Source: Halobacillus kuroshimensis DSM 18393 (GTDB taxonomy: Bacteria; Bacillota; Bacilli; Bacillales; Halobacillaceae). From it: a stretch of DNA of 64,000 nucleotides. Shown here in pieces: positions 1-64,000 of the stretch (its first letter is position 1; each line of letters starts with the position of its first letter). The stretch is taken from assembly GCF_000425705.1 (NCBI RefSeq), contig NZ_AUDY01000011.1, positions 62,001-126,000 of the forward strand, written 5' to 3'. Below the pieces are notes generated by a model. That model was given only the letters and a program-made list of their open reading frames with translations, was not told the DNA's origin and did no database searches. The position numbers and the translations under genes are program-made.

Positions 1-1
1 A

Positions 2-295
2 CAAATCGTTCAAGAGTTAAGAGAATTACCGGTTCCGCCTACAGCTTTACTTGTTACCAGCGACCAGATAGCGGCTGGAATCGTCACCTGTTGTGAAAAA
101 GAGCAGATATCGATCCCCGGTCAATTGGCGATCATAGGGTTCGATAATCAGCCTATCGCTAAATTTATGGACATTACTACAATTGAAATCCCTCTAGAAA
201 AAATTGGTCAGAAGCTCTTTCTGCAATCATTAGACACAGAACATAACACACATCAGGAAATATCAACGAGGTTGATTGAGAGGAAAACCGTGTAA
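2..295 (+). CDS. LacI/GalR-family transcriptional regulator, C-terminal part only
   Basis: The reading frame is open from the left edge to a TAA at 293-295, giving about 97 residues. The segment AIIGFDNQPIAKFMDITTIE followed by IPLEKIGQ is the typical C-terminal effector-binding half of LacI/GalR repressors, where GFDN precedes the last core strand. The helix-turn-helix lies outside the window, so neither target nor ligand can be named. It is followed directly by a strong hairpin and is separated from the EPS operon by about 600 bases, so it is probably the last gene of another unit. Confidence 0.8.
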   Translation, partial: QIVQELRELPVPPTALLVTSDQIAAGIVTCCEKEQISIPGQLAIIGFDNQPIAKFMDITTIEIPLEKIGQKLFLQSLDTEHNTHQEISTRLIERKTV

Positions 296-330
296 AAAGT
301 ATGGGGGTTTTAAAAACACCCATACTTTTT
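294..330 (+). terminator. Rho-independent terminator after the LacI-type gene
   Basis: AAAAAGTATGGG pairs with CCCATACTTTTT around a short A/T loop, and the 3' arm ends in five T. It overlaps the stop codon of the upstream gene. The stem is long and nearly perfect and could work in both directions. Confidence 0.85.
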
Positions 331-492
331 AAGTATGATCCTCATAACGACAACAGAATATTAATGCTTAAGGATTGTAGAAAAGTCGTTTGCTATTCTG
401 GATATAAAGGAAACCTCACCGCCGTATACAGGTGTTATCTAATGTATGACCACCCCCCCTTTGATTATTCATAGGCTAATAGATACACTCCC

Positions 493-521
493 GCTTCCCT
501 CTTAGCCCGGGAAGCTTTTTA
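493..521 (+). terminator. Terminator-like hairpin
   Basis: GCTTCCC (493-499) pairs with GGGAAGC (509-515) around a nine-base loop and is followed by TTTTT. No gene ends just before it, so it may end read-through or an unannotated small transcript from the 330-490 region. Confidence 0.65.
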
Positions 522-550
522 ATTAGTAACATAGGTCCGGAATTATTGAA

Positions 551-610
551 CTTCCATGAAAAAAGCTTCTAATGAGTCATCAAACTCTAAGAGACTTTTT
601 TTCATGGAAG
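551..610. repeat. 14-bp perfect inverted repeat, possible bidirectional terminator
   Basis: CTTCCATGAAAAAA (551-564) is the exact reverse complement of TTTTTTCATGGAAG (597-610), with about 32 bases between the arms. The T-tract inside the right arm makes a terminator plausible. It could also be a small mobile-element relic; I see no target-site duplication. Confidence 0.5.
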
Positions 611-686
611 TTTGTTTTATAAACCCAAAATATTGAGTATATATAAGGTTTTGTATAAAGTTAAAAAATTCAGAAAAATGTATTGC

Positions 687-702
687 GTTCTTCAAAAAGA
701 AC
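687..702. promoter_or_regulatory. SinR-like operator, inverted GTTCTYT pair, site 1
   Basis: GTTCTTC-AA-AAAGAAC: two inverted half-sites of the SinR type (known consensus GTTCTYT) in a 7-2-7 arrangement. It lies about 230 bases before the first EPS gene, and a SinR-like protein is encoded at the end of the same cluster. That this particular SinR homologue binds here is inference. Confidence 0.6.
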
Positions 703-804
703 GATTATGATGAAATACAAGATAAAAAGTGTTTACTAAAACTGATAATACGTTCGTTTGTATAAGACACCTTTAAATATTATGTTAATTATTGTAAGTG
801 AGTA

Positions 805-832
805 TTGTATTTTGTTGAAGAGGTGTTATACT
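805..832 (+). promoter_or_regulatory. Sigma-A-like promoter for the EPS operon
   Basis: TTGTAT (805-810) and TATACT (827-832) are separated by 16 bases. A second possible -10, TATAAT at 872-877, overlaps the SinR-like half-site at 866 but has no good -35. Either would give a leader of 30-80 bases before the GTG at 918. Confidence 0.45.
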
Positions 833-865
833 ATCTCAAAAGGTATTCTCTATTAAGCACAAATA

Positions 866-881
866 GTTCTTTATAATGTAA
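866..881. promoter_or_regulatory. SinR-like half-site overlapping a possible -10, site 2
   Basis: GTTCTTT (866-872) is an exact match to the SinR half-site consensus GTTCTYT; the 16-mer continues ATAATGTAA and so matches the perfect form of the site at 5345-5360 (read on the minus strand) at 13 of 16 positions. It overlaps TATAAT at 872-877 and lies 37 bases before the first start codon, a good position for repression. Confidence 0.55.
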
Positions 882-917
882 AAAATACAATTTATCTTAA
901 TTTGAAGGGAGACCATC

Positions 918-2381
918 GTGCTAGCACGTCACACCATCATGTACTTTTTGGCCAGGGGTATCCCGGGCTTAATAAATTTTTCCGCTCTATATATTTACAC
1001 ACGTTTGCTTCTTCCAGAAGAGTATGGAATCTATGCGTTAGTGCTTATCGTAGCGAAGATGGCCGGAATCATATCGTTCCAATGGTTGAGACTTGGTGCG
1101 TTTCGCTTCTATTCAAATTACATAGAAGAGCACATGGAGCAGTTCTTGAGCACTATTCTGGTTTCTTATGTCGTATTGATGTCATTTGTATCCCTTATAT
1201 ATGGGGTGGCCTTTATTGTAGGAAGTCAGTTTATGGAGGCAGGCTTTATATGGATAATCGGCCTCATGTTCATGTTTGTTACCAATTGGTTCGAAATGAA
1301 TTTGTCCATTCTACGAGCACAGCTTGCTCCTGTGACTTTCGGAATTCTTTCCATGGCCAGGGCTGTAATATCATTGATTGTTGGTGTTGTCCTTGTACTC
1401 TATGGTTTTAGTGCATATGGCTTGTTGATTGGTCTTTTCGTTGGGAACGTCCTTCCTATTCTGTTCGTTCATAAGAAACAATGGGGGAGAGTTCGTCTCC
1501 GAAAAGTGAATGTGACGCTTGTGAAAGAATTGCTTCAGTATGGATTGCCTCTAACAGCTACGTTTGCAATGGCGATGGTCATTTATGGTATGGATCGTTT
1601 GATGCTGGGCTGGATGATAGGTGAAAAGGAAGTGGGACTCTATGCCGTTCCGTACGATTTTATTCAACAGACATTGCTTGTCATTATCAGCGTCATCGTC
1701 TCCGCATCTTCTCCCATCATCATCCGCAAGTTTGAAAGTAGCTCTTTAGAAAGTACGTACGATCAAATGAAGAAGACGTTTGAATTGTTGTTGATCATCG
1801 CTGTTCCGTCTTCCCTTGGGATTGTTTTATTGGCACCGAACATCAGCAGTGTCTTCTTCGGGGAAGCATACCAAAACGCTGCCGCCCTGTTGATACCTTG
1901 GATTGTGCCAGCTGTCTTGTTAAATGGTATGAAGGAATCTTATTTCGACCTTCCGTTTACTCTGAGTAAACGGACGCGTTTACAAGTATGGCCGGTGGTA
2001 CTAGGAGCTTTCCTGAATCTAATCTTGAATTATTTCTTTATTCCTGTCGCAGGTGCGAAAGGGGCTGCGATTGCCTCCCTTTTATCCTACGGGTCAGCCA
2101 TGACGGTAAGTGTACTTCTCGGAAGAACTGTGTTCCGACTTCCAATACCATGGGCCCGTTCGGGGAGAGTGATGACCGCATCTCTATTTATGGTTTTTTG
2201 TCTGCTTCCAGTATTGACGCTGGAAGGAGTCCTGGGGCTTGCTGTTCAAGTGATGGTGGGGTTCATCGCTTTTGGATTTGCTGGATTGGTCTTGAATGTT
2301 GGCAGGGGGAGAACGAAGATGTCTCGTTTATTTAAGGCACGGGATACCGACAATTCACCTCCAATAAATAAACGAGCATAG
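918..2381 (+). CDS. Wzx-type polysaccharide flippase
   Basis: Integral membrane protein of 487 residues with about a dozen hydrophobic segments, matching the usual length of oligosaccharide flippases of the MOP superfamily. The N-terminus (ARGIPGLINFSALYIYTRLL then PEEYGIYAL) is the characteristic Wzx/RfbX opening. It would flip undecaprenyl-linked repeat units across the membrane. The start is GTG at 918 with AAGGGAG just upstream. It is the first gene of the EPS operon and 16 bases separate it from the next. A second flippase lies at 12147-13598, so the two may serve different lipid-linked substrates or one may be redundant. Confidence 0.85.
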   Translation: MLARHTIMYFLARGIPGLINFSALYIYTRLLLPEEYGIYALVLIVAKMAGIISFQWLRLGAFRFYSNYIEEHMEQFLSTILVSYVVLMSFVSLIYGVAFIVGSQFMEAGFIWIIGLMFMFVTNWFEMNLSILRAQLAPVTFGILSMARAVISLIVGVVLVLYGFSAYGLLIGLFVGNVLPILFVHKKQWGRVRLRKVNVTLVKELLQYGLPLTATFAMAMVIYGMDRLMLGWMIGEKEVGLYAVPYDFIQQTLLVIISVIVSASSPIIIRKFESSSLESTYDQMKKTFELLLIIAVPSSLGIVLLAPNISSVFFGEAYQNAAALLIPWIVPAVLLNGMKESYFDLPFTLSKRTRLQVWPVVLGAFLNLILNYFFIPVAGAKGAAIASLLSYGSAMTVSVLLGRTVFRLPIPWARSGRVMTASLFMVFCLLPVLTLEGVLGLAVQVMVGFIAFGFAGLVLNVGRGRTKMSRLFKARDTDNSPPINKRA

Positions 2382-2397
2382 TAAAGGAGGGATCGTA

Positions 2398-4218
2398 TTG
2401 TTTTATTGTATATATAGTGGTAGTCAAAAAGGCTTCTTGGAATGGAAAGAACATGTTGATGTTCATAGCTGCTGGCTTCATAAAGATATTGAGTATTTAT
2501 ACTTCGATTTTAAACAGCATATTACAGCTCTTGCTATGATCGGAAACTCAAATAAGCAGATGTTTACTATGCAGGACTCCGAAAAGGAGATTCGCTTGAC
2601 GTTAAGTAATTCATGGAACCCTGAATGGAAAGGGCAGAGGCCTAATGGAGTGGAAATACGCTTATCTAAAAATGAAAGGTATGTGACTATTCAGGTTCCT
2701 TTTTCTACACCTGAGCAAGTCTATTATTACGAGACTAATCAGACGTTATATGCTTCTAACGATCAAAGGTTGCTTGCAAGGTTTGCGAAAAGTAAGTTGA
2801 ATGATATTTCAATCTTTCACTATTTGGAAACTGGGTGCCTTCCTTCTAATTTATCTGTTTATGAAGAAGTGTACCGAATTCCTCCAATGCATAAGTTGGT
2901 ATATTCAGGAGTTGAAAAGTCAGTCCGTTATTGTGGGGAGAAGAGGGGGAGGGATGAATCAAACTATTTTTCAGCTTCAAAGCAAATCGACCAAAGACTT
3001 GAAGAAATATTGGGTACTATCCCTGGAGGATCTAAAGTCTTTTTCAGTGGAGGAGTGGATTCTGCCTTAATCGCTGCTAAGCTGAAAGAGCATGGTCGGA
3101 GTGATGTGACACTAGAAAATTACTCTTTTGGAGATGATGATCAAGAAGCCAAGTTCGCAAAAAGAGTGGCGGATTATATCGGATTGCCTTTTCATCAAAT
3201 GATGTTTGATGAACACAAACTTACCGATGTTCTTGAAAATATAGGTAAAGATTATTCTTTTCCTTATTCGGACCAAGGCACCCTTCAGTCTCGACTGATG
3301 ATTTCCCAAAGCCTTACAAGATCACCTTTTTCTGTAGCTATCGATGGAACAGGCGCTGACCAATTGTTCACAAAACACCAGGACGTGAAAAATTGGGAGA
3401 AGGTGTACCGATTACCACCTTCTATTCGGAAGTTGGCAAGTCCAGTATATGAGTGGATGAAGGTGTTTGAGAGCGATCCAAATATAGGTACCCCTTTAAG
3501 AGCATTTAAGAAAAGCACCGATGCTCCTATGTATTATGCAATGATCATGATGAATAACTGCTTGGACGGCGTAGCTTTTCATATGAGTAAATCTGCACGA
3601 CATAAATTGCTTGAATCCTTTTATATTCGTTCAGTTCAGGAATTGGAAGGACTCTCGGAGAATGAGCAGATTGCTGCTTTAAGAGTCTCCCTTAGATCAG
3701 GCGCGTTGTCGGGTGCAAAGATTCATGATCCGTTACATGTGAATGGAACCCAGACTCTATATCCATTCCTTGACACAGAAATGGTTAAAATCGGGTCAAG
3801 GGTGCCGATAGAAGAGAAGTTTAAGGATGGAGAACAAAAATACGTTTTGAAAAAGATGCTCGCTCGTTATTTGCCTGAGTCATATATATACCGACCAAAG
3901 AATGTGTTCCTTCCGCCAATCAAAAAGGTGATGAGTAACCCGAATGTTGTGGAATGGATCGAAAGTGAAATCCTCGATAACAAAAATCCGATGCTGTCCT
4001 ACGTAGATGTTTCTATGGTTACCTCGCTGTTCCAAAAAGCTAAGGAAGGTAAAGTTTTATCCTTCGATATCTATAATTTCCTTTGGAGTTTTATGATGAT
4101 CAGCAGATGGGTTGCGCAGGTCAATCAAGCAATAAGTATAAAGAATAAATCCAGTATGACCATGAAAATACGAGGTGAGGAAAACCATGCAACAGCCGCT
4201 GCAAGTCGCTTATCTTGA
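2398..4218 (+). CDS. Asparagine-synthetase-like amide ligase lacking the N-terminal glutaminase cysteine
   Basis: 606 residues. The C-terminal half carries the ATP pyrophosphatase loop SGGVDS at residues 217-222, the hallmark of asparagine-synthetase-type AMP-forming ligases. The N-terminal half keeps the length of a class-II glutaminase domain, but the protein begins MFYCIYSG, so the nucleophile Cys expected at residue 2 is absent. Homologues with this loss (beta-lactam synthetase, lasso cyclase) close amides without using glutamine. In an EPS operon an amidation or aminoacylation of a sugar acid is plausible, since Ugd makes one nearby. The start is TTG with AAAGGAGG upstream; the gene overlaps the next by 32 bases. 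Confidence 0.75.
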   Translation: MFYCIYSGSQKGFLEWKEHVDVHSCWLHKDIEYLYFDFKQHITALAMIGNSNKQMFTMQDSEKEIRLTLSNSWNPEWKGQRPNGVEIRLSKNERYVTIQVPFSTPEQVYYYETNQTLYASNDQRLLARFAKSKLNDISIFHYLETGCLPSNLSVYEEVYRIPPMHKLVYSGVEKSVRYCGEKRGRDESNYFSASKQIDQRLEEILGTIPGGSKVFFSGGVDSALIAAKLKEHGRSDVTLENYSFGDDDQEAKFAKRVADYIGLPFHQMMFDEHKLTDVLENIGKDYSFPYSDQGTLQSRLMISQSLTRSPFSVAIDGTGADQLFTKHQDVKNWEKVYRLPPSIRKLASPVYEWMKVFESDPNIGTPLRAFKKSTDAPMYYAMIMMNNCLDGVAFHMSKSARHKLLESFYIRSVQELEGLSENEQIAALRVSLRSGALSGAKIHDPLHVNGTQTLYPFLDTEMVKIGSRVPIEEKFKDGEQKYVLKKMLARYLPESYIYRPKNVFLPPIKKVMSNPNVVEWIESEILDNKNPMLSYVDVSMVTSLFQKAKEGKVLSFDIYNFLWSFMMISRWVAQVNQAISIKNKSSMTMKIRGEENHATAAASRLS

Positions 4219-5338
4219 TCACGCAGAGGAAATGGGCGGCGCAGAATTCAGTTTGTACTACTTAATCAAGGAGATTGATAAGGAGTCCATCCATCCGCAT
4301 CTAATCGTTCCGAATGAAAGTCCCCTGAGAGAAAAAGTTTACCATCATCCATCTGTCACCATTGCCCCACATTCGATGAGCAGCTTGAATATTGTGAAGC
4401 GTCCAATGAATGGTTTATCATTTTTTAGAGATTTATATCGGTTGACCTTCTATATAAAAAAACACATCGACGTTGTACACACCAATACATATAGAAGTGC
4501 AGTTTATGGTTTGATTGCAGGGAAGATGGCGGGGAAAAAGACAGTCTGGCATGTCCGTGATCTCCATGACAGTCTCCTTTTCAAGAAGGTCATGCCTTAC
4601 TTTGCTGATCATATTATAGCTATTTCAAGAGCGGTTGCTCATCAATTCTCTGAGGATGTATTTCGGAAGAAGGGGAGCATCGTTTATAACGGGGTCGACT
4701 TTTCGGAGTACCAATTAGAGCACACAAAAGGGAGTATCAGAGCGGAGTTAAATATACCGCAAGAGGCGGTTCTAATCGGCATGGTTGGGAGAATGACAGC
4801 ATGGAAGGGATACCATCACCTCATTGAAGCTCTTCCGAAGGTGATCCGTCAAGCTCCGCATGTAAGGGTGGTCATAGTTGGAGGCGCGCTGTTTGCAAGT
4901 GATGATTATATAAAGCAATTAAAGCAGATGGTGAAGGAGAGAGAACTGCAGAACCATGTCTGTTTCCTCGGACACCGTGAAGATATTCCAAATATCATGA
5001 AATCTTTGGATATCTTCATCAGCTATTCAGAAGAAGAGCCGTTCGGCAGGGTGATTATCGAGGCTCTGGCCATGGAGACGCCGGTAATTGTCGCAGATTC
5101 AGGAGGAGCTCCTGAAATTATTGAAAACGGTAACTGTGGGGTCATCGCACCTTCCGGGTCCCCGGAAGCATTAACGGCCGCGATACTATCCGTTGTCGAT
5201 GAAGAAGGTAAGCTGAGAGAGCTTGGTTCGAATGGGAGGCGCTGGGTGAAGGAGAAGTTCAATACTAGAAAAGTTGGCAGGGAGATCTATCAAACGTATG
5301 AGTCGTTGTCGGTCCCTGACAAAGGGAAGTTGGTATAA
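4187..5338 (+). CDS. GT4-family glycosyltransferase
   Basis: 383 residues with the GT-B layout of family 4: an N-terminal acceptor half (MGGAEFSLYYLIKEI), a linker, and the donor half with VGRMTAWKGYHHLIEALPKV, then EEEPFGRVIIEALAMETPVI carrying the EX7E-type motif. It transfers a sugar from a nucleotide donor to a growing lipid-linked repeat unit in the cytoplasm. An upstream GTG at 4175 is in frame, but ATG 4187 is preferred because GAGGTGAGG sits six bases before it. The start overlaps the end of the amide-ligase gene, suggesting coupled translation. Confidence 0.85.
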   Translation: MQQPLQVAYLDHAEEMGGAEFSLYYLIKEIDKESIHPHLIVPNESPLREKVYHHPSVTIAPHSMSSLNIVKRPMNGLSFFRDLYRLTFYIKKHIDVVHTNTYRSAVYGLIAGKMAGKKTVWHVRDLHDSLLFKKVMPYFADHIIAISRAVAHQFSEDVFRKKGSIVYNGVDFSEYQLEHTKGSIRAELNIPQEAVLIGMVGRMTAWKGYHHLIEALPKVIRQAPHVRVVIVGGALFASDDYIKQLKQMVKERELQNHVCFLGHREDIPNIMKSLDIFISYSEEEPFGRVIIEALAMETPVIVADSGGAPEIIENGNCGVIAPSGSPEALTAAILSVVDEEGKLRELGSNGRRWVKEKFNTRKVGREIYQTYESLSVPDKGKLV

Positions 5339-5344
5339 AGTATA

Positions 5345-5360
5345 GTTCGTTATAAAGAAC
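5345..5360. promoter_or_regulatory. SinR-like operator inside the EPS operon, site 3
   Basis: GTTCGTT-AT-AAAGAAC in the 42-base gap between two glycosyltransferase genes, with the same 7-2-7 symmetry as site 1. One half (AAAGAAC) is a perfect GTTCTTT on the minus strand; the other differs at one base. An internal operator could act as a roadblock or control an internal promoter. Confidence 0.5.
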
Positions 5361-5380
5361 ATGTTGGAGGGGTGTGTTAC

Positions 5381-5851
5381 ATGAAGGAGCCACTGAAAGT
5401 AGGACTTATCAGTTCTACAGGGGGGCATTTTTCCGAGCTGATGCAGCTGTTGTCAGGTGTATCTGCCTATGATTGTTTTATCGTCACAGAACAAAACAAG
5501 ATTTCAGATGCGATGCACTCGGAAATACATGTCCATTTCTTAGAGCAGCAGGAGAGACGGAAGTGGTCGTTTTTCCTTACATCTATGATGAACTTTTACC
5601 GGTCCTTTCAAATATTTCGCATTGAGAATCCGGATGTCATCATTTCAACTGGAGCTGGAGCCACAGTTCCCCTCTGTCTTTTTGCGAAGCTGTTTGGGAG
5701 GAAAGTGGTTTACATTGAGAGTTTCGCAAATATTACATCTCCTACGCTGACCGGGAAAATCCTGTACCGATTTTCAGACAAATTTTATATCCAATGGGAG
5801 GAGTTACAGAAGTATTATCCTAAAGCTGAGTATAGGGGGAAGATTTTTTGA
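5381..5851 (+). CDS. Alg14-like membrane-anchoring subunit of a two-part glycosyltransferase
   Basis: 156 residues. The opening KVGLISSTGGHFSELMQLL and the later DVIISTGAGATVPLCLFAKL are the conserved features of the Alg14/PssD/Cps14F family, the N-terminal half of a split GT28-type enzyme. Such proteins recruit the catalytic Alg13-like partner to the membrane, and the partner is the next gene, overlapping by four bases (TTGA). ATG 5381 is chosen because GGAGG lies ten bases upstream; the in-frame GTG at 5372 is too close to it. Confidence 0.8.
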   Translation: MKEPLKVGLISSTGGHFSELMQLLSGVSAYDCFIVTEQNKISDAMHSEIHVHFLEQQERRKWSFFLTSMMNFYRSFQIFRIENPDVIISTGAGATVPLCLFAKLFGRKVVYIESFANITSPTLTGKILYRFSDKFYIQWEELQKYYPKAEYRGKIF

Positions 5852-6351
5852 TTTTTGTGACAGTAGGTACTCAGAAATTTCCTTTTGATCGCTTGTTAAT
5901 TGAACTGGATCGGCTCATTGAAAATGATTTTATTACCGATGAAATCATTGCTCAACGTGGATACAGCACTTATGTACCGAAGAATTATGCTTCTTTTGAC
6001 TTTTTACCTTCCCATGAGATTGTGAAGTATTTTCGTAAAGCTAGCATCATCATCACTCATGCTGGAACGAGCTCCATTCTCGAGGGTATCGAAAATAAAA
6101 AGAAAGTCATTGTGGTTCCTCGTCAGAAGAAATATGGGGAGCATGTGGATAACCATCAACTTGATATTACAAACGTTTTCTTGAAGCGCAATTTTGTTGC
6201 TGGTGTTTATGACATGAACCAGCTTGGAGTTACCATCCAGTCAATCGGAGAAAAGGTCTTTGACAGCTACCCCTTTGGCTCGAAGGTGCTCGTGGATTCT
6301 GTAACCAAATTTTTATCCGAACTGTCTGAGGAAAGGGGGCGGGCACAATGA
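5848..6351 (+). CDS. Alg13-like catalytic subunit of a two-part glycosyltransferase
   Basis: 167 residues corresponding to the C-terminal half of GT28 enzymes. It begins IFVTVGTQKFPFDRLLIELD and carries ITHAGTSSILEGIENKKKVI followed by VPRQKKYGEHVDNHQ, the sugar-nucleotide donor site of Alg13/PssE/Cps14G proteins. With the preceding Alg14-like subunit it should add one sugar, often the second residue of the repeat unit. The start is TTG overlapping the previous stop, behind an AGGGGGA ribosome binding site. The donor sugar cannot be read from the sequence. Confidence 0.8.
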   Translation: MIFVTVGTQKFPFDRLLIELDRLIENDFITDEIIAQRGYSTYVPKNYASFDFLPSHEIVKYFRKASIIITHAGTSSILEGIENKKKVIVVPRQKKYGEHVDNHQLDITNVFLKRNFVAGVYDMNQLGVTIQSIGEKVFDSYPFGSKVLVDSVTKFLSELSEERGRAQ

Positions 6352-7676
6352 AGATAACCGTAGTCGGATCAGGGTATGTCGGTCTGGTGACAGGGGTATG
6401 CCTCGCTGAAATGGGCCACAGGGTCATCGGATTGGATATAGATGAAGACAAGGTGCAGCAGATGCGCAACGGAATTTCTCCTATTTACGAACCTGGGATT
6501 GAAGAATGGATGGTAAGGAACGTGGAGGCAGGCCGGTTGTTGTTCACAACGGATAAAGAGAAGGCCTATACCGAGTCAGACATCGTTATGGTTGCTGTTG
6601 GTACACCTCAACGTCCGGATGGTTCTGCTGATTTGAGTTTTATTGAATCGGTAGTGATGGATCTTGCTTCCTATGTAAACCACAATATTATTTTAGTCAT
6701 TAAAAGCACAGTCCCTGTCGGTACCAACCACTATGTAAAATCCTTAATTGATAGACACCTTCACCATGATGTAACGGTTCAAATGGCGTCCAACCCTGAA
6801 TTTCTTAGGGAAGGCACTGCGATTAAGGATTGTCTTGAGGGGGATCGGATTGTGCTGGGAGCAGAAAATCAGGAAGTACATGACGTTTTGAGAAGCATGT
6901 ACCGTCCATTCGGAATTCCGATTTATGCGACAGATATCCGTAGTGCGGAATTGATTAAATATGCTTCGAATGCTTTTCTGGCGACAAAGATTAGTTTTAT
7001 TAATGAGATTGCTGCCATCTGCGAGAAGGTAGAGGCAAATGTGGACGATGTGGCGGAAGGGATGGGAAAAGACAAAAGAATTGGACCGTCCTTCCTGAGG
7101 GCAGGGATTGGTTACGGCGGATCGTGTTTTCCAAAGGATACAACAGCCTTGGTACAAATCGCTGGTGATTATGATTATCCGTTTCGCTTGTTAGAGTCGG
7201 TTATTCAAGTGAATACGAAGCAGCAGAACCTCCTTGTCGAAAAGGCTCTTAAGTATATCGGTCACTTGGAGGGGCTGGAGGTAGCGTTGCTGGGGCTCTC
7301 CTTTAAACCAAATACTGATGATATGCGGGAGGCCCCCTCTATTGCTATTGCTCATCAGTTGGTCCGTTATGGAGCGAATATCCGTGCTTATGATCCCGTA
7401 GCTGTAGATAAGGCGAAAGGTATTCTCCCATCATCTATCTCTTATAAAAACACATGGGAATCTGCCGTTGAAGGAGCTGATATCGTATTTATTCTGACAG
7501 AGTGGGATGAAATCAAGCAGCTACCTTTAAAAAAACTCCCCTCTCTGATGAAAAGTCCAAATGTATTTGACGGAAGAAATTGTTTTTCCTTAGTCGAAGC
7601 AGAGGAAGGGAAAGTAAACTATTATTCTATCGGTCGTCCCAATGTTTTATCAGGTGTGAAGGAGGTTGTGCTATGA
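6348..7676 (+). CDS. ugd: UDP-glucose (nucleotide sugar) 6-dehydrogenase
   Basis: 442 residues, the usual length. The NAD site VGSGYVGLVTGVCLAEMGH is at residues 6-24, and the catalytic cysteine lies in GYGGSCFPKD (Cys260). KSTVPVGT and the C-terminal GLSFKPNTDDMREAPS complete the family pattern. It oxidises UDP-glucose to UDP-glucuronate with two NAD+, supplying an acidic sugar for the polymer; GalU further down the operon supplies UDP-glucose. It overlaps the preceding gene by four bases (ATGA) and the next one likewise. A UDP-mannosaminuronate-type substrate is less likely, given galU in the same operon. Confidence 0.9.
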   Translation: MKITVVGSGYVGLVTGVCLAEMGHRVIGLDIDEDKVQQMRNGISPIYEPGIEEWMVRNVEAGRLLFTTDKEKAYTESDIVMVAVGTPQRPDGSADLSFIESVVMDLASYVNHNIILVIKSTVPVGTNHYVKSLIDRHLHHDVTVQMASNPEFLREGTAIKDCLEGDRIVLGAENQEVHDVLRSMYRPFGIPIYATDIRSAELIKYASNAFLATKISFINEIAAICEKVEANVDDVAEGMGKDKRIGPSFLRAGIGYGGSCFPKDTTALVQIAGDYDYPFRLLESVIQVNTKQQNLLVEKALKYIGHLEGLEVALLGLSFKPNTDDMREAPSIAIAHQLVRYGANIRAYDPVAVDKAKGILPSSISYKNTWESAVEGADIVFILTEWDEIKQLPLKKLPSLMKSPNVFDGRNCFSLVEAEEGKVNYYSIGRPNVLSGVKEVVL

Positions 7677-9004
7677 AGCTTGTACTCTTATCAGGAGGCG
7701 CAGGAAAGAGACTGTGGCCGTTGTCCAACGGTGCAAGGTCCAAGCAGTTCTTAAGGGTTCTGAAGGATGAAAAAGGGTGCCTGGAGTCGATGGTGCAGCG
7801 CGTGTGGCGTCAAATCAAGCAGGTAAGCTTGGACGGAGATACCCTGATTGCGGCTGGCAGCCATCAAGTGGAAATTCTTGAGCATCAACTGGGGCACCAA
7901 GCGACGTTGATCCTTGAGCCTGAGCGGAGAGATACGTTCGCTGCGATCGCTCTATCTGCTTCCTACTTGTATTCCATTGAAGGAGAGAGCTTAAACTCAA
8001 TCATTGGTGTCCTTCCTGTCGATCCTTATGTGGAGGACCATTTCTTCACGAAGGTGTCGGAGCTGGAGCAAGCACTTGAGAGCTCGGGCGCCGATATCGG
8101 ATTGGTCGGTGTCACTCCTACTTATCCTTCTTCAAAGTATGGATATATCGTTCCTCAATCTTCCGCCTCTTCAGAATTGATTAAGGTGGGACATTTTAAA
8201 GAGAAACCAACCGAAGAGGTCGCAGAGAAGCTTATCGATCAGGGTGGCTTATGGAACAGCGGTGTGTTCGCCTTCAAACTGGAGTACATGATCTCTTTAT
8301 TAGTAGATATGGGGCTGCCGATTCATTATGAGGAGCTGGTCAAAAAATACTCCCAGATTCCCAAGAACAGTTTCGATTATGAAGTTGTAGAAAAGGCGGA
8401 CCATGTCGTCGCCATGGCTTATGAAGGATTTTGGAAAGACTTAGGGACATGGAATACGTTGACAGAAGAGATGGGAACAGTTGTCACGGGGAATGGGCGA
8501 TCATGCGAAGAATCGATCAACACTCACGTGATAAATGAATTGGATATTCCAATAAAGGTCATCGGCGTCCAGGATGCTATTATCGCAGCAAGTCCTGATG
8601 GGATACTCGTCGCAGATAAGCAAAAAAGTCCACGAATTAAGCATTTACTAGGGGAAGAGGAAGAGAGGGTCCGGTATGTGGAAGAGAGCTGGGGAACAGC
8701 ACGAACTCTTGAGACCATTCTGGATGGACTTTACGAATACATGACCACTCGTATTAGTATTCGTAAAGGTCATACGTTCGAGACCTCTCTTGTCAAAGGT
8801 GAGAATGAGGTTTGGACAATCGTCAAAGGAAAAGGTCGATCCATAGGCGAAACAGAGGAAAGTCTTATTCGGGCCGGTGACGTCTTACAACTCCCAGCGG
8901 GATCCGGACACATCATGAAAGCGGAGGAGAATTTGGAGATCATTGTTGTAAGAAGGGCACATTGTGAACGAAAAGGAGCACCGTTGGAAGCAGTCTCAAA
9001 ATAA
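7673..9004 (+). CDS. Mannose-1-phosphate guanylyltransferase
   Basis: 443 residues. The nucleotidyltransferase signature GGAGKRLWPLS is at residues 8-18, followed by SKQFLRVL; ILEPERRDTFAAIAL and VEKADHVVAM are typical of GDP-mannose pyrophosphorylases. A cupin-like tail follows (ENEVWTIVKGKGR, LQLPAGSGHIMK), but the terminal block expected of bifunctional phosphomannose isomerase/GMP enzymes is missing, so isomerase activity is doubtful. It makes GDP-mannose from mannose-1-phosphate and GTP. ATG 7673 overlaps the ugd stop (ATGA) and has GAAGGAGG upstream; a longer in-frame reading back to 7580 would lie inside ugd and is rejected. Confidence 0.85.
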   Translation: MKLVLLSGGAGKRLWPLSNGARSKQFLRVLKDEKGCLESMVQRVWRQIKQVSLDGDTLIAAGSHQVEILEHQLGHQATLILEPERRDTFAAIALSASYLYSIEGESLNSIIGVLPVDPYVEDHFFTKVSELEQALESSGADIGLVGVTPTYPSSKYGYIVPQSSASSELIKVGHFKEKPTEEVAEKLIDQGGLWNSGVFAFKLEYMISLLVDMGLPIHYEELVKKYSQIPKNSFDYEVVEKADHVVAMAYEGFWKDLGTWNTLTEEMGTVVTGNGRSCEESINTHVINELDIPIKVIGVQDAIIAASPDGILVADKQKSPRIKHLLGEEEERVRYVEESWGTARTLETILDGLYEYMTTRISIRKGHTFETSLVKGENEVWTIVKGKGRSIGETEESLIRAGDVLQLPAGSGHIMKAEENLEIIVVRRAHCERKGAPLEAVSK

Positions 9005-9085
9005 AACCGTGGTGTACTTAATTTCCATATAAACGGTAAAAAATAGCAGGCTGAGGAATGATCCTAACATATTCAGGAGGTAGAC

Positions 9086-9862
9086 ATGGGAGAATCCATT
9101 GATTTCAAAGACGTTTTTCGGTTAATCAAGCGAAGGGCTTTGATCATTTTACTTGTAGGTGTCTTAGGTGCTTTGACAAGCGGGGTTGTCACTTATTATG
9201 TCCTTCAACCCACTTATGAATCATCGACACAGCTTCTTATCAACCGGACTCCGGCTGAAGACGACTCATCTGCTAATATCAGTCAACTCCAAGCCGACTT
9301 GACAATGATGCGGTCATACCAGGTGATGATTACAAGCCCTGTTATCCTCGACAAAGTCATCGCTGAACTGGAATTGTCTGAGTCTCCGGAGGAACTGGGC
9401 GAGCAGATTACTGTCAGCAGTGAAGCTGAATCCCAGATTATCCAGATAACCGTACAGGACGACAAATTGGAACAAAGTGTCGAACTGGCCAACACGATTG
9501 CAAGTACTTTTCAGAAGGAAGTCGTGGGTTTGATGAATGTTGATAATGTCAACATTTTGACAGAAAGCACAGTAGGTGGGAGTGAGGAAATTGAAGTGGA
9601 CGCTTTGACATCAATCATCATTGCGTTCATAGGCGGCTTGGCTGCTGGAACCATTCTCGTGTTCATTGTTGAATATTTCGATCGGACCTTAAAGAGTGAG
9701 AAAGAAGCTGAACAGCTGCTTGGTCTTCCGGTCCTTGTGACAATCGGTTCTATTGATAAAAAGAAACACATGTTCAAAGAGCTTCAGGAGGACCAATCGC
9801 TTATTCCGCGCGTAAAAGGAAGGGGAACGAATTCCGTTGAAACTCAAGAAAGAGCAAATTAA
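9086..9862 (+). CDS. Wzz/YveK-type chain-length determinant (polysaccharide co-polymerase)
   Basis: 258 residues with two membrane spans: one near residues 17-38 (ALIILLVGVLGALTSGVVTY) and one near 175-197 (ALTSIIIAFIGGLAAGTILV). They flank an extracytoplasmic domain, the standard layout of Gram-positive Wzz/EpsA/CapA proteins. Such proteins set chain length and activate a partner BY-type tyrosine kinase through their C-terminal tail; the partner is the next gene, which overlaps by 26 bases. The start at ATG 9086 is supported by AGGAGG. The 81-base gap before it is the largest within the first half of the operon. Confidence 0.85.
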   Translation: MGESIDFKDVFRLIKRRALIILLVGVLGALTSGVVTYYVLQPTYESSTQLLINRTPAEDDSSANISQLQADLTMMRSYQVMITSPVILDKVIAELELSESPEELGEQITVSSEAESQIIQITVQDDKLEQSVELANTIASTFQKEVVGLMNVDNVNILTESTVGGSEEIEVDALTSIIIAFIGGLAAGTILVFIVEYFDRTLKSEKEAEQLLGLPVLVTIGSIDKKKHMFKELQEDQSLIPRVKGRGTNSVETQERAN

Positions 9863-10520
9863 GAGACGTTCAAAAGGTATTGCCGCATATATGGATCCTC
9901 TATCGCAAAGTGCGGAACAGTTCCATTTGTTATTAGAAGCTTTGGAATGGAAGAAACAGCATTCTCTTTCAGTTTTAATAACTTCCCCTAATGAGGGAGG
10001 GGGGACATCTACTGCGGCTTCCAATTTGGCGATAGTTGCAGCAGAAACAGGCCTCAGCGTGCTGCTAGTGGATGCTAATTTCAGGAGTCCGGTTCTTCAC
10101 GAATTATACGCGGCGGAGCAAGCCATTGGATTTTCCGATGTTCTGAAGGGAAAACAATCGCTCTCGAATGCTATCCAATCGACTAGTGTAGAAAACCTGG
10201 ACGTGCTTACCAACGGTTACGACGCAACGAAAAACCACCCTTCCAGGTGGGTTCATTCTTCAAGGATGGGCACATTTATGAAGGAAGCCAAACAACAGTA
10301 TAAATTGGTCGTCTTCGATACATCAGCTATGCTTCCATTCTCTGAAGGACAAGTATTAGCTGAAGAGACCGATACTACTTTGATTGTCCTTAATCATAGA
10401 AAAACGTCCAAGAGTGATGTAGAGAAGCTGAAAGAAAGGCTGCAAGCATCCAGTATCCACGTGTCTGGTATTGTGTATAACCATGGCACTTCTGAGAAGA
10501 GGAAAACGAAAACGCTTTGA
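9837..10520 (+). CDS. BY-kinase-like protein with a degenerate Walker A motif
   Basis: 227 residues, homologous to EpsB/CpsD/CapB tyrosine kinases. The fold markers are present: SVLITSP, the Walker A' strand VLLVDANFR (Asp79) and the Walker B strand LVVFDTSAM (Asp161). However, the Walker A loop reads GGGTST at residues 54-59 where active kinases have GEGKST, so the phosphate-binding lysine is Thr57. The C-terminus (KRKTKTL) also lacks the usual tyrosine cluster. I infer a pseudokinase that may keep only a structural role with the Wzz partner. The start is TTG 9837 behind AAGGAAGGGG. Confidence 0.8.
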   Translation: MKLKKEQIKRRSKGIAAYMDPLSQSAEQFHLLLEALEWKKQHSLSVLITSPNEGGGTSTAASNLAIVAAETGLSVLLVDANFRSPVLHELYAAEQAIGFSDVLKGKQSLSNAIQSTSVENLDVLTNGYDATKNHPSRWVHSSRMGTFMKEAKQQYKLVVFDTSAMLPFSEGQVLAEETDTTLIVLNHRKTSKSDVEKLKERLQASSIHVSGIVYNHGTSEKRKTKTL

Positions 10521-10554
10521 GGGTATCGCTAAGATTACGATAGGAGGAGTGTAA

Positions 10555-11436
10555 ATGAAAGAGATTAAGAAGGCTATTATCCCGGCTGCTGGTTTAGGAA
10601 CGAGGTTTCTCCCAGCTACAAAAGCCTTGCCAAAAGAAATGCTTCCTATAGTCGATAAGCCAACCATCCAATACATCGTAGAAGAGGCGGTTGCGTCTGG
10701 AATCGAGGATATCCTCATTGTGACAGGGAAGGGAAAACGAGCCATAGAGGACCACTTCGACCATGCGTTTGAATTAGAGGATAACCTCGTCCAGAAGGAA
10801 AAATTTGAGCTGCTGCGGGCTGTGCGGGAGATATCAGACATGGTCGACATCCACTACATCCGCCAAAAAGAACCTAAGGGACTGGGGCACGCCGTCTTGT
10901 GCGCCCGAAAGTTTATCGGTGACGAGCCCTTTGCTGTCTTACTAGGGGATGACATTGTCGAAGGTGACGAACCATGCCTGGCGCAGTTGATTCATCAATA
11001 CAAACAAACAAATTCAACCATCATAGGCGTGCAATCAGTAAAAGAAGAAGAAACCTCACGTTATGGAATTATAGATCCAATAGCTGAAGAAGATCGTAGA
11101 TATCGAGTAGGAAATCTGGTGGAAAAACCACAGGAGCTTCCCCCTTCCAATTTGGCCATTATGGGGAGATACATTCTGACGCCTGAAATATTTGAATTTC
11201 TTTCACAGGAAAAACGGGGAGCGGGTGGTGAAATTCAACTTACTGATGCCATCCAGGAGCTTACAACCATCCAGGATGTCTATGCCTATTGTTTTGAGGG
11301 AGAGCGCTTTGACGTAGGTGAAAAGCTGGGCTTTATTTTGACCAACCTACACTTTGCATTAAAAAATGAGAGGTTGAGAGAATCCGTTTTAGATGAAATG
11401 CAGATGCTTATGGAACGACATAGAATCTTGACATAA
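10555..11436 (+). CDS. galU: UTP-glucose-1-phosphate uridylyltransferase
   Basis: 293 residues, the typical GalU/GtaB length. The N-terminal signature [20 protein letters not shown] begins near residue 8, and [20 protein letters not shown] and [17 protein letters not shown] are canonical. It converts glucose-1-phosphate and UTP to UDP-glucose, the substrate of the Ugd encoded earlier in this operon. It has a strong TAGGAGGAG ribosome binding site. A housekeeping copy probably exists elsewhere, as EPS operons often carry a second galU. Confidence 0.92.
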
Positions 11437-11450
11437 GGAGCGGAGTGGTC

Positions 11451-12125
11451 ATGAGTTTAACAAAGCCCAGGCAAAAGTCGATAGCCTTTCCTGAAAAGCT
11501 GGATGTACCCTCTCCGACCAGGACTTACTTCATTATGAAACGCACCTTCGATTTGCTTGCTGCTCTTATTGGTTTGGTCATCCTTTCCCCTGTTTTTCTG
11601 ATTGTTTCCATTCTGATTAAATGGGAGGACCCTAAAGGGCCTGTGCTGTTTAAACAGCTGAGAGTAGGGGAGAGCGGAAGCACCTTCTATATGTATAAGT
11701 TTCGATCGATGGTCTATAACGCGGAAGAAATGCTGGATACTCTTATTGATCAAAATGAAGTAGAGGGCCCCATGTTTAAGATGAAGCGGGATCCAAGGAT
11801 TACGAAGGTTGGATATTGGATACGACGTACGAGCATTGACGAATTTCCGCAGCTTATAAATGTACTGAGAGGAGAAATGAGCCTCGTAGGGCCTAGGCCG
11901 CCACTTCCGAGAGAAGTCATAATTTACTCAAACTATGATATGCAGCGGCTATTGATCCGGCCGGGGTGTACAGGGATGTGGCAGGTGAGTGGCAGAAGTA
12001 ATGTAAGCTTTAAAGAAATGGTTCAACTGGATTTGTACTACATTCAACATCAATCCTTGAAGCTGGACATGAAGCTGCTCTTTAAAACGTTTTATGTCGT
12101 AGTGAGTTCCAAGGGTGGTTACTGA
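11451..12125 (+). CDS. Undecaprenyl-phosphate sugar-1-phosphate transferase (initiating phosphoglycosyl transferase)
   Basis: 224 residues. One N-terminal reentrant helix (FDLLAALIGLVILSPVFLIV) is followed by the conserved core KFRSM, WIRRTSIDEFPQLINVLRGE and MSLVGPRPPLPRE, which defines the monotopic phosphoglycosyl transferases (WcaJ/WbaP/EpsL type). It starts each repeat unit by moving a sugar-1-phosphate onto undecaprenyl phosphate at the inner membrane face. ATG 11451 is chosen over the in-frame GTG 11445, given the spacing of AAGGAG/GGAG. The donor (UDP-glucose, UDP-galactose or another) cannot be told from sequence alone. Confidence 0.9.
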   Translation: MSLTKPRQKSIAFPEKLDVPSPTRTYFIMKRTFDLLAALIGLVILSPVFLIVSILIKWEDPKGPVLFKQLRVGESGSTFYMYKFRSMVYNAEEMLDTLIDQNEVEGPMFKMKRDPRITKVGYWIRRTSIDEFPQLINVLRGEMSLVGPRPPLPREVIIYSNYDMQRLLIRPGCTGMWQVSGRSNVSFKEMVQLDLYYIQHQSLKLDMKLLFKTFYVVVSSKGGY

Positions 12126-12146
12126 GTTTGATAGGGAGATGAGGGA

Positions 12147-13598
12147 ATGGTAAGAGACTCAGTTCTGCTTTCCGCCCACAGGCTGTTACGATCCATATCA
12201 ACATTGTTCCTTACGATGATCCTGGCAAGGACACTTACGATGGAGGAAATGGGAATCTATCAACTGCTTCTGATTATCACGATCACGCTTGGAGCGTTGG
12301 TCCCGTTCGAAATGTCCACCTCCTTCATGTATTTTCATAACAAGACAGATGATGCTAAAGAGAAGAATCGGATCATAAGCAATACGTTTGTTTCCCTATT
12401 CCTTTTAGCCATTCTGACATTTATGATTCTTTATCTTGGAAGTACACTCGGGTTATTTCTTACTGATGATGCGATGTCCCCTTTAGTGATTTGGGTGGGG
12501 ATTTGGTGTTTTTCCATTATTGCTGGAAGCCATTTGGAGAATTTGTATGTGTCCACGGATAAAGCCAAGCTATTCAGCATCTTCTCTCTTGTGTATTACC
12601 TTGCTTATGCAGCTACTGCATTCCTGATCATCCATAGAGATGGAGACCTTCTAAGCATCATCCAGTTTATTGCCATCTTTGAACTTGTGCGTATGATTAT
12701 CCTGCAGGCTTTATACATCGTGAAGCAGCCGTTCGCACTTAAGGTGGACTGGCCATTGCTGAAGCAGCAAGTGATCTATACGGGTTCCGTTGGTGCAGTA
12801 ACGGCAATTACGGTGGTTAATGGGTATGCAGATAAAATTCTTGTGAAGTTCTTTTCTAATCTGGAAGAATTCGCTATTTTCGCCATCGTTTCCAAGGAAA
12901 TCCCGTTTGTGCTGACAATAACGGCCTCTGTTGTCACTGTCATGCTCTCCAAATTAAGCCATTTATACAATGTGAAGAACGACGTGAAACGGACGCTTTC
13001 CCTTTGGCAGAGCACCAGTAAAATTCTTGCCGTCATCATCTTTCCAATGTTTTGGATACTACTATTTTATAAAGAGGAATATATTTCGCTGATTTATTCT
13101 GATATGTATTTGACAGGGATTCCGATTTTTTTGATCTATTTGATCAAGTTTCCGCTGAGTTTTACTGTTTTCTATACCCTGCTGTTGATTTCTGGAAATC
13201 AAAAGCTTGTTTTAATTAATACAGCTATTGTCGTGGGATCAAACCTGGTGTTGAGTTATATAGGGGTTTTGTCGTTTGGTCCCTATGGTGTAGCTGTGGC
13301 AACGGTTAGCACTGCATTCATAGGGGCTTATCTTCAGCAGAGGGACGTGTGCAGGGTGTTCGGAATCAAACAAAGGGAACTGCTGCCTTATCTCATGATT
13401 GCAAGGACTTTTCTAATTTCAGGTGGTATCAGCTATGTTGTTCTTCAGTTCACTCGTTTTCTACCGGTGCACATGTTTATTCAGTTTTTTATTGGTGGAC
13501 TACTCATTATGATTAGCACAATGGCTGTTTCTTACAAATTGAAAGACATCCCGTCCGGTCATTTATCTGAAGCTTGGAGACGAAGGAAAACCGCATAA
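12147..13598 (+). CDS. Second Wzx-type flippase
   Basis: 483 residues with about a dozen transmembrane segments. The opening (SILLSAHRLL-like DSVLLSAHRLLRSISTLF, then ARTLTMEEMGIYQLLLIIT) matches the MOP-superfamily polysaccharide transporters. It is only distantly similar to the flippase at 918-2381, so the operon codes two. One may export the main repeat unit and the other a lipid-linked side sugar. It stands next to the phosphoglycosyl transferase and before the RmlA-like gene. The start is ATG 12147 behind GATGAGGGA. Confidence 0.85.
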   Translation: MVRDSVLLSAHRLLRSISTLFLTMILARTLTMEEMGIYQLLLIITITLGALVPFEMSTSFMYFHNKTDDAKEKNRIISNTFVSLFLLAILTFMILYLGSTLGLFLTDDAMSPLVIWVGIWCFSIIAGSHLENLYVSTDKAKLFSIFSLVYYLAYAATAFLIIHRDGDLLSIIQFIAIFELVRMIILQALYIVKQPFALKVDWPLLKQQVIYTGSVGAVTAITVVNGYADKILVKFFSNLEEFAIFAIVSKEIPFVLTITASVVTVMLSKLSHLYNVKNDVKRTLSLWQSTSKILAVIIFPMFWILLFYKEEYISLIYSDMYLTGIPIFLIYLIKFPLSFTVFYTLLLISGNQKLVLINTAIVVGSNLVLSYIGVLSFGPYGVAVATVSTAFIGAYLQQRDVCRVFGIKQRELLPYLMIARTFLISGGISYVVLQFTRFLPVHMFIQFFIGGLLIMISTMAVSYKLKDIPSGHLSEAWRRRKTA

Positions 13599-13628
13599 GC
13601 GAGGCGGATCATAAAGGAGGAGAAGGCT

Positions 13629-14363
13629 ATGAAAGGAGTCATTCTGGCTGGGGGGACAGGATCAAGGCTGTATCCGAAAACCAGGAATACAAATAAGCAT
13701 CTGCTTCCGGTAGGTGGTGTGCCTATGATCCATCACGGAATAGGGAAGTTGAAGGAAGCTGGTATAGACGAAATTTTGATTGTCACAGGTAAAGCGCATA
13801 TCGATCTTATGATTGAAGAGCTAGGATTTGGAGGTGCCTTAGGCGTACGTGTATCGTATGAAATTCAGGAAGAAGCTGGTGGGGTAGCGGAAGCCTTAGG
13901 ACTGGCAGGTGGATTCAGTGGAGGGGAGCCTGTCGCTGTACTCCTGGGTGATAACATTTTTTCTGATTCGTTAGAAGCTCATGTTCGTCCTTTTCTTGAA
14001 TCAGAAGCACAGGCAATGGTCTTTTTGAAGCGGGTAAAGGACCCAGAGCGATTCGGTATTGCTACATTTGCAGATGGTCGGATCTGTGCTATTGAGGAAA
14101 AGCCATCTAAGCCTGTGTCGGACTATGCGGTAACCGGAATTTATCTATACAAACCACAAGTGTTCTCAATTATTAATCGTTTGAAGCCATCAGAAAGAAA
14201 AGAATTGGAAATCACGGATGTAAATAGAGCCTTCCTTCACACAGGTCTACTTGACTTTCGGATTCTTACAGGCCATTGGATAGACGCAGGGACCCATGCA
14301 TCATTAGCAGAAGCGGATCGTCTATTTACACCAAGCGTGAGTGCTGAAGTGCGTCACAGTTGA
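13629..14363 (+). CDS. RmlA-like sugar-1-phosphate nucleotidyltransferase, short form
   Basis: 244 residues. The signature GVILAGGTGSRLYPKTRNTNKH is that of glucose-1-phosphate thymidylyltransferases, followed by LLPVGGVPMIHHGIGKLKEAG and LGDNIFSDSLEAH. It is about 45 residues shorter than classical RmlA, lacking the C-terminal allosteric helices. It probably makes a dTDP- or related NDP-hexose. The next gene is rmlC-like, but no rmlB (4,6-dehydratase) or rmlD is present in the window. AAAGGAGG lies upstream and the gene overlaps the next frame's upstream region. Confidence 0.85.
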   Translation: MKGVILAGGTGSRLYPKTRNTNKHLLPVGGVPMIHHGIGKLKEAGIDEILIVTGKAHIDLMIEELGFGGALGVRVSYEIQEEAGGVAEALGLAGGFSGGEPVAVLLGDNIFSDSLEAHVRPFLESEAQAMVFLKRVKDPERFGIATFADGRICAIEEKPSKPVSDYAVTGIYLYKPQVFSIINRLKPSERKELEITDVNRAFLHTGLLDFRILTGHWIDAGTHASLAEADRLFTPSVSAEVRHS

Positions 14364-14383
14364 ATCAAACAGGGGGTAATGAT

Positions 14384-14959
14384 GTGAAGGTAATGGAAAC
14401 GAATTTACCAGGCGTCAAGCTGATTGAACCAAAAGTATTCGGTGATCGAAGAGGTTTTTTCATGGAGAACTACAATAGATCTATATTTAATGAACATGGA
14501 ATTGAAGATTCTTTCATTCAGGACAACCATTCCTTGTCTAAGGAAGCAGGGGTGCTGCGAGGGCTGCATTATCAGTTGAATCCCAAAGCCCAGTCAAAGC
14601 TGGTCCGTGTTATTACAGGTGTTGTATATGATGTAGTGGTTGATATCCGAGCAGGATCTCCAACCTATGGACAATGGCAGAGTTTCATCCTGTCAGAGCA
14701 CAATCAAAGAATGCTATACGTCCCTGAGGGATTCGCTCACGGTTTTTGTACACTGACAGAGAACACCAACGTTTGTTATAAAGTGAACGCTTATTATTCA
14801 CCGGAGAATGATCGGGGAATAAGGTGGGATGATTCAGAATTATTGATTGATTGGCCGGTGAGTGACCCGATTCTTTCAGAAAAAGATGGAAAGCAGCCCC
14901 TCTTTCGTGAAGCAGAGAATGATTTTCAATATAGGGTGGAAGGTAGAGTGATTCGATGA
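14384..14959 (+). CDS. rmlC: dTDP-4-dehydrorhamnose 3,5-epimerase
   Basis: 191 residues, matching RmlC length. The diagnostic block QDNHSLSKEAGVLRGLHYQL holds the catalytic histidine, and MLYVPEGFAHGFCTLTENTN is the second conserved stretch of the cupin core. It inverts C3 and C5 of dTDP-4-keto-6-deoxyglucose. GTG 14384 is the most likely start, since AGGGGG lies about seven bases before it; a TTG at 14360 overlapping the previous stop is also in frame. With no RmlB nearby, its substrate must come from elsewhere in the genome. Confidence 0.88.
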   Translation: MKVMETNLPGVKLIEPKVFGDRRGFFMENYNRSIFNEHGIEDSFIQDNHSLSKEAGVLRGLHYQLNPKAQSKLVRVITGVVYDVVVDIRAGSPTYGQWQSFILSEHNQRMLYVPEGFAHGFCTLTENTNVCYKVNAYYSPENDRGIRWDDSELLIDWPVSDPILSEKDGKQPLFREAENDFQYRVEGRVIR

Positions 14960-16008
14960 AGCACATTTTAGTGACAGGCGCTGGTGGATATGTAGGGTGT
15001 GTGTTGGTTCCGGAACTCTTAAACAAGGGGTACAGCGTTACAGCAGTCGACCGCTTTTTCTTTGGTAAAGAGAAACTGGATGCTCATGAAAATTTACAGA
15101 TCGTACAGGAAGATACACGACGGTTATCAGCTCATTACTTTGAGGGTATTGATGCAGTTATTGATCTTGTAGCTATCTCGAATGATCCAAGTGGAGAGTT
15201 GTTCCAAGACATTACGTATGACATCAATCACTATTCAAGGGTAAGAACAGCTCGTCTGGCGAAGGAAAGGGGAGTAAAGCGCTACATACTACCTTCTTCC
15301 TGCAGCATTTATGGTTTTCAGGGAAGCACGAAAAGGGTGACAGAAGAGGATAGCACCAATCCACTTACGACATATGCTAAAGCGAATGAGAGAGCAGAAC
15401 AGGATATTCTACCGTTAGCAGATGAAGCGTTCACTGCTGTTGTTGTTCGACAAGCGACGCTGTACGGAAAATCGAAGCGAATGCGATTTGATCTTGCTGT
15501 GAACGGCATGGTTTATGGAGCATGGAAGAACAACAAGATTCCTTTGATGAGAGACGGCACTCAGTGGAGGCCTATGCTTCATGTGCAAGATACGGTAGAC
15601 CTGATGTGTCTGCTGCTTGAAGAAGATAGTCATAAAATCAACGGGGAAATTTTTAATGCCGGATCAGAATCTGGAAACTATCAACTTGAAAGGCTTGCTG
15701 ATGAAATTGCGGACACATTTCCTGAGGATATCGATATTCAATGGTATGGTCATCCGGATCACCGCTCCTATCGTGTGAGTTTCGAAAAGGTAAAAACGAT
15801 CCTTGGCTGGGAAGCTAAATGGACGGCTGCGGACGGTGCAATGGAAATCTATCAAGCTCTTCAAGCGAATGAACTGAGAAAGGACTTGGATACTATTACT
15901 CTTGATTGGTATAAGGAATTGATGAAGTGGCATGACATATTAAGAGGGATGGATTGGGACGGCAGCTTGTTTGATATCGAAAAGGAAGAAGTCCCTTTGA
16001 AAATATAA
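14956..16008 (+). CDS. NAD-dependent epimerase/dehydratase (extended SDR) with Asn at the usual Lys position
   Basis: 350 residues. The NAD loop VTGAGGYVGCVLVPELLNKG is near residues 6-25, and PSSCSIYGFQG carries the catalytic serine region. The active-site stretch is TTYAKANERAEQD: Tyr140 is present, but the lysine expected four residues later is Asn144 (codon AAT). This may be a trait of a subfamily or a loss of redox function. By position after rmlC it should modify an NDP-deoxysugar. It overlaps rmlC by four bases (ATGA). The sugar product cannot be predicted. Confidence 0.8.
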   Translation: MKHILVTGAGGYVGCVLVPELLNKGYSVTAVDRFFFGKEKLDAHENLQIVQEDTRRLSAHYFEGIDAVIDLVAISNDPSGELFQDITYDINHYSRVRTARLAKERGVKRYILPSSCSIYGFQGSTKRVTEEDSTNPLTTYAKANERAEQDILPLADEAFTAVVVRQATLYGKSKRMRFDLAVNGMVYGAWKNNKIPLMRDGTQWRPMLHVQDTVDLMCLLLEEDSHKINGEIFNAGSESGNYQLERLADEIADTFPEDIDIQWYGHPDHRSYRVSFEKVKTILGWEAKWTAADGAMEIYQALQANELRKDLDTITLDWYKELMKWHDILRGMDWDGSLFDIEKEEVPLKI

Positions 16009-16025
16009 AGGGTGGAGGGAAAACA

Positions 16026-17132
16026 ATGAAAGTCCTGCACATAGTCAGACAATACAGGCCTGCTATAGGAGGTTTGGAGAATTTCGTCAGTGAACTGGCA
16101 ACACATCTGAATGGCAACGGTGTAGAAGCGGAGGTGTTGACCCTGGACCGCAACTTCTCTGATGATACCCCTCTACCTGACCAGTCTCTTGAAAACGGAG
16201 TTAAGGTGAGGAGGATACCATATTTTGGTTCTAAGCGTTATCCTATCGCTCTCTCTACTGTGCGTTATGTATCCCAATTCGATTTGATCCACGTTCATGC
16301 GGTTGATTCCTTCATTGATTTGATGACAATGCTGAAGCCTTTCCACCGGAAACCTATCATTCTATCCACACATGGAGGCTTTTTTCATACAAAGAATCAA
16401 GAAAGGCTGAAGTATTACTATTTTCATACGATTACCCGTATGGTGATGAGGAATGTAAACAGAGTCGTAGCTTGCAGCAATAATGATTATGATCTCTTCA
16501 GAAGAATCACATCAGATAATCTACAATTGATCGAGAACGGCATCAACGTAGAAAAGTATTCAAGAATTTCCAATCAGCGTGGAACTAAGAATCACATGAT
16601 TACTGTGGGACGCTTCTCATCCAATAAACGGGTAGACCTGCTCCTCAAACTAGTCAGCCAACTGAAGAAGGAATTCGAGGATGTAAAGCTCTCCATTGTA
16701 GGAAAAGATTTCGATCGATTGAGGGCCACATATGAAGAAATGATTAAAGGCTATGGCATAACTGAACATGTGGAAATTATAGAGAATGCTACGGACGAGA
16801 GACTTTTGGAGGTAATGGCCGGTTCGGAATATTTCATCTCTGCGTCTGAATATGAAGGGTTTGGGCTTTCGGCTCTCGAGGCTATGGCGGCTGGGCGTAT
16901 TCCGCTGTTGAATGACATTCCCTCGTTCAACAAAATGATCGATGATGAGAGAAATGGGTTTATTATCGACTTCAATCATATGGAAGAGGCAGTCGACAAA
17001 GTTTCCTCTATCTTACGGCGCCAAGATACAGAACATTTGATTCATTCCTCGACATCCTATGCGAACGCCTATTCTTGGAGAGAAGTAGTGAAGGATTTCC
17101 AGGCTGTATATGAAGAAGTATGCTGTGTCTAA
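16026..17132 (+). CDS. GT4-family glycosyltransferase
   Basis: 368 residues. The opening VLHIVRQYRPAIGGLENFV is the GT4 acceptor-domain start, and the donor domain shows ITVGRFSSNKRVDLLLKLVS and ISASEYEGFGLSALEAMAAG with the EX7E motif. It is a cytoplasmic or membrane-associated sugar transferase of EPS assembly. The ribosome binding site GGTGGAGGG is strong, and the gene follows the SDR by 17 bases. The sugar donor is unknown. Confidence 0.87.
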   Translation: MKVLHIVRQYRPAIGGLENFVSELATHLNGNGVEAEVLTLDRNFSDDTPLPDQSLENGVKVRRIPYFGSKRYPIALSTVRYVSQFDLIHVHAVDSFIDLMTMLKPFHRKPIILSTHGGFFHTKNQERLKYYYFHTITRMVMRNVNRVVACSNNDYDLFRRITSDNLQLIENGINVEKYSRISNQRGTKNHMITVGRFSSNKRVDLLLKLVSQLKKEFEDVKLSIVGKDFDRLRATYEEMIKGYGITEHVEIIENATDERLLEVMAGSEYFISASEYEGFGLSALEAMAAGRIPLLNDIPSFNKMIDDERNGFIIDFNHMEEAVDKVSSILRRQDTEHLIHSSTSYANAYSWREVVKDFQAVYEEVCCV

Positions 17133-17134
17133 TA

Positions 17135-17150
17135 ATTCTCTATAACGAAA
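17135..17150. promoter_or_regulatory. Degenerate SinR-like site inside the EPS operon, site 4
   Basis: ATTCTCT-AT-AACGAAA in the gap between the GT4 gene and the polymerase gene. It keeps the 7-2-7 shape and agrees with the minus-strand form of site 3 at 13 of 16 positions, but the outer G and C of both half-sites are lost. It may be a weak or decayed operator. Confidence 0.3.
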
Positions 17151-17174
17151 GAAGAATAGAAGAGGGGAATTGCT

Positions 17175-18596
17175 ATGATCGCTAAACACATATGGAACAA
17201 ACAAACGGTTATTCTTCTGGGGGCGTGTGTTGTTTTGGCGGCAGTCATTGGGACCGCATCCAGTCTAACTCCGGAAATGGTACCTGTAATCATCGGAGCT
17301 TTATTGTTCCCATTCCTTCTCCTCCTACCTGTGGATCGGTTTCTTTTACTTATTGCTCTATGTATATTCATTGATCGCTCCTTCTTATCAGTAGGGGGTT
17401 CATATATCCGCATCTATCAGGTGCTCTTCCTGTTTATGACTTTGAAATTCGCATTGGAAATGGTAGCTCAGAAGCGTGACATCTTTACTACTCCATTATT
17501 TCTGTTCATTAATTTATGGGTGGGGAGCTATTTCCTAAGCTATAATCACGTACTGAATTATACAGACTTCTGGACCGTAGTCATTGGACAACTTTTCCTG
17601 AATCTCTTCTTCTTCCTCTCGGTACAAGTGATCTATGACAAAGGAGAACCTTTTCTTCGGAAAATTGTCAAGTACAGCATTATCTCAGGAGTGATCGTTG
17701 CAGTTGTAGGATTCGTACAATGGGCCGGCTTTTTCCTGGGAGTGGAAATCGGAATCAGTCATTATGAGCATATCGGTATTCCGCGTCCGTCCTCCTTTGC
17801 TCATGAACCTGATTGGTATGGTTTGTTTTGTGGTTATTCAGCCGCTTGGCTTCTTGTTCTGTATATGTACAAGCATTCGACTCTCTTCTCTCATTCTTTC
17901 ATCCAGGTCGCTTTGGTCATTACTTGTTTAGGGGTAATGATCAGTATGGCACGAGCAGCGATTCTGGCGTTGTTTGCAGCTGGATTGTTCTTATTCATAT
18001 TAACGAAAGGAAGACGCTTAATACGGTTCGCACTTTTTACAGGTATAGGTGGGGCGATTCTTGCAAGTGGTTTGTTTTTAACCCAGCCTGAAATTGGTAC
18101 AAGCATTTATCAACGAATGAATCCAGTGACCTCTTTGGAAACAGATAGTGGTGCAGCTGACAGTCGAGTTGCTTCTATTCAAATGATGATTGACCATATC
18201 AACATCCACCCTATTGTTGGAAATGGTAGTGGAGGAATGGCGGAGCTTTCACAAATGCAGGAGATGAGAGACAAGTATATTTATGGAGGGGAACTCAATG
18301 AGGGAAAAGGAAATGCGAATATATTCCTCACGGTATTGTTCGATACAGGGATTATTGGGCTTGCAATCTTTCTTGTAATCATTGGTCGTCTCATCCAGAT
18401 GATACACGAGATGTACTCGAAACAGGACTTCATTCCTTTAGGCTTTGCCGCATCCAGTATCGTTATCCTGGTTGACTTTAATTTCAACAACGGTTTTCGA
18501 ATGGGATTTGTATGGTTTCACTTAGCTATGATTGCAGCTTACTACATGCTTTACAAGAAGAGGGAAGTTGACCGGTATGAAAAAGGTGGGGGATGA
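17175..18596 (+). CDS. Wzy/O-antigen-ligase-family polysaccharide polymerase
   Basis: 473 residues with ten or more hydrophobic segments and a large external loop. The region HIGIPRPSSFAHEPDWYGLF and the loop with IHPIVGNGSGGMAELSQ are typical of the O-antigen ligase/polymerase superfamily (Wzy_C). It would polymerise flipped repeat units outside the membrane in concert with the Wzz protein encoded earlier. The start is ATG 17175 with GAGGGGAA upstream; its C-terminus overlaps the region used by a false upstream extension of the next gene. Confidence 0.85.
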   Translation: MIAKHIWNKQTVILLGACVVLAAVIGTASSLTPEMVPVIIGALLFPFLLLLPVDRFLLLIALCIFIDRSFLSVGGSYIRIYQVLFLFMTLKFALEMVAQKRDIFTTPLFLFINLWVGSYFLSYNHVLNYTDFWTVVIGQLFLNLFFFLSVQVIYDKGEPFLRKIVKYSIISGVIVAVVGFVQWAGFFLGVEIGISHYEHIGIPRPSSFAHEPDWYGLFCGYSAAWLLVLYMYKHSTLFSHSFIQVALVITCLGVMISMARAAILALFAAGLFLFILTKGRRLIRFALFTGIGGAILASGLFLTQPEIGTSIYQRMNPVTSLETDSGAADSRVASIQMMIDHINIHPIVGNGSGGMAELSQMQEMRDKYIYGGELNEGKGNANIFLTVLFDTGIIGLAIFLVIIGRLIQMIHEMYSKQDFIPLGFAASSIVILVDFNFNNGFRMGFVWFHLAMIAAYYMLYKKREVDRYEKGGG

Positions 18597-18597
18597 A

Positions 18598-19515
18598 ATG
18601 ATGAAAAAGAAAGCACCACCATCTGTTTGTGTAGTTATCGTGAACTTCAATGGAACCAAGGACACCTTGGATTGTTTGGATTCCTTGACTGATCAAACCT
18701 ATCCAAATATCCAAGTAATCGTTGTTGATAATGCTTCTGATAATCAAGAAGAACTTGAAACGGCCCTTCTTCCGTATTCCTGCCACCTCGTGCAGTTGGA
18801 AGAGAATAGAGGATTTGCTGCTGGAAACAATGCCGGTGTGAAATATGCGATGGAACAACTCCACCCTGACTACATTTTAATGTTGAACAACGACACAGTG
18901 GTAAGCCCGGATTTCTTGTCCCCGCTCGTCTATGAGCTTCAACAAGACACAGGGGTAGGAGCCTGTTGTTCTCATATCAATTACCACAATCCTTCGAAAC
19001 AAACTTGGTATGGTGGGGGGTATATCAACTGGAAGACAGGCACCGCCGTCCATGCTCTTCAAGATTATCAATCATCTTCTTCTAGAGATGTCGAATTTTT
19101 GACAGGATGTGCGCTTCTGTTTCCCACCCGGATGATTCAAGAAATCGGGTATTTAAATGAGGACTACTTCTTGTTTTATGAAGATACAGAGTTTTGTGTT
19201 CGTATGAAAAAGGCTGGATATAGACTTAGATATGTCCCGGAATCATTGATCTATCACAAAGTGTCTGCTACAGCAGGATTTCGTTCCCCTCTTGCGAATT
19301 ATTATGGTACGAGGAATAAAATTCAATTTATGTATCTTCATTCCAATCGATTGAATTATACGTTTTTTCTTTGTTATTTCAGCATGAAGACCGTAGTGAA
19401 ATTGTTGGTGTATAGATGTAAAGGGAAACGGTCCAAAGATTTGCGGAAGGCGGTTCGGAATGGCTACTGGGATTCCCTCCGTCATAAAACTGGGAAATGG
19501 CAGCGTCTTACATAA
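18598..19515 (+). CDS. GT2-family glycosyltransferase (rhamnosyltransferase-like)
   Basis: 305 residues with the GT-A family 2 pattern. VVIVNFNGTKDTLDCLDSL and VIVVDNASDN form the nucleotide site, MLNNDTVVSPDF the DXD-type metal site, and YFLFYEDTEFCVRMKKAGYR the catalytic region. This arrangement is common in WbbL-type rhamnosyltransferases, which fits rmlC in the operon. ATG 18598 is preferred, as GGTGGGGG precedes it; longer in-frame starts fall within the polymerase gene. Stop and start nearly touch, suggesting coupling. Confidence 0.85.
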   Translation: MMKKKAPPSVCVVIVNFNGTKDTLDCLDSLTDQTYPNIQVIVVDNASDNQEELETALLPYSCHLVQLEENRGFAAGNNAGVKYAMEQLHPDYILMLNNDTVVSPDFLSPLVYELQQDTGVGACCSHINYHNPSKQTWYGGGYINWKTGTAVHALQDYQSSSSRDVEFLTGCALLFPTRMIQEIGYLNEDYFLFYEDTEFCVRMKKAGYRLRYVPESLIYHKVSATAGFRSPLANYYGTRNKIQFMYLHSNRLNYTFFLCYFSMKTVVKLLVYRCKGKRSKDLRKAVRNGYWDSLRHKTGKWQRLT

Positions 19516-19533
19516 ACGACTGGAGGGCTAACA

Positions 19534-20226
19534 GTGAAAATTGGACGTTTTATTCCTTTTGGATTAAAGAATGGAATCCGTCACTTACAGTTCAAACGGA
19601 AGTACCCATCTGTTTATCTGGGGCAGGGTGTTGAAGTGGATGTTTCGACGACTACAGTGGGGGAAGGATGCTCGATAAATGCTTACACAAGGATCTCTCA
19701 TTCGGTTGTTGGGAGATATACGTATACGGCTAGAAACTGCAATGTTATGAATGTGAAGCTGGGGTCGTTTTGTTCCATTGGTCCTGGGTGTCAAATCGGA
19801 TTAGGAAATCATCCCAGCCACTTCATATCAACCTCTCCAATCTTCTATTCGACTGCGGGTCAGTTGAACGGAGAAACTTGGGTGGATCAGGATTATTACG
19901 AAGAATTTTCTCCTGTCACCATCCGTGACAATGTTTGGCTCGGAGCTCATGCTATTGTACTTGATGGGGTCACGATAGGAGAAGGGGCCATTGTTGCAGC
20001 CGGTGCGGTGGTTACCAAAGATGTCCCACCTTATGCGATTGCAGCAGGTGTTCCAGCTAAAGTAATCCGTTATCGGTTCCGTGAAGAAACCATAAAAAAA
20101 ATACTTGATATGCAGATTTTTTCCAGAAAAGATAAATGGCTGAAAGAGTGGATGACTGGGGAGGTCACTCCAGATGATTTGTTGTTGGGGAGATCAAAAG
20201 AACAAAGAAAAGAGGCGATGAAATGA
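19534..20226 (+). CDS. Left-handed beta-helix acetyltransferase (CatB/xenobiotic acyltransferase-like)
   Basis: 230 residues dominated by hexapeptide repeats, for example [19 protein letters not shown] and [20 protein letters not shown], ending [15 protein letters not shown]. These form the trimeric left-handed beta-helix of acetyl-CoA-dependent O-acetyltransferases. Within the EPS operon it most likely acetylates a sugar of the repeat unit. The start is GTG 19534 after TGGAGGG. It overlaps the next gene by four bases. Confidence 0.85.
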
Positions 20227-21377
20227 AGAAGCGAGTAGGTGTAATTGGAACGGGTTTGATAGGGACAGGTCTGGTAAAGCTTTTGAGCAGACAGGAGGAT
20301 TTGTGTGTTTCCGGTATTTTAACAAGACGCAGCATTGCTGAAATGGGGGGGTACCCGAGAGAGGAGCTCTTGACAAATTCGCGGGAGGAATTGATTGACG
20401 GTGCCGACATCATCGTAGAATGCAGTGGAGATGTACTGTATGGAAGTGAAGTCATTGAACAGGCCATGAATGCCTCCCTGCCTGTAGTCACCATGAATGC
20501 AGAATTGCAGGTCACTACGGGGTCATATTTTGCGGCAAAAGGTGTTTTTACAGAAGCGGAGGGGGATCAGCCGGGCTGTCTAGCAAAGTTGGATGAGGAT
20601 GTAAGACAGATGGGGTTCAAGCCGGTTGTCTACGGTAACATCAAAGGATTCCTTAATCAAAACCCCTCTGAGGAAGACATGCTTTACTGGTCTAAGAAAA
20701 ATGGGACCAGTCTTGGAATGACCACTTCTTTTACAGATGGTACGAAAGTCCATATTGAACAAGTGCTTGTCGGGAATGGACTTGGAGCAGATATATCCGA
20801 TGATGGGATTCTCGGCTTGAAAGCGGATGACAGTCGTATCGGTGGACAGGACCTAGCAGAAATAGGAGATAAAGAAGGACGTGTCCTCAGTGATTATATT
20901 CTCTCCGGATCCTTGCAGCCAGGTGTCTTCATTACTGCTCGTCATGAGGAGAATCAACAAGATGCTCTCCGGTATTACAAAATGGGGGATGGGCCTTACT
21001 ATACGATGCAAACCAATTACCACCTGTGTCATTTGGAGGTTCTAAAAACTATCCGGCGTGTGATCAATGGCGGTGGTATTTTACTTAATAATAGTACAAA
21101 TCCGCGCCTGAGTGTAGCTGCCATTGCGAAGAAGAATTTGTTGAATGGAACAAACATTGAGCATGGAATTGGAAGTTTCGAATTTCGGGGAGAGGCTGTA
21201 CGAATCAACGATGAACCGGATCATGTCCCAATTGGCCTTCTAAGGAACGGTGTTTTAAATCGTTCAATAGAAGAAGGGGAAATGATACGATTCTCTGATG
21301 TTGAACTCCCGGATTCTTTTGCCCTTCGAGTTTGGAAGAAAATCCTAAATGAACAAGTAGCCTGCGTAACGAAATGA
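20223..21377 (+). CDS. Homoserine-dehydrogenase-like NAD(P)-dependent oxidoreductase
   Basis: 384 residues. The N-terminal Rossmann motif is [20 protein letters not shown] (residues 5-24), and [20 protein letters not shown] resembles the homoserine-dehydrogenase/COG4091 group. The middle holds [17 protein letters not shown], and the C-terminal third resembles an SAF-like fold ([13 protein letters not shown]). Known members act on small carbonyl compounds; the substrate here is unknown. Placement inside the EPS operon, coupled to an acetyltransferase by an ATGA overlap, suggests it makes an unusual non-sugar or branched decoration. It could also be a metabolic passenger gene. Confidence 0.65.
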
Positions 21378-21418
21378 AAGTCTTCAATCCTACCTTTATG
21401 AAGGGTGAGAGATGTTGA

Positions 21419-21766
21419 ATGATAGGGCGGAATATTAAAAGAGTTAGGAAGCAGCAGGGGATCACACTCTCTGAATTAGCTAATCGATCTGGTATATCTA
21501 AGTCTTATTTAAGTAACCTGGAAAGAGACTTGAAACAAAACCCTTCCATACAAATTATGAAAAATATCGCTGGTGTTCTAAGAGTTGATATTGAAGAAAT
21601 AATCGATCCAATTAAAGGCGAAGAAACAAAACGAATGAACGAGTGGGGAGATTTTGTTGCAGTGGCGTCTGAATACGGTTTAGAACAGGACATGCTTGAT
21701 GAATATAAAGAAGTTATTGCATTTATTCATTGGAGGAGACAGCAGCAAAGATCAAAAAATAGATAA
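21419..21766 (+). CDS. SinR-like XRE-family repressor
   Basis: 115 residues. The N-terminal HTH_3 domain (IGRNIKRVRKQQGITLSELA, SGISKSYLSNLERDLKQNPS, residues 2-45) is strikingly close to SinR, including the SYLS-ER-NPSIQ pattern. The C-terminal helices (NEWGDFVAVASEYGLEQDML, then VIAFIHWRRQQQ) match the SinI/SinR oligomerisation domain. SinR represses the matrix eps operon in Bacillus subtilis. Here the gene lies at the 3' end of the EPS cluster, and GTTCTYT-type sites lie upstream of the cluster, suggesting autoregulation. No SinI-only antagonist is seen nearby. Ribosome binding site AAGGGTGAG. Confidence 0.85.
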   Translation: MIGRNIKRVRKQQGITLSELANRSGISKSYLSNLERDLKQNPSIQIMKNIAGVLRVDIEEIIDPIKGEETKRMNEWGDFVAVASEYGLEQDMLDEYKEVIAFIHWRRQQQRSKNR

Positions 21767-21802
21767 AAGAGAATTAGATAGGAGCGAAGAACCGTCGGAC
21801 AT

Positions 21803-23335
21803 TTGAAACGAACGATGTTGGTAGGGTCTTTAATATTGGTTATTGGTGCAGTCCTGGCATTGTTTATAGGTGGAAGAGAATCTTCTCCAACTTCCACAGC
21901 AGTGAACGATTGTATGGCTTCTAAGGAAGATATAGAAGAGCTGCAGGAGGAAATCAATACGGCAAGTAATACAGGTGGGGGAATTGTTTCATTAGAACCT
22001 TGCCAATATGTTATTTCCGAGCCGATTCTCCTTAAATCTGATGTCCACTTGAAAGGTGCGGGAATCGATCAGACAACAATCATGCTAAAGCCTGTGTTGG
22101 ATAATGGGAAGAAAAATGACCATAAGATCATTGAGACTGAGAGTGGTGCAAAGAATATTACAATCAGTGAACTGACAGTGGATGGGAACAAGGAGGAACG
22201 TAAATCCTTGATCAATGATCCGCACGCGCATAGCATCGATATCGTTCATGTAGACGGGTTCTTAATTGATCAAATTAAAATCATACGATCAGCATCTGCT
22301 TCCATCATGTTGTATAACAGCCGGAACGGTAGTGTTCAAAATTCCAAAATAGAAGATAGTGGATCGAATGGGATTCTGGCTATGCAGGAAACGAAAAACG
22401 TGGCAATCTCCAACAATGTCATTGAGCACACAGATCATCAGAATGGGATATTCATTTCTTATCAGCGCGGTCATTCTTCATCGGACATCGTGATAGAAAA
22501 CAACAAAGTCAACGATGCAGCGGATTTCGGAATAGAAGTTGGCCATATCGTTCCTGATGGGCAAGAGCAGCATAGGAATATTCAAGTCACAAATAATGAA
22601 ATCCATCGAGCTACCAACGCGGGAATTGCCTTCCGGACCGTAAGTGATGGTGTCATCAAAAACAATGTCATTCGTGGGTACGGAAGAAATGGTACTTATG
22701 GAGGCGATGGGATTTTTGTGGAAGGGGGATTCAATACTTCAGAGAATGTGGAAGTGTTGGACAATGAAGTGATTCAAACGTTCCAAAGCGGTGACGCGAA
22801 CGCTATCTACGTTACAGGGATGGATAGAACGCTTATCGAAGGGAATGCCGTTGAAGACAGCAGGGGAAATGGTGTTTTCGTGCAGGCATCTGTACTACCT
22901 GACCAAATAATAACCACAGATTTCACAGAAGGTAAGAGAGCGTTTCATCGGGTTGAAGTGAAGAATAACAGTTTTAAAAATAATTTAAAGAACGGCATCC
23001 ATTTTCAAGGTGACAGTTCAAACGAAAATGTCATTGAACAGAACACCATCACTGGTAACGGAGAACATGGTATTCAAATAGCGAACCTGAATGTTGGAAA
23101 TGGCTTTCTTATAGAGGGGAACGAAATTTCAGGTAATAAACAAACGGGGATTAGTGTTTATAAACAAGCGGATTTTCAAATTGCAGCGAACACATTCCAT
23201 AATGATAATAAACAGGAATATCAAGTTTCAATCGTAGAAGCATCCCAGTCCTTGATTGAAAATAATCCCTCTCTTAAGGAAGAAGATATTTACCTTGAAA
23301 ATACGCAGCTTATCACGATTAATCAAGAACCCTAA
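21803..23335 (+). CDS. Exported right-handed beta-helix protein (pectate-lyase/NosD-like)
   Basis: 510 residues. A single hydrophobic N-terminal segment (MLVGSLILVIGAVLALFIGG) suggests a signal anchor or signal peptide. The rest is parallel beta-helix, with many repeats of the form NGIFxx, NNVI and IENN, and a start typical of pectate-lyase-3-like proteins (NTGGGIVSLEPCQYVISEPI). It may cut or epimerise the polymer made by the operon upstream, as in alginate or hyaluronan systems. TTG 21803 is weakly supported because the nearest GGAG lies well upstream; ATG 21815 is an alternative. It is a paralogue of the convergent gene at 23389-25143. Confidence 0.7.
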   Translation: MKRTMLVGSLILVIGAVLALFIGGRESSPTSTAVNDCMASKEDIEELQEEINTASNTGGGIVSLEPCQYVISEPILLKSDVHLKGAGIDQTTIMLKPVLDNGKKNDHKIIETESGAKNITISELTVDGNKEERKSLINDPHAHSIDIVHVDGFLIDQIKIIRSASASIMLYNSRNGSVQNSKIEDSGSNGILAMQETKNVAISNNVIEHTDHQNGIFISYQRGHSSSDIVIENNKVNDAADFGIEVGHIVPDGQEQHRNIQVTNNEIHRATNAGIAFRTVSDGVIKNNVIRGYGRNGTYGGDGIFVEGGFNTSENVEVLDNEVIQTFQSGDANAIYVTGMDRTLIEGNAVEDSRGNGVFVQASVLPDQIITTDFTEGKRAFHRVEVKNNSFKNNLKNGIHFQGDSSNENVIEQNTITGNGEHGIQIANLNVGNGFLIEGNEISGNKQTGISVYKQADFQIAANTFHNDNKQEYQVSIVEASQSLIENNPSLKEEDIYLENTQLITINQEP

Positions 23336-23339
23336 ACGT

Positions 23340-23379
23340 ATAAAAGCGAGAAGATATGTGATCTTCTCGCTTTTATAAT
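23340..23379. terminator. Bidirectional terminator between convergent beta-helix genes
   Basis: ATAAAAGCGAGAAGAT (23340-23355) is the exact reverse complement of ATCTTCTCGCTTTTAT (23361-23376), with a five-base loop. The A- and T-rich ends allow termination in both directions, as needed for two convergent genes. Confidence 0.9.
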
Positions 23380-23388
23380 TTCCATTCT

Positions 23389-25143
23389 TCAGTCCAGAAG
23401 ATCAAGAATCTGAATAAGGATCTTGGAGACTTCGACTGCCTTATCTTCTTCAGTTGAAACGAGCTGCTGTAGTCGTTCTATGGCGGAAGAAACTTCTGTT
23501 GGAAGCTCAGGTGGTTCCTCGTCTTCATTGGTTCGTTTCAGGTAGATATCTTCAATTTGGATATCTAAAGAGATATCCTTATCCCAGAAAAGGAGTTCAT
23601 CTTGGTTATCAGAGCTGAATGAAAAAGAATAATCCTTCCAATCAGAAGTGAGCTTAATATTTTCATTCAACTTTCTACGGTCTTGAACATAGAGATTCAA
23701 CGTAGCTGAAGAATCAGACTTAGCTTTAAATGTAATTTCGTACATACCCTCATCGAAAATCTGCCGATTGGTTTGAGGGAAATATTTTGGCAAGGGATTG
23801 AAGGATGTCGGTTTCGTCCACATATTCTTTCCTGGATTGGAATCCTCTTCGGTCACAATGTTGCCGGAGACTGTCACTCGCTGAGTATCCCCCTCAACGA
23901 GAACGGCTTCTACTCCGCTCCTCAAAATGGTGTTGCTGCTGACTACATTCCCACTTGATGGATAGCTGTCAAAATGAACCCCGTTTACTTCACTATTTAA
24001 GACTGTATTCCCCGTAACCCGAATATCCTTGTACAGCCTTCTTCCATCAGGGAAGTCAGGCGTACCCCCTTGAAAGTATGAAGCCAAGACGTATATAGAA
24101 TCGTTCCAGCTACTATCAATACGGTTATTGGTGATATCCATATCTTTCATACCCGTAATGTATACAGCCTGTTGATAAGGAAACCGCTGTCCTGTAACTT
24201 TTGGATAAGATTGAGAGATCGTATTATTTTTTATGTCCACGGACGAATTTAAAGATACTCTGCCCTCTACAAATATCCCATTACATCCATACTCGTGATG
24301 CTCTGCATAGTTGGTAATTGTGTTACCTTCAATTATACCGTCGGAAACCGTTCGAAATCCGATTCCGGTACAGTAAGCGTTCTCGATATTGTTGTTCTTC
24401 ACTGTAATATTACGGTGGGGCTCATCCCCGGGCTTATGCGTTGTGTGTCCGACTTCGATGGCATAATCGGCCACATCCCTTACCGTATTTCCTTCAATAA
24501 GGATATTATAGGTGCTGTCCCCTTGGTACATGAAGAAAATACCATTCTGATTGTCCGTATGATCAATGATGTTGTTCAGGACTTTGATATCGTGTGTTTC
24601 CTGCATGCCTAGTATTCCGTTGCTGCCACTGTCTTTGATGACGTTGTTTTCAATCATTCCATTAGAGGAGTACCATAGTGCAATGCTGGCATCCACGGAA
24701 TTAATAATTTCAATATCGTGAATATGCAGCTCATTGACGTAAGCAAAAGACATAGTATGAGAGAAGCCGCTGTTGACGAGTTCTTCTCTAAGCTCCTTGG
24801 CACCGTCGAAGGTGATGTGTGACACTTCCACATTTGAGATCTTATCAGCTAACAAAATTTTACTTGGATTCAAACTGCCATCAGATTGGACGGCTTCCAT
24901 GGTCAGAATAGTCTTGCCGACTCCTTGTCCGGTTAAATGAACATTATTTTTGAGACGGAGGGGTTCAGATAAAACGATTCTTTCAGCTGGCAGGGTTACT
25001 ACTCCTCCCCCTTGTTGACTGACCTGATCAATTTTATCCTGAATTTCTTTTAACGTGTCCAAAGGTTCATCAGCATGAACATTAATAGTAGACGTCAGGC
25101 ATAAGGACATCGCTAAAATTATCCACGCGAATAGTTGTTTCAT
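23389..25143 (-). CDS. Secreted right-handed beta-helix protein with C-terminal carbohydrate-binding-like module
   Basis: 584 residues. A clear signal peptide (MKQLFAWIILAMSLCLTSTI ending NVHADEP) is followed by a beta-helix of about 370 residues with NNTIxNAY, NGIFFMYQG and similar coils. A module near residues 430-545 (YEITFKAKSDSSATLNLYVQ, DWKDYSFSFSSDNQDELLFW) looks like a CBM_4_9 jelly roll, and a helical tail closes the protein. The N-terminal half resembles the plus-strand neighbour (QQGGGVVTLPAERIVLSEPL against its TGGGIVSLEP), so the pair arose by duplication. A polysaccharide lyase or epimerase acting on the EPS is likely but unproven. Confidence 0.75.
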   Translation of the reverse strand: MKQLFAWIILAMSLCLTSTINVHADEPLDTLKEIQDKIDQVSQQGGGVVTLPAERIVLSEPLRLKNNVHLTGQGVGKTILTMEAVQSDGSLNPSKILLADKISNVEVSHITFDGAKELREELVNSGFSHTMSFAYVNELHIHDIEIINSVDASIALWYSSNGMIENNVIKDSGSNGILGMQETHDIKVLNNIIDHTDNQNGIFFMYQGDSTYNILIEGNTVRDVADYAIEVGHTTHKPGDEPHRNITVKNNNIENAYCTGIGFRTVSDGIIEGNTITNYAEHHEYGCNGIFVEGRVSLNSSVDIKNNTISQSYPKVTGQRFPYQQAVYITGMKDMDITNNRIDSSWNDSIYVLASYFQGGTPDFPDGRRLYKDIRVTGNTVLNSEVNGVHFDSYPSSGNVVSSNTILRSGVEAVLVEGDTQRVTVSGNIVTEEDSNPGKNMWTKPTSFNPLPKYFPQTNRQIFDEGMYEITFKAKSDSSATLNLYVQDRRKLNENIKLTSDWKDYSFSFSSDNQDELLFWDKDISLDIQIEDIYLKRTNEDEEPPELPTEVSSAIERLQQLVSTEEDKAVEVSKILIQILDLLD

Positions 25144-25858
25144 AAGTTTTCTTATCTCCTCTATATCAGATTTGTCCTATATATAGAGGTGAAAATCGAC
25201 TCTACATGAAGACTAGTTCATCTTATTATCATTTTTGTATTAACGTGACATTATGCTTAGGAAATGGGCAGAGAAACAAAGGAGCACCAAAAAACAATTC
25301 CAGAAACGAACGTACTTGCTGTTGGAAGGGGAAACGGGTTGTAGAAAAAATAAATTCAATTATATAAACGGTCAGTTTTGATGTAGCTTCTTTTTAATAG
25401 AGCCAGCACTCCTGTATGTACCTGCACTCTGCTTGATTAGGTCAGGATGTTTATAAAATCTTGTATGGTTTTTAAACCTGCACCAATTAATGCAGGATGC
25501 TTATATTTCCCGGGAAATTGTCATGAATGGACAAATCAGTCTAAAGAATGACTTTATTATTCCTCTCAATAATAGTCATTCTAATTGTTCGCAAATCAGG
25601 AACAATTCTGACATGGAATAGACAAAAATACCCGAGCTGTTCGTCTCGAAAAAGAAATATAGTAGAAATAGGATTATAAGTGAAATATTGAACAAATAGG
25701 AGTTAAGGGGAGAAGTATGACAGAGTTGATATTGGAAAGGGTGCAGTGTGGAGCAACAAAACATTATTTAACTTCCTGTTTGTGCCGCTGCCGATTGGAT
25801 AGGTATTTATAGTGGAGTTGATGGCAGGGAGGTATTCCGTTCAAGGTCACCATTCCCT
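25144..25858. other. 715-base intergenic stretch with hairpins and repeat remnants
   Basis: No convincing gene is present. Features: a 13-base direct repeat CAGGATG(T/C)TTATA at 25443-25455 and 25493-25505; a hairpin CCTGCA/TGCAGG at 25477-25496; a long imperfect inverted repeat GAATGAC...GTCATTC at 25546-25581; and AATTGTTC/GAACAATT at 25583-25607. A 31-codon reading frame starts at ATG 25717 behind AGGGGAGA but resembles nothing known. It looks like decayed or regulatory DNA. Confidence 0.5.
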
Positions 25859-26080
25859 TTGTCGGTTCCAATCCACCTTGAATCAATCTCATTTTCTCTC
25901 CATTTGGCGTTTGTTTATAGGACAGACCGCGTGCTGCTCCTTGAAAAATGTCGGCTGATGTTAGAAGGTCCCATGAAAAACTACTCTATCAAAGAGAACG
26001 CTTTGCTCACTTTTATGAGCTGGCTCATCCGTTTGAATGAACATCCAAACAGGTGGTTAATTAGGGGGAAAGCAGTATGA
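25859..26080 (+). CDS. Hypothetical protein, possibly the tail of a decayed gene
   Basis: 73 residues in the frame that overlaps the flavodoxin start by four bases (ATGA), which suggests a once-coupled gene. The same frame stays open upstream to about 25775, but without a good start codon or ribosome binding site. The sequence (ENALLTFMSWLIRLNEHPNR) is not recognisable. A TetR-type regulator often precedes such flavodoxin genes in Bacilli, so this may be its relic; that is inference only. Confidence 0.3.
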   Translation: MSVPIHLESISFSLHLAFVYRTDRVLLLEKCRLMLEGPMKNYSIKENALLTFMSWLIRLNEHPNRWLIRGKAV

Positions 26081-26571
26081 AATCAATTATAGTGTATACA
26101 TCCAAACATGGAAGTACTGAAAAAGCTGTCCAGTTGCTGTCAGACCGATTGGATGGAGAAGTCGCTGCCGTTAAAGTGGATAAAGCCTGGGGAATTAACC
26201 TTCACTCTTATGATCGGGTGATCCTCGGTGGTCCAATTTATAATGGGCAACTCTCCATGGAACTCAGTTCCTATGCCGTTTGTCATTTACACACTTTGAT
26301 GGAGACGCAAATCGGTTTGTTCATTCTTGCAGCAGCGGAAGATGTTTTCACTCTGCAGCGCGAATTAGAGGAGGCGTTTCCTGCGCCGCTTTATGCTTAC
26401 GCTTCTGCTAAGGAATCTTTTGGTTATGAGCTGCATTTAGGTGGGTTGAGCGCTTTGGAAAAAGTGATTCTCGAAGCCAATGGTATATCCCGTAATGCTT
26501 CCAAACTGTCTTTCTCAGACATCGAACGTTTTGCAGATATGTTGAACAAAAAAATGAAAATCTATCGGTGA
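26077..26571 (+). CDS. Flavodoxin-domain protein
   Basis: 164 residues. The FMN phosphate loop is visible at the N-terminus (IIVYTSKHGSTEKAVQLLS, T/S-rich TSKHGST), followed by YDRVILGGPIYNGQLSMELS, the flavodoxin/HemG-type core. It is probably an FMN-binding electron carrier or a menaquinone-dependent oxidoreductase like HemG. The preceding frame overlaps it by four bases. The C-terminal half is less typical, so the exact reaction is unknown. Confidence 0.75.
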   Translation: MKSIIVYTSKHGSTEKAVQLLSDRLDGEVAAVKVDKAWGINLHSYDRVILGGPIYNGQLSMELSSYAVCHLHTLMETQIGLFILAAAEDVFTLQRELEEAFPAPLYAYASAKESFGYELHLGGLSALEKVILEANGISRNASKLSFSDIERFADMLNKKMKIYR

Positions 26572-26645
26572 AGGTAAGGAGGAAGTGAGAGGTTGGAAAG
26601 AGAGTCAGTCTTGTCTTAGGTAAATCGCCTAGAGCCTTTTCAAGG

Positions 26646-27014
26646 ATGCTTCTAATCATCATCGGAAGTGTATCATTGGGGCTTGGAGTACTGGGCATTG
26701 TTCTTCCCCTGATGCCGACAACGCCATTATTGCTGCTCACCACGGTCTGTTACATACAAAGTTCCGATCGATTGTATGACTAGCTGATGATGATCAAATG
26801 GTTCGGATTTTATATTCGAAATTATAAAGCTGGACGTGGCCACCCGATTAAACCTAAGATGTCCGTGCTCCTGATGATCTGGTTTCCGTTTTTGTTTTCG
26901 GCTTTTTACACCGCTCCCAATCTTTTGTTGAAAGTTGGTTTTATCTTCGGAGGGTGCTTATATACCGTTGTGATCTATTTGGCAAAAACGCATAAACCGG
27001 TAGAAGAAGGATAA
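26646..27014 (+). pseudogene. DUF454 (YbaN-type) membrane protein gene with an internal stop
   Basis: The frame reads MLLIIIGSVSLGLGVLGIVL then PLMPTTPLLLLTT, the conserved DUF454 opening, and continues after a TAG at 26781-26783 with MMIKWFGFYIRNYKAGRGHP. In intact members the sequence at this point is a tryptophan in the pattern RLxxWLxxxxxFGxYIxxW, so TAG is one base from the expected TGG. Start to final stop gives 123 codons, exactly the family length. The 3' part could be translated from ATG 26787 but would lack half the protein. A sequencing error is the alternative explanation. Confidence 0.8.
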
Positions 27015-27063
27015 CCATTGGGTTGCGTCTCTTTTTTGTGTGGAATGAGTGATTATGTAGTGA

Positions 27064-27117
27064 AAATAAGGAAGAATTCCCCCTTACATTTCTTTAGGTG
27101 AGAATTCTTCCTTATTT
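27064..27117. terminator. Bidirectional terminator between convergent genes
   Basis: AAATAAGGAAGAATTC (27064-27079) pairs exactly with GAATTCTTCCTTATTT (27102-27117), a 16-bp stem with a 22-base loop. It overlaps the stop codon of the minus-strand epimerase gene. Confidence 0.85.
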
Positions 27118-28027
27118 ATTTCCTTTTAAAATAATCGACCGTTTCCGCTAACCCCTCATTCAAGTCATACGCTGGAGTCCAGGTGAGTTCGCTCCGTGCC
27201 TTCTCATTGGAAAGCCGGCTGTGCCGGATGTCACCTTCCCGTTTTTCATGATAAACAGGCTCCATTGATATCCCGCACTTCTCAACAAGCAGGGTGTAAA
27301 GGTTGTTGATCGACGTTTGTGTATCACTGCCGATGTTGAGGATTTGGTTATCCGCCTTCGTCATGGCAAGCAGGTTGGCCCGCGCGACATCATCGACGTA
27401 GACAAAGTCGCGGGTCTGGCTGCCATCCCCGAAAATGACCGGGGGTTGGTTCTGTAAGAGCTGCTCAACAAAGATGCTGATTACACCGCCTTCCCCGTCG
27501 GAGCGCTGCCCGGGACCATAGACATTCGCATAGCGGAAGATGGTGTAGGGAAGGCCGTGAAGCGTGTGGAACAATCGGATATACGTTTCGGCTGCTGATT
27601 TTGAGGCTCCATAAAAGGATAGGGGGCTGGTTGGATTCTCCTCGTGGAGGGTGTCACGGGTCTCCCCATAAACGGCGCTGGAGGAGGAGAAGATGAATTT
27701 TTTCACTCCATAACGGCTGCTGTATTCCAACAGCTTTACGGTGCCTGAAATGTTAACGGCAGCGTCTTCCGCCGGTTTTTTAAGGGATTCCGTCACATTC
27801 ACTTGAGCAGCGAGGTGCATCACGATGTCGGGTCTCTCCCTTTCGAATATATCCTTCACTTTTTTTGATGAAAGCTTTCTTTTGAAAACCTTCACTCCAC
27901 ATGGAAGGTTTTCTTTCCGTCCGTTGGAGAAATCGTCTAAAACAATGGGAATGTGACCTTCTGACAATAGCAGGTGGACAATCCGGGAGCCGATGAATCC
28001 GGCTCCACCGGTCACTAATACTTTCAC
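27116..28027 (-). CDS. NAD-dependent NDP-sugar epimerase (GalE/YtcB-like)
   Basis: 303 residues. The NAD loop VTGGAGFIGSRIVHLLLSEG starts at residue 5, the catalytic pair is in FYGASKSAAE (Tyr and Lys four apart), and SSSAVYG precedes it. It interconverts an NDP-hexose such as UDP-glucose/galactose or their uronic forms. It is the last gene of the six-gene minus-strand operon, overlapping the preceding GT4 gene by four bases (GTGA). In Bacillus subtilis the spore-coat locus ytcA-ytcB-ytcC next to cotS/cotSA has a comparable epimerase, so a spore-glycan role is plausible. Confidence 0.85.
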   Translation of the reverse strand: MKVLVTGGAGFIGSRIVHLLLSEGHIPIVLDDFSNGRKENLPCGVKVFKRKLSSKKVKDIFERERPDIVMHLAAQVNVTESLKKPAEDAAVNISGTVKLLEYSSRYGVKKFIFSSSSAVYGETRDTLHEENPTSPLSFYGASKSAAETYIRLFHTLHGLPYTIFRYANVYGPGQRSDGEGGVISIFVEQLLQNQPPVIFGDGSQTRDFVYVDDVARANLLAMTKADNQILNIGSDTQTSINNLYTLLVEKCGISMEPVYHEKREGDIRHSRLSNEKARSELTWTPAYDLNEGLAETVDYFKRK

Positions 28028-29322
28028 TGAAAACCCTCCTTTCTATATAAATGATTCTGGTAAACGGCTTCAATTTTTTTAGTCATGACATCGCTGGTAA
28101 GGTGCTTGCGCGCGTAAGACTCGGCGGCCTCGGCAAACCGCCTGCGCTCTTCTTTGCTGGTTATGAAACGCCTGAGTGCCCGGGCCAGTTCTTCTACATT
28201 CCCCGGTTCGCAGAGAATTCCGGTTTTTTCAGGGTGGACCATTTCCGGTATGCCCCCACATGTGGTGGAGATGACCGCCTGCTTCGAATGCATAGCTTCG
28301 ATGATGGATAAAGGGAAGTTGTCATTGATCGTAGGCAGAACATAGATGTCTGACTGGGAGAGGATGGACGGGATATCGTCTCGTCTTCCCCAGAAGGTGA
28401 CGTTATCCAGCTCCCATTCTTCCGCTTGTTTCATCAGGATTTCTTTCATGACGCCATCTCCGACAATCCATACGTCTACATGATTCCTATACTCCCGCAG
28501 GCTTGCCAACGCTTCCAACAGATAACCATGACCTTTACGTGGGGCCAGTCGGGAAACGCAGGTCATGGTGAGTTTTTCACGGGGGCGGAGGGGGAGAGGT
28601 TTAAAATCGATGCCGGTATGAACGGTCACCAGCTTTTCTTCCGCAGCTCCAAGATCCATCAGGTTGGGGCGGAAGGAATCAGCGATCATGATAATTTTTG
28701 TACTTGCTGCTATTCCGTTTTTCTCAATACACGTAAAATAGGCTTCTTCAAGGGACCCTTTCTGGATTTTGTTGAATGTCAGGCGGCTTTTCGTGAAAAA
28801 TCCGTGGGGGGTGAAAAAAAGTGGTTGTTGGTACGTTTGATTCAAATCTCCAAGAAGGAAAAGGGCAAACAGGTCCTGGGCGTGGATAACGTCATACTTC
28901 TCAAGGTTTTGGGTTTTGAGAAACGCTGAAAACACATGAAGAAAGCTGAGGTTTTTAATGATTTTTTCGTTTGTGGATCCGTAGCGTTCCATCATGAACG
29001 CCCGGGCGGCGGCGGAGGCTTCCGGAATCCACTCCTCCAGCTGCACGGAAGACATGTCCCCGGGGGCCAGTACATCGACGTGATGCCCTGCTGCCTCCAT
29101 GCCGTTTTTTAATGAGGTGATGTAATGGGACAGCCCGCCGGTATTGGGATATCGAAGAAACGTTACATATAAGATGGTCAAAGGCTTCGGTGGCCGGCCT
29201 TCCATTTGCTGCTGGTGGAAGGAATGGGGGGAGTTGGGAGCGGCGTCTTTAATCTTTAAAAAATACTGATCCATCACAGCAGTAAGAGCGGGATGAATGC
29301 GGAAGGGTGGCATTTCACTCAC
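28024..29322 (-). CDS. GT4-family glycosyltransferase (CotSA/YtcC-like)
   Basis: 432 residues from GTG 29322, placed behind GGACGAGG; longer in-frame starts run into the upstream kinase gene. GT-B fold: YPNTGGLSHYITSLKNGMEA opens the acceptor domain; CVSRLAPRKGHGYLLEALAS and DIYVLPTINDNFPLSIIEAM mark the donor domain. An unusual N-terminal stretch of about 50 residues (RIHPALTAVMDQYFLKIKDA) precedes the fold and recurs in the paralogue at 31582. The pair likely acts on the same glycan. It overlaps the epimerase by four bases. Confidence 0.83.
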   Translation of the reverse strand: MSEMPPFRIHPALTAVMDQYFLKIKDAAPNSPHSFHQQQMEGRPPKPLTILYVTFLRYPNTGGLSHYITSLKNGMEAAGHHVDVLAPGDMSSVQLEEWIPEASAAARAFMMERYGSTNEKIIKNLSFLHVFSAFLKTQNLEKYDVIHAQDLFALFLLGDLNQTYQQPLFFTPHGFFTKSRLTFNKIQKGSLEEAYFTCIEKNGIAASTKIIMIADSFRPNLMDLGAAEEKLVTVHTGIDFKPLPLRPREKLTMTCVSRLAPRKGHGYLLEALASLREYRNHVDVWIVGDGVMKEILMKQAEEWELDNVTFWGRRDDIPSILSQSDIYVLPTINDNFPLSIIEAMHSKQAVISTTCGGIPEMVHPEKTGILCEPGNVEELARALRRFITSKEERRRFAEAAESYARKHLTSDVMTKKIEAVYQNHLYRKEGFQ

Positions 29323-29342
29323 GTTTCCTCGTCCTTTCTTAT

Positions 29343-30404
29343 CTATTTGTAAATTCCCAGCTCTTTCCCCCATGCAGCTATTTTCTCCAGGTGGTAGGGC
29401 AGGAGTTCCCCTCCACGGTTTTCAAGGATGCGCCTCAGCTGGGTGTGCAGTCCTTTTTCAAGGGTCCGCTGCAGATAGGCCATTTTATAAAGCTTCATGG
29501 GCGGCGTTTGGAACTCAATGCCATGCTTTTTCATTTCCTTTGTATAAACATCCACGACTCGAGTGCGGATGTTGTCAGCGTCGTTCTGCCAGTCTTTGCG
29601 GAAGGCGATCAAAATCTCGACCATGACAATCATATCGAACCAGGACGGGGCGAATTTCGCTGATTCCCAGTCAATGAATTGAATGGGCCAGGCGGTAGGT
29701 TTCTGGACATCCTTTGAACAGATATTCTGCATGTGAAGGTCACCGTGGGTGATGGAGAACCCGCTTTCCAGAAGTTCAGGGAAAAAATCAGGGCCCTGCT
29801 TATACATGTTTTTCAATGATTTGTAATGAGGTTTGATGACATCCTTCCACTGTTTTTCCTTTTTGGCCTTCGTCAGCATGGTTAGTGTATTGGACATGAA
29901 TTTTTCCCGGTCTTTTCTCATTTCGGGAGAGTCGTACATCGGAAACCAAGGCTGCAGAACCGCGGACTCCCTTCTGAACTTTTCCTCGTACGTGTGGGCG
30001 TGCAGCTTGGCAAGGGCAGGGATGATGAGATCGAAATGGTCGGGGGTGAACGTCAATTGTCCCCGGATCTGCGGGACAAACTCCATAAACACCCACGTAT
30101 CTGACCCGTGTTTCTCCACTAAATAGATGTTAGGGAGAAATTCTTTCAGGAAAGGATAGGCCCTGCTGTAGATATTGATCTCAATTTCATTTTTATATTT
30201 GGTCGAGTGATAGATTTTGAAAATGGTCGGAAAGGTTCGGTTGTGTGTTTGAAGGTCGAGCTGATAGATGCTGCTTCGCTTCGTGGACTTCAGGTTTTGT
30301 ATCGAAGTCTCTATGAGCGACACTTTTTTTCCAAGAGAGGCAGTGAGCTTCTCTTCAATACGGTTTTTATGAAACATCGACGTCAGTTCGGCGGCGGAAT
30401 ACAT
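29343..30404 (-). CDS. APH-fold phosphotransferase (CotS-like)
   Basis: 353 residues. The Brenner motif THGDLHMQNICSKD and the metal-binding FIDWESAKF are clear, and VFMEFVPQIRG forms the hinge, so this is an aminoglycoside-phosphotransferase/choline-kinase-type enzyme. The same fold appears in spore coat proteins CotS and CotI. In this operon it probably phosphorylates a sugar or an intermediate rather than an antibiotic. The start is ATG 30404 with AAGGAGTGAG upstream; the gap to the ATP-grasp gene is only two bases. Confidence 0.82.
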   Translation of the reverse strand: MYSAAELTSMFHKNRIEEKLTASLGKKVSLIETSIQNLKSTKRSSIYQLDLQTHNRTFPTIFKIYHSTKYKNEIEINIYSRAYPFLKEFLPNIYLVEKHGSDTWVFMEFVPQIRGQLTFTPDHFDLIIPALAKLHAHTYEEKFRRESAVLQPWFPMYDSPEMRKDREKFMSNTLTMLTKAKKEKQWKDVIKPHYKSLKNMYKQGPDFFPELLESGFSITHGDLHMQNICSKDVQKPTAWPIQFIDWESAKFAPSWFDMIVMVEILIAFRKDWQNDADNIRTRVVDVYTKEMKKHGIEFQTPPMKLYKMAYLQRTLEKGLHTQLRRILENRGGELLPYHLEKIAAWGKELGIYK

Positions 30405-30406
30405 GG

Positions 30407-31585
30407 TTACTCACTCCTTCGGTTCTTCTTCCAGGCATTCTTCAAATGGGATAAGGTGCTGCGTATAAAAGGCATCGGGTCATCGAGGGCAAGGAGAGCA
30501 AAAACCTTCTTCCCCCTGAACCCATCTAAGAAATCTTTGACACTCATCCCGCCGTTCTTTCTTTTTTCAAGAAAGGTCAGGAAATAGCGGACAAGATAGA
30601 TCCACTGAACACCGTCTGTCTGCTGTAAGGATGGTGCGGGGTGATGGCCTGTCAGGTGCAGGTAGTAAAAATAGGCAAAATCAACGCCCGAAGCGCCGGT
30701 TAAGCTGTGGGTGAGCCAGAAACGAGGGTTGATTTCAATAAGCTTGTATCGGCCATCGCGTGGGTCTTTTTTGTATTCGATCATCCCGATCCCTTTAAGG
30801 TTCAACGCTTTCAACAGTGGCAGGCCTTCCTCCACGAGCTCGGGAATTCTCCTGCTCACAATATGGGCGCCTGTGCCAAACTGGGCCGGGAACTGGTGAT
30901 TTTTCTGCAGGGTGAAAAGGGCGAGTAATCTCATGTTCTCATCAAAAAAGGTGGCGATTTTATAGAAGCATTGGTTATCGCCGGGGATGATTTCCTGTAT
31001 GATCAGCTCTCCGAAGGCCCGGTATGCCGGATAGACTTCCTTCAGCATGTCAGCATTCTCTATGTGAATCGCCTTTTTGTTGACGTGTTTCCGGAATTCA
31101 TGACCGAATACGGGCTTTAAGATACACGGGAACTCCAACTGTGCGATGGCTTCATCCAGTTGCTGTTCATCTTCTATAAAAAAAGTTTTCGCTGTCGGTA
31201 CGTGATGCTGTACGGCCAATTCATACGTTCTCTTTTTATCGAGCAGATCCATGATGGTTGAATGATCGGGATATAAGAACAAATAGTAGGATGATAGTTC
31301 ACGGCGGTACTTGGAAATGAACACCACATAATCATCCGCCCCGGCATAGAGAACGGGTTTATGATCGAGAGATTCGGAGGTTTGGATTAAAAATGAAAGC
31401 AGCTCTTCCTCCTGGGTCAAGGGACTTGGGCAGACAGCGCAGTGGGCGAGCCGTGATTTCCCTTTGGAGTAGGGTCCTTCTGTATCGAAGGCATACACAT
31501 CAATCCCTTTTCGGGCAAGAGTGTGGATGATTCCGACACCGTTAGCGCTTAAATCAAGCACGACAGCTGGATGTGTGAACATCAT
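30407..31585 (-). CDS. ATP-grasp carboxylate-amine ligase
   Basis: 392 residues. After an N-terminal pre-ATP-grasp domain (VVLDLSANGVGIIHTLARKG), the grasp core shows FPCILKPVFGHEF, ELIIQEIIPGDNQCFYKIAT and the metal-binding KLIEINPRFWLTHSL. Enzymes of this type join a carboxylate to an amine through an acyl phosphate. Between two glycosyltransferases and near a deacetylase, it may acylate a freed amino sugar with an amino acid. It overlaps the upstream GT4 gene by four bases (ATGA). No known substrate signature is apparent. Confidence 0.82.
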   Translation of the reverse strand: MMFTHPAVVLDLSANGVGIIHTLARKGIDVYAFDTEGPYSKGKSRLAHCAVCPSPLTQEEELLSFLIQTSESLDHKPVLYAGADDYVVFISKYRRELSSYYLFLYPDHSTIMDLLDKKRTYELAVQHHVPTAKTFFIEDEQQLDEAIAQLEFPCILKPVFGHEFRKHVNKKAIHIENADMLKEVYPAYRAFGELIIQEIIPGDNQCFYKIATFFDENMRLLALFTLQKNHQFPAQFGTGAHIVSRRIPELVEEGLPLLKALNLKGIGMIEYKKDPRDGRYKLIEINPRFWLTHSLTGASGVDFAYFYYLHLTGHHPAPSLQQTDGVQWIYLVRYFLTFLEKRKNGGMSVKDFLDGFRGKKVFALLALDDPMPFIRSTLSHLKNAWKKNRRSE

Positions 31586-32886
31586 ACTCCCTCCGAATCG
31601 AGAAGGTTATAGTAGAGTTCTTCCACGCGGCCGACCATTGCTTCCCGTGTCAGGTGCTTCTTGGCATAGTCATATGCCTCGCCGCCAAGCTTTTTTCGTA
31701 AGGCTTCATCTCCAAGCAGTCGTTGGAGCTGGGTGGTTAACTGGCCGACATGTCCCGGTTCTACCACGAGACCGGTTTGATTGTGATGAACAATTTCCTT
31801 GATGCCGCCGCAGTCGGTAGTCAAGACAGCTGCCCCGCTGTGCATCGCTTCTATAATGGAAATCGGAAGGTTGTCGTTAACGGTAGGAAGGACGAAAATA
31901 TCGGTTTTACTCAAAATAGCAGGAATGTCCTCTCGTTTACCTAGAAATTTCACGTTTGAGAGTTTCAACGATTTGGCCTCAGCTTCAAGCGTTTCCCGCA
32001 TTTCCCCGTCCCCGACAATCCACACCTCTGCCTGGCCGATCCGCTTGATCATCGACAGTGCCTTGAAAAGATGTGTATGTCCTTTGCGGGGCCCCAGTCT
32101 TGCAATGCAGGCGATGACAACTTTCTCGTTCCTGTCCTTCCGCTTCAATTCTTTGAACTCAATGCCGGTATGAATCGTGGTCAGTTTTTTCGGTTTGGCC
32201 CCGAGAGAACTCAATGGTTCGCGGAAGGAGTCACTCAAAATGACCATGTGGGTGGCGTAGTCGATGGCTTTTTCCTCCATTTTTTTGTAATACACTTCTT
32301 CGGCGGATCCTGCTTCAATGCGGTTGAATTTGACCCTGCTGAAGGTGAACATGCCGTGGGGCGTAAAAAGAAGCGGCTTTCCTATGCCTTCATTCAATCT
32401 TCCCAGGATGTTGGCTGTAAATAAATCCTGGGCGTGGAGGATATCGTATTTCTCCACTTTGACGGATGATATCATCTGTTCATAGATATAGAGGAGACGT
32501 GAGTTCTGGATGATTTTACTTGTACTGCTGCCATAACGCCGTTCAAAGAAAGTCTTTAATTCAGGAACAATCGCTTCGCGGAGCTTTTGTACCTTTTTAG
32601 GTGAAAATTGGCTGGGGGCGATGACATCGACTTTATGTCCCATAGATTTGAGGCCTTCTTTTAATGTAGTGATGTAGTTGGAAAGACCGCCGGTATGTGG
32701 ATAATCCCAAAAGGTCGTGAGGAGGATGGACAATTTTTTCTGTCCGGGTTTCTGTTTTGTTTTCTTCTTCCGTCGTGGTTTTTTATCTTTTCCTTCAAGG
32801 AAGGCGCTGAGCGGCTTTGATTTGATTCCATAATATTCATCTAGAGCGGCAATCAGATGGGGGTATGGAAAATAGGATTCTTTCAT
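31582..32886 (-). CDS. GT4-family glycosyltransferase, paralogue of 28024-29322
   Basis: 434 residues from ATG 32886, which overlaps the deacetylase stop (ATGA) and sits eight bases after AGGAGG; the in-frame ATG at 32892 is too close to that site. An N-terminal segment YFPYPHLIAALDEYYGIKSK and a very basic linker (KKPRRKKKTKQKPGQKK) precede the GT-B fold (YPHTGGLSNYITTLKEGLKS; IARLGPRKGHTHLFKALSMI; DNLPISIIEAMHSGAAV). It is clearly paralogous to the other GT4 of this operon. The basic linker may bind membrane or polymer. Confidence 0.85.
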   Translation of the reverse strand: MKESYFPYPHLIAALDEYYGIKSKPLSAFLEGKDKKPRRKKKTKQKPGQKKLSILLTTFWDYPHTGGLSNYITTLKEGLKSMGHKVDVIAPSQFSPKKVQKLREAIVPELKTFFERRYGSSTSKIIQNSRLLYIYEQMISSVKVEKYDILHAQDLFTANILGRLNEGIGKPLLFTPHGMFTFSRVKFNRIEAGSAEEVYYKKMEEKAIDYATHMVILSDSFREPLSSLGAKPKKLTTIHTGIEFKELKRKDRNEKVVIACIARLGPRKGHTHLFKALSMIKRIGQAEVWIVGDGEMRETLEAEAKSLKLSNVKFLGKREDIPAILSKTDIFVLPTVNDNLPISIIEAMHSGAAVLTTDCGGIKEIVHHNQTGLVVEPGHVGQLTTQLQRLLGDEALRKKLGGEAYDYAKKHLTREAMVGRVEELYYNLLDSEGV

Positions 32887-33539
32887 TTCCATATCCTCCT
32901 GATCACTTCAAAGGCTTCAGCGTACGGAACACCGATAGTCATCCCGCGGACACTCGCCAGGTGTTTGACCCCTTCATAGGAACGCGGATGGGGAAAGTCC
33001 CGCATTTCAACTTCGTAATGTTTCAAGGAAGCTATCTTTTCTTCGATCTTTGTAGATATATTCACATAATAGTTGGGCTTGAACTGCTTATCACTGGACG
33101 GTGCATTCCACTCACTCGATGATACGGTTTCGAAGGTGATCAGCTCGATCGGCTGCTTACCAGGGAGGGGGCGGACGGCTGTGAGTACAGCCTGGAACGT
33201 AATCTGATGATCGATATTCACATCACCGTAGTGGTGGGTGAATACGATCGATGGCTGGTAAATCTCAATCAGTTTTTCAATTTCCTTTGTTAATAGATGG
33301 AGAGGCATCATTTCTAATTCCAAGTTCGGGTGTTCTAAAAATACCATTTCCTGAATTCCGATCTCTTGGTTTGCCTTGCGGGCAAGATGTTGAATGTGAT
33401 GAGCCTCTTCTTTTCTTCCGTTTGCTGTAATGATCGATACGACTCTACTTCCCTGGTCCGTGTATCTCTTCAGTGTTCCTGCTGTGCCAAGGAGTTCATC
33501 GTCCGGATGGGCAGCGATGACCAATACAGTATCTTTCAT
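32883..33539 (-). CDS. PIG-L/LmbE-family deacetylase
   Basis: 218 residues. The zinc site AHPDDELLGTAGTLKRY near residue 11, the later TITANGRKEEAHH-type segment and THHYGDVNIDHQ are the hallmarks of the PIG-L family, which includes BshB and MshB. These enzymes remove N-acetyl groups from GlcNAc conjugates. First gene of the six-gene operon. ATG 33539 is chosen, six bases after GAGGTG; GTG 33548 is in frame. It may free an amine that the ATP-grasp ligase then acylates. It could be a bacillithiol-path BshB, but bshA/bshC partners are not recognisable here. Confidence 0.85.
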   Translation of the reverse strand: MKDTVLVIAAHPDDELLGTAGTLKRYTDQGSRVVSIITANGRKEEAHHIQHLARKANQEIGIQEMVFLEHPNLELEMMPLHLLTKEIEKLIEIYQPSIVFTHHYGDVNIDHQITFQAVLTAVRPLPGKQPIELITFETVSSSEWNAPSSDKQFKPNYYVNISTKIEEKIASLKHYEVEMRDFPHPRSYEGVKHLASVRGMTIGVPYAEAFEVIRRIWK

Positions 33540-33705
33540 TTTCTTCACCTCATTCTAATCTCTATTACGTTACTATATGTCTTCCGAATGATAGTCGAAA
33601 CAGACACGAGCACAGGGCACCTGTCTGTTTGTTCCCCTATTGTAATGCAGCCTCAGAATAAAAAAGTAGAGAGAGGAGTCGGGTGCTGCCCTGAAAATAG
33701 GCTCT

Positions 33706-33732
33706 ACAACCTTTTTGCAGCATCATATATTG
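33706..33732 (+). promoter_or_regulatory. Sigma-K-like promoter upstream of the first small paralogue
   Basis: AC (33706-33707), 16 bases, then CATATATTG (33724-33732), close to the sigma-K pattern AC-N16-CATAnnnTA with one base off at the end. It lies 38 bases before ATG 33771. The mother-cell assignment is inference. Confidence 0.4.
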
Positions 33733-33770
33733 ATTAGGAACGAAAGCTCTAATGTAAAGAAGGTGAGCCG

Positions 33771-34241
33771 ATGAGAAAAAATCACAGTCCATCGAACGCT
33801 GGAAAGGTTCCTGAAGGTAAGGGGCAGGATTATCATGCTTCCAGAAAGCCGCACAAAAATGCCACAGCCATGGATGATGTTCTAAAGTCCATGTTTAAAC
33901 TGGGGGACCATCTTGAAGTCTTCTTCCGAGATCAAGTGCTCGGAGGGGGAGGGACCTATATAACAGCGTTCCACAACGTTCTCGTCTGGGTGGATCGTAA
34001 GGGACATATCAATGTGACCAATGTATGCGGCCCTGTCAGTGTAAGGAAAATCAAAAGGGACAGAAAAAAACGGGGGATATCCAAGAAGCAGGCTGATCCA
34101 TGTTCCATGCGGAAGGACAGGAGAAATCACACCTGTGAGAAAAAGGACACCGAACGCCGGGATGAAGAGCTTCTGAACTTCGTCAAAATTGAGCAGGAAC
34201 AATCAGAAGGCGGCCTGTCCTCTGATACGTACAAGAACTAA
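33771..34241 (+). CDS. Hypothetical protein, putative spore-envelope component A
   Basis: 156 residues, very rich in Lys, Arg and His, not recognised as a named family. Residues 41-85 (LGDHLEVFFRDQVLGGGGTY, then VLVWVDRKGHINVTNVCGPV) match the whole core of the next gene's product, so the two are paralogues; this copy has charged extensions at both ends, including a tail with two cysteines (DPCSMRKDRRNHTCEKK). The short beta-rich core hints at a small barrel. Its setting beside CotS/CotSA-like genes and CotA, and a sigma-K-like promoter, suggest a spore coat protein. Ribosome binding site AAGAAGGTGAG. Confidence 0.6.
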   Translation: MRKNHSPSNAGKVPEGKGQDYHASRKPHKNATAMDDVLKSMFKLGDHLEVFFRDQVLGGGGTYITAFHNVLVWVDRKGHINVTNVCGPVSVRKIKRDRKKRGISKKQADPCSMRKDRRNHTCEKKDTERRDEELLNFVKIEQEQSEGGLSSDTYKN

Positions 34242-34353
34242 TACACATAGAAGTGGTCATCTATCTATCAATGTATATCCTGTCCGGCATCCGAAACAGA
34301 AAATCTATCAAGGGCTAATAGGAAAACATTCTCAAATTGAGCGATATGCCTGT

Positions 34354-34381
34354 ACGCATTCCATGACTCAGCATAGAAATA
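34354..34381 (+). promoter_or_regulatory. Sigma-K-like promoter upstream of the second small paralogue
   Basis: AC (34354-34355), 16 bases, then CATAGAAATA (34372-34381). The -10 keeps CATA, but the downstream TA is shifted by one base from consensus. It lies 29 bases before ATG 34411 and has the same AC-N16-CATA spacing as the promoter of the paralogous gene. Confidence 0.35.
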
Positions 34382-34410
34382 GAGTAAACAGTGAAAAGGA
34401 GGGAAATGAT

Positions 34411-34626
34411 ATGTATAAAGATAAAGAAAAAGATAAAGGCCAAAGCATGGCTGGGTTCCTTAACAAGATTTTGTCCATGGGTGATAAAATTGAAGTTCTA
34501 TCCGGTGATGAAGAGCTGGATGAAGGTTCCTACGTATATGCGGACGATCACTTCTTAGTATGGGCTGATGATAACGGCCATATCAACACAACGAACCTTG
34601 ATAATGTTACGGTTCGTAAAATCTAA
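34411..34626 (+). CDS. Hypothetical small protein, putative spore-envelope component B
   Basis: 71 residues. It starts at ATG 34411 with AAAAGGAGGG upstream; a longer frame beginning at 34189 runs through the previous gene and is not real. The core (MGDKIEVLSGDEELDEGSYV then FLVWADDNGHINTTNLDNVT) aligns with residues 41-85 of the preceding protein, though here it is acidic rather than basic. The opposite charge of two adjacent paralogues suggests they may interact. No family name can be given. A strong terminator follows. Confidence 0.7.
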   Translation: MYKDKEKDKGQSMAGFLNKILSMGDKIEVLSGDEELDEGSYVYADDHFLVWADDNGHINTTNLDNVTVRKI

Positions 34627-34634
34627 TTGAACGG

Positions 34635-34666
34635 AAAAAAGACTGGGATGGATCCAGTCTTTTTTT
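34635..34666 (+). terminator. Terminator after the small acidic paralogue
   Basis: AAAAAAGACTGG (34635-34646) pairs with CCAGTCTTTTTT (34654-34665), with a short loop and a T-run. Confidence 0.88.
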
Positions 34667-34682
34667 ATGGAAAATAAAGTAG

Positions 34683-34722
34683 AAAGCACTCGATGCTATA
34701 AAAGGGTATTGAGTGCTTTTTT
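34683..34722. terminator. Second hairpin, shared with the convergent kinase gene
   Basis: AAAGCACTC (34683-34691) pairs with GAGTGCTTT (34711-34719), extended by an imperfect inner stem. It lies just past the stop of the minus-strand kinase gene at 34725 and probably ends transcription from both sides. Confidence 0.7.
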
Positions 34723-34724
34723 AC

Positions 34725-35273
34725 TTATTTGGCTTTCTTCCAGGCTTGATAGACATCCGGCCTGAGTGTTTTTACATGTTTCATGAATTCTCCGGAGAGA
34801 TCAAACTTTTTCATACCCTTCATCAGCTTCGTTGGATAAGGGGCGTTCGATGTGAAGGCACGTTTGTGGTCAATCACTTTAAAATCGCCGGAGGCATCCA
34901 TCAGCATGTGGCGGACCTCTGTATCCCAGCGGGTAAACCCTAACCGCTTGAACTCTTCCAACACGAACAGGATTTTTTCCGTCATTTCTTCATCGATGTA
35001 TCCATGACGCTTCATATGCCGGGCAAGAGAGATGCCCTGAACGAACTCCATGACAATATAATGCTCTCCATATTCATAAAGGCGGGGCATAATGGTCGAG
35101 GTCTGTCCGATTTTCATCGCTTCCAGTTCCCGCTGCCATGTTTCCTCTTTAAAGAAGTATTTGACGACTTTGTCGTCGGCGACCTTGTAAATCTCCCCAT
35201 CTTTTCCATCGCCGATTATCTCATAGGGGGCCAGGTCCTTTTTAGTGATTTTCCCATTAAATAGATTCTCCAT
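34725..35273 (-). CDS. Small serine/threonine kinase-like protein (YrzF/RIO-like)
   Basis: 182 residues. The kinase elements are compact: IIGDGKDGEIYKVADDKVVK (glycine loop and lysine), HYIVMEFVQGISL (hinge), RWDTEVRHMLMD in place of the catalytic HRD loop, and FKVIDHKRAF where DFG would be. This is the layout of the short YrzF-type kinase-like proteins of Bacillus, some of which are expressed in sporulation. Whether it phosphorylates protein is unknown. Good AAAGGAATG-type ribosome binding site. It lies between putative spore-envelope genes and rpsN. Confidence 0.72.
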   Translation of the reverse strand: MENLFNGKITKKDLAPYEIIGDGKDGEIYKVADDKVVKYFFKEETWQRELEAMKIGQTSTIMPRLYEYGEHYIVMEFVQGISLARHMKRHGYIDEEMTEKILFVLEEFKRLGFTRWDTEVRHMLMDASGDFKVIDHKRAFTSNAPYPTKLMKGMKKFDLSGEFMKHVKTLRPDVYQAWKKAK

Positions 35274-35404
35274 AGGATCATTCCTTTTTTATTATAGACT
35301 TTGATGCTTCTATTAGTTTATGGAGGTTGTTTTCGTCTCGTAACCGGACCAAGTGCTGAAATTTGGGATGACGTAGAGGAGAACTGGCTGGGGGTTCATG
35401 ACAT

Positions 35405-35443
35405 TTGCCAAATGGCTGATCTTATGATTTAATAGGATTACAT
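35405..35443 (+). repeat. 39-bp promoter module shared with 48403-48441, copy 1
   Basis: Starts TTGCCAAATGG and ends GGATTACAT; 35 of 39 bases match the copy at 48403. It could supply a -35 (TTGCCA) and, 17 bases later, a -10 (TTTAAT). In both places Zur boxes follow directly downstream. Confidence 0.6.
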
Positions 35444-35447
35444 ATTT

Positions 35448-35470
35448 TAAAGCGTAATCGTTACACTTTA
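35448..35470. promoter_or_regulatory. Zur box 1 upstream of rpsN
   Basis: The core GTAATCGTTAC with flanks TAAAGC and ACTTTA follows the Bacillus Zur consensus (inverted repeat around GTAATNATTAC, A/T flanks). Zur represses zinc-independent ribosomal proteins when zinc is plentiful. Confidence 0.75.
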
Positions 35471-35524
35471 AATTGTTGGGGCATCCTCTTTAACAGGAGG
35501 TTCCCAAAAAAATTTACTGTAAAT

Positions 35525-35547
35525 TAAATAGTAATGATTACATTTAT
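35525..35547. promoter_or_regulatory. Zur box 2 upstream of rpsN
   Basis: A perfect GTAATGATTAC core with TAAATA and ATTTAT flanks. It lies 42 bases before the start codon, downstream of Zur box 1, suggesting tight double control. Confidence 0.8.
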
Positions 35548-35588
35548 GGATAGACAAGCATTTCTATAAAAGATTGGAGATATAAAAC

Positions 35589-35858
35589 ATGGCGAAAGCA
35601 TCAAAGATAGCAAAAGAGAAAAAGAGACAGGCGATGGTAGCGAAATACGCGGACTTGCGGAAAGAGTTGAAAGAGAAGGGCGACTATGAAGCCCTTCGAA
35701 AGCTGCCTCGTGATTCTTCCCCTACACGTTTGAAAGGCCGCTGCGAAATAACCGGCAGGCCCCGGGGGTATATGAGAAAGTTCAATATGTCCCGTATTGC
35801 TTTCAGAGACTACGCCCACAAAGGCCAGATCCCTGGTGTGAAAAAAGCCAGCTGGTAA
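35589..35858 (+). CDS. rpsN: 30S ribosomal protein S14, zinc-independent paralogue
   Basis: 89 residues. The sequence [20 protein letters not shown] and the signature [20 protein letters not shown] identify S14. The CxxC pairs of the zinc-ribbon form (61 residues) are absent, so this is the longer C-minus form (YhzA/RpsN2 type), used when zinc is scarce. Two Zur boxes lie immediately upstream, as expected for this gene in Bacilli. A hairpin terminator follows. It is well away from the main ribosomal operons. Confidence 0.95.
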
Positions 35859-35867
35859 TGGAAGGTG

Positions 35868-35917
35868 CATGGTTTTCTCCCGTTTTATTGAAGCGGAAGA
35901 AACCATGCGTTTTTTTA
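35868..35917. terminator. Terminator shared by rpsN and the convergent laccase gene
   Basis: GCATGGTTT (35868-35876) pairs with AAACCATGC (35901-35909), with an imperfect inner stem, followed by seven T. Confidence 0.85.
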
Positions 35918-37432
35918 TGTCTGAATAAAGTATGGACGCATCATTTCATAGTCCTCATGCTCTAAAATATGGCAGTGCCACACAAATAAACCAGGGTAGG
36001 GGCCAAAGCGCATCATAATCCTTGTTACTTCTCCGGGACGGGATCGAACGGTATCCTTCCAGCCTCTTTCATTCAAATCCGGAGCGGCACGCGGTCCTGT
36101 AAGGATGATCTTTCCTTCCTGTTTAAAAACATCCACATCGAAAGGCTGGCGGTCAAGGATTTGGAAACGGACCAAGTGAAGGTGGATCGGGTGGATCGCT
36201 TCTGTTTCATTGACGATGCTCCACACTTCCGTCTGTCCGAGCTTTGGAACTTCAGTAACGGGATCCGACCATAAGTGGTCATCCAACAGGTGAATATTCC
36301 GTCCGTATGAATCTTTCCGCATGCTCAGTTTCAGTGTCCGGGTTCTGTCCACGTGTGTAAACTTTGGAACAGGAGCGAGCCATCCAGGGATGGAGCTGTG
36401 ATCACCGCATGACAGATTCTCGTTGACTCGGAACTGCATAATCGTTCCAGTCGTTTCAGGATCCGCTTTTTCACCCTTGGTTTCGAAATTGTTCTCCAAA
36501 ATAATGGTTTTTCCATAACAAGTGGAGAAATCAATGATCACATCCGCTCTTTCGGCAGGTGCTAATACGAGAGCGGGGACGCGGACCGGGGTCTCAAGGA
36601 GTCCCTGATCTGTGCCGATTTGGATGAAAGGTGCTCCGTTGGAAAGGGAAAACCGGTAGATCCGGGCATTGGATCCGTTCAGCATCCGGAATCTGTATTT
36701 TCTAGGTTCAACATTTAAATAGGGCCAGACTTTCCCATTTACTAAAATGGTGTCTCCGTAAAAATCAGGGATGACCGAGGGAGTGGGTGCCGTTTGAGGC
36801 TGGGCTGGCCTTGATGGATAGAAAAGGCTGCCATCCGCCCGGAACGAACGGTCCTGGATGATCAATGGGAGATCGAAGGGACCGCAGGGAAGGTTCAGTC
36901 GGGCTTCATTTTCATCATGGACGATATACATGCCTGAAAGACCAGCGTAAATGTTGAGACGGGTAATCCCCATGGCATGGTCGTGGTACCAAAGGTTTGC
37001 TGCGTCTTGATGATTGGGGTAGGTGTACATTCGATGAGAAAAGTAAGGGCCTGCTTTTTTAAAGTGACGGGTGAACCATGCTTCAGGGTAGCCATCACTG
37101 GTATCCGGCGTCACTCCTCCATGCAGGTGTACGACTGTCCGTACTTCCGGCTGGCTTTTTTCTGCTCCATGAACCGTCGTATCAATGGGGAGAAAATGAC
37201 GCTCAGGAAGCTCATTTTTCCATAAGACGTGGATCGGCTGATGCTTCCAGACGTGAAATGTCGGCCCTGGATACTGCCCGTTGTAGCCCCACACTTTTGT
37301 AGGAGGGAGGTCTCGGTGCAGCTTCTGGAATGTTTGCTTCATTGTCACTTCAAAATAGGGGACACCGTGAAGACAGCCTGCCGGACGCATGGTTTTCATG
37401 ATGGGAAGGGGATCGACGAACTTTTTTAACAT
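35915..37432 (-). CDS. cotA: CotA-type multicopper oxidase (spore coat laccase)
   Basis: 505 residues, close to CotA length. All copper-site motifs are visible: VVHLHGGVTPD, NLWYHDHAMGITR, HPIHLHLVRF and VWHCHILEHEDYEM, the last carrying the type-1 Met ligand. The N-terminal FVDPLPIMKTMRP matches CotA, and there is no signal peptide, as expected for a coat protein made in the mother cell. It oxidises phenolics or bilirubin with O2 and gives coat pigment and UV/peroxide protection. Ribosome binding site TAGGAG. I could not find a convincing sigma-K promoter for it. Confidence 0.9.
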   Translation of the reverse strand: MLKKFVDPLPIMKTMRPAGCLHGVPYFEVTMKQTFQKLHRDLPPTKVWGYNGQYPGPTFHVWKHQPIHVLWKNELPERHFLPIDTTVHGAEKSQPEVRTVVHLHGGVTPDTSDGYPEAWFTRHFKKAGPYFSHRMYTYPNHQDAANLWYHDHAMGITRLNIYAGLSGMYIVHDENEARLNLPCGPFDLPLIIQDRSFRADGSLFYPSRPAQPQTAPTPSVIPDFYGDTILVNGKVWPYLNVEPRKYRFRMLNGSNARIYRFSLSNGAPFIQIGTDQGLLETPVRVPALVLAPAERADVIIDFSTCYGKTIILENNFETKGEKADPETTGTIMQFRVNENLSCGDHSSIPGWLAPVPKFTHVDRTRTLKLSMRKDSYGRNIHLLDDHLWSDPVTEVPKLGQTEVWSIVNETEAIHPIHLHLVRFQILDRQPFDVDVFKQEGKIILTGPRAAPDLNERGWKDTVRSRPGEVTRIMMRFGPYPGLFVWHCHILEHEDYEMMRPYFIQT

Positions 37433-37600
37433 ACGAATCGCTCCTATGCGTTGCTTGGTTCTTCTAGTTTATTGAACGAGGAAGAGAATTACGCCTCATG
37501 TTCAGACAGCGCCTTTCCATTCATCCATGTATCCCAAATTGATAAAATGTATGACTACTGATAACATTATGGGAAAATGGACAAAAATGAGGGGACGTAT

Positions 37601-38140
37601 ATGCCAAGGGTATCGAAGCGGCAGAAACTGCTGGAAGCAGCGGCAATGATTGTGAAGGAGCAGGGAAGCGATGCATTGACATTGGATGCCGTTGCAAAAA
37701 AAGCGGAAGTCAGCAAGGGCGGGCTTTTGTATCACTTTTCAACAAAGGAAGCTCTAGTGAAAGCGCTTGTCCAGCACATGAATGATATCTACAAAGAGAA
37801 CGTGGAAAGTTTTGTGGACGAAGAAGATGATGAAGTCGGAAAGTGGGCACGGGCATTCATTAAAGTGCTCCACGACAAAAGTATAGAAAACCAGACGATC
37901 AGTGGAGGGATGCTGGCCGCTCAAGGCATCAATCCTCAACTCATGAAGCCTTTACAGGAGACTTATGCTGACTGGCAGTATCATATGGAACATGATGGAC
38001 TCGATCCTGTCGATGCCACCATTCTGCGTCTTGCTGTAGACGGATTATGGCTGTCTGAAATTTTCGGCCTCGGTGTTTTACCCCAGACGCTTCGAGAGCA
38101 GGTGCTTGAACGGTTGGAAGAACAAAGCCGGCCTAAATAA
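37601..38140 (+). CDS. TetR-family transcriptional regulator
   Basis: 179 residues from ATG 37601, five bases after GAGGGGA; an in-frame ATG at 37577 is less well placed. The helix-turn-helix (KLLEAAAMIVKEQGSDALTL, KKAEVSKGGLLYHFSTKEAL) is canonical TetR. The C-terminal ligand domain has no recognisable specificity. It lies near, but is not coupled to, the BCCT/carnitine genes. Control of those or of the neighbouring decarboxylase-like gene is possible but not shown. Confidence 0.88.
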   Translation: MPRVSKRQKLLEAAAMIVKEQGSDALTLDAVAKKAEVSKGGLLYHFSTKEALVKALVQHMNDIYKENVESFVDEEDDEVGKWARAFIKVLHDKSIENQTISGGMLAAQGINPQLMKPLQETYADWQYHMEHDGLDPVDATILRLAVDGLWLSEIFGLGVLPQTLREQVLERLEEQSRPK

Positions 38141-38178
38141 AAATCACCAGATCCCAACAAGGGACTGGTGATTTTTTT
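38139..38178. terminator. Bidirectional terminator between tetR-type and decarboxylase-like genes
   Basis: AAAAATCACCAG (38139-38150) pairs with CTGGTGATTTTT (38165-38176), with an inner CCC/GGG pairing and a T-run. Confidence 0.88.
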
Positions 38179-38584
38179 ATGCGTACGTTTTTTGTTTGTT
38201 ATCGCGTTCCTGAAATACTTGTCGAGCCTGTGTCAGCGCATTGATTACAGAGGGGAATCCAACATAAGGAATCAACTGCATCATCGCTTCTACAATTTCT
38301 TTTTCCGTAAGCCCTGCGTTAAGGGCGGTATTGATATGAAGTTCGAGCTGGGGGAGACTTCCGCTTCCTTGAGTGACAAGACTGGATAAGACTGTAAGTG
38401 CGCGCCCTTTCTTATCCAGGTGATCCCGGTTGTAAATATCCCCGTAAGCAAACTCAATGATATATTTTCCGAGATCCGGGGAGATATCTTCCAACGCTTT
38501 CATCAGTTCAAAGTGATTGGTTCCTTTTTCTTCGTCTGTATATTCTCTTAAAATCTCCAATCCTTGTTCATATCGTGATTTCAT
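38177..38584 (-). CDS. Carboxymuconolactone-decarboxylase-family protein
   Basis: 135 residues from ATG 38584, behind an AAGGAGGGA site; a longer frame to 38716 is not used. SSLVTQGSGSLPQLELHINT and NAGLTEKEIVEAMMQLIPYV match the CMD/PcaC family. The CxxC of AhpD-type peroxidases is absent, so a peroxide-reducing role is unlikely. It follows the BCCT transporter gene by 19 bases on the same strand and is probably co-transcribed with it. Its substrate is unknown. Confidence 0.8.
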   Translation of the reverse strand: MKSRYEQGLEILREYTDEEKGTNHFELMKALEDISPDLGKYIIEFAYGDIYNRDHLDKKGRALTVLSSLVTQGSGSLPQLELHINTALNAGLTEKEIVEAMMQLIPYVGFPSVINALTQARQVFQERDNKQKTYA

Positions 38585-38603
38585 CGGTTCGTAATCCCTC
38601 CTT

Positions 38604-40148
38604 TTAAGATGCCTTTTTGTTTTCTTTTTCTTCCGCTGCCCGGTCCTCGTTGACCATTTTGATGAAGGACCATCCAAGAATCGGCAGGATGACAAGCAGT
38701 GGGAAGCCTCCGACAATGCTGATGGTCTGTAGTGTCGTCAATCCACCCATATTCATGAAAATCATTGGAAGGATGGACAATGCCAGAGCCCAGAACAGGC
38801 GGTTCCATTTAAGTGGTTCTCCTTCGACCCGTTTTTGAACGACGGAAGCAATGACATACGAACCGGAATCATAGGTTGTCGACAAAAAGATCGTCGCCAG
38901 TAAAATAAACACAATGATTGCAAATGTGGCTAATGGAAGCTCGGTTAATGTTCCGATGATGGCTGCAGGTGCCCCTTCATTATTTAATGTTTCAATAACA
39001 GGGTATTGCCCACTCAGCTCCAGGTACATCGAGTAGTTTCCTAGAATCCCGAAAAAGAGAATCGTTCCCAGGCTTCCAAATAAGACCGTTCCAAAAGCGA
39101 CCTGACGGATGGTCCGTCCTTTGGAAATCCGGGCGATGAACAAGCCGACGAATGGGGCATAAACGATCCACCACGCCCAATAGAATACCGTCCAGCCTTC
39201 CGGAAAACCGGTCCGTGTAAAGGAGGCCAGGTCGTTAAAGGGTTCCGACCACATGCTCATGAGGAAGAAGTTATCCATCATGCGGCCGAGGGCGGTGCCG
39301 GTTGTTTCTGTGATGAAGGTGGTCGGTCCAACGATGAAAATGAATAGGAGAAGTAGAAACGCCAGCCATAAGTTGATGTCACTTAATACCCGGATTCCTT
39401 TCTGCAGCCCGGAATAGGCACTGAGTCCGAAGATCAGTGTGCAAATCACTAGTACAACGGATTTCGTCATCATTGTATCAGGCAGGCCTACAAGATGATT
39501 CAGTCCGGATGAAATGATAGGAGCTGACAGAGCGAGACCGGTTCCGCCTCCACCAAGCAGTCCGAACATGAAGAGAATATCCACGAGTCGGCCGACCCAT
39601 GTATCTGTATATTTTCCTAAAACGGGACGGCATGCTTCACTGATTTTGAATACATCGGTTTTTTTGACATAAAACATGTAGCCGATAGGAAGGGCTGGTA
39701 TGGCAAACATTGCCCAGGCGATCGGTCCCCAGTGGAAAAACCCATAGGTCGATGCCCACTGGATCGCTTCGCTGGATCCAGCTTCAATTCCGAATGGGGG
39801 TCCCTGATAATAGTAGGCCCACTCAATGACACCCCAGTAAAGAATCCCTGTTCCAATTCCACTCGTGAACAGCATCGCTGCCCAGGAGCCGGTTTTGAAT
39901 TCTGTTTTTGTATCCGCATCTCCCAGCTTGATATCACCATAGCGGCTCACTCCTATGAATAAGAGGAAGAGCAGCATGACTAAGCCTACGGATAAGAATA
40001 GGAAACCGAGCCTCTGGGTAACGATTTCGTTTGCAGCCAGGACGATTTCCTTTCCTTGTTCCGGAAAGATAAGAAGAGGCAGTGAAACGAACAAAAGTAG
40101 TGCCAGGGCCCCTCCAAACGTTTTCCAATCCATGATTTGTTTTTTCAT
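38604..40148 (-). CDS. BCCT-family betaine/carnitine/choline transporter
   Basis: 514 residues with twelve transmembrane segments. The family marks are the GIGTGILYWGVIEWAYYYQG region (trimethylammonium-binding tryptophans), FGLLGGGGTGLALSAPIISS and WTVFYWAWWIVYAPFVGLFI. It couples uptake of a quaternary ammonium compound to Na+ or H+. The divergent operon degrades carnitine, and the two promoters are twins, so carnitine is the likely substrate. The C-terminal tail is short, so osmosensing through a long tail is not expected. Ribosome binding site TAAGGAGG. Confidence 0.88.
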   Translation of the reverse strand: MKKQIMDWKTFGGALALLLFVSLPLLIFPEQGKEIVLAANEIVTQRLGFLFLSVGLVMLLFLLFIGVSRYGDIKLGDADTKTEFKTGSWAAMLFTSGIGTGILYWGVIEWAYYYQGPPFGIEAGSSEAIQWASTYGFFHWGPIAWAMFAIPALPIGYMFYVKKTDVFKISEACRPVLGKYTDTWVGRLVDILFMFGLLGGGGTGLALSAPIISSGLNHLVGLPDTMMTKSVVLVICTLIFGLSAYSGLQKGIRVLSDINLWLAFLLLLFIFIVGPTTFITETTGTALGRMMDNFFLMSMWSEPFNDLASFTRTGFPEGWTVFYWAWWIVYAPFVGLFIARISKGRTIRQVAFGTVLFGSLGTILFFGILGNYSMYLELSGQYPVIETLNNEGAPAAIIGTLTELPLATFAIIVFILLATIFLSTTYDSGSYVIASVVQKRVEGEPLKWNRLFWALALSILPMIFMNMGGLTTLQTISIVGGFPLLVILPILGWSFIKMVNEDRAAEEKENKKAS

Positions 40149-40192
40149 ATAGAAATCCTCCTTAAGAAAAAGTCCGTTATGAATTTGATAAT

Positions 40193-40230
40193 CCGATGTA
40201 AACTTTACAATCCGGACGGTTTTGTTTCAA
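40193..40230 (-). promoter_or_regulatory. BCCT-side promoter with GTCCGGAT element
   Basis: On the minus strand: TTGAAA, 17 bases, then TAAAGT, with GTCCGGAT inside the spacer. The 25-base stretch around it matches the divergent promoter at 40455-40479 at 20 positions. Such matched promoters argue for one shared regulator. Confidence 0.7.
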
Positions 40231-40441
40231 TGGATGGATAGGGTCGTATAAGGGAGAATGTCCGTACATATTCAAGGAATGACGATCTGGGTCCGTTTAT
40301 TTGATGTTTTTTATTTAGTGTGTGCTTTGATAATAGTTTTAAAAGTTTATAAAGAAATTTTTGTACGATTGAATCATTGGTACAGAAGGGATGGAAAGGG
40401 ATTTTTGATCCCTGGTGGATAAGGGAAATATTGAAAGAGAT

Positions 40442-40479
40442 TTGAAACTGAACAGTCCGGATGGTATAGTTTAAACTGG
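40442..40479 (+). promoter_or_regulatory. Carnitine-operon promoter with GTCCGGAT element
   Basis: TTGAAA (40442-40447), 17 bases, TATAGT (40465-40470), with GTCCGGAT at 40455-40462 in the spacer. It lies about 40 bases before the start codon of the first gene. Twin of the BCCT-side promoter. Confidence 0.7.
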
Positions 40480-40516
40480 ATGATCAAACAAACCAATTCA
40501 AAGGAGGACCTTTGGA

Positions 40517-41407
40517 ATGAAAAATAAAGTATTGTTAACTTCTGCGGTCACAGGAGCGGGAGATACGATGAAGAAAAACCCCCACGTCCCTGTGACACCG
40601 AAGGAAATTGCAGCATCTGCGATTGAATCAGCTAAAGCGGGAGCTACGGTTGCCCACGTACATGCCCGGGATCCGCAAACGGGAGGCATCAGTCATGATG
40701 TGGACCACTATCGTGAAATCGTCGACCGGATTCGTGAATCAGAAACGGATGTCATCATCAATATTACGTCCGGTGGAGGCGGGGATTTCATCCCGAGCTT
40801 GAGCACACCTGCCGCGGGCGGAGACGGTACAGATATCCAGACGCCGTCTGAGCGTCATGCGCCTGTCGGTGAACTGCTTCCTGAAATGTGTACGCTCGAC
40901 TGCGGCAGCACGAACTTCGGAGACATGATTTATATGAGTCCGACAGAATGGCTTCGCGAACAGGCGGAATTGATCCAGGAGAGTGGTGTGAAGCCTGAAC
41001 TGGAATGCTTTGATACCGGTCATATTCGCTTTGCCAATCAATTGGTGCAAGAAGGGTTAATCGACGGCGATCCGATGTACCAATTCTGTCTTGGGATTCC
41101 GTGGGGAGCGGCGGCTGATGCAGAGACGATGATGTATATGAAGAACCGTATTCCGGAGAATGCCCATTGGTCAGCGTTTGGAATCGGGCGTATGCAGATG
41201 CCGATGGCTTCTCAATCAGCGATGCTCGGTGGAAACGTCCGTGTCGGCCTGGAAGATAATATTTATCTTTCCAAAGGCGTTCCTGCAACGAATGAACAGC
41301 TGGTCGACAAGGCTGTAGGTATGCTCCGCGGCCTGGATCTTGAGCCGATGAGCCCACAGGAAGCGCGTGAATATCTCAATCTAAGAAACCCACATGGAGG
41401 GAAATAA
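40517..41407 (+). CDS. BKACE-family beta-keto acid cleavage enzyme, probable 3-dehydrocarnitine cleavage
   Basis: 296 residues. The zinc-binding VAHVHARDPQTG and the INITSGGGGDFIPSLSTPAA stretch identify the BKACE (DUF849) family, which cleaves beta-keto acids with acetyl-CoA. In bacterial carnitine use the homologue (CdhC) turns 3-dehydrocarnitine and acetyl-CoA into betainyl-CoA and acetoacetate. The next two genes are the dehydrogenase and the thioesterase of that route, which fixes the assignment by context. The stop and the next start overlap (TAATG). Ribosome binding site AAGGAGG. Confidence 0.85.
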   Translation: MKNKVLLTSAVTGAGDTMKKNPHVPVTPKEIAASAIESAKAGATVAHVHARDPQTGGISHDVDHYREIVDRIRESETDVIINITSGGGGDFIPSLSTPAAGGDGTDIQTPSERHAPVGELLPEMCTLDCGSTNFGDMIYMSPTEWLREQAELIQESGVKPELECFDTGHIRFANQLVQEGLIDGDPMYQFCLGIPWGAAADAETMMYMKNRIPENAHWSAFGIGRMQMPMASQSAMLGGNVRVGLEDNIYLSKGVPATNEQLVDKAVGMLRGLDLEPMSPQEAREYLNLRNPHGGK

Positions 41408-42363
41408 TGTTGTCTATAAAACAAGCTGCCATTGTCGGAACAGGAGTTATCGGAAACGGCTGGATCGTTCGTATGCTTGCTCAAGGATATGATGTGATCG
41501 CAGCAGATCCAGCAGAAGGAGCAGAAGAACGGATGAGCCGGGCTGTTGAGCAGTCCTGGCCTTATGTGGAAGCACTCGGTCTTGCTGAGGGGGCTTCCAA
41601 AGATCGTTTAACATTCGTAAAAGATACAGAGGAAGCGGTGAAAAACGCGGACTTTATTCAAGAAAATGTGCCTGAAGTGGAGGAACTGAAGCAGTCAGTG
41701 CTGCAGACGATTGACAAACACGCTAAGCCGGATGCGATTATTGGTTCAAGTACGTCGGGCATTATGCCTTCTGAACTTCAAGAGCATCTACTGCATCCGG
41801 AACGATTTGTCGTGGCACACCCGTTCCATCCTGTGTATATCCTGCCTCTTGTAGAAGTAGTAGCAGGAAAACAGACGACAGACGAGAATGTAGATAAAGC
41901 GAAAGCTTTTTATGAAAGCTTGAATATGAGTGTCCTGCTCGTCCGCCATGAAATTGAAGGTCATATTGCAGACCGCCTGATTGAAGCGATTTGGAGAGAG
42001 TCTCTTCATATCGTTAATGAGGGAATTGCGACAACGGAAGAAGTCGACAAAGCCTTCACCCACGGTGCGGGTATGCGCTATGCCCAGTACGGTCCATTCC
42101 TGACGTTCCACTTAGCGGGAGGCGAAGGTGGTATGCGTCACATGCTGAAGCAGTTCGGCCCGGCCTTGAAAAAGCCGTGGACGAAGCTTGAGGCACCGGA
42201 ACTTACGGACGAATTGTATGACAAAGTCGTGTCCGGGTGTGAGCATCAGTCCAATGGCATGTCGATGTCTGAACTGGATCAGAACCGCAACGAATTTTTA
42301 GTGAAGCTGTATGATCTTGTACAGGAATACTGGCCGAAAGAACAGACCGCTGTCAAACGGTAA
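41407..42363 (+). CDS. L-carnitine dehydrogenase
   Basis: 318 residues of the 3-hydroxyacyl-CoA-dehydrogenase fold: NAD loop AAIVGTGVIGNGWIVRMLAQ near residue 8, SSTSGIMPSELQEH and the catalytic VAHPFHPVYILPLVEVV. The length and the WPYVEALGL region fit L-carnitine 3-dehydrogenases (LcdH/CdhA) rather than fatty-acid enzymes. It oxidises carnitine to 3-dehydrocarnitine with NAD+. Neighbours are BKACE upstream and a hotdog thioesterase downstream. A plain 3-hydroxybutyryl-CoA dehydrogenase is the main alternative. Confidence 0.85.
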   Translation: MLSIKQAAIVGTGVIGNGWIVRMLAQGYDVIAADPAEGAEERMSRAVEQSWPYVEALGLAEGASKDRLTFVKDTEEAVKNADFIQENVPEVEELKQSVLQTIDKHAKPDAIIGSSTSGIMPSELQEHLLHPERFVVAHPFHPVYILPLVEVVAGKQTTDENVDKAKAFYESLNMSVLLVRHEIEGHIADRLIEAIWRESLHIVNEGIATTEEVDKAFTHGAGMRYAQYGPFLTFHLAGGEGGMRHMLKQFGPALKKPWTKLEAPELTDELYDKVVSGCEHQSNGMSMSELDQNRNEFLVKLYDLVQEYWPKEQTAVKR

Positions 42364-42376
42364 AGGAGGAGGATTT

Positions 42377-42847
42377 ATGGAACAATCCTTTCATTATAAA
42401 GACCGCGTGCTGCCGGAGTGGGTGGACTATAACGGGCACATGAACGATGCTGAATACAACCGCGCCTTCAGCTTAGCGACAGATGCATTTATCGATTATA
42501 TCGGACTGGACGAAACGGCGAGAGACAACTACGCGTATACGATCTTCACATTGGAAACGCATATCTGCTATCTGAAGGAAATGCATGAGGACGAGCCATT
42601 TGAAATCACCGCCCGTGTTCTGGACTATGATTCCAAACGTATTCATTTGTTTTTAACGATGAAGAATCAACATGGTGAAATAACTGCCACGCTTGAAGAA
42701 ATGCTGATGGGTATGGATCAAAGGACAGGCCGCCCCTCTGCTTTTCCTGATGATGTGGAGCAGAAAATTCGTTCTGTGTATCAGATGCATGCGGATCAGG
42801 AGCATCCGAAGCAGGCCGGTCGTACGATCGGTATTCGGAGGAAATAA
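42377..42847 (+). CDS. Hotdog-fold thioesterase, probable betainyl-CoA thioesterase
   Basis: 156 residues from ATG 42377, behind TAAAGGAGGAGG. LPEWVDYNGHMNDAEYNRAF carries the acidic active-site motif of the 4-hydroxybenzoyl-CoA thioesterase group. In the carnitine route (CdhB) it would release glycine betaine from betainyl-CoA. In a halophile the product is itself a compatible solute. A longer upstream frame (from 42311) is inside the dehydrogenase gene and rejected. A terminator follows. Confidence 0.82.
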   Translation: MEQSFHYKDRVLPEWVDYNGHMNDAEYNRAFSLATDAFIDYIGLDETARDNYAYTIFTLETHICYLKEMHEDEPFEITARVLDYDSKRIHLFLTMKNQHGEITATLEEMLMGMDQRTGRPSAFPDDVEQKIRSVYQMHADQEHPKQAGRTIGIRRK

Positions 42848-42849
42848 AT

Positions 42850-42883
42850 AAAGACCTGGTTATTTTTATAACCGGGTCTTTTT
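42850..42883 (+). terminator. Terminator of the carnitine operon
   Basis: AAGACCTGGTTAT pairs with ATAACCGGGTCTT (one G-T pair), followed by TTTTT. Confidence 0.88.
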
Positions 42884-42942
42884 GTATGGGTGATTTCCCG
42901 TGGTAAAGAAGTGTGTTGATGAAGGCGGTTAGAACAGTCCCG

Positions 42943-43383
42943 CTACATTCCTAATAAAATACTGCTGGGCCAGGCGATATCCAACAGGCGGCTTAACACA
43001 GTCATGACGAATAAAGCGATGCCTGTTGAATAGAAAGCCTTGAATAAAGGGAAATTCGATTCGATTAACAAAAATGCGATTAAATAAGCAGCAGAAGCGA
43101 TGAATAAACCGAAAAAGAAGATACTGATTACATAACCGACCACCCAACCGGTATAAATCAACGGTTTTAGAATCATAACTGAATGAGAAGCTTCGTTTTT
43201 ACGTTTGATCAGTTTCATGATTTCTGTTATCAGATAGATGCCGGAAACAACACTGCCGGCAATCGAAACATACAAGGGGAAAAATTGGGCCAGTCGGGAA
43301 AAAGTAAGAGCGGTTACGGCTGCCCAGACGAAAGCTGCAAAAATACAAAAAGTAAAAATGATATTTAATGTTTGTTTATTCAT
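42943..43383 (-). CDS. TctB-family small membrane subunit of a tripartite tricarboxylate transporter
   Basis: 146 residues with four membrane spans (IIFTFCIFAAFVWAAVTALT at the N-terminus, then SIAGSVVSGIYLITEIMKLI, VGYVISIFFFGLFIASAAYL and a last segment). Its place directly after a TctA-type permease gene (one base between) gives the assignment; TctB proteins are poorly conserved in sequence. It forms the membrane complex with TctA. Ribosome binding site GGAGG. Confidence 0.8.
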   Translation of the reverse strand: MNKQTLNIIFTFCIFAAFVWAAVTALTFSRLAQFFPLYVSIAGSVVSGIYLITEIMKLIKRKNEASHSVMILKPLIYTGWVVGYVISIFFFGLFIASAAYLIAFLLIESNFPLFKAFYSTGIALFVMTVLSRLLDIAWPSSILLGM

Positions 43384-43384
43384 C

Positions 43385-44866
43385 TTATACCTCCTGATTT
43401 TGTAAATTGCTGCTGATTTTTTTCATGATGCTTCCACCTGTAAGAAGGATGACAATCAGGGCACCTATAGTAATCACGATAGGATTGCTGAGCCATTCCC
43501 ATCCGTACCTCTCAATGGAAATCCAGTAATAACGTTCTGCGGATATCGCTAGTACAAACCCAATCAGCAGAGGAGGTCTCGGCCAATCCAGCACAGTCAT
43601 GATATAACCGAGCAGACCAATAACAATAAATGCGATAATGTCCCCCCATGCAAAGTTACTTTGATAAGCACCGATCAGCAAAAGAATGGTTAGAAAGGGG
43701 ACCAGTTTTTCACCGGGAATTAAACTCAGTTTGGCGATAGGTTTGACCAGCGTCATGCATAAAATGGCTCCAATGATATTTGCAATAACGAGGGTCCATA
43801 CGATAGATAAGGTCAGAGGCAGCTCTGTTGTCAGCATTCTTGGGCCTGCTTCCAAGCCCATGAGAATAAGACCACCGAGCAGGATCGCGGTTGTTCCGCT
43901 GCCTGGAATGCCGAAAAGGAGCGTCGGGATGAGTGCGCCGCCTTCCTTGGCATTGTTGGCGCTCTCGGGTGCAATCACACCTCGGATGTCTCCTTCACCA
44001 AACTTACTGTTTTTCACTGTCTTTTTTCCTGCTCCATAAGCCAGCCAATCAACAACACTGCCGCCTAAACCGGGGATGAATCCGATTAAGCTTCCGAGTA
44101 CAGCACTTCGAAAAACTAAGAGTTTGTTTTTTAACGCATCGCCTACGCCTTTCAGCACGCCGCCTTTTAATTGACTTGCCTCTGCCACGCTCCCTTTATG
44201 TGTGAGCATGGTTATGAGGATAGGAAAGGCGAAGATCGCAAGAGCAACAACAGGAAGAGAGAGCCCGTTGGAAAGATAGAGGAAGTCAAACGTATATCGA
44301 TATTCCGTAATCGCCGGCGCACTTCCGATCGATCCGATCATTAAACCGATCAGCCCGGACAGGGCGCCTTTGGCAGGCGAATCCCCAGCAAGCAGGCCGG
44401 CCATGCTTAATCCGAGCATTGTGAGCATAAATAAAACGGGTGAATTAAAGCTGGTAATCAGCGGTGCGGCGAATGGAATCGCCAGGTAAAGGACAACGCC
44501 TCCAATAATTCCGCCGATCATCGAACAAAATAAAGCAGCTCCCATTGCCCTTGACGCTTCCCCCTTTTTCGCCAGCGGAAAGCCGTCCATGATTGTAGCC
44601 TGTGAACCGGAAGATCCGGGGATCCCGAGCAGGACCGACGGAAAGGTGTCTCCTGTATGAACGACGGCGACCATCCCGATTAATAAAGCCATCCCGATGA
44701 AAGGATCCATCCCAAAAATAAACGGAAGTAAAAGAGACATGCCGACCGTTCCGCCCAACCCCGGCAGCAGTCCAACGACAATTCCTAAACCGATGCCGAG
44801 GCAGGTGAACAAAATCCTCGACGGGTCTAAAACAATACGCAACGCTTCCAATGCGCTATCAATCAT
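43385..44866 (-). CDS. TctA-family large permease of a tripartite tricarboxylate transporter
   Basis: 493 residues with about twelve spans. Conserved TctA blocks are LGIVVGLLPGLGGTVGMSLL, the LLGIPGSSGSQATIMDGFPL stretch, and the repeated half ALIPTLLFGIPGSGTTAILL. It moves a di- or tricarboxylate driven by an ion gradient, with substrate handed over by the TctC-type binding protein encoded just upstream. The start is ATG 44866 after GAGGGAT. The substrate is unknown; the nearby PrpF-type isomerase suggests an unsaturated tricarboxylate. Confidence 0.9.
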   Translation of the reverse strand: MIDSALEALRIVLDPSRILFTCLGIGLGIVVGLLPGLGGTVGMSLLLPFIFGMDPFIGMALLIGMVAVVHTGDTFPSVLLGIPGSSGSQATIMDGFPLAKKGEASRAMGAALFCSMIGGIIGGVVLYLAIPFAAPLITSFNSPVLFMLTMLGLSMAGLLAGDSPAKGALSGLIGLMIGSIGSAPAITEYRYTFDFLYLSNGLSLPVVALAIFAFPILITMLTHKGSVAEASQLKGGVLKGVGDALKNKLLVFRSAVLGSLIGFIPGLGGSVVDWLAYGAGKKTVKNSKFGEGDIRGVIAPESANNAKEGGALIPTLLFGIPGSGTTAILLGGLILMGLEAGPRMLTTELPLTLSIVWTLVIANIIGAILCMTLVKPIAKLSLIPGEKLVPFLTILLLIGAYQSNFAWGDIIAFIVIGLLGYIMTVLDWPRPPLLIGFVLAISAERYYWISIERYGWEWLSNPIVITIGALIVILLTGGSIMKKISSNLQNQEV

Positions 44867-44880
44867 AATATCCCTCGCTC

Positions 44881-46002
44881 CTATAGTTTTCTGCCATCAA
44901 CTCCATGTTCATCTAAAAGAAACTGGTAGACCCATTCAATGGTTTTCTGGTTCGTATTTTCCTCTAAATTTTCAATTCTTTTTTCTAAATCGTCCTGGGT
45001 GTATATGTCATAATTCTCAAGGATGGAGGAGGACTCCTTCTTGAAGTCTTCATCCTCAACTAAGCGGTTGGCTGCTTTTTTTAATTTTTCTTTTGCACTT
45101 TCTGGAGCACTTTTATGGACCCATATGATTTTCTGAAGGGTATACGTTGCATTGAGGAAGTGCTTATAAGTTTCCCATGCTTGTCCTTCAGGTTCGGCCC
45201 CGTGAATATCCTTGTAGACTTCTTTGATGGTAGGAAGTTCAGGGAACTGTGGATCCCGGACGACTTCACCGGTTTCATCAATCTGTCCTAAGCTGTAGAG
45301 TGGTATGGCTTTCCCATCCTTTACTTTAGGTTCAATATTCTGCTTGTATGCTGTAGTTGTTTGAAAATCAATGTTGCTTTCCCCTTGTTCAAAAGCCACC
45401 CTTGCCGGTCCTCTTCCTTCGTACCCAAGGACGGCTTTCGAATCAATGTCCAAGACTTCAAATGATATTAATGTGGTTAGATCCAGGCCTGTCGGTGACA
45501 TGCCGGCGTAATAAAGCTTTTCTTTAACCTGATCTAATTCGTAACCGCTCTCAATATCCAAATCTGCTGAGCCATAGACGACACCGCCTGTAGGCGCCCC
45601 GACAAGAGGGGTCAATTCATCGAAGCTGTATTGAACGGAAGATTGATTCAGTAAGTAAGGGATATGTGTGGAAGCACTGGTGGCGACTAAGTTGGTTCCG
45701 TCCTTTTCATATGAATTCACGTATTCATTCGTTCCAGTAATGCTTCCACCGCCCGGGACGTTCTCAATTTGAATACCGGGCTGGTTTTCAATGTGACCGG
45801 AGAGGGGGTTGGCGATGAATCTCGCAAATACATCCGTACCGCCTCCAGAATTATAAGGAACGACCATGGTCAGCAGGTCATTGTTGAAACCTTCTTCATC
45901 ATTCTTACTGTTTCCATTTGAAATGACCATGGAGATCGGTTGGCACCCTGCTAAAACAAGAGTGAAAACCAGCAGGTAAGTAAGCGCATACATTTTCTTC
46001 AC
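44881..46002 (-). CDS. TctC-family substrate-binding lipoprotein
   Basis: 373 residues. The N-terminus is a lipoprotein signal (LTYLLVFTLVLAGCQ with lipobox LAGC). The periplasmic-binding fold follows: LTMVVPYNSGGGTDVFARFI, GGSITGTNEYVNSYEKDG and LLNQSSVQYSFDELTPLV are TctC-type. GTG 46002 is preferred to ATG 46008 because AGGAGG is eight bases before the former. It is membrane-anchored outside the cell in this Gram-positive host. First gene of tctC-tctA-tctB. Confidence 0.85.
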   Translation of the reverse strand: MKKMYALTYLLVFTLVLAGCQPISMVISNGNSKNDEEGFNNDLLTMVVPYNSGGGTDVFARFIANPLSGHIENQPGIQIENVPGGGSITGTNEYVNSYEKDGTNLVATSASTHIPYLLNQSSVQYSFDELTPLVGAPTGGVVYGSADLDIESGYELDQVKEKLYYAGMSPTGLDLTTLISFEVLDIDSKAVLGYEGRGPARVAFEQGESNIDFQTTTAYKQNIEPKVKDGKAIPLYSLGQIDETGEVVRDPQFPELPTIKEVYKDIHGAEPEGQAWETYKHFLNATYTLQKIIWVHKSAPESAKEKLKKAANRLVEDEDFKKESSSILENYDIYTQDDLEKRIENLEENTNQKTIEWVYQFLLDEHGVDGRKL

Positions 46003-46100
46003 CGGCATGTCCTCCTTCTTTTATTTTTGTTGTCATAAGATTATAAAAATTAAAGCCATAAGTAAAATAGGTAAATGTTATTACTACCCATAAATATTTT

Positions 46101-46970
46101 TTATATCTTAACAGTCTGCTGTTTGATTAGAAATTCGATAAAAGCTTTAACGATCTTTAGCTGGGTTAGGTCAGTCCTATACATCAACCACGTGTCCCTT
46201 AGCACTGGTTCTCCATTTTTGTATTGCAATCCTTCTGTATAGAGATCATCAGCAGGAGTCAGGCAGATTTCAGGAACGACAGAGAAACCAAGGCCGTGCT
46301 TGACCATCTCTTTACTCGTTTCTTGTCTGTCCACTTCCATTGCTGTTAAAGGGGATTGGGAAAATTGATCGTTCCACCAGCGGCTGATCAACTGTTTGAG
46401 CGAATTGTCCGTTTTGTAATAAATAAAGGGAAGCTGGGGTAGTTCTTCCAGTGAAATACGGTTCTTGGATATGATGTACAACTGCTCTTTTGTTAACAGG
46501 GATTTTTCACCTTCCCAGTCATAATCACCTCTTAAAATTCCCAGATGGATGTGAGATTGATTTAATAAATTCATAATTTCAGTACTCCACCCTGTCTGTA
46601 CCTTGAATTGTATATTCGGGTAGGAAGCAGAGAATTTTTTTAAGAGGGCGGGGAGTTTGTATTGGGCGAAATTACTGGAAACCCCGATTCTGAGCGTCCC
46701 CCGGACTTCGTTACCGATGTTGAAAATGTCGTCTTTTAAAATGAGAAAGTCCTTGACCTGCTCCTTCGCATATTCAACGAGGTATTCACCTTCAGAAGTA
46801 AACTCAATACCTTTCTTTGTCCGGAAAAAGAGTTTGGTCTGAAAAGCTTCTTCCAATTGTTTTAATCGGTAGCTGAGAGCAGGCTGAGTAATAAAAAGTT
46901 TTTCCGCAGCTTTTGTTAAGCTTTTTTCTTCGGCAATAGCCCCTAAAATCTGCCAGTCTTTTTGGTCCAT
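46101..46970 (-). CDS. LysR-family transcriptional regulator
   Basis: 289 residues. The N-terminal winged helix (ILGAIAEEKSLTKAAEKLFI then TQPALSYRLKQLEEAFQTKL) is standard LysR; the rest is the co-inducer-binding domain. It is divergent from the prpF-like gene and upstream of tctCAB on its own strand, so it likely senses the transported acid and controls both. Ribosome binding site AAAGGAGG. Related regulators of citrate or tricarballylate use are known (CitR/TcuR), but the exact ligand is not predictable. Confidence 0.87.
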   Translation of the reverse strand: MDQKDWQILGAIAEEKSLTKAAEKLFITQPALSYRLKQLEEAFQTKLFFRTKKGIEFTSEGEYLVEYAKEQVKDFLILKDDIFNIGNEVRGTLRIGVSSNFAQYKLPALLKKFSASYPNIQFKVQTGWSTEIMNLLNQSHIHLGILRGDYDWEGEKSLLTKEQLYIISKNRISLEELPQLPFIYYKTDNSLKQLISRWWNDQFSQSPLTAMEVDRQETSKEMVKHGLGFSVVPEICLTPADDLYTEGLQYKNGEPVLRDTWLMYRTDLTQLKIVKAFIEFLIKQQTVKI

Positions 46971-47003
46971 TTGTTCATATCCTCCTTTTAATATAAAAAA
47001 TCT

Positions 47004-47021
47004 TTATATGCTTCTATATAA
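47004..47021. promoter_or_regulatory. Inverted repeat in the LysR/PrpF divergent promoter
   Basis: TTATAT-N6-ATATAA is a small perfect dyad in the 130-base divergent gap, compatible with a LysR-type binding region (dyad with A/T arms). The gap is very AT-rich, so chance occurrence cannot be excluded. Confidence 0.3.
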
Positions 47022-47100
47022 TATTTTGATTTTTCTTATAATTAACCTCATTGTACGCTATAGGTAATATTTGGACAATGCTTGAAGGAGGGCATGAAAA

Positions 47101-48216
47101 GTGAACAAGGTACCGATTACTTTAATGCGTGGAGGAACAAGTAAAGGGGTTTTCCTGCAGAAAAAGGATCTTCCTGCGCAAAATGAGGAAGTTGAGCGTT
47201 TCCTCCTTGATATTATGGGAAGTCCCGACCCGAACCAAATAGATGGGGTGGGGGGAGCGAATTCTTTAACGAGTAAAGTCGCCATTATTGAACAGAGCTC
47301 CAGTCCCGCATATGATATTGAATACACATTTGCCCAGGTCAGTCTTTATGATCAAATGGTGGATTTCAAAGGCAACTGTGGGAATATATCCTCAGCCGTA
47401 GGTCCATACGCCATTACAAAGGGGCTGGTTTCCCCGGAAGAACCGGTTACAAAGGTAAGGATCTTTAATACAAACACACAGAAAATCATCACAGCAGAGG
47501 TAGAAGTGGAAGACGGAAAGGTTAAAACCGAAGGAGACTATTCAATTCCAGGTGTGCCGGGCAGCGCGTCTCCGATCTTTTTAGCGTTTGAAGACCCTGA
47601 AGGAGCCGTTACGGGGCAAGTTCTTCCTACTGGAAAAGCATTGGACTCGCTTTATTGTTCAGTGGGGGAGATCAGTGTATCCATCGTAGATATCGCCAAT
47701 CCTCTCGTGTTTGTCCGTGCTCATGATGTAGGGCTCCGCGGTGATGAATTGCCGGAAGAGTATTCCAAGGAGCAGATCACTTTGTTGGAAGAGATACGCT
47801 CAACTGCAGCAGAAAAATGTGGCTTTGCTTCCAAAACTGAGGCGACAAGGTTGTCTCCGGCTACTCCTAAATTAGCCTTGATCGCTGAACCCCATGACTA
47901 TACCGATTCTTCCGGTGGACTCCATAAAGCAGAGGATTTCCATGTATTAGTGAGAATGATGTCGATGCAGCGCCCGCATAAGGCGCTGGCCATCACTGGT
48001 GCAGTATGTATTACGGCTGCCAGTAAGGTGGAAGGGACTATTCTTTCAGACATAATCGCTCGAAGTCAGAATACCATTGCAATCGGACATCCTGCTGGGG
48101 TTATGGAAACCATTTATCAAGATTTACCGCTGTCTGTTAAAGTGGGCCGGACCGCGCGTCTGCTGATGGAAGGTATCGTCTATACGAAAAGTCACTATCA
48201 TCCGTCTGCTATGTAA
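47101..48216 (+). CDS. PrpF-family isomerase/tautomerase
   Basis: 371 residues. VPITLMRGGTSKGVFLQKKD, then IDGVGGANSLTSKVAIIEQS and DFKGNCGNISSAVGPYAI, are the diagnostic blocks of the PrpF family (2-methylaconitate isomerase, 4-oxalomesaconate tautomerase, aconitate isomerase). The catalytic Cys and Lys regions are present. Next to a tricarboxylate transporter and LysR regulator it probably isomerises an imported unsaturated acid such as trans-aconitate. The start is GTG 47101 with AAGGAGG nine bases upstream. No aconitase-like or PrpB/C gene is nearby. Confidence 0.87.
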   Translation: MNKVPITLMRGGTSKGVFLQKKDLPAQNEEVERFLLDIMGSPDPNQIDGVGGANSLTSKVAIIEQSSSPAYDIEYTFAQVSLYDQMVDFKGNCGNISSAVGPYAITKGLVSPEEPVTKVRIFNTNTQKIITAEVEVEDGKVKTEGDYSIPGVPGSASPIFLAFEDPEGAVTGQVLPTGKALDSLYCSVGEISVSIVDIANPLVFVRAHDVGLRGDELPEEYSKEQITLLEEIRSTAAEKCGFASKTEATRLSPATPKLALIAEPHDYTDSSGGLHKAEDFHVLVRMMSMQRPHKALAITGAVCITAASKVEGTILSDIIARSQNTIAIGHPAGVMETIYQDLPLSVKVGRTARLLMEGIVYTKSHYHPSAM

Positions 48217-48242
48217 CCGCTGATCTGTTGTGATCTTTACTG

Positions 48243-48275
48243 AAAGCCTCTTAAGAGATGGTAAATCTCTTGAGA
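48243..48275 (+). terminator. Terminator after the prpF-like gene
   Basis: AGCCTCTTAAGAGAT pairs with ATCTCTTGAGAGGTT (one mismatch) around GGTAA, then a T-run. Confidence 0.85.
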
Positions 48276-48402
48276 GGTTTTTATTATTTTCACAGGTGCA
48301 CCAAAGGAAGTGGAAAGAACCTTCCAAAGGTTTACCATGCAAGGATGAAATAACTTTGTATAGATGTGTGGTTACATAGATCGTTTTCGATGGATAAGTG
48401 GA

Positions 48403-48441
48403 TTGCCAAATGGGGGATCTTATGATTAAATAAGATTACAT
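48403..48441 (+). repeat. 39-bp promoter module shared with 35405-35443, copy 2
   Basis: TTGCCAAATGG...AAGATTACAT, 35 of 39 bases equal to the copy upstream of rpsN. It again precedes Zur boxes, pointing to a copied zinc-responsive promoter. Confidence 0.6.
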
Positions 48442-48445
48442 TTCA

Positions 48446-48468
48446 CAAAAAGTAATCATTACTATTTA
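48446..48468. promoter_or_regulatory. Zur box upstream of the FAD oxidoreductase, first
   Basis: A perfect GTAATCATTAC core with AAAAA and TATTTA flanks. Confidence 0.75.
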
Positions 48469-48533
48469 ACCTGTTGAATAAACATGCCTGGAGCGGAATC
48501 ATTAGAGGTGAACGAAAAAAATTTCGTTGTTTT

Positions 48534-48556
48534 TAAAGCGTAATGATTACTCTTAA
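48534..48556. promoter_or_regulatory. Zur box upstream of the FAD oxidoreductase, second
   Basis: TAAAGC then GTAATGATTAC then TCTTAA; its left arm is identical to that of Zur box 1 at 35448. It lies about 87 bases before the start codon. Confidence 0.75.
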
Positions 48557-48642
48557 TGAGTTTTCATCCGTGCGGATGACCGGTGGAACGATTCGGATAC
48601 CGGTGAACAAATCCAACGGTAAAGTAAAGGAGATCGATGTTG

Positions 48643-49791
48643 ATGTACAAATGGATCATTATTGGCGGTGGTGTACAGGGGTGCTGCGTGGCGAGGCGGC
48701 TTCTTCAAGAAAAAGCAGGGAATGAAGATTTATTAATTATCGATCCATTTCCAGGACCTATGCACGTGTGGCAGACGTTAACGAAAAAGATCGGGATGTC
48801 TCATTTACGATCCCCCTCTGTCCATCACCTGGATATAGATCCTTATAGTCTGAGCAAATACTCCAAAGGACACGATTTTGCCCAGCCTTTCCGAGGGAAG
48901 TATGCCAGACCTCAATTGGATTTGTTTAATCGACACAGCCTGGATGTCATGGATGAAGTAAATCTCGAGGAAAGCTGGAAGCAGGGGACGGTCAATGGAA
49001 TGACTAAAGGACACAATCATTGGAACATCTCTCTTGAGGACGGGACTGAGGTCCAAAGTGAGAGGGTCGCCCTGGCTGTGGGGGTTAATCATATTCCCCA
49101 TTATCCAGAGTGGGCAAATAAAAAGGAGATGCCTGTCAGCCATGTATTTGATATGCAGACCCCTGTGCCTGACGAAGGCCGTGTTATCGTTGTTGGAGGT
49201 GGCATGACGGCGGCTCATCTTGCTCATACGTTGTCGAACAAAAGCGGTATCTCATCGGTTTCTTTAGTGAAGCGCCACCCATTCCGAGTGGAGGATTTTG
49301 ACAGCGATCCTGGGTGGCTGGGTCCGAAGTTTTTAAAAGGCTATGAGAAACTGACCTGCTATGACCAACGCCGGCGTGTTATTCATCAGGCGAGGCATAA
49401 AGGCTCTATTACGAGAGAGCTGCATGTGCAGCTGAAACGGCAGATGCGCGCCTCCAGGCTGGACATTCATACAGGGGAAGTGGAGAAAGCGGTGACGGTG
49501 GAAAACGGCGTCGGACTTCAATTAAAAGATGGAAATCTTGTATCCGCTGACTCTATCGTTCTGGCTACCGGAGCGGAAACGTGCCTTCCGGGTAAGGCAT
49601 GGATGGACCCTCTCATTGAACAGGTCGGTCTGCCGTGCGCGCCCTGCGGGTTTCCTGTTGTTTCAACTACATTGGAATGGAAGAATGGGTTATATGTAGC
49701 AGGAGCTCTTGCAGAACTGGAAATCGGACCGGCGGCGAGAAATATAGCTGGTGCGAGAAAATCAGCGGAGCGGATTGTAACGTCTGCCTGA
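48643..49791 (+). CDS. Zur-controlled FAD/NAD(P)-binding oxidoreductase
   Basis: 382 residues from ATG 48643 (AAAGGAG ten bases before; ATG 48637 is an alternative). There are two Rossmann sites: KWIIIGGGVQGCCVARRLLQ at the N-terminus for FAD and RVIVVGGGMTAAHLAHTLSN near residue 185 for NAD(P). SIVLATGAETCLPG supplies the late ATG motif. The layout is that of flavin monooxygenase-like or SidA/IucD-related proteins. Two Zur boxes upstream place it in the zinc-starvation response, so a part in zinc acquisition, perhaps a zincophore or ligand oxidation, is inferred. The substrate is unknown. Confidence 0.75.
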   Translation: MYKWIIIGGGVQGCCVARRLLQEKAGNEDLLIIDPFPGPMHVWQTLTKKIGMSHLRSPSVHHLDIDPYSLSKYSKGHDFAQPFRGKYARPQLDLFNRHSLDVMDEVNLEESWKQGTVNGMTKGHNHWNISLEDGTEVQSERVALAVGVNHIPHYPEWANKKEMPVSHVFDMQTPVPDEGRVIVVGGGMTAAHLAHTLSNKSGISSVSLVKRHPFRVEDFDSDPGWLGPKFLKGYEKLTCYDQRRRVIHQARHKGSITRELHVQLKRQMRASRLDIHTGEVEKAVTVENGVGLQLKDGNLVSADSIVLATGAETCLPGKAWMDPLIEQVGLPCAPCGFPVVSTTLEWKNGLYVAGALAELEIGPAARNIAGARKSAERIVTSA

Positions 49792-49795
49792 TATA

Positions 49796-49828
49796 AAAAG
49801 TCACAGCCGTCAGGGGCTGTGACTTTTT
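49796..49828. terminator. Bidirectional terminator between convergent genes
   Basis: AAAAAGTCACAGCC pairs exactly with GGCTGTGACTTTTT around GTCAG. Confidence 0.92.
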
Positions 49829-49829
49829 G

Positions 49830-50729
49830 TTATCCGCCAAATTCTAAGTCTTCATAGACGTACGGTTCCGGAGGTGTCTCGATCGGTTTGATCGCTTCCG
49901 GTTGAATGAGAGGAAGCTCCCATCCGTTCATCTGTACTTTTTCGAGTGTTCCTGTCACTTCCACCCATGTATCATTTTTGTACTGACCAAGGTTCTCCCC
50001 TTGAACGAGAATGCCGTAAATCCCTGCATCAGCTACACAGCAGCTGATTCCGAACCGCCCTACGACAATCTGGTCATCCGGGAACTTGTCATCCCGGAAT
50101 ACGAATCCATGGGTCGTAAGTTTTTTCCCCACATAATCGTCCATGCCGTCTTCCATCAATGTAATTGTTCCGATGTAGTTGTCGGCATTCATTTGAAGGT
50201 GGTTCTTTTCCTGCAGCTCCTTAAATAACTCGGGATATCTTTTCTCAGGAGTCAGGATGGCCGCGTTTTCCACCTCTCCGCCTGCACCTTCCTGATTTAA
50301 ACCCTCCCCTTCACCATTATCATTCATAGAAGAAGGGTCATTCATATCGGACGGATCAGCGTCTGTGCGCATCTCATATTTGAATCCTTTATTGGAAGCT
50401 GCTGAACTTCCAATCACATGGTCGGAAAACATCATCCCGGTCATTACAGGGATAATGAATAATAAGTAAATAACAGTGGATCGGAGTCTGGATTTGGAGT
50501 AATCATGGTCGTGCCCGCATCCACAGTCATGATCCTGCTCTTCAAACCCACTTTTAAAGAATTGAATACTCCCAAGAACCCCCAATACGATTAAGGTGAA
50601 ATACATGTAAGGCATCATGCGGGGAGCAATAAACTTTTGGATATCTCCTGAAATCATAAGCTTAATAAGAAATAATACAAATCCGAATAAAATGATGCTT
50701 CTCAAAAATTGATGGGAAGGTCGGTTCAT
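49830..50729 (-). CDS. TIGR03943/YcgQ-family membrane protein
   Basis: 299 residues. Three or four N-terminal membrane spans (SIILFGFVLFLIKLMISGDI; YMYFTLIVLGVLGSIQFF) are separated by a metal-ligand-rich loop DHDCGCGHDHDYS. An acidic linker follows, then a soluble C-terminal domain containing GRFGISCCVADAGIYGILVQ. This is the YcgQ partner of YcgR-type permeases. The Cys/His loop suggests metal binding. It is the second gene of a two-gene operon behind a Zur box; the precise role in zinc homeostasis is unproven. Confidence 0.83.
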   Translation of the reverse strand: MNRPSHQFLRSIILFGFVLFLIKLMISGDIQKFIAPRMMPYMYFTLIVLGVLGSIQFFKSGFEEQDHDCGCGHDHDYSKSRLRSTVIYLLFIIPVMTGMMFSDHVIGSSAASNKGFKYEMRTDADPSDMNDPSSMNDNGEGEGLNQEGAGGEVENAAILTPEKRYPELFKELQEKNHLQMNADNYIGTITLMEDGMDDYVGKKLTTHGFVFRDDKFPDDQIVVGRFGISCCVADAGIYGILVQGENLGQYKNDTWVEVTGTLEKVQMNGWELPLIQPEAIKPIETPPEPYVYEDLEFGG

Positions 50730-50741
50730 GATCCTCCTCCT

Positions 50742-51752
50742 TTATATAAAGAATGCGTCATACCACAGGCTCACGGCGTATACGACAACCGTTACGATCA
50801 CTAAAAAGGCAAGAACAAACCTTTTTTTGAAATAAGCCAGCATTAAAATCGTGTTTTTTAAGTCGGTCATGGGTCCATAAACGAGAAAGGCAAGAATAGA
50901 GGTCGAAGAAAAGAGTCCTTTAAAAGAAGAAGCGACAAAGGCATCAGCCTCTGAGCACAAGGATAGAATGTAGGCAAGTCCCATCATCACCGCTGGTCCG
51001 GCCAGTGCTCCATTCCCAATATCCATTAATGTTTCCCGTGCAACATAAGTTTGAACAATTCCGGCGAATAAGGCTCCAATTATGAGAAACTTCCCCATAT
51101 CGAAAAATTCATCACTGGCATGCTGGAACGTTTCGGCAATTTTACCTGACCGATCGTTGTCGTTGTCATGGGTATGCTGGTGCTTCGCGGCTTCTGTTGT
51201 TTTTTTATTCAGCTGCCAGCGATTGCCGAAAAATTGATAAATGACAGCCCCTACAAGCAAGGAAACGATGAAGGCCAGTCCCATTCTTGCCCAGGCAATA
51301 CTGAGGTCGGTCTGAAAGGCATAAAACGTCGACAAAAAGACGATGGGATTAAGGACAGGGGCGGAGACAAGGATGACAATCCCTACATGAAGCGGCATCC
51401 CTTTTTGGATCAGTCTTCGTACAATCGGAACAATCGCGCATTCACATACCGGAAAGACAGCGCCAATGGCAACGGCAGGGAACAGAGCCAGATAAGGGTT
51501 GGCGGGTATGTATTTTTTAAGTGTTTCTTCTTTCAAAAATGTTTGAATTACTGCAGATATAAATACACCAAGAAGTACGAAGGGGATGGCTTCCAATACA
51601 ATGCTGATGAACATCGTGTTTAAATCTAATAAAGAGGGTGGGATGGAAAACATGTTTTCAAAAGGAATGGTATCACCAAATAAAAAAAGAGCGAAAAAAA
51701 TCACTAATAAAAAATAAATCATACTGGATGGCGGAGAATGATCCTGGTACAA
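50742..51752 (-). CDS. YcgR/DUF318-family permease
   Basis: 336 residues from TTG 51752, seven bases after AAAGGAGG; the longer frame from 51809 would begin within the Zur box. Eight or so spans form two repeated halves: IVLEAIPFVLLGVFISAVIQ, VFPVCECAIVPIVRRLIQKG (conserved CEC motif), and SLCSEADAFVASSFKGLFSS. Members (UPF0718) are linked to metal handling. A central His-rich cytoplasmic loop (AAKHQHTHDNDNDR) could bind zinc. The Zur box just upstream and the YcgQ partner support zinc starvation control. Confidence 0.83.
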   Translation of the reverse strand: MYQDHSPPSSMIYFLLVIFFALFLFGDTIPFENMFSIPPSLLDLNTMFISIVLEAIPFVLLGVFISAVIQTFLKEETLKKYIPANPYLALFPAVAIGAVFPVCECAIVPIVRRLIQKGMPLHVGIVILVSAPVLNPIVFLSTFYAFQTDLSIAWARMGLAFIVSLLVGAVIYQFFGNRWQLNKKTTEAAKHQHTHDNDNDRSGKIAETFQHASDEFFDMGKFLIIGALFAGIVQTYVARETLMDIGNGALAGPAVMMGLAYILSLCSEADAFVASSFKGLFSSTSILAFLVYGPMTDLKNTILMLAYFKKRFVLAFLVIVTVVVYAVSLWYDAFFI

Positions 51753-51780
51753 ATAAAGTCCTCCTTTACATTTCGGTTTA

Positions 51781-51803
51781 TAAATCGTAATGATTTCGAT
51801 TAT
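51781..51803. promoter_or_regulatory. Zur box upstream of the YcgR/YcgQ operon
   Basis: TAAATC then GTAATGATTTC then GATTAT, nearly the full Bacillus Zur consensus with one base changed in the right arm. It lies 29 bases upstream of the TTG start of the permease gene (minus strand). Confidence 0.8.
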
Positions 51804-52063
51804 ACACATATACTATTAACCGGAATTTCATAGACTTTGTCAATACTAGATACAAGAAAAGTATATGATAGAAATATGAGGTTAATTCGTATTGATTACA
51901 ATTTGATCAATAGAGATTGGGGGGATAACGGTAAACGAAGCACACATTCCAGCATGAAATCATGATCACATATTTTATTTTGTGAATCTCTGTAAATAAG
52001 AAATTGGACTACCGTAATTTGGTAAAATGAAAGGTGTAGAAAATGATTGGAGTGAGAGGGATT

Positions 52064-52249
52064 ATGACCAAACAAAAATGGGGAATCCTATTTGTCGTGG
52101 CAAGCGCAACCGCAATGATAATCAACTTGGTATACTTCAAGTCAGGAGACTATTATGATGTTATCCGGATCCTTTCCTACGCTGTGTTCATCATAGGGTC
52201 ACTTATGATTCCCACCTATGCAAAAGCTGAAAAAAAGACGGATTCCTAA
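52064..52249 (+). CDS. Hypothetical small membrane protein
   Basis: 61 residues from ATG 52064 (GTGAGAGGG just upstream; an in-frame ATG at 52043 adds seven residues). Two hydrophobic spans are seen: GILFVVASATAMIINLVYF and ILSYAVFIIGSLMIPTY, with a short charged C-terminus. It resembles many Bacillus small YkzI-like proteins without a known function. A terminator follows directly, so it is a single-gene unit. The 310 bases upstream hold the Zur box of the divergent operon and nothing else I can name. Confidence 0.65.
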   Translation: MTKQKWGILFVVASATAMIINLVYFKSGDYYDVIRILSYAVFIIGSLMIPTYAKAEKKTDS

Positions 52250-52273
52250 TCAAAGGGAGTTCGTCTTTTTTTA
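52231..52273 (+). terminator. Terminator after the small membrane protein gene
   Basis: AAAAAAGACG pairs with CGTCTTTTTT; part of the left arm lies within the gene's last codons. Confidence 0.75.
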
Positions 52274-52299
52274 TTTATGTAACCGCATACAATTGTTCG

Positions 52300-52315
52300 T
52301 TCTCCATAAAGAACT
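52300..52315. promoter_or_regulatory. SinR-like operator upstream of the sugar transporter, site 5
   Basis: GTTCTCC-AT-AAAGAAC has the same 7-2-7 inverted layout as the site at 687-702, about 350 bases before the transporter start. It would link the transporter to the EPS regulon. Confidence 0.45.
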
Positions 52316-52568
52316 AAACTTTTCATAAATGTTATAAACTTATTATAAACTTCAAAATAACAATCAATAGTAAATTTTTTCTAAGTATCGCCTATCCCAG
52401 GCGTGGGGCACATTCAGCGTATAGTGAATACTTTTGTAAACCTTTTCATTTTGAGGGTGATGTTTTAAAAGTCAGGATTCAGAGAAATGTATAGCTAAGA
52501 TTTCACATTTACCTATTTATAGAAGTTCAAAGGCTGAAGGAGGGAGCAGAAGCTTTCAGGAGGTAATC

Positions 52569-52590
52569 GATATGGAATGCATTCCATATC
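52569..52590. promoter_or_regulatory. Perfect 22-bp palindrome with leader reading frame upstream of the sugar transporter
   Basis: GATATGGAATG followed by its exact reverse complement. The left arm contains ATG 52572, which sits seven bases after AGGAGGT and opens a 13-codon frame (MECIPYHSSNGLL, stop 52611-52613). The dyad could be an operator or an RNA hairpin that hides the leader's start. A long main-ORF start at ATG 52577 also lies within it. Confidence 0.55.
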
Positions 52591-52645
52591 ATTCAAGCAA
52601 CGGACTTTTATAGTCATCGAATTTAAGAGAGGATGTTCCAAGCAG

Positions 52646-54100
52646 ATGAAACGAAGTCGGACGTATATTATATTCTTATCAGTCATTGCGGCATTGGGAG
52701 GGCTGCTGTTCGGCTATGATACAGCTGTTATTTCTGGTGCAGAACAATCTCTGGAAGTCTACTTCATAGATAGTTTAGGATTGAGTAAATTATTTCAAGG
52801 GTTGACGGTTTCCAGCGCGTTGATTGGCTGTATCGCAGGTGGGTTGATCAGCGGGATGCTGTCCGACCGGATTGGACGAAGGAATTCGCTGATCGTCGCA
52901 GCTGTATTGTTTTTCATTTCCGCACTCCTTTCCAGTTCACCGGAGTTTCTATTCTTTACTAAAGGTGAACCGACCATGGGTCTTTTCATTATGTTCAATA
53001 TTTATAGAATTATTGGTGGTATCGGCGTAGGGCTTGCATCCGGACTGGGACCGTTATATATCAGTGAGACGGCTCCGGCGAAAATCCGAGGGAAATTGGT
53101 AACCTTATATAACCTGGCTATTATTTTCGGGATGCTGGTCGTATACATTATTAATTGGAGAATTGTATCGGGACAAAGCATGAGCTGGATCAACGATATT
53201 GGGTGGAGGTATATGTTTGCTTCAGAAGCCATCCCGGCTCTGCTGTTCTTCGGACTGTTATTCCTCGTGCCAGAGACTCCGCGTTATCTGGTCATGAAAA
53301 ATAAGGATAAAAAAGCGATGAATATTCTTGAGAAAGTGAATGGCTCGGAAAAGGCAGCCAAGGATATCTATAAAAATATCAGACAGGCTGTCGACAAGAT
53401 GGATAAAACGAAAACGAGCATTTTCTCCTATGGGAAAATGGTCGTGTCGATAGGGCTGTTGCTCGCAATCGCTCAGCAATTTGTGGGTATTAATGTGATT
53501 CAATATTATGCACCGCGGATTTTCTCTAATATGGGCGCCTCTACGGACAGTTCCATGCTGCAGACAATCTTGATCGGGGTCGTGAACTTCATTTTTGTTT
53601 TGATCGCTCTTTTATTCGTTGAAAAGGTTGGACGAAAACGACTGCTTCTCATCGGTTCTGTCGGAATGGCGGTAGGGATGTTCGGGATTGCTGCTTTAGC
53701 TTTCGCCGGCTCGATGGGCGTTGGTGCGCTGATTTCCATCCTTGTCTTCGTAGCCTTCTATAACTTGTCTTTCGGTCCGCTTACATGGGTGCTCGCATCA
53801 GAACTGTTCCCGAATAAAATCCGTGGTCAGGTCATGGCATTGACTGTGGCGGTGAACTGGGGAAGTAACCTGCTCGTCTCAACGACGTTCCCGACGCTTC
53901 TTGAAATGGGAGCAGGTTTCACATACGGTCTCTACGGCCTGATGTGTGTGCTATCCTTTGCTTTCGTCTGGAAGCTTGTTCCGGAAACGAAAGGGAAGAC
54001 GCTCGAAGAAATCGAGCAGTACTGGCTCAGCAAGCAGAAGAAAAAACAAACCAAAGAAATCGGCGTGAAGAAGCTGAGCGGAAAAAAGGTATCCTGGTAA
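52646..54100 (+). CDS. MFS sugar:proton symporter
   Basis: 484 residues and twelve spans. Sugar-porter signatures: AALGGLLFGYDTAVISGAEQ, SDRIGRRNSLIVAAVLF, the central PETPRYLVMKNKDKKAM and the closing PETKGKTLEEIEQYW. It is related to XylE/AraE/GalP-type symporters, so it probably imports a pentose or hexose. ATG 52646 begins at the usual N-terminus (KRSRTYIIFLSVIA); an upstream in-frame ATG at 52577 would add 23 residues and remains possible because the best ribosome binding site is near 52560. Confidence 0.85.
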   Translation: MKRSRTYIIFLSVIAALGGLLFGYDTAVISGAEQSLEVYFIDSLGLSKLFQGLTVSSALIGCIAGGLISGMLSDRIGRRNSLIVAAVLFFISALLSSSPEFLFFTKGEPTMGLFIMFNIYRIIGGIGVGLASGLGPLYISETAPAKIRGKLVTLYNLAIIFGMLVVYIINWRIVSGQSMSWINDIGWRYMFASEAIPALLFFGLLFLVPETPRYLVMKNKDKKAMNILEKVNGSEKAAKDIYKNIRQAVDKMDKTKTSIFSYGKMVVSIGLLLAIAQQFVGINVIQYYAPRIFSNMGASTDSSMLQTILIGVVNFIFVLIALLFVEKVGRKRLLLIGSVGMAVGMFGIAALAFAGSMGVGALISILVFVAFYNLSFGPLTWVLASELFPNKIRGQVMALTVAVNWGSNLLVSTTFPTLLEMGAGFTYGLYGLMCVLSFAFVWKLVPETKGKTLEEIEQYWLSKQKKKQTKEIGVKKLSGKKVSW

Positions 54101-54108
54101 TATCATAG

Positions 54109-54158
54109 AAAAAAGGACGCTGAACAAACCTTGGAGGTCGGTTCAGCGTCCTTTTTTT
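54109..54158. terminator. Bidirectional terminator between convergent transporter and ppdK genes
   Basis: AAAAAAGGACGCTGAAC pairs exactly with GTTCAGCGTCCTTTTTT. Confidence 0.92.
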
Positions 54159-54181
54159 GAGGGGGAATCCTGTTTCTTCTA

Positions 54182-56848
54182 TTACTGATACTGCGGAACT
54201 TGGAGTGTATGACGAACGGATGCTTGAGCAGCTGCCAGCCGGGCGGAAGGGACCCGGAAAGGTGAGCAGCTTACATAATCCATCCCAAGGTTAAAGCAGA
54301 ACTGGATGGATGTCTTTTCGCCACCGTGTTCTCCGCAGATGCCGGTTTTTAAAGACGGCTTCGTCTGCCGGCCCAGCTTCACTCCGTTTTCTACCAATTT
54401 TCCGACACCATCCTGATCCAGTGATACGAACGGATTTTGTGGAAGGACATCGTTTTCGACGTAATGGTGAAGGAATTTCCCTTCTGCGTCATCCCGGCTG
54501 AACCCGAATGTGGTCTGGGTCAAGTCGTTCGTTCCAAAGGAGAAAAAGTCGGATTCCTGTGCGACCTGGTCGGCCGTTAACGCGGCTCTCGGAGTTTCAA
54601 TCATTGTTCCGATCAAGAATTGAAATTTCTCTCCTTCCTGCTCTTCCACCTGCCGGCTGATGTTCAGGACGAGTCGGCGCATGTCTTTCAGTTCGTTAAC
54701 GTGGCTTACTAAAGGAATCATGATTTCGGGGATGACCGTGATTCCTTTTTTCATAACATTGGCCGCGGCTTGGAAGACAGCTCTGACCTGCATTTCATAG
54801 ATTTCAGGGTGGATCATGCCAAGACGACAGCCGCGGTGGCCGAGCATTGGATTGGATTCCTCCAGAAGCCGCACTTTCCGCAGCATGTTTTTCTTCGTCT
54901 GCAGTTCCTCCGCGTCAGGGTTCGTGCAGGAAAGTCTTGTGACATCTACGAGCAGCTCTTCTTTATCAGGGAGGAATTCGTGGAGCGGTGGATCCAACAA
55001 GCGGATCGTAATTGGATGTCCCTGCATCACTTCAAAGATTTTCTCGTAATCTTCCTGCTGCATCGGCAGCAGCTTATCCAATGCTTCATTCCGTTCCATG
55101 TCCGTTTCAGACAAAATCATATCCTGCACCGTCGGCAGCCGGGAGGCGTCCATGAACATGTGCTCGGTCCGGCACAACCCGATTCCGTCGGCCCCGAACT
55201 CCAAGGCTTTGGCAGCATCGACTGGATTGTCGGCGTTGGCCCGCACCCCCATCTGAGCTTCCTCGTCCGCCCATTGGAGGAGAAGCTGGAATTCATCGGA
55301 TAGTTCCGGCTCAATCATTGGGATGGCCCCGTCGAAAATTTCACCAGTGCCTCCGTCGATCGTGATCAGATCGCCGTGCTTGATCGTTACAGATCCTGTG
55401 GTGAACTGTTCGGTTTCCAGATCAATCTTGATGGAGTCACAGCCGCAGATGCATGCTTTCCCCATGCCTCTGGCGACAACGGCCGCATGACTTGTCATTC
55501 CGCCGCGGCTTGTGACGACAGCTTGTGCTGCTACAATCCCGTGAATATCATCCGGTGTCGTGTCCGGGCGGACGAGGATGACCTTCTTTCCTTTTCCGGC
55601 CAGTTCTTCGGCTTCATCCGCATCAAAAACGACCTGTCCGGAGGCAGCACCCGGGGAGGCCGGCAGTCCTGTCGCGATTTGAGGACGCCCGTGTCCTGGG
55701 TCAATGCGGTGGTGGAGGAGCTGGTGAAGCTGATCCGGATCTACGCGCAGCAGGGCCTCGCGGTTGTCCATAATCTGCTCCCGTACCATCTCAACGGCAA
55801 TCCGGATGGCGGCTTGAGCTGTGCGTTTTCCTGTGCGGGTCTGCAGAATATATAGATTTCCGCGTTCCACCGTGAATTCGATATCCTGCATATCTTTATA
55901 GTGATTTTCTAACAGATTACACGTGTCCTCCAGCTGTTGATAGACCTCCTGCATGTCGTCTTCCAGGCTGGCGATGGGCTGAGGGGTACGGATGCCGGCA
56001 ACGACGTCTTCACCCTGGGCATTTATCAGGTATTCTCCGTATAACTTCGCTTCGCCGGTGGACGGATTGCGGGTGAACGCTACACCTGTACCGGAATCTT
56101 CGCCCATGTTACCGAAAACCATACTCTGGACATTGACGGCTGTTCCGAGGTGGCCTGGGATTTGGTTAAGACGGCGGTATAAAACGGCACGCTGATTGTT
56201 CCAGGAATCAAAGACAGCCCGGATAGTGAGAAACAACTGTTCCTTCGGGTCCTCCGGGAATGTCCGGTCGGTCTGGGCGCTGACGATGGATTTAAAATCT
56301 TCGATGATGCCTTTCCAATCCTCTGCAGTGATTTGCGTATCGGATGTGTATCCATTTTCAGTCCGTGCGTTTTCGAGACGCTGCTCAAAATGATAGTGAT
56401 CCACTTTTAACACAACATTACTGAACATTTGAATGAAGCGGCGGTAAGAGTCATAGGCGAAACGGGGGTTTCCGGTCAATTCGGCCATCCCTTTGACCGT
56501 GTCATCATTCATGCCCAGGTTCAAAACGGTGTCCATCATCCCGGGCATTGAATGAACCGCGCCGGAACGGACAGACACGAGAAGGGGATTTGATGGACTG
56601 CCCAACTCCTTACCTGTGGTCCCCTCCAGTTTTTTCAGCGCATCAAGCACCTGTCCCTCGACTTCTTCAGGGAGCTGCTGGCCGGAGTCGTAGTAGGAGC
56701 GGCATGTATCCGTCGTGATTGTAAACCCGTAGGGCACTGGCAGACCGATCTTCGTCATTTCGGCCAAATTGGCTCCTTTTCCTCCCAGTAACTCTTTCCC
56801 TGCATGTTTAAGCTGATCGAACATGAAAACAAACGTCTTATCCATCAC
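54182..56848 (-). CDS. ppdK: Pyruvate, phosphate dikinase
   Basis: 888 residues, the normal length. The N-terminal ATP-grasp domain opens with GGKGANLAEMTKIGLPVPYG; the phosphohistidine domain shows GGMTSHAAVVARGMGKACIC; the C-terminal PEP/pyruvate barrel includes MIETPRAALTADQ and the catalytic TGICGEHGG. It interconverts pyruvate, ATP and phosphate with PEP, AMP and pyrophosphate, allowing reversible glycolysis or gluconeogenesis. It is coupled by a four-base overlap (GTGA) to the gene for its regulatory protein. A terminator follows. Confidence 0.96.
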   Translation of the reverse strand: MMDKTFVFMFDQLKHAGKELLGGKGANLAEMTKIGLPVPYGFTITTDTCRSYYDSGQQLPEEVEGQVLDALKKLEGTTGKELGSPSNPLLVSVRSGAVHSMPGMMDTVLNLGMNDDTVKGMAELTGNPRFAYDSYRRFIQMFSNVVLKVDHYHFEQRLENARTENGYTSDTQITAEDWKGIIEDFKSIVSAQTDRTFPEDPKEQLFLTIRAVFDSWNNQRAVLYRRLNQIPGHLGTAVNVQSMVFGNMGEDSGTGVAFTRNPSTGEAKLYGEYLINAQGEDVVAGIRTPQPIASLEDDMQEVYQQLEDTCNLLENHYKDMQDIEFTVERGNLYILQTRTGKRTAQAAIRIAVEMVREQIMDNREALLRVDPDQLHQLLHHRIDPGHGRPQIATGLPASPGAASGQVVFDADEAEELAGKGKKVILVRPDTTPDDIHGIVAAQAVVTSRGGMTSHAAVVARGMGKACICGCDSIKIDLETEQFTTGSVTIKHGDLITIDGGTGEIFDGAIPMIEPELSDEFQLLLQWADEEAQMGVRANADNPVDAAKALEFGADGIGLCRTEHMFMDASRLPTVQDMILSETDMERNEALDKLLPMQQEDYEKIFEVMQGHPITIRLLDPPLHEFLPDKEELLVDVTRLSCTNPDAEELQTKKNMLRKVRLLEESNPMLGHRGCRLGMIHPEIYEMQVRAVFQAAANVMKKGITVIPEIMIPLVSHVNELKDMRRLVLNISRQVEEQEGEKFQFLIGTMIETPRAALTADQVAQESDFFSFGTNDLTQTTFGFSRDDAEGKFLHHYVENDVLPQNPFVSLDQDGVGKLVENGVKLGRQTKPSLKTGICGEHGGEKTSIQFCFNLGMDYVSCSPFRVPSARLAAAQASVRHTLQVPQYQ

Positions 56849-57663
56849 GCAAAACTCCCCCTCTTGTTATAGAGATCTAAAATAATATCAGCCGTTTCTT
56901 CGATGGCTTTATTAGACACATCGATAATTGGGCAGCCGATACGTTTCATAATATTTTGAGCGTATTCCAGTTCAGTCAGGATCCGGTTCAGAGACGCATA
57001 ATTAGCAGGACCGGTAAGTCCGAGGTTTTTCAAGCGTTCTTTACGGATGTCGTTCAACTTCTCAGGAGTAATGATCAGGCCGATGCATTTGATTCCCGGA
57101 ATTGAAAAAAGTTCTGGTGGTGGCGGAATCTCCGGAATCAGCGGGACATTGGCCGTTTTAATTTTCTTATTGGCTAAATACATCGATAGAGGAGTCTTGG
57201 ATGTCCGGGAAACGCCGACGAGAACAAGGTCTGCCTGGTTCAGGCCTCTAGCTTCCTGCCCATCATCGTATTTCACAGCGAATTCAATCGCTTCAATTCT
57301 CTTGAAGTAGTCTTCGTCCAGCTTTCTGATCTGTCCTGGTTCACAGGTGGGTTCCATTTGAAACTTTTGAGAAAACACACCCATGAGCGGATTCATCATA
57401 TCTACAGCCGTAATTCCTTCTTCTTCCGCACGCTGGTCAAGATAATGTTTGAGAGTGGGCGTGACGATCGTATAGGCGATGATGGAAGGATTGTACTTGG
57501 CTAATGTGATGACATTATTCATTTCCTGCTTATTCTGCACATAGGAAAAATGTTTCATGATGATATCCTGCCCAGTAAATTGACTCATGACTGTCTTAAT
57601 CATAAGATCGGCGGATTCCCCCGCGGAGTCAGAGACAATGTATACCGTTATTTGTTTAGTCAC
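56845..57663 (-). CDS. Pyruvate phosphate dikinase regulatory kinase/phosphatase (DUF299, YqfL-like)
   Basis: 272 residues. VYIVSDSAGESADLMIKTVM opens the family, and the P-loop VLVGVSRTSKTPLSMYLANK lies near residue 150. Such proteins use ADP to inactivate PPDK by threonine phosphorylation and phosphate to reactivate it; the target gene follows immediately. In Bacilli YqfL also influences gluconeogenic control through CcpN. The start is GTG 57663 after GGGAGAGG. Upstream lies a dense dyad region. Confidence 0.92.
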   Translation of the reverse strand: MTKQITVYIVSDSAGESADLMIKTVMSQFTGQDIIMKHFSYVQNKQEMNNVITLAKYNPSIIAYTIVTPTLKHYLDQRAEEEGITAVDMMNPLMGVFSQKFQMEPTCEPGQIRKLDEDYFKRIEAIEFAVKYDDGQEARGLNQADLVLVGVSRTSKTPLSMYLANKKIKTANVPLIPEIPPPPELFSIPGIKCIGLIITPEKLNDIRKERLKNLGLTGPANYASLNRILTELEYAQNIMKRIGCPIIDVSNKAIEETADIILDLYNKRGSFA

Positions 57664-57748
57664 AAAACCTCTCCCTGCTTGGTTAATGGCCGCAGTATCC
57701 GTGGATGTAGGAGTTATTTCGCTGTTCTTTTCAGGATTGCGACTTAAT

Positions 57749-57786
57749 ATGACACACTAATGATCATAATTAAGTTAATGTGTCAT
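57749..57786. promoter_or_regulatory. Inverted repeat upstream of the PPDK operon
   Basis: ATGACACACTAA (57749-57760) and TTAATGTGTCAT (57775-57786) pair at 11 of 12 positions across a 14-base spacer. It is a candidate operator, about 90-120 bases upstream of the regulatory gene (minus strand). It shares four bases with the next dyad. Confidence 0.5.
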
Positions 57787-57806
57787 ACTATTTATGAATA
57801 GTATGA
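57783..57806. promoter_or_regulatory. 10-bp perfect hairpin upstream of the PPDK operon
   Basis: TCATACTATT-TATG-AATAGTATGA, perfect arms with a four-base loop and no T-run, so more likely an operator dyad than a terminator. Confidence 0.5.
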
Positions 57807-57902
57807 TATCACCATTCTTATGGAGTTACAATAGGAAGATTTTTTATAGAGATGTCTGATGGTTTTCATCATAGTAGGAAAAGGAGGAGAGAGTGTATAT
57901 AT

Positions 57903-57939
57903 AAAAAAAGCCGGCCTTTGCAGCAGCAGACCGGCTTTT
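57903..57939 (-). terminator. Terminator after the glycine-betaine-binding protein gene
   Basis: On the minus strand CAAAAGCCGG pairs with CCGGCTTTTTTT around a loop of about 20 bases, with the T-run on the distal side. Confidence 0.85.
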
Positions 57940-57946
57940 GTATATT

Positions 57947-58822
57947 TTATTTTATCCATTCATCAATCAAATCCTGGTTTTCTTCCACCCATTTTTCAGC
58001 TCCATCAGCAGGTTCTTCACTGTCTTCCACGTAAGTGATCAACTCGCCGATCTGCTGGTCATTCATTTTCCAGTTTTTCAGCCATCCGCTCACTTCCGGA
58101 TAATCCTCATCAAATGCAAGTCGTGTCGCATGGTGGATTTTTTCAACACCGCCATACGTGTTTTTAGGATCTTCAAGGAACTTCAGATCATATTCGGAGA
58201 AAATCCAGTGGGGGCTCCATAGCGGAGCGACAATCGGTTCTTCTTCTTTCACGGCATTCCCGATTTCTGCGAGCATGGCAGATTCAGAGCTTGGCAGTAG
58301 TTCATAATTCAAATCATAGTCTTCAATCAACTGTTCCGTCACTTCCATCGTCCCTGCACCCGGTCCGAAGCCTGTAATCTGGCTGTTGAATAAGTCTTTA
58401 TGTTCGTTCAGGTCCTCTACACTATTCACTTCTTCCATATAACTCGGAACAACGAGCCCGACTTTCGCATTGTCAAACCATGCAGCTTCAGAAAAGTTCA
58501 CATCATCTTTATACTTTTCCAGGTAGTTCGCATCCTGGACGGGCAGCCAGATTTCAAGGCTTGCATCAAGGTCGCCGCTTTCCAATGCTTTCATTGTACT
58601 GCCCATGTTCAGGTTGTTGAGTTTAACTTGATAGCCCTCGTCCTCCAGAATCACCTTCCACATGTTGGTCACAGCAATATTTTCCGCCCAGTTGATTTGA
58701 CCGATGGAAATCTCCTGATCACCGCTGTCCGTCGATTCTCCATCTGCACTTCCGCAAGCAGAAAGGAAGGCAATGAAGAGCATGGTGCCTAATAAACTTA
58801 ATCCCTTTGTCCACATTTTCAT
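57947..58822 (-). CDS. gbsU: Glycine-betaine-type ABC substrate-binding lipoprotein (OpuAC-like)
   Basis: 291 residues. Lipoprotein signal LLGTMLFIAFLSACGSADGE (lipobox LSAC), then the OpuAC fold with INWAENIAVTNMWKVILEDE, GDLDASLEIWLPVQDANY and the tryptophan-rich ligand cage (APLWSPHWIFSEYDL). It binds glycine betaine or choline outside the membrane. No ATPase or permease gene is adjacent, so it is an orphan or pairs with a distant system. The position next to gbsR and divergent from gbsA-betA matches the gbsU gene known from Halobacillus halophilus, which is the basis for the symbol. Confidence 0.88.
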   Translation of the reverse strand: MKMWTKGLSLLGTMLFIAFLSACGSADGESTDSGDQEISIGQINWAENIAVTNMWKVILEDEGYQVKLNNLNMGSTMKALESGDLDASLEIWLPVQDANYLEKYKDDVNFSEAAWFDNAKVGLVVPSYMEEVNSVEDLNEHKDLFNSQITGFGPGAGTMEVTEQLIEDYDLNYELLPSSESAMLAEIGNAVKEEEPIVAPLWSPHWIFSEYDLKFLEDPKNTYGGVEKIHHATRLAFDEDYPEVSGWLKNWKMNDQQIGELITYVEDSEEPADGAEKWVEENQDLIDEWIK

Positions 58823-58881
58823 GTTAAAAACTCCTCTTTTAAGTATTGTATATGAATTCCAATATACGCTTAATTAAATTT

Positions 58882-58899
58882 GTTAAGAATTTATTTAAC
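58882..58899. promoter_or_regulatory. Candidate GbsR operator upstream of gbsU
   Basis: GTTAA-N8-TTAAC, a dyad in the gap between gbsR and gbsU. The same spacing recurs upstream of gbsA (59753-59770). Confidence 0.4.
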
Positions 58900-58945
58900 G
58901 AAAAGACGAAACAAATGACCTCTTTGAAGAGAGGTATGTATAGGA

Positions 58946-58973
58946 GCAGGCAGCCTGAATTCCAACTGCCTGC
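58946..58973 (-). terminator. Hairpin after gbsR
   Basis: GCAGGCAG pairs with CTGCCTGC around 12 bases; it lies just past the gbsR stop. The T-run is weak, so partial read-through into gbsU is likely. Confidence 0.65.
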
Positions 58974-58977
58974 TTTA

Positions 58978-59529
58978 TTATTCTTTTTTATCCTTCGGGA
59001 GAAACTCGAAAATTTCCCCATTTCGAATACTATCAACCAAATCATTCAGCCAGTGGTAGTACGCTTTGGATTCCTCCAATTGATCATAGAACTGCTTGGC
59101 TTCCGCTACGATATCAGGGGTGCTTGCGGCATCTTTGATGACATTGATAAAGTCTTCCTGCGCTTCTTCAATAGCGTCGAGGTTCATTTTGACCTCCCGC
59201 TCCCACATCTGGCAGTAAAACGACATAAACGAGCGGAAGAAGTTCTTTTCAGCCGCATACGTATGCTTCCTGGACCCTCTGGTGAAGGTTTTTTTCACCA
59301 TATCGATGTCCTGGAGCTTACGGACACTCGTACTCATGCTCGGTTTGCTCATCCCAAGTTCTGTACGCATTTCATCAAGGGTCATTTGATCCTTGAAGTA
59401 CATCGTCGCATATAAGTTTGCTGCAGCCGGGGTCACCCCGTATAAATCCATCGTTTCGGCAATAGCACCGATCACTTTCCCTTTGGCTTCTTCTATTTTA
59501 AGTTTTGGTCCATCCGTTGATTCACTCAT
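58978..59529 (-). CDS. gbsR: GbsR-type choline-responsive repressor
   Basis: 183 residues. The winged-helix region (DLYGVTPAAANLYATMYFKD, then ELGMSKPSMSTSVRKLQDID) is characteristic of GbsR/MarR-like proteins; the C-terminal helices form the choline-sensing dimer domain. In Bacillus GbsR represses choline uptake and oxidation genes until choline binds. It is divergent from gbsA and lies upstream of gbsU on the same strand. Ribosome binding site AGGAGCG. Confidence 0.92.
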   Translation of the reverse strand: MSESTDGPKLKIEEAKGKVIGAIAETMDLYGVTPAAANLYATMYFKDQMTLDEMRTELGMSKPSMSTSVRKLQDIDMVKKTFTRGSRKHTYAAEKNFFRSFMSFYCQMWEREVKMNLDAIEEAQEDFINVIKDAASTPDIVAEAKQFYDQLEESKAYYHWLNDLVDSIRNGEIFEFLPKDKKE

Positions 59530-59752
59530 CGGGTCGCTCCTTCGTTCTAAAGTAAATCGTGTTAAATATTTATCAAATTTTCTTTATGAACTTCATGTTA
59601 ACGGCTTCAGTTGAAATGTCAAATGCACTGGGACGCTCACATTTGTCCGAAAGTCTGTCCCTTCTATAGTTATAGACGTATTAGGGGAATTTTATCAATA
59701 TTATTCTGGTGGAGTTTTGACACCTTAGAAGAACAATGTTAGCGTTAAGTTT

Positions 59753-59770
59753 GTTAAATAAATTTTTAAT
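59753..59770. promoter_or_regulatory. Candidate GbsR operator upstream of gbsA
   Basis: GTTAA-N8-TTAAT in the AT-rich gap before gbsA, with a further GTTAAC at 59774-59779. It has the same arm spacing as the dyad before gbsU. Confidence 0.4.
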
Positions 59771-59806
59771 AAAGTTAACTTACTTCCAAAAATGGAGTGA
59801 ATCAAT

Positions 59807-61279
59807 ATGAATCTAAAACAACAGCAATACATCAATGGAGAATGGGTGGATGCACAGTCCGGTAAGAAACGCAGCATCATCAATCCGTACAATCAGGAGG
59901 TCATTGCAGAGGTTCCGGAAGGGGATGAGAAGGATGCCCGCGCTGCAATCGCTGCAGCAAGAGAAGCGTTTGATGAAGGAGACTGGTCATGGACGCCTGC
60001 TTCCGAGCGCGGAGAGCTGGTTACGAAAATTGGTCATCTTATAGAACGGGATCAAGAGGAACTGGCTTACCTCGAGTCACTGGATACAGGAAAGACGATG
60101 GAAGAGAGCCGCGGAGATATGGAGGATATTGCAGGAGTCTTCCGCTATTACGGAGAGCTTGCGGATAAAGAAGGTGGAGAATTGATCGATGCGCCTGTGG
60201 AGGATTCCATCAGCAAAGTCGTCCGCGAGCCCGTAGGAGTCTGCGGTCAGATTACGCCGTGGAATTATCCTCTTTTACAAGCGTCCTGGAAGCTTGCACC
60301 GGCGCTTGCTGCTGGAAACACTCTCGTGATGAAGCCGAGTGAGATCACACCGCTGACCACTATCAAAGTATTTGAACTGATGGAAGAAGTGGGCATACCT
60401 GCCGGCGTCGTCAACCTTGTCCTGGGGTCAGGAGCAACGGTTGGTGCTGAGCTTTCCAGTCATGATGATGTAGATCTCATTTCCTTTACCGGTGGGATTG
60501 CCACAGGGAAGAAAATTATGCAGTCCGCCAGCGGCAACGTGAAAAACCTGGCTTTGGAGCTGGGCGGCAAGAATCCGAATATCATTTTTGCTGATGCTGA
60601 TTTTGAAACAGCTGTCGACCAGGCTTTGAATGGGGTGTTTTTCCATGCCGGGCAGATCTGCTCAGCTGGTACGCGTTTAATTGTCGATGAAGCGATTCAT
60701 GACGATTTTGTACATGCGCTTGTCGAGCGGGTGAAGAACTTCAAGCTTGGAAGCGGTTTTGAACAAGATACTCAGATGGGGCCGCTCATCTCAGCTGAAC
60801 ACTTGGCTAAAGTTGAAGCTTACGTGGAAGCGGGCGTGAAAGAAGGAGCTTCCCTCGTTGTCGGAGGACGGCGTCCGGAAGATCCGGAACTTCAGCAGGG
60901 ATTTTTCTACCTGCCTACTATTTTCACAAACTGTACGACAGATATGACAGTCGTTCAGGAGGAAGGCTTCGGTCCTGTTATAACTGTAGAGAAATTCCGC
61001 AGTGAAAAAGAAGCGGTCACCCTTGCCAATGATTCGGTTTACGGCCTTGCCGGCGGTGTCTGGACGATGGATATTGCAAAAGCAGAGCGCTGCGCGGCGA
61101 GAATGCGTATGGGAACGGTCTGGATCAACGATTTCAACCTTTATTTCCCTCACGCACCATGGGGAGGATTCAAGCAGTCCGGTATCGGGCGTGAACTGGG
61201 CAGACCAGGATTGGAAGAGTATACCGAAACGAAGCATATTTTCCATAACTTGAAGCCTGAACCCATCCACTGGTTTTGA
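59807..61279 (+). CDS. gbsA: Betaine-aldehyde dehydrogenase
   Basis: 490 residues. QITPWNYPLLQASWKLAPAL and LELGGKNPNIIFADADF frame the NAD site; the catalytic cysteine is Cys285 in AGQICSAGTR. The length and motifs fit GbsA/BetB, which oxidises betaine aldehyde to glycine betaine with NAD+. The choline dehydrogenase gene follows by 48 bases, and a GbsR repressor is divergent. The product is the main compatible solute route from choline. Ribosome binding site TGGAGTG. Confidence 0.95.
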   Translation: MNLKQQQYINGEWVDAQSGKKRSIINPYNQEVIAEVPEGDEKDARAAIAAAREAFDEGDWSWTPASERGELVTKIGHLIERDQEELAYLESLDTGKTMEESRGDMEDIAGVFRYYGELADKEGGELIDAPVEDSISKVVREPVGVCGQITPWNYPLLQASWKLAPALAAGNTLVMKPSEITPLTTIKVFELMEEVGIPAGVVNLVLGSGATVGAELSSHDDVDLISFTGGIATGKKIMQSASGNVKNLALELGGKNPNIIFADADFETAVDQALNGVFFHAGQICSAGTRLIVDEAIHDDFVHALVERVKNFKLGSGFEQDTQMGPLISAEHLAKVEAYVEAGVKEGASLVVGGRRPEDPELQQGFFYLPTIFTNCTTDMTVVQEEGFGPVITVEKFRSEKEAVTLANDSVYGLAGGVWTMDIAKAERCAARMRMGTVWINDFNLYFPHAPWGGFKQSGIGRELGRPGLEEYTETKHIFHNLKPEPIHWF

Positions 61280-61327
61280 TCATACCTTTTAATTTTATAG
61301 AACAGATAGATAGAGGAGGAACAATCG

Positions 61328-63010
61328 ATGAGTGAATACTATGATATTGTCATTGTCGGTGGAGGAAGTGCGGGATCTGTACTTGGAAACCGCCTCAGTG
61401 AAGACGGAAAGAAAAGTGTGTTGATTTTAGAGGCTGGACGCAGTGATTACTCCTGGGACCTTTTGATTCAAATGCCGGCAGCCCTGCCGTTCCCAGCGGG
61501 GAAGAGTTTGTATGACTGGAAGTATGAATCCGATCCTGAACCACATATGAACGGCCGCCGCATCAAGCATGCGCGTGGAAAAGTGCTTGGAGGATCAAGT
61601 TCCATCAATGGGATGATTTATCAGCGTGGAAATCCGATGGACTATGAGCGCTGGGGAGCGGACGAAGGAATGGAGAAGTGGAACTTTGCCCACTGTCTTC
61701 CGTACTTCAAACGTCTGGAGAATGCTATTGGTTCCCCGGATGATGACCTTCGCGGGCATGATGGTCCCATTAAGCTGGAACGTGGTCCGGCTGAGAATCC
61801 ATTGTTCCAGGCGTTCTTTAACTCCGGCGCCCAGGCTGGATACTCCCGTACACCGGACGTGAATGGTTTCCGTCAGGAGGGCTTTGGACCTTTTGACAAG
61901 CATGTCTATAAGGGGCAGCGGATGTCCGCCTCCCGTGCGTATCTTCACCCGGTATCCGATCGTGAAAATTTAACGATCAAAACCCGCGCATTTGTGAAAC
62001 ACATCAATTTCGAAGGAACAAAAGCCAAAGGATTGACGTATCAGCGGAATGGCAAAACCCATCAGGTGGAGGCCGGAGAAATTGTTTTGTCCGGTGGGGC
62101 GATCAATACTCCACAGCTTCTGCAGTTATCAGGAGTAGGGGAAGAAAAACACCTGCGCTCACTCGGAATTAAGCCGGTCGTTAACCTGCCGGGAGTGGGA
62201 GAGAATCTTCAGGATCACCTTGAAGTGTACGTGCAGCACGCGTGCCCTCAGCCCGTTTCCCAGCAGCCAAACTTGAACAAGGCCCGTATGCCTTGGATTG
62301 GCCTTCAATGGATGATGGGTCGGACAGGCCCGGCAGCAACGAACCATTTTGAGGGCGGAGGGTTCGTCCGTTCCAATGATGAAGTGGAATATCCGAACCT
62401 GATGTTCCACTTCCTGCCGCTTGCCGTCCGTTACGATGGTCAGAAAGCGCCGACAGATCACGGCTTCCAGGTACACATTGGACCAATGTATTCCGATGCC
62501 CGCGGCTCACTGAAAATTCGCTCGAAAGATCCAAAAGAACACCCGAGTATGGTGTACAACTACCTTTCTACGGAGCAGGACAAGCGGGAATGGGTGGAGG
62601 CGATCCGGGTTACCCGTAAGATCATGTCGCAGCCGGCAATGAAGCCTTACAATGCTGGAGAAATCTCCCCGGGCCCGACCGTTCAGACTGATGAAGAGAT
62701 TCTCGAGTGGGTCAGGGAGGACGCGGAAACAGCGCTTCACCCGTCCTGTACGGCAAAAATGGGTCCTGAATCCGATCCAATGGCTGTTGTTGATCCAGAC
62801 ACGATGAAAGTACATGGACTGGAGAACCTTCGGGTTGTGGATGCTTCTGCGATGCCTTATGTGACCAACGGAAATATCCACGCTCCTGTATTGATGCTCG
62901 CAGAAAAAGCGGCGGATCTCATTCGTGGTCGTCAGCCTCTTGAACCGATCGATGCTGACTTTTACCGTCACGGTGTTCATGCGCCGGATGCGGGAACGGT
63001 TTCTAAATAA
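61328..63010 (+). CDS. betA: Choline dehydrogenase, GMC-family flavoprotein
   Basis: 560 residues. The FAD site [20 protein letters not shown] is at residues 6-25, [18 protein letters not shown] and [18 protein letters not shown] are the GMC signatures, and the C-terminal [18 protein letters not shown] carries the catalytic His region. It oxidises choline to betaine aldehyde, feeding GbsA. B. subtilis uses an iron-type alcohol dehydrogenase (GbsB) for this step, so the BetA-type enzyme is a notable difference; halophiles often carry it. A strong terminator follows. Confidence 0.94.
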
Positions 63011-63130
63011 TTTGTAAGGTGCATACTATCTTCGGACCTCCGGAACCTCTTCCCGTTACTTTTCCGGAAAGTGAAGAAAAAGTTTCGACCGCCAGGCAGC
63101 AGCTCCCTTGAATGATTTTTGTTCTAAACC

Positions 63131-63169
63131 AACCCCTTCGGCACATAATGAATGCCGAAGGGGTTTTTT
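63131..63169 (+). terminator. Terminator of the gbsA-betA operon
   Basis: AACCCCTTCGGC pairs exactly with GCCGAAGGGGTT around a 13-base loop, then TTTTTT. It is followed by an AT-rich gap up to the arsenic operon. Confidence 0.93.
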
Positions 63170-63238
63170 ATATGGAAGCTTTTCCTTAACTCAATATTTA
63201 CTTTCTATTTAATTTGAGTTATCATATTCTCATTAACT

Positions 63239-63256
63239 TATAAGTATATACTTATA
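63239..63256. promoter_or_regulatory. ArsR-type operator 1
   Basis: TATAAGTATATACTTATA, a perfect 18-bp palindrome 62 bases before the small membrane protein gene. Its shape fits the AT-rich dyads bound by ArsR/SmtB regulators. Confidence 0.7.
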
Positions 63257-63317
63257 TAACTATTTCGGGGGGTATGGTTACTCAAAAATCTTGTAAGGGA
63301 TATGGTATGGAGAGGTC

Positions 63318-63467
63318 ATGATGATTCCTTTTTATTCTCTGTTGTTTTTATGGTCTATTCTGATTGGAGGTTATTGGCTGCTGCGCTTCGCAGAAAGGCC
63401 TGTACGGTCGAAGTATATGGAGGATCTGTGGCGTCCATGGAAGTATAAAGAAAAGGAAAGGGGGTAA
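63318..63467 (+). CDS. Small membrane protein at the head of the arsenic operon
   Basis: 49 residues (MMIPFYSLLFLWSILIGGYW start). One strong membrane span is followed by an amphipathic, basic tail (RPVRSKYMEDLWRPWKYKEK). ATG 63318 is preceded by GGAGAGG; ATG 63321 is equally possible. It lies between two copies of the ArsR-type operator and is likely induced with arsR and arsB. I do not recognise its family; it may help the pump or be a regulatory leader. Confidence 0.6.
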   Translation: MMIPFYSLLFLWSILIGGYWLLRFAERPVRSKYMEDLWRPWKYKEKERG

Positions 63468-63481
63468 TTTCATGTTGCAAA

Positions 63482-63499
63482 TATAAGCATATACTTATA
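63482..63499. promoter_or_regulatory. ArsR-type operator 2
   Basis: TATAAGCATATACTTATA, one base different from operator 1, 22 bases before the arsR start. The two dyads bracket the small gene. Confidence 0.7.
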
Positions 63500-63521
63500 C
63501 ACTGATGGTTGAGGTGATGTT

Positions 63522-63866
63522 ATGGAAAAGACCATAATAACGTTGGAAGAAGCTGCAAAAACGCTGAAGCTTCTTGGAGATAAAACCCGTTTGACAATTG
63601 TTGGACTGTTGAAGGATGGCGAGTGCTGTGTCTGCGAATTTGTAGATGTCCTGGAAATGAGTCAGCCTTCTGTCAGTCAGCATCTAAGGAAACTCAGGGA
63701 TGCGGGCTTGGTGAAGGAGCAGCGGAAAGGTCAGTGGATCTTTTATTCCTTGAACACCCGTCATGAGACATACCCGATTATTGAGGAAGTCTTGAATCAA
63801 ATACCTGATCAAAAAGAAAAGTTAATCGCATTGGAGAAAGCCGGTAAACGCATCCAGTGTGACTAG
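63522..63866 (+). CDS. arsR: ArsR-family metalloregulator
   Basis: 114 residues. The winged helix carries LLGDKTRLTIVGLLKDGECC, then VLEMSQPSVSQHLRKLRDAG. The cysteines in ECCVCE (Cys35, Cys36, Cys38) match the As(III)-binding ELCVCDL-type site at helix 3. It represses the operon until arsenite or antimonite binds. Operators of the right kind lie upstream, and the next gene starts like ArsB. Ribosome binding site TTGAGGTG. Confidence 0.9.
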   Translation: MEKTIITLEEAAKTLKLLGDKTRLTIVGLLKDGECCVCEFVDVLEMSQPSVSQHLRKLRDAGLVKEQRKGQWIFYSLNTRHETYPIIEEVLNQIPDQKEKLIALEKAGKRIQCD

Positions 63867-63878
63867 TAGGAGGATTGT

Positions 63879-64000
63879 TTGGATTTGGCATGGATAGCAA
63901 CGATTATATTTATACTTACCCTGATCTTTGTCATCTGGCAGCCTAAAAATCTGGGGATTGGATGGTCCGCCTGTGCGGGTGCCATACTTGCTCTAATTTT
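63879..64000 (+). CDS. arsB: ArsB-type arsenite efflux protein, N-terminal part only
   Basis: About 40 residues before the window ends. From TTG 63879 (GTAGGAGG just upstream) the sequence reads [20 protein letters not shown] then [20 protein letters not shown], the start of the ArsB/NhaD ion transporter family. It would extrude arsenite. The TTG start is assumed from the ribosome binding site. Confidence 0.75.

What the first reader, a model, noticed from the sequence alone, without database searches (positions are those of the whole stretch)
687..52315. SinR-like repressor at the end of the EPS operon with five matching 16-bp operator-like sites
The protein at 21419-21766 has both the SinR DNA-binding domain and the SinI/SinR oligomerisation helices. 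Sites with a 7-2-7 inverted GTTCTYT layout occur at 687-702, 866-881 (one strong half), 5345-5360, 17135-17150 (degenerate) and 52300-52315. All five lie in gaps between genes, two inside the operon and one ahead of a sugar transporter. In B. subtilis sinR lies far from eps, and its antagonist SinI is adjacent to it; here the repressor is at the 3' end of the EPS cluster and no sinI-like gene is visible. This suggests a self-contained matrix switch with a different way of relieving repression.
Basis: partly seen in the sequence, partly recalled or inferred. Interest (0 to 1): 0.78.

Follow-up and report, generated by a model that had tools for sequence, protein, structure and literature searches.

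The report
SinR-like repressor inside its EPS operon
A salt-loving relative of Bacillus subtilis carries, inside its slime-making gene cluster, a diverged cousin of the biofilm repressor SinR, and SinR-type binding sites mark that cluster and its counterparts in related bacteria, so slime production probably has an extra built-in brake.

Summary
The window belongs to a Halobacillus-type genome. 21419-21766 encodes a 115-aa SinR-family protein whose DNA-binding domain matches the SinR-DNA structure. Three sites (687, 5345, 52299) are one mismatch from the SinR inverted repeat and all lie between genes. 866 and 17135 are no better than chance by score; an unlisted site at 845 ranks fourth in the window. 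The genome also has a true SinR and SinI-like genes elsewhere, so 'no SinI' is true only of the window, and a self-contained switch is not supported. The protein is instead one member of a distinct SinR clade: 17 of 20 members examined lie beside EPS genes, three beside a single glycosyltransferase gene. In 12 of 12 clade clusters with an epsA-like gene, a site with at most one mismatch lies 41-171 bp upstream of it. The clade keeps the recognition helix but has a 3-residue insertion (20/20 against 0/50 canonical SinRs) and changed core residues in the oligomerisation helices. Best reading: an operon-encoded SinR paralogue, insulated from SinI, that gives local negative feedback on EPS. SlrR-like antagonism of SinR is the main rival. 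No binding was tested.

The parts
21419..21766 (+). SinR-family repressor paralogue (P0001, 115 aa), last but one gene of the EPS cluster
918..23335 (+). EPS cluster: flippase, asparagine-synthase-like, glycosyltransferases, Alg14/Alg13-like, UDP-glucose dehydrogenase, Wzz, AAA-domain protein, sugar transferase, RfbA/RfbC-like, Wzy-like, hexapeptide transferase, SinR-like, beta-helix protein
687..702 (.). SinR-type inverted repeat, 1 mismatch, starting 231 bp upstream of the first EPS gene (GTG at 918)
866..881 (.). one strong half-site plus a weak half (3 mismatches, rank 8); supported by position only
824..832 (+). extended -10-like TGTTATACT ahead of the first EPS gene (read by eye; the consensus scan did not list it)
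   Evidence: sequence; one search lists no + strand promoter
5345..5360 (.). SinR-type inverted repeat, 1 mismatch, in the 33-bp gap between the glycosyltransferase gene and the Alg14-like gene
17135..17150 (.). degenerate SinR-type repeat (3 mismatches, rank 6, not above chance) in the gap before the Wzy-like gene
52299..52314 (.). SinR-type inverted repeat, 1 mismatch, upstream of a sugar transporter; kept in the nearest relative G014, not found at <=2 mismatches just upstream of five other homologues

Best explanation
The EPS cluster is under SinR-type control. Repressors bind GTTCTYT inverted repeats at the operon promoter (687, perhaps 845-881), at an internal gap (5345) and before a transporter (52299). 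The genome's true SinR, relieved by SinI, is the default repressor of such sites. The protein at 21419-21766 is a paralogue made from the EPS operon itself. It keeps the SinR recognition helix, so it probably binds the same sites. Its oligomerisation helices have diverged (about one helical turn inserted, changed core residues), so it probably pairs mainly with itself and is poorly disarmed by SinI. Result: once SinI opens the operon, the operon's own product accumulates and damps or ends EPS transcription, a local negative feedback that travels with the cassette. Shown by sequence: homology, distinct clade, operator placement, altered hook, presence of SinR and SinI elsewhere. Inferred: co-transcription, DNA binding, self-pairing, SinI-insensitivity and the sign of the feedback.
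For: Clade of 21 of 89 rows apart from canonical SinR, support 99/87. Recognition-helix K28, S29 and R36 in 20 of 20 clade members, Asn at 33 in 19 of 20. Similar gene order: after a hexapeptide transferase (EpsM-like) and one further gene, here DRL_cat, in relatives a DegT-type aminotransferase. Operators: 34 of 34 sites with <=1 mismatch are intergenic in 17 regions that are 11.3% intergenic; reversed control 1, in coding sequence. A <=1-mismatch site lies 41-171 bp upstream of the epsA-like gene in 12 of 12 clusters that show one (epsA-likeness), and a <=2-mismatch site 262-272 bp upstream of the epsC-like gene in 6 of those 12. No site at <=3 mismatches lies in the 41-bp gap before P0001, which fits co-transcription. 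Hook: 3-residue insertion in 20 of 20 clade members and 0 of 50 canonical SinRs; L81F 17/20, A85L 17/20, M86K 18/20, F95L 16/20, positions named as the SinR dimer core in PMC3163267 (passages). AlphaFold: HTH plus two helices, 64-85 and 90-113.
Against: No binding or expression data. Sites also occur at EPS-type and other genes in genomes without this paralogue (G002, G013, G015, G018, G026), so SinR alone can account for them. Of 15 sites with <=1 mismatch in the 13 further stretches, three were flagged as coding. Genome-wide the pattern is only mildly enriched in the genus (216 against 133 for the reversed control over 22 genomes) and hardly in the eight named relatives (61 against 56): the signal is in where the sites lie. 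G058 has the gene beside an EpsM-like gene but no site at <=2 mismatches in 17 kb. Four of the 12 epsA clusters show no epsC site. P0001 itself is a long branch and has Ala/Ser where most of the clade has Leu85/Lys86. SinI-like proteins of this genome carry a basic residue at the position of Lys86 (read by eye), so the change could also mean SinI-like behaviour.
Confidence: 0.5

Rival explanations
1. SlrR-like antagonist. P0001 is made when the EPS operon is on, joins SinR in hetero-oligomers, takes SinR off the operators and locks the operon on (double-negative loop as for SlrR in B. subtilis).
For: Best NCBIfam match is SlrR, though far under its cut-off (68.4 against 250 bits). Hook helices are homologous to those of SinR. 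A SinR-controlled gene that encodes a SinR paralogue is the SlrR logic (PMC10134886 passages).
Against: Recognition helix has Asn33, not the Lys33 of SlrR (PMC3163267 passage). Several core positions of the SinR dimer are changed and a 3-residue insertion shifts the second helix, which argues against pairing with SinR.
Confidence: 0.27
2. The sites belong to the chromosomal SinR alone; P0001 is a passenger or regulates other targets through an altered half-site.
For: True SinR is in the genome, and similar 16-mers sit at non-EPS genes and in genomes without the paralogue. Residue 33 differs from SinR.
Against: The paralogue is kept beside EPS genes in 17 of 20 clade members across several genera, and sites concentrate around those loci.
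Confidence: 0.15
3. One reading: a self-contained matrix switch whose only repressor is P0001 and which lacks SinI.
For: No SinI match on the window's contig; the EPS cassette is absent from the nearest relative and brings its own regulator.
Against: True SinR, SinI and a split SinR/SinI pair lie in the same genome.
Confidence: 0.05

Closest known systems
SinR of Bacillus subtilis (SinI-SinR module)
   Same: HTH fold and recognition helix, homologous two-helix hook, operators of GTTCTYT inverted repeats upstream of eps genes
   Different: Separate clade; encoded inside the EPS operon; PF08671 not reached; 3-residue insertion and changed dimer-core residues; a true SinR exists elsewhere in the genome
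SlrR of Bacillus subtilis
   Same: SinR paralogue tied to the eps locus and presumably expressed when SinR repression is lifted
   Different: Asn33 instead of Lys33; under the SlrR model cut-off; inside the operon rather than a separate gene near epsA (the location of slrR is recalled)
SinI antirepressor
   Same: Shares the hook-helix ancestry
   Different: P0001 has a full DNA-binding domain; SinI-like genes are elsewhere in the genome

Membership tests
SinR (orthologue) | SinR-type HTH with conserved recognition helix | tested here: met
SinR (orthologue) | C-terminal SinI/SinR domain (PF08671) over its cut-off | tested here: not met
   no PF08671 hit in P0001; distant homology by profile comparison only
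SinR (orthologue) | groups with B. subtilis SinR and the genome's own sinR | tested here: not met
   separate clade, 99/87; true SinR of the genome is C2:98294
SinR (orthologue) | sinI adjacent | tested here: not met
   no SinI-domain hit on the window's contig
SinR (orthologue) | tetramer that binds GTTCTYT repeats and is released by SinI | not testable with these tools
   needs protein
SlrR | passes NCBIfam NF046032 | tested here: not met
   68.4 bits against 250
SlrR | Lys at residue 33 | tested here: not met
   Asn33 in P0001 and in 19 of 20 clade members
SlrR | expression under SinR control at the eps locus | tested here: inconclusive
   inside a gene cluster with SinR-type sites; no expression data
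SlrR | forms a complex with SinR | not testable with these tools
   needs protein
SinR-type operator (7-2-7 inverted GTTCTYT) | matches the inverted-repeat layout bound best by SinR, between genes | tested here: met
   three sites in the window; 34 of 34 intergenic in 17 regions

The most novel reading that the evidence does not exclude
A subfamily of SinR repressors has moved into EPS operons across halophilic and marine Bacillaceae and evolved an oligomerisation code of its own, so that it reads the same operators as SinR but cannot be disarmed by SinI: a second, SinI-blind channel that lets a portable EPS cassette limit its own expression after the cell-wide switch has been thrown.
Probability: 0.33. 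Interest if true: 0.65.

Novelty: new variant of a known kind. Interest (0 to 1): 0.48.

Why it matters
SinI-SinR-SlrR is a well-known bistable switch worked out mainly in B. subtilis (general knowledge). A recurring operon-encoded SinR paralogue with the same kind of operators but altered pairing helices gives a natural case of rewiring: same DNA code, different partner code. It also predicts which EPS clusters are autoregulated, and it makes partner specificity between SinR, SinI and a paralogue directly testable with small proteins.

Tried and rejected
Pattern counts by the genome search were used instead; they show mild genus-wide enrichment (216 against 133) and hardly any genome-wide in eight named relatives (61 against 56), so placement, not number, carries the argument.

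Footprinting of the window's own promoter in congeners failed: the first EPS gene has only one other match in 22 genomes, at 35% identity. Clusters with an epsA-like gene were used instead.

The transporter site: 7 matches in 6 of 22 genomes. Of the six loci other than the window, one has a site close upstream (G014), four have none at <=2 mismatches and one has a site at -1128, so it is lineage-specific at best.

Permutation control: of 40 shuffled half-site palindromes one gave 31 hits at <=1 mismatch; it is GTYCTTT, which contains GTTCTTT and so is the same motif; the next best gave 5.

Rows dropped: L098, L099, L028, L009, L007 and L066|1913 before the tree. L096 (Priestia flexa, very long branch) falls in the clade but was left out of the 20-member comparison. 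L078 (Salirhabdus) is close to P0001 by BLAST but outside the clade; its region is nevertheless one of the 17, while those of G055 and G058, fetched later, are not. In one search two canonical rows show gaps at the HTH. The neighbour listing at the end failed and was redone. L139 (G003) was fetched but not analysed. The 17 regions include close relatives, so the 34 sites are not independent. Gene calls in these regions are longest-ORF calls, not curated.

Papers: PMC3163267 abstract and passages; PMC10134886, PMC5519356 and PMC8481266 passages; PMC6976573 term search with no occurrences; the rest search listings only. An embedded SinR-like gene in EPS operons was not seen in the listings; the library lacks most subscription journals. 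The position of slrR beside epsA is recalled.

Foldseek's own search was not obtained; only the VIA-align second look (printed again in 99 and 100) was. Its SinR rows cover residues 1-66, so the hook was not tested by structure.
Full report
WHAT THE WINDOW IS. The window is contig 4, 62001-126000, of a 3.85-Mb genome. One congener, G001, carries its P0001 relative at the same contig coordinates as Halobacillus halophilus AcN7-4, so the host is taken to be a Halobacillus-type bacterium. From 918 to 23335 on the plus strand lies an exopolysaccharide cluster: flippase, asparagine-synthase-like protein, glycosyltransferases, Alg14/Alg13-like pair, UDP-glucose dehydrogenase, Wzz, AAA-domain protein, sugar transferase, RfbA/RfbC-like, Wzy-like, hexapeptide transferase and a beta-helix protein. 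The SinR-like gene, 21419-21766, is the last but one.

THE SITES. Three sites are one mismatch from GTTCTYTNNARAGAAC, and all three are between genes. A matrix made only from 34 sites of other genomes ranks them 1, 2 and 3 among all positions of the window; 845 is fourth, a coding position fifth, 17135 sixth and 866 eighth. In random windows from a first-order Markov model, sites of score 10 or more average 0.62 per window (maximum 3) and the best single score was 19.2, so the first three, and perhaps 845 (12.2), stand out. Reading, TGTTATACT at 824-832 looks like an extended -10, which would put 845 and 866 just past the transcription start; the consensus scan does not list it. In the whole genome 9 places have at most one mismatch (reversed control 3); five are clearly intergenic, two are inside longer ORFs and two are ambiguous.

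SINR AND SINI ELSEWHERE. A true SinR (109 aa, PF08671 58 bits) is at C2:98294 with a two-mismatch site 66 bp upstream. A SinI-like gene is at C2:177717. An HTH-only SinR-like gene (80 aa) followed by a separate SinI-like gene (49 aa) is at C2:179353-179766, with a two-mismatch site 122 bp upstream. All 41 genomes searched have SinI-domain matches, 39 over the cut-off.

A DISTINCT CLADE IN EPS OPERONS. From 31 loci found among 84,980 species genomes and hits in 52 of 61 genomes including the window's own, the closest relatives of P0001 (39-53% identity in the rows that match it best) form a clade of 21 rows in a tree of 89 (support 99/87; few columns, bootstrap not fully settled). Leaving out one very long branch, 17 of 20 members lie beside EPS genes in Halobacillus, Rossellomorea, Ornithinibacillus, Cytobacillus and unnamed relatives; three (Gracilibacillus) lie beside a single glycosyltransferase gene. 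Two of the 17 show only part of a cluster: G058 one EPS-like neighbour, G021 the end of a cluster. The usual order is sugar transferase, hexapeptide transferase, DegT-type aminotransferase, SinR-like. Six of 22 genomes of the genus have the gene.

OPERATORS AT THE SAME CLUSTERS. In 17 regions (382,515 bases, 11.3% intergenic; 16 without the window) 34 of 34 sites at one mismatch or fewer are intergenic (32 of 32 without the window); the reversed pattern gives one, in coding sequence; at two mismatches the counts are 51 intergenic and 8 coding against 1 and 23. Twelve of 12 clusters with an epsA-like gene have a <=1-mismatch site 41-171 bp upstream of it; the first genes resemble one another or Wzz, and the five tested besides the window's (G010, G011, G034, G062, G066) carry the Wzz domain. 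Six of these 12 have a further site 262-272 bp upstream of the epsC-like gene (three of the six at two mismatches), G057 one at 388 bp and G055 one at 14 bp. Gracilibacillus has a <=2-mismatch site 41-98 bp before the glycosyltransferase gene in 3 of 3, and a perfect site 125-150 bp before a gene that is a response regulator in the one tested in 3 of 3. Sites also occur at genes of genomes without the paralogue, including an EPS-type operon of G002 (epimerase and Wzz) and, at <=2 mismatches, the HTH-only gene of G015, G018, G026 and G028, so they are SinR-type sites in general.

WHY THE PARALOGUE LOOKS INSULATED. In an alignment with B. subtilis SinR, all 20 clade members and none of 50 canonical SinRs have a three-residue insertion between core residues 98 and 99. 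Of the nine dimer-core residues named by Colledge et al. 2011 (PMC3163267, passages), L81 becomes F in 17 of 20, A85 becomes L in 17, M86 becomes K in 18 and F95 becomes L in 16. P0001 itself has A at 85 and S at 86. The recognition helix is kept: K28, S29 and R36 in 20 of 20, and N at 33 in 19 of 20, where SinR has S and SlrR has K. The simplest reading is same DNA code, different partner code.

THE CASSETTE VARIES. In G014, whose SinR is 97% identical, the flanks are collinear, but 4.3 kb replace 30.4 kb that includes the whole EPS cluster. The three larger ORFs of those 4.3 kb match no ORF of 150 aa or more in the corresponding 52 kb of this genome at E <= 1e-5. Gain here or loss there was not decided, and the stretch 26.6-35.5 kb also found no DNA match in this part of G014.

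MECHANISM AND RIVALS. Most likely SinR, relieved by SinI, opens the operon, and the operon's own SinR paralogue then provides a SinI-resistant brake. The chief rival is SlrR-like titration of SinR. The sign of the feedback, the binding and the partner choice are all inferred.

Noticed in passing
G000 C2:179353-179766 (L030:9354-9596 and 9618-9767): Split SinR: an HTH-only protein with a separate SinI-like protein right behind it and a SinR-type site upstream. From the lists, the HTH-only gene is in 20 of 22 genomes of the genus and a SinI match lies directly behind it in 15 of these 20 (not found there in G008, G009, G011, G012, G013).
   Followed up: partly
G000 C2:177717-179128 (L030:7718-9129): A lone SinI-like gene followed by an AraC-family regulator gene sits just upstream of the split pair, about 79 kb from sinR, unlike the sinI-sinR pair of B. 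subtilis.
   Followed up: partly
G000 C9:108658 (L033:8659) and G013 C12:221729 (L184:7730): A perfect SinR-type 16-mer lies about 200 bp upstream of a subtilase gene in both genomes (202 and 216 bp; domain tested for the first).
   Followed up: partly
G000 C2:309377 and 309472 (L032): Two SinR-type sites 95 bp apart between an aldo/keto reductase gene and a 333-aa protein with only weak coiled-coil matches and a hydrophobic N-terminus, a candidate matrix protein.
   Followed up: partly
G000 C2:333116 (L038:5117): A two-mismatch SinR-type site just upstream of a CpsB/CapC-type gene; similar sites precede genes that look alike in G002 and G013 (L181, L186).
   Followed up: partly
window 21803-23335 (+) and 23389-25143 (-): Two convergent beta-helix proteins (PF13229) at the end of the EPS cluster, perhaps polysaccharide-modifying enzymes.
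   Followed up: no
Gracilibacillus regions L173, L174 (site 10351), L180: Perfect SinR-type sites before a LuxR-type response-regulator gene next to the SinR-like gene in three Gracilibacillus genomes (domain tested in one).
   Followed up: partly
L169, L175, L177 and L133 regions (G061, G065, G066, G021): Further sites upstream of a 643-655 aa gene near the EPS clusters; it is asparagine-synthase-like in the two tested (G061, G066). The window's EPS cluster has a comparable gene at 2398-4218.
   Followed up: partly
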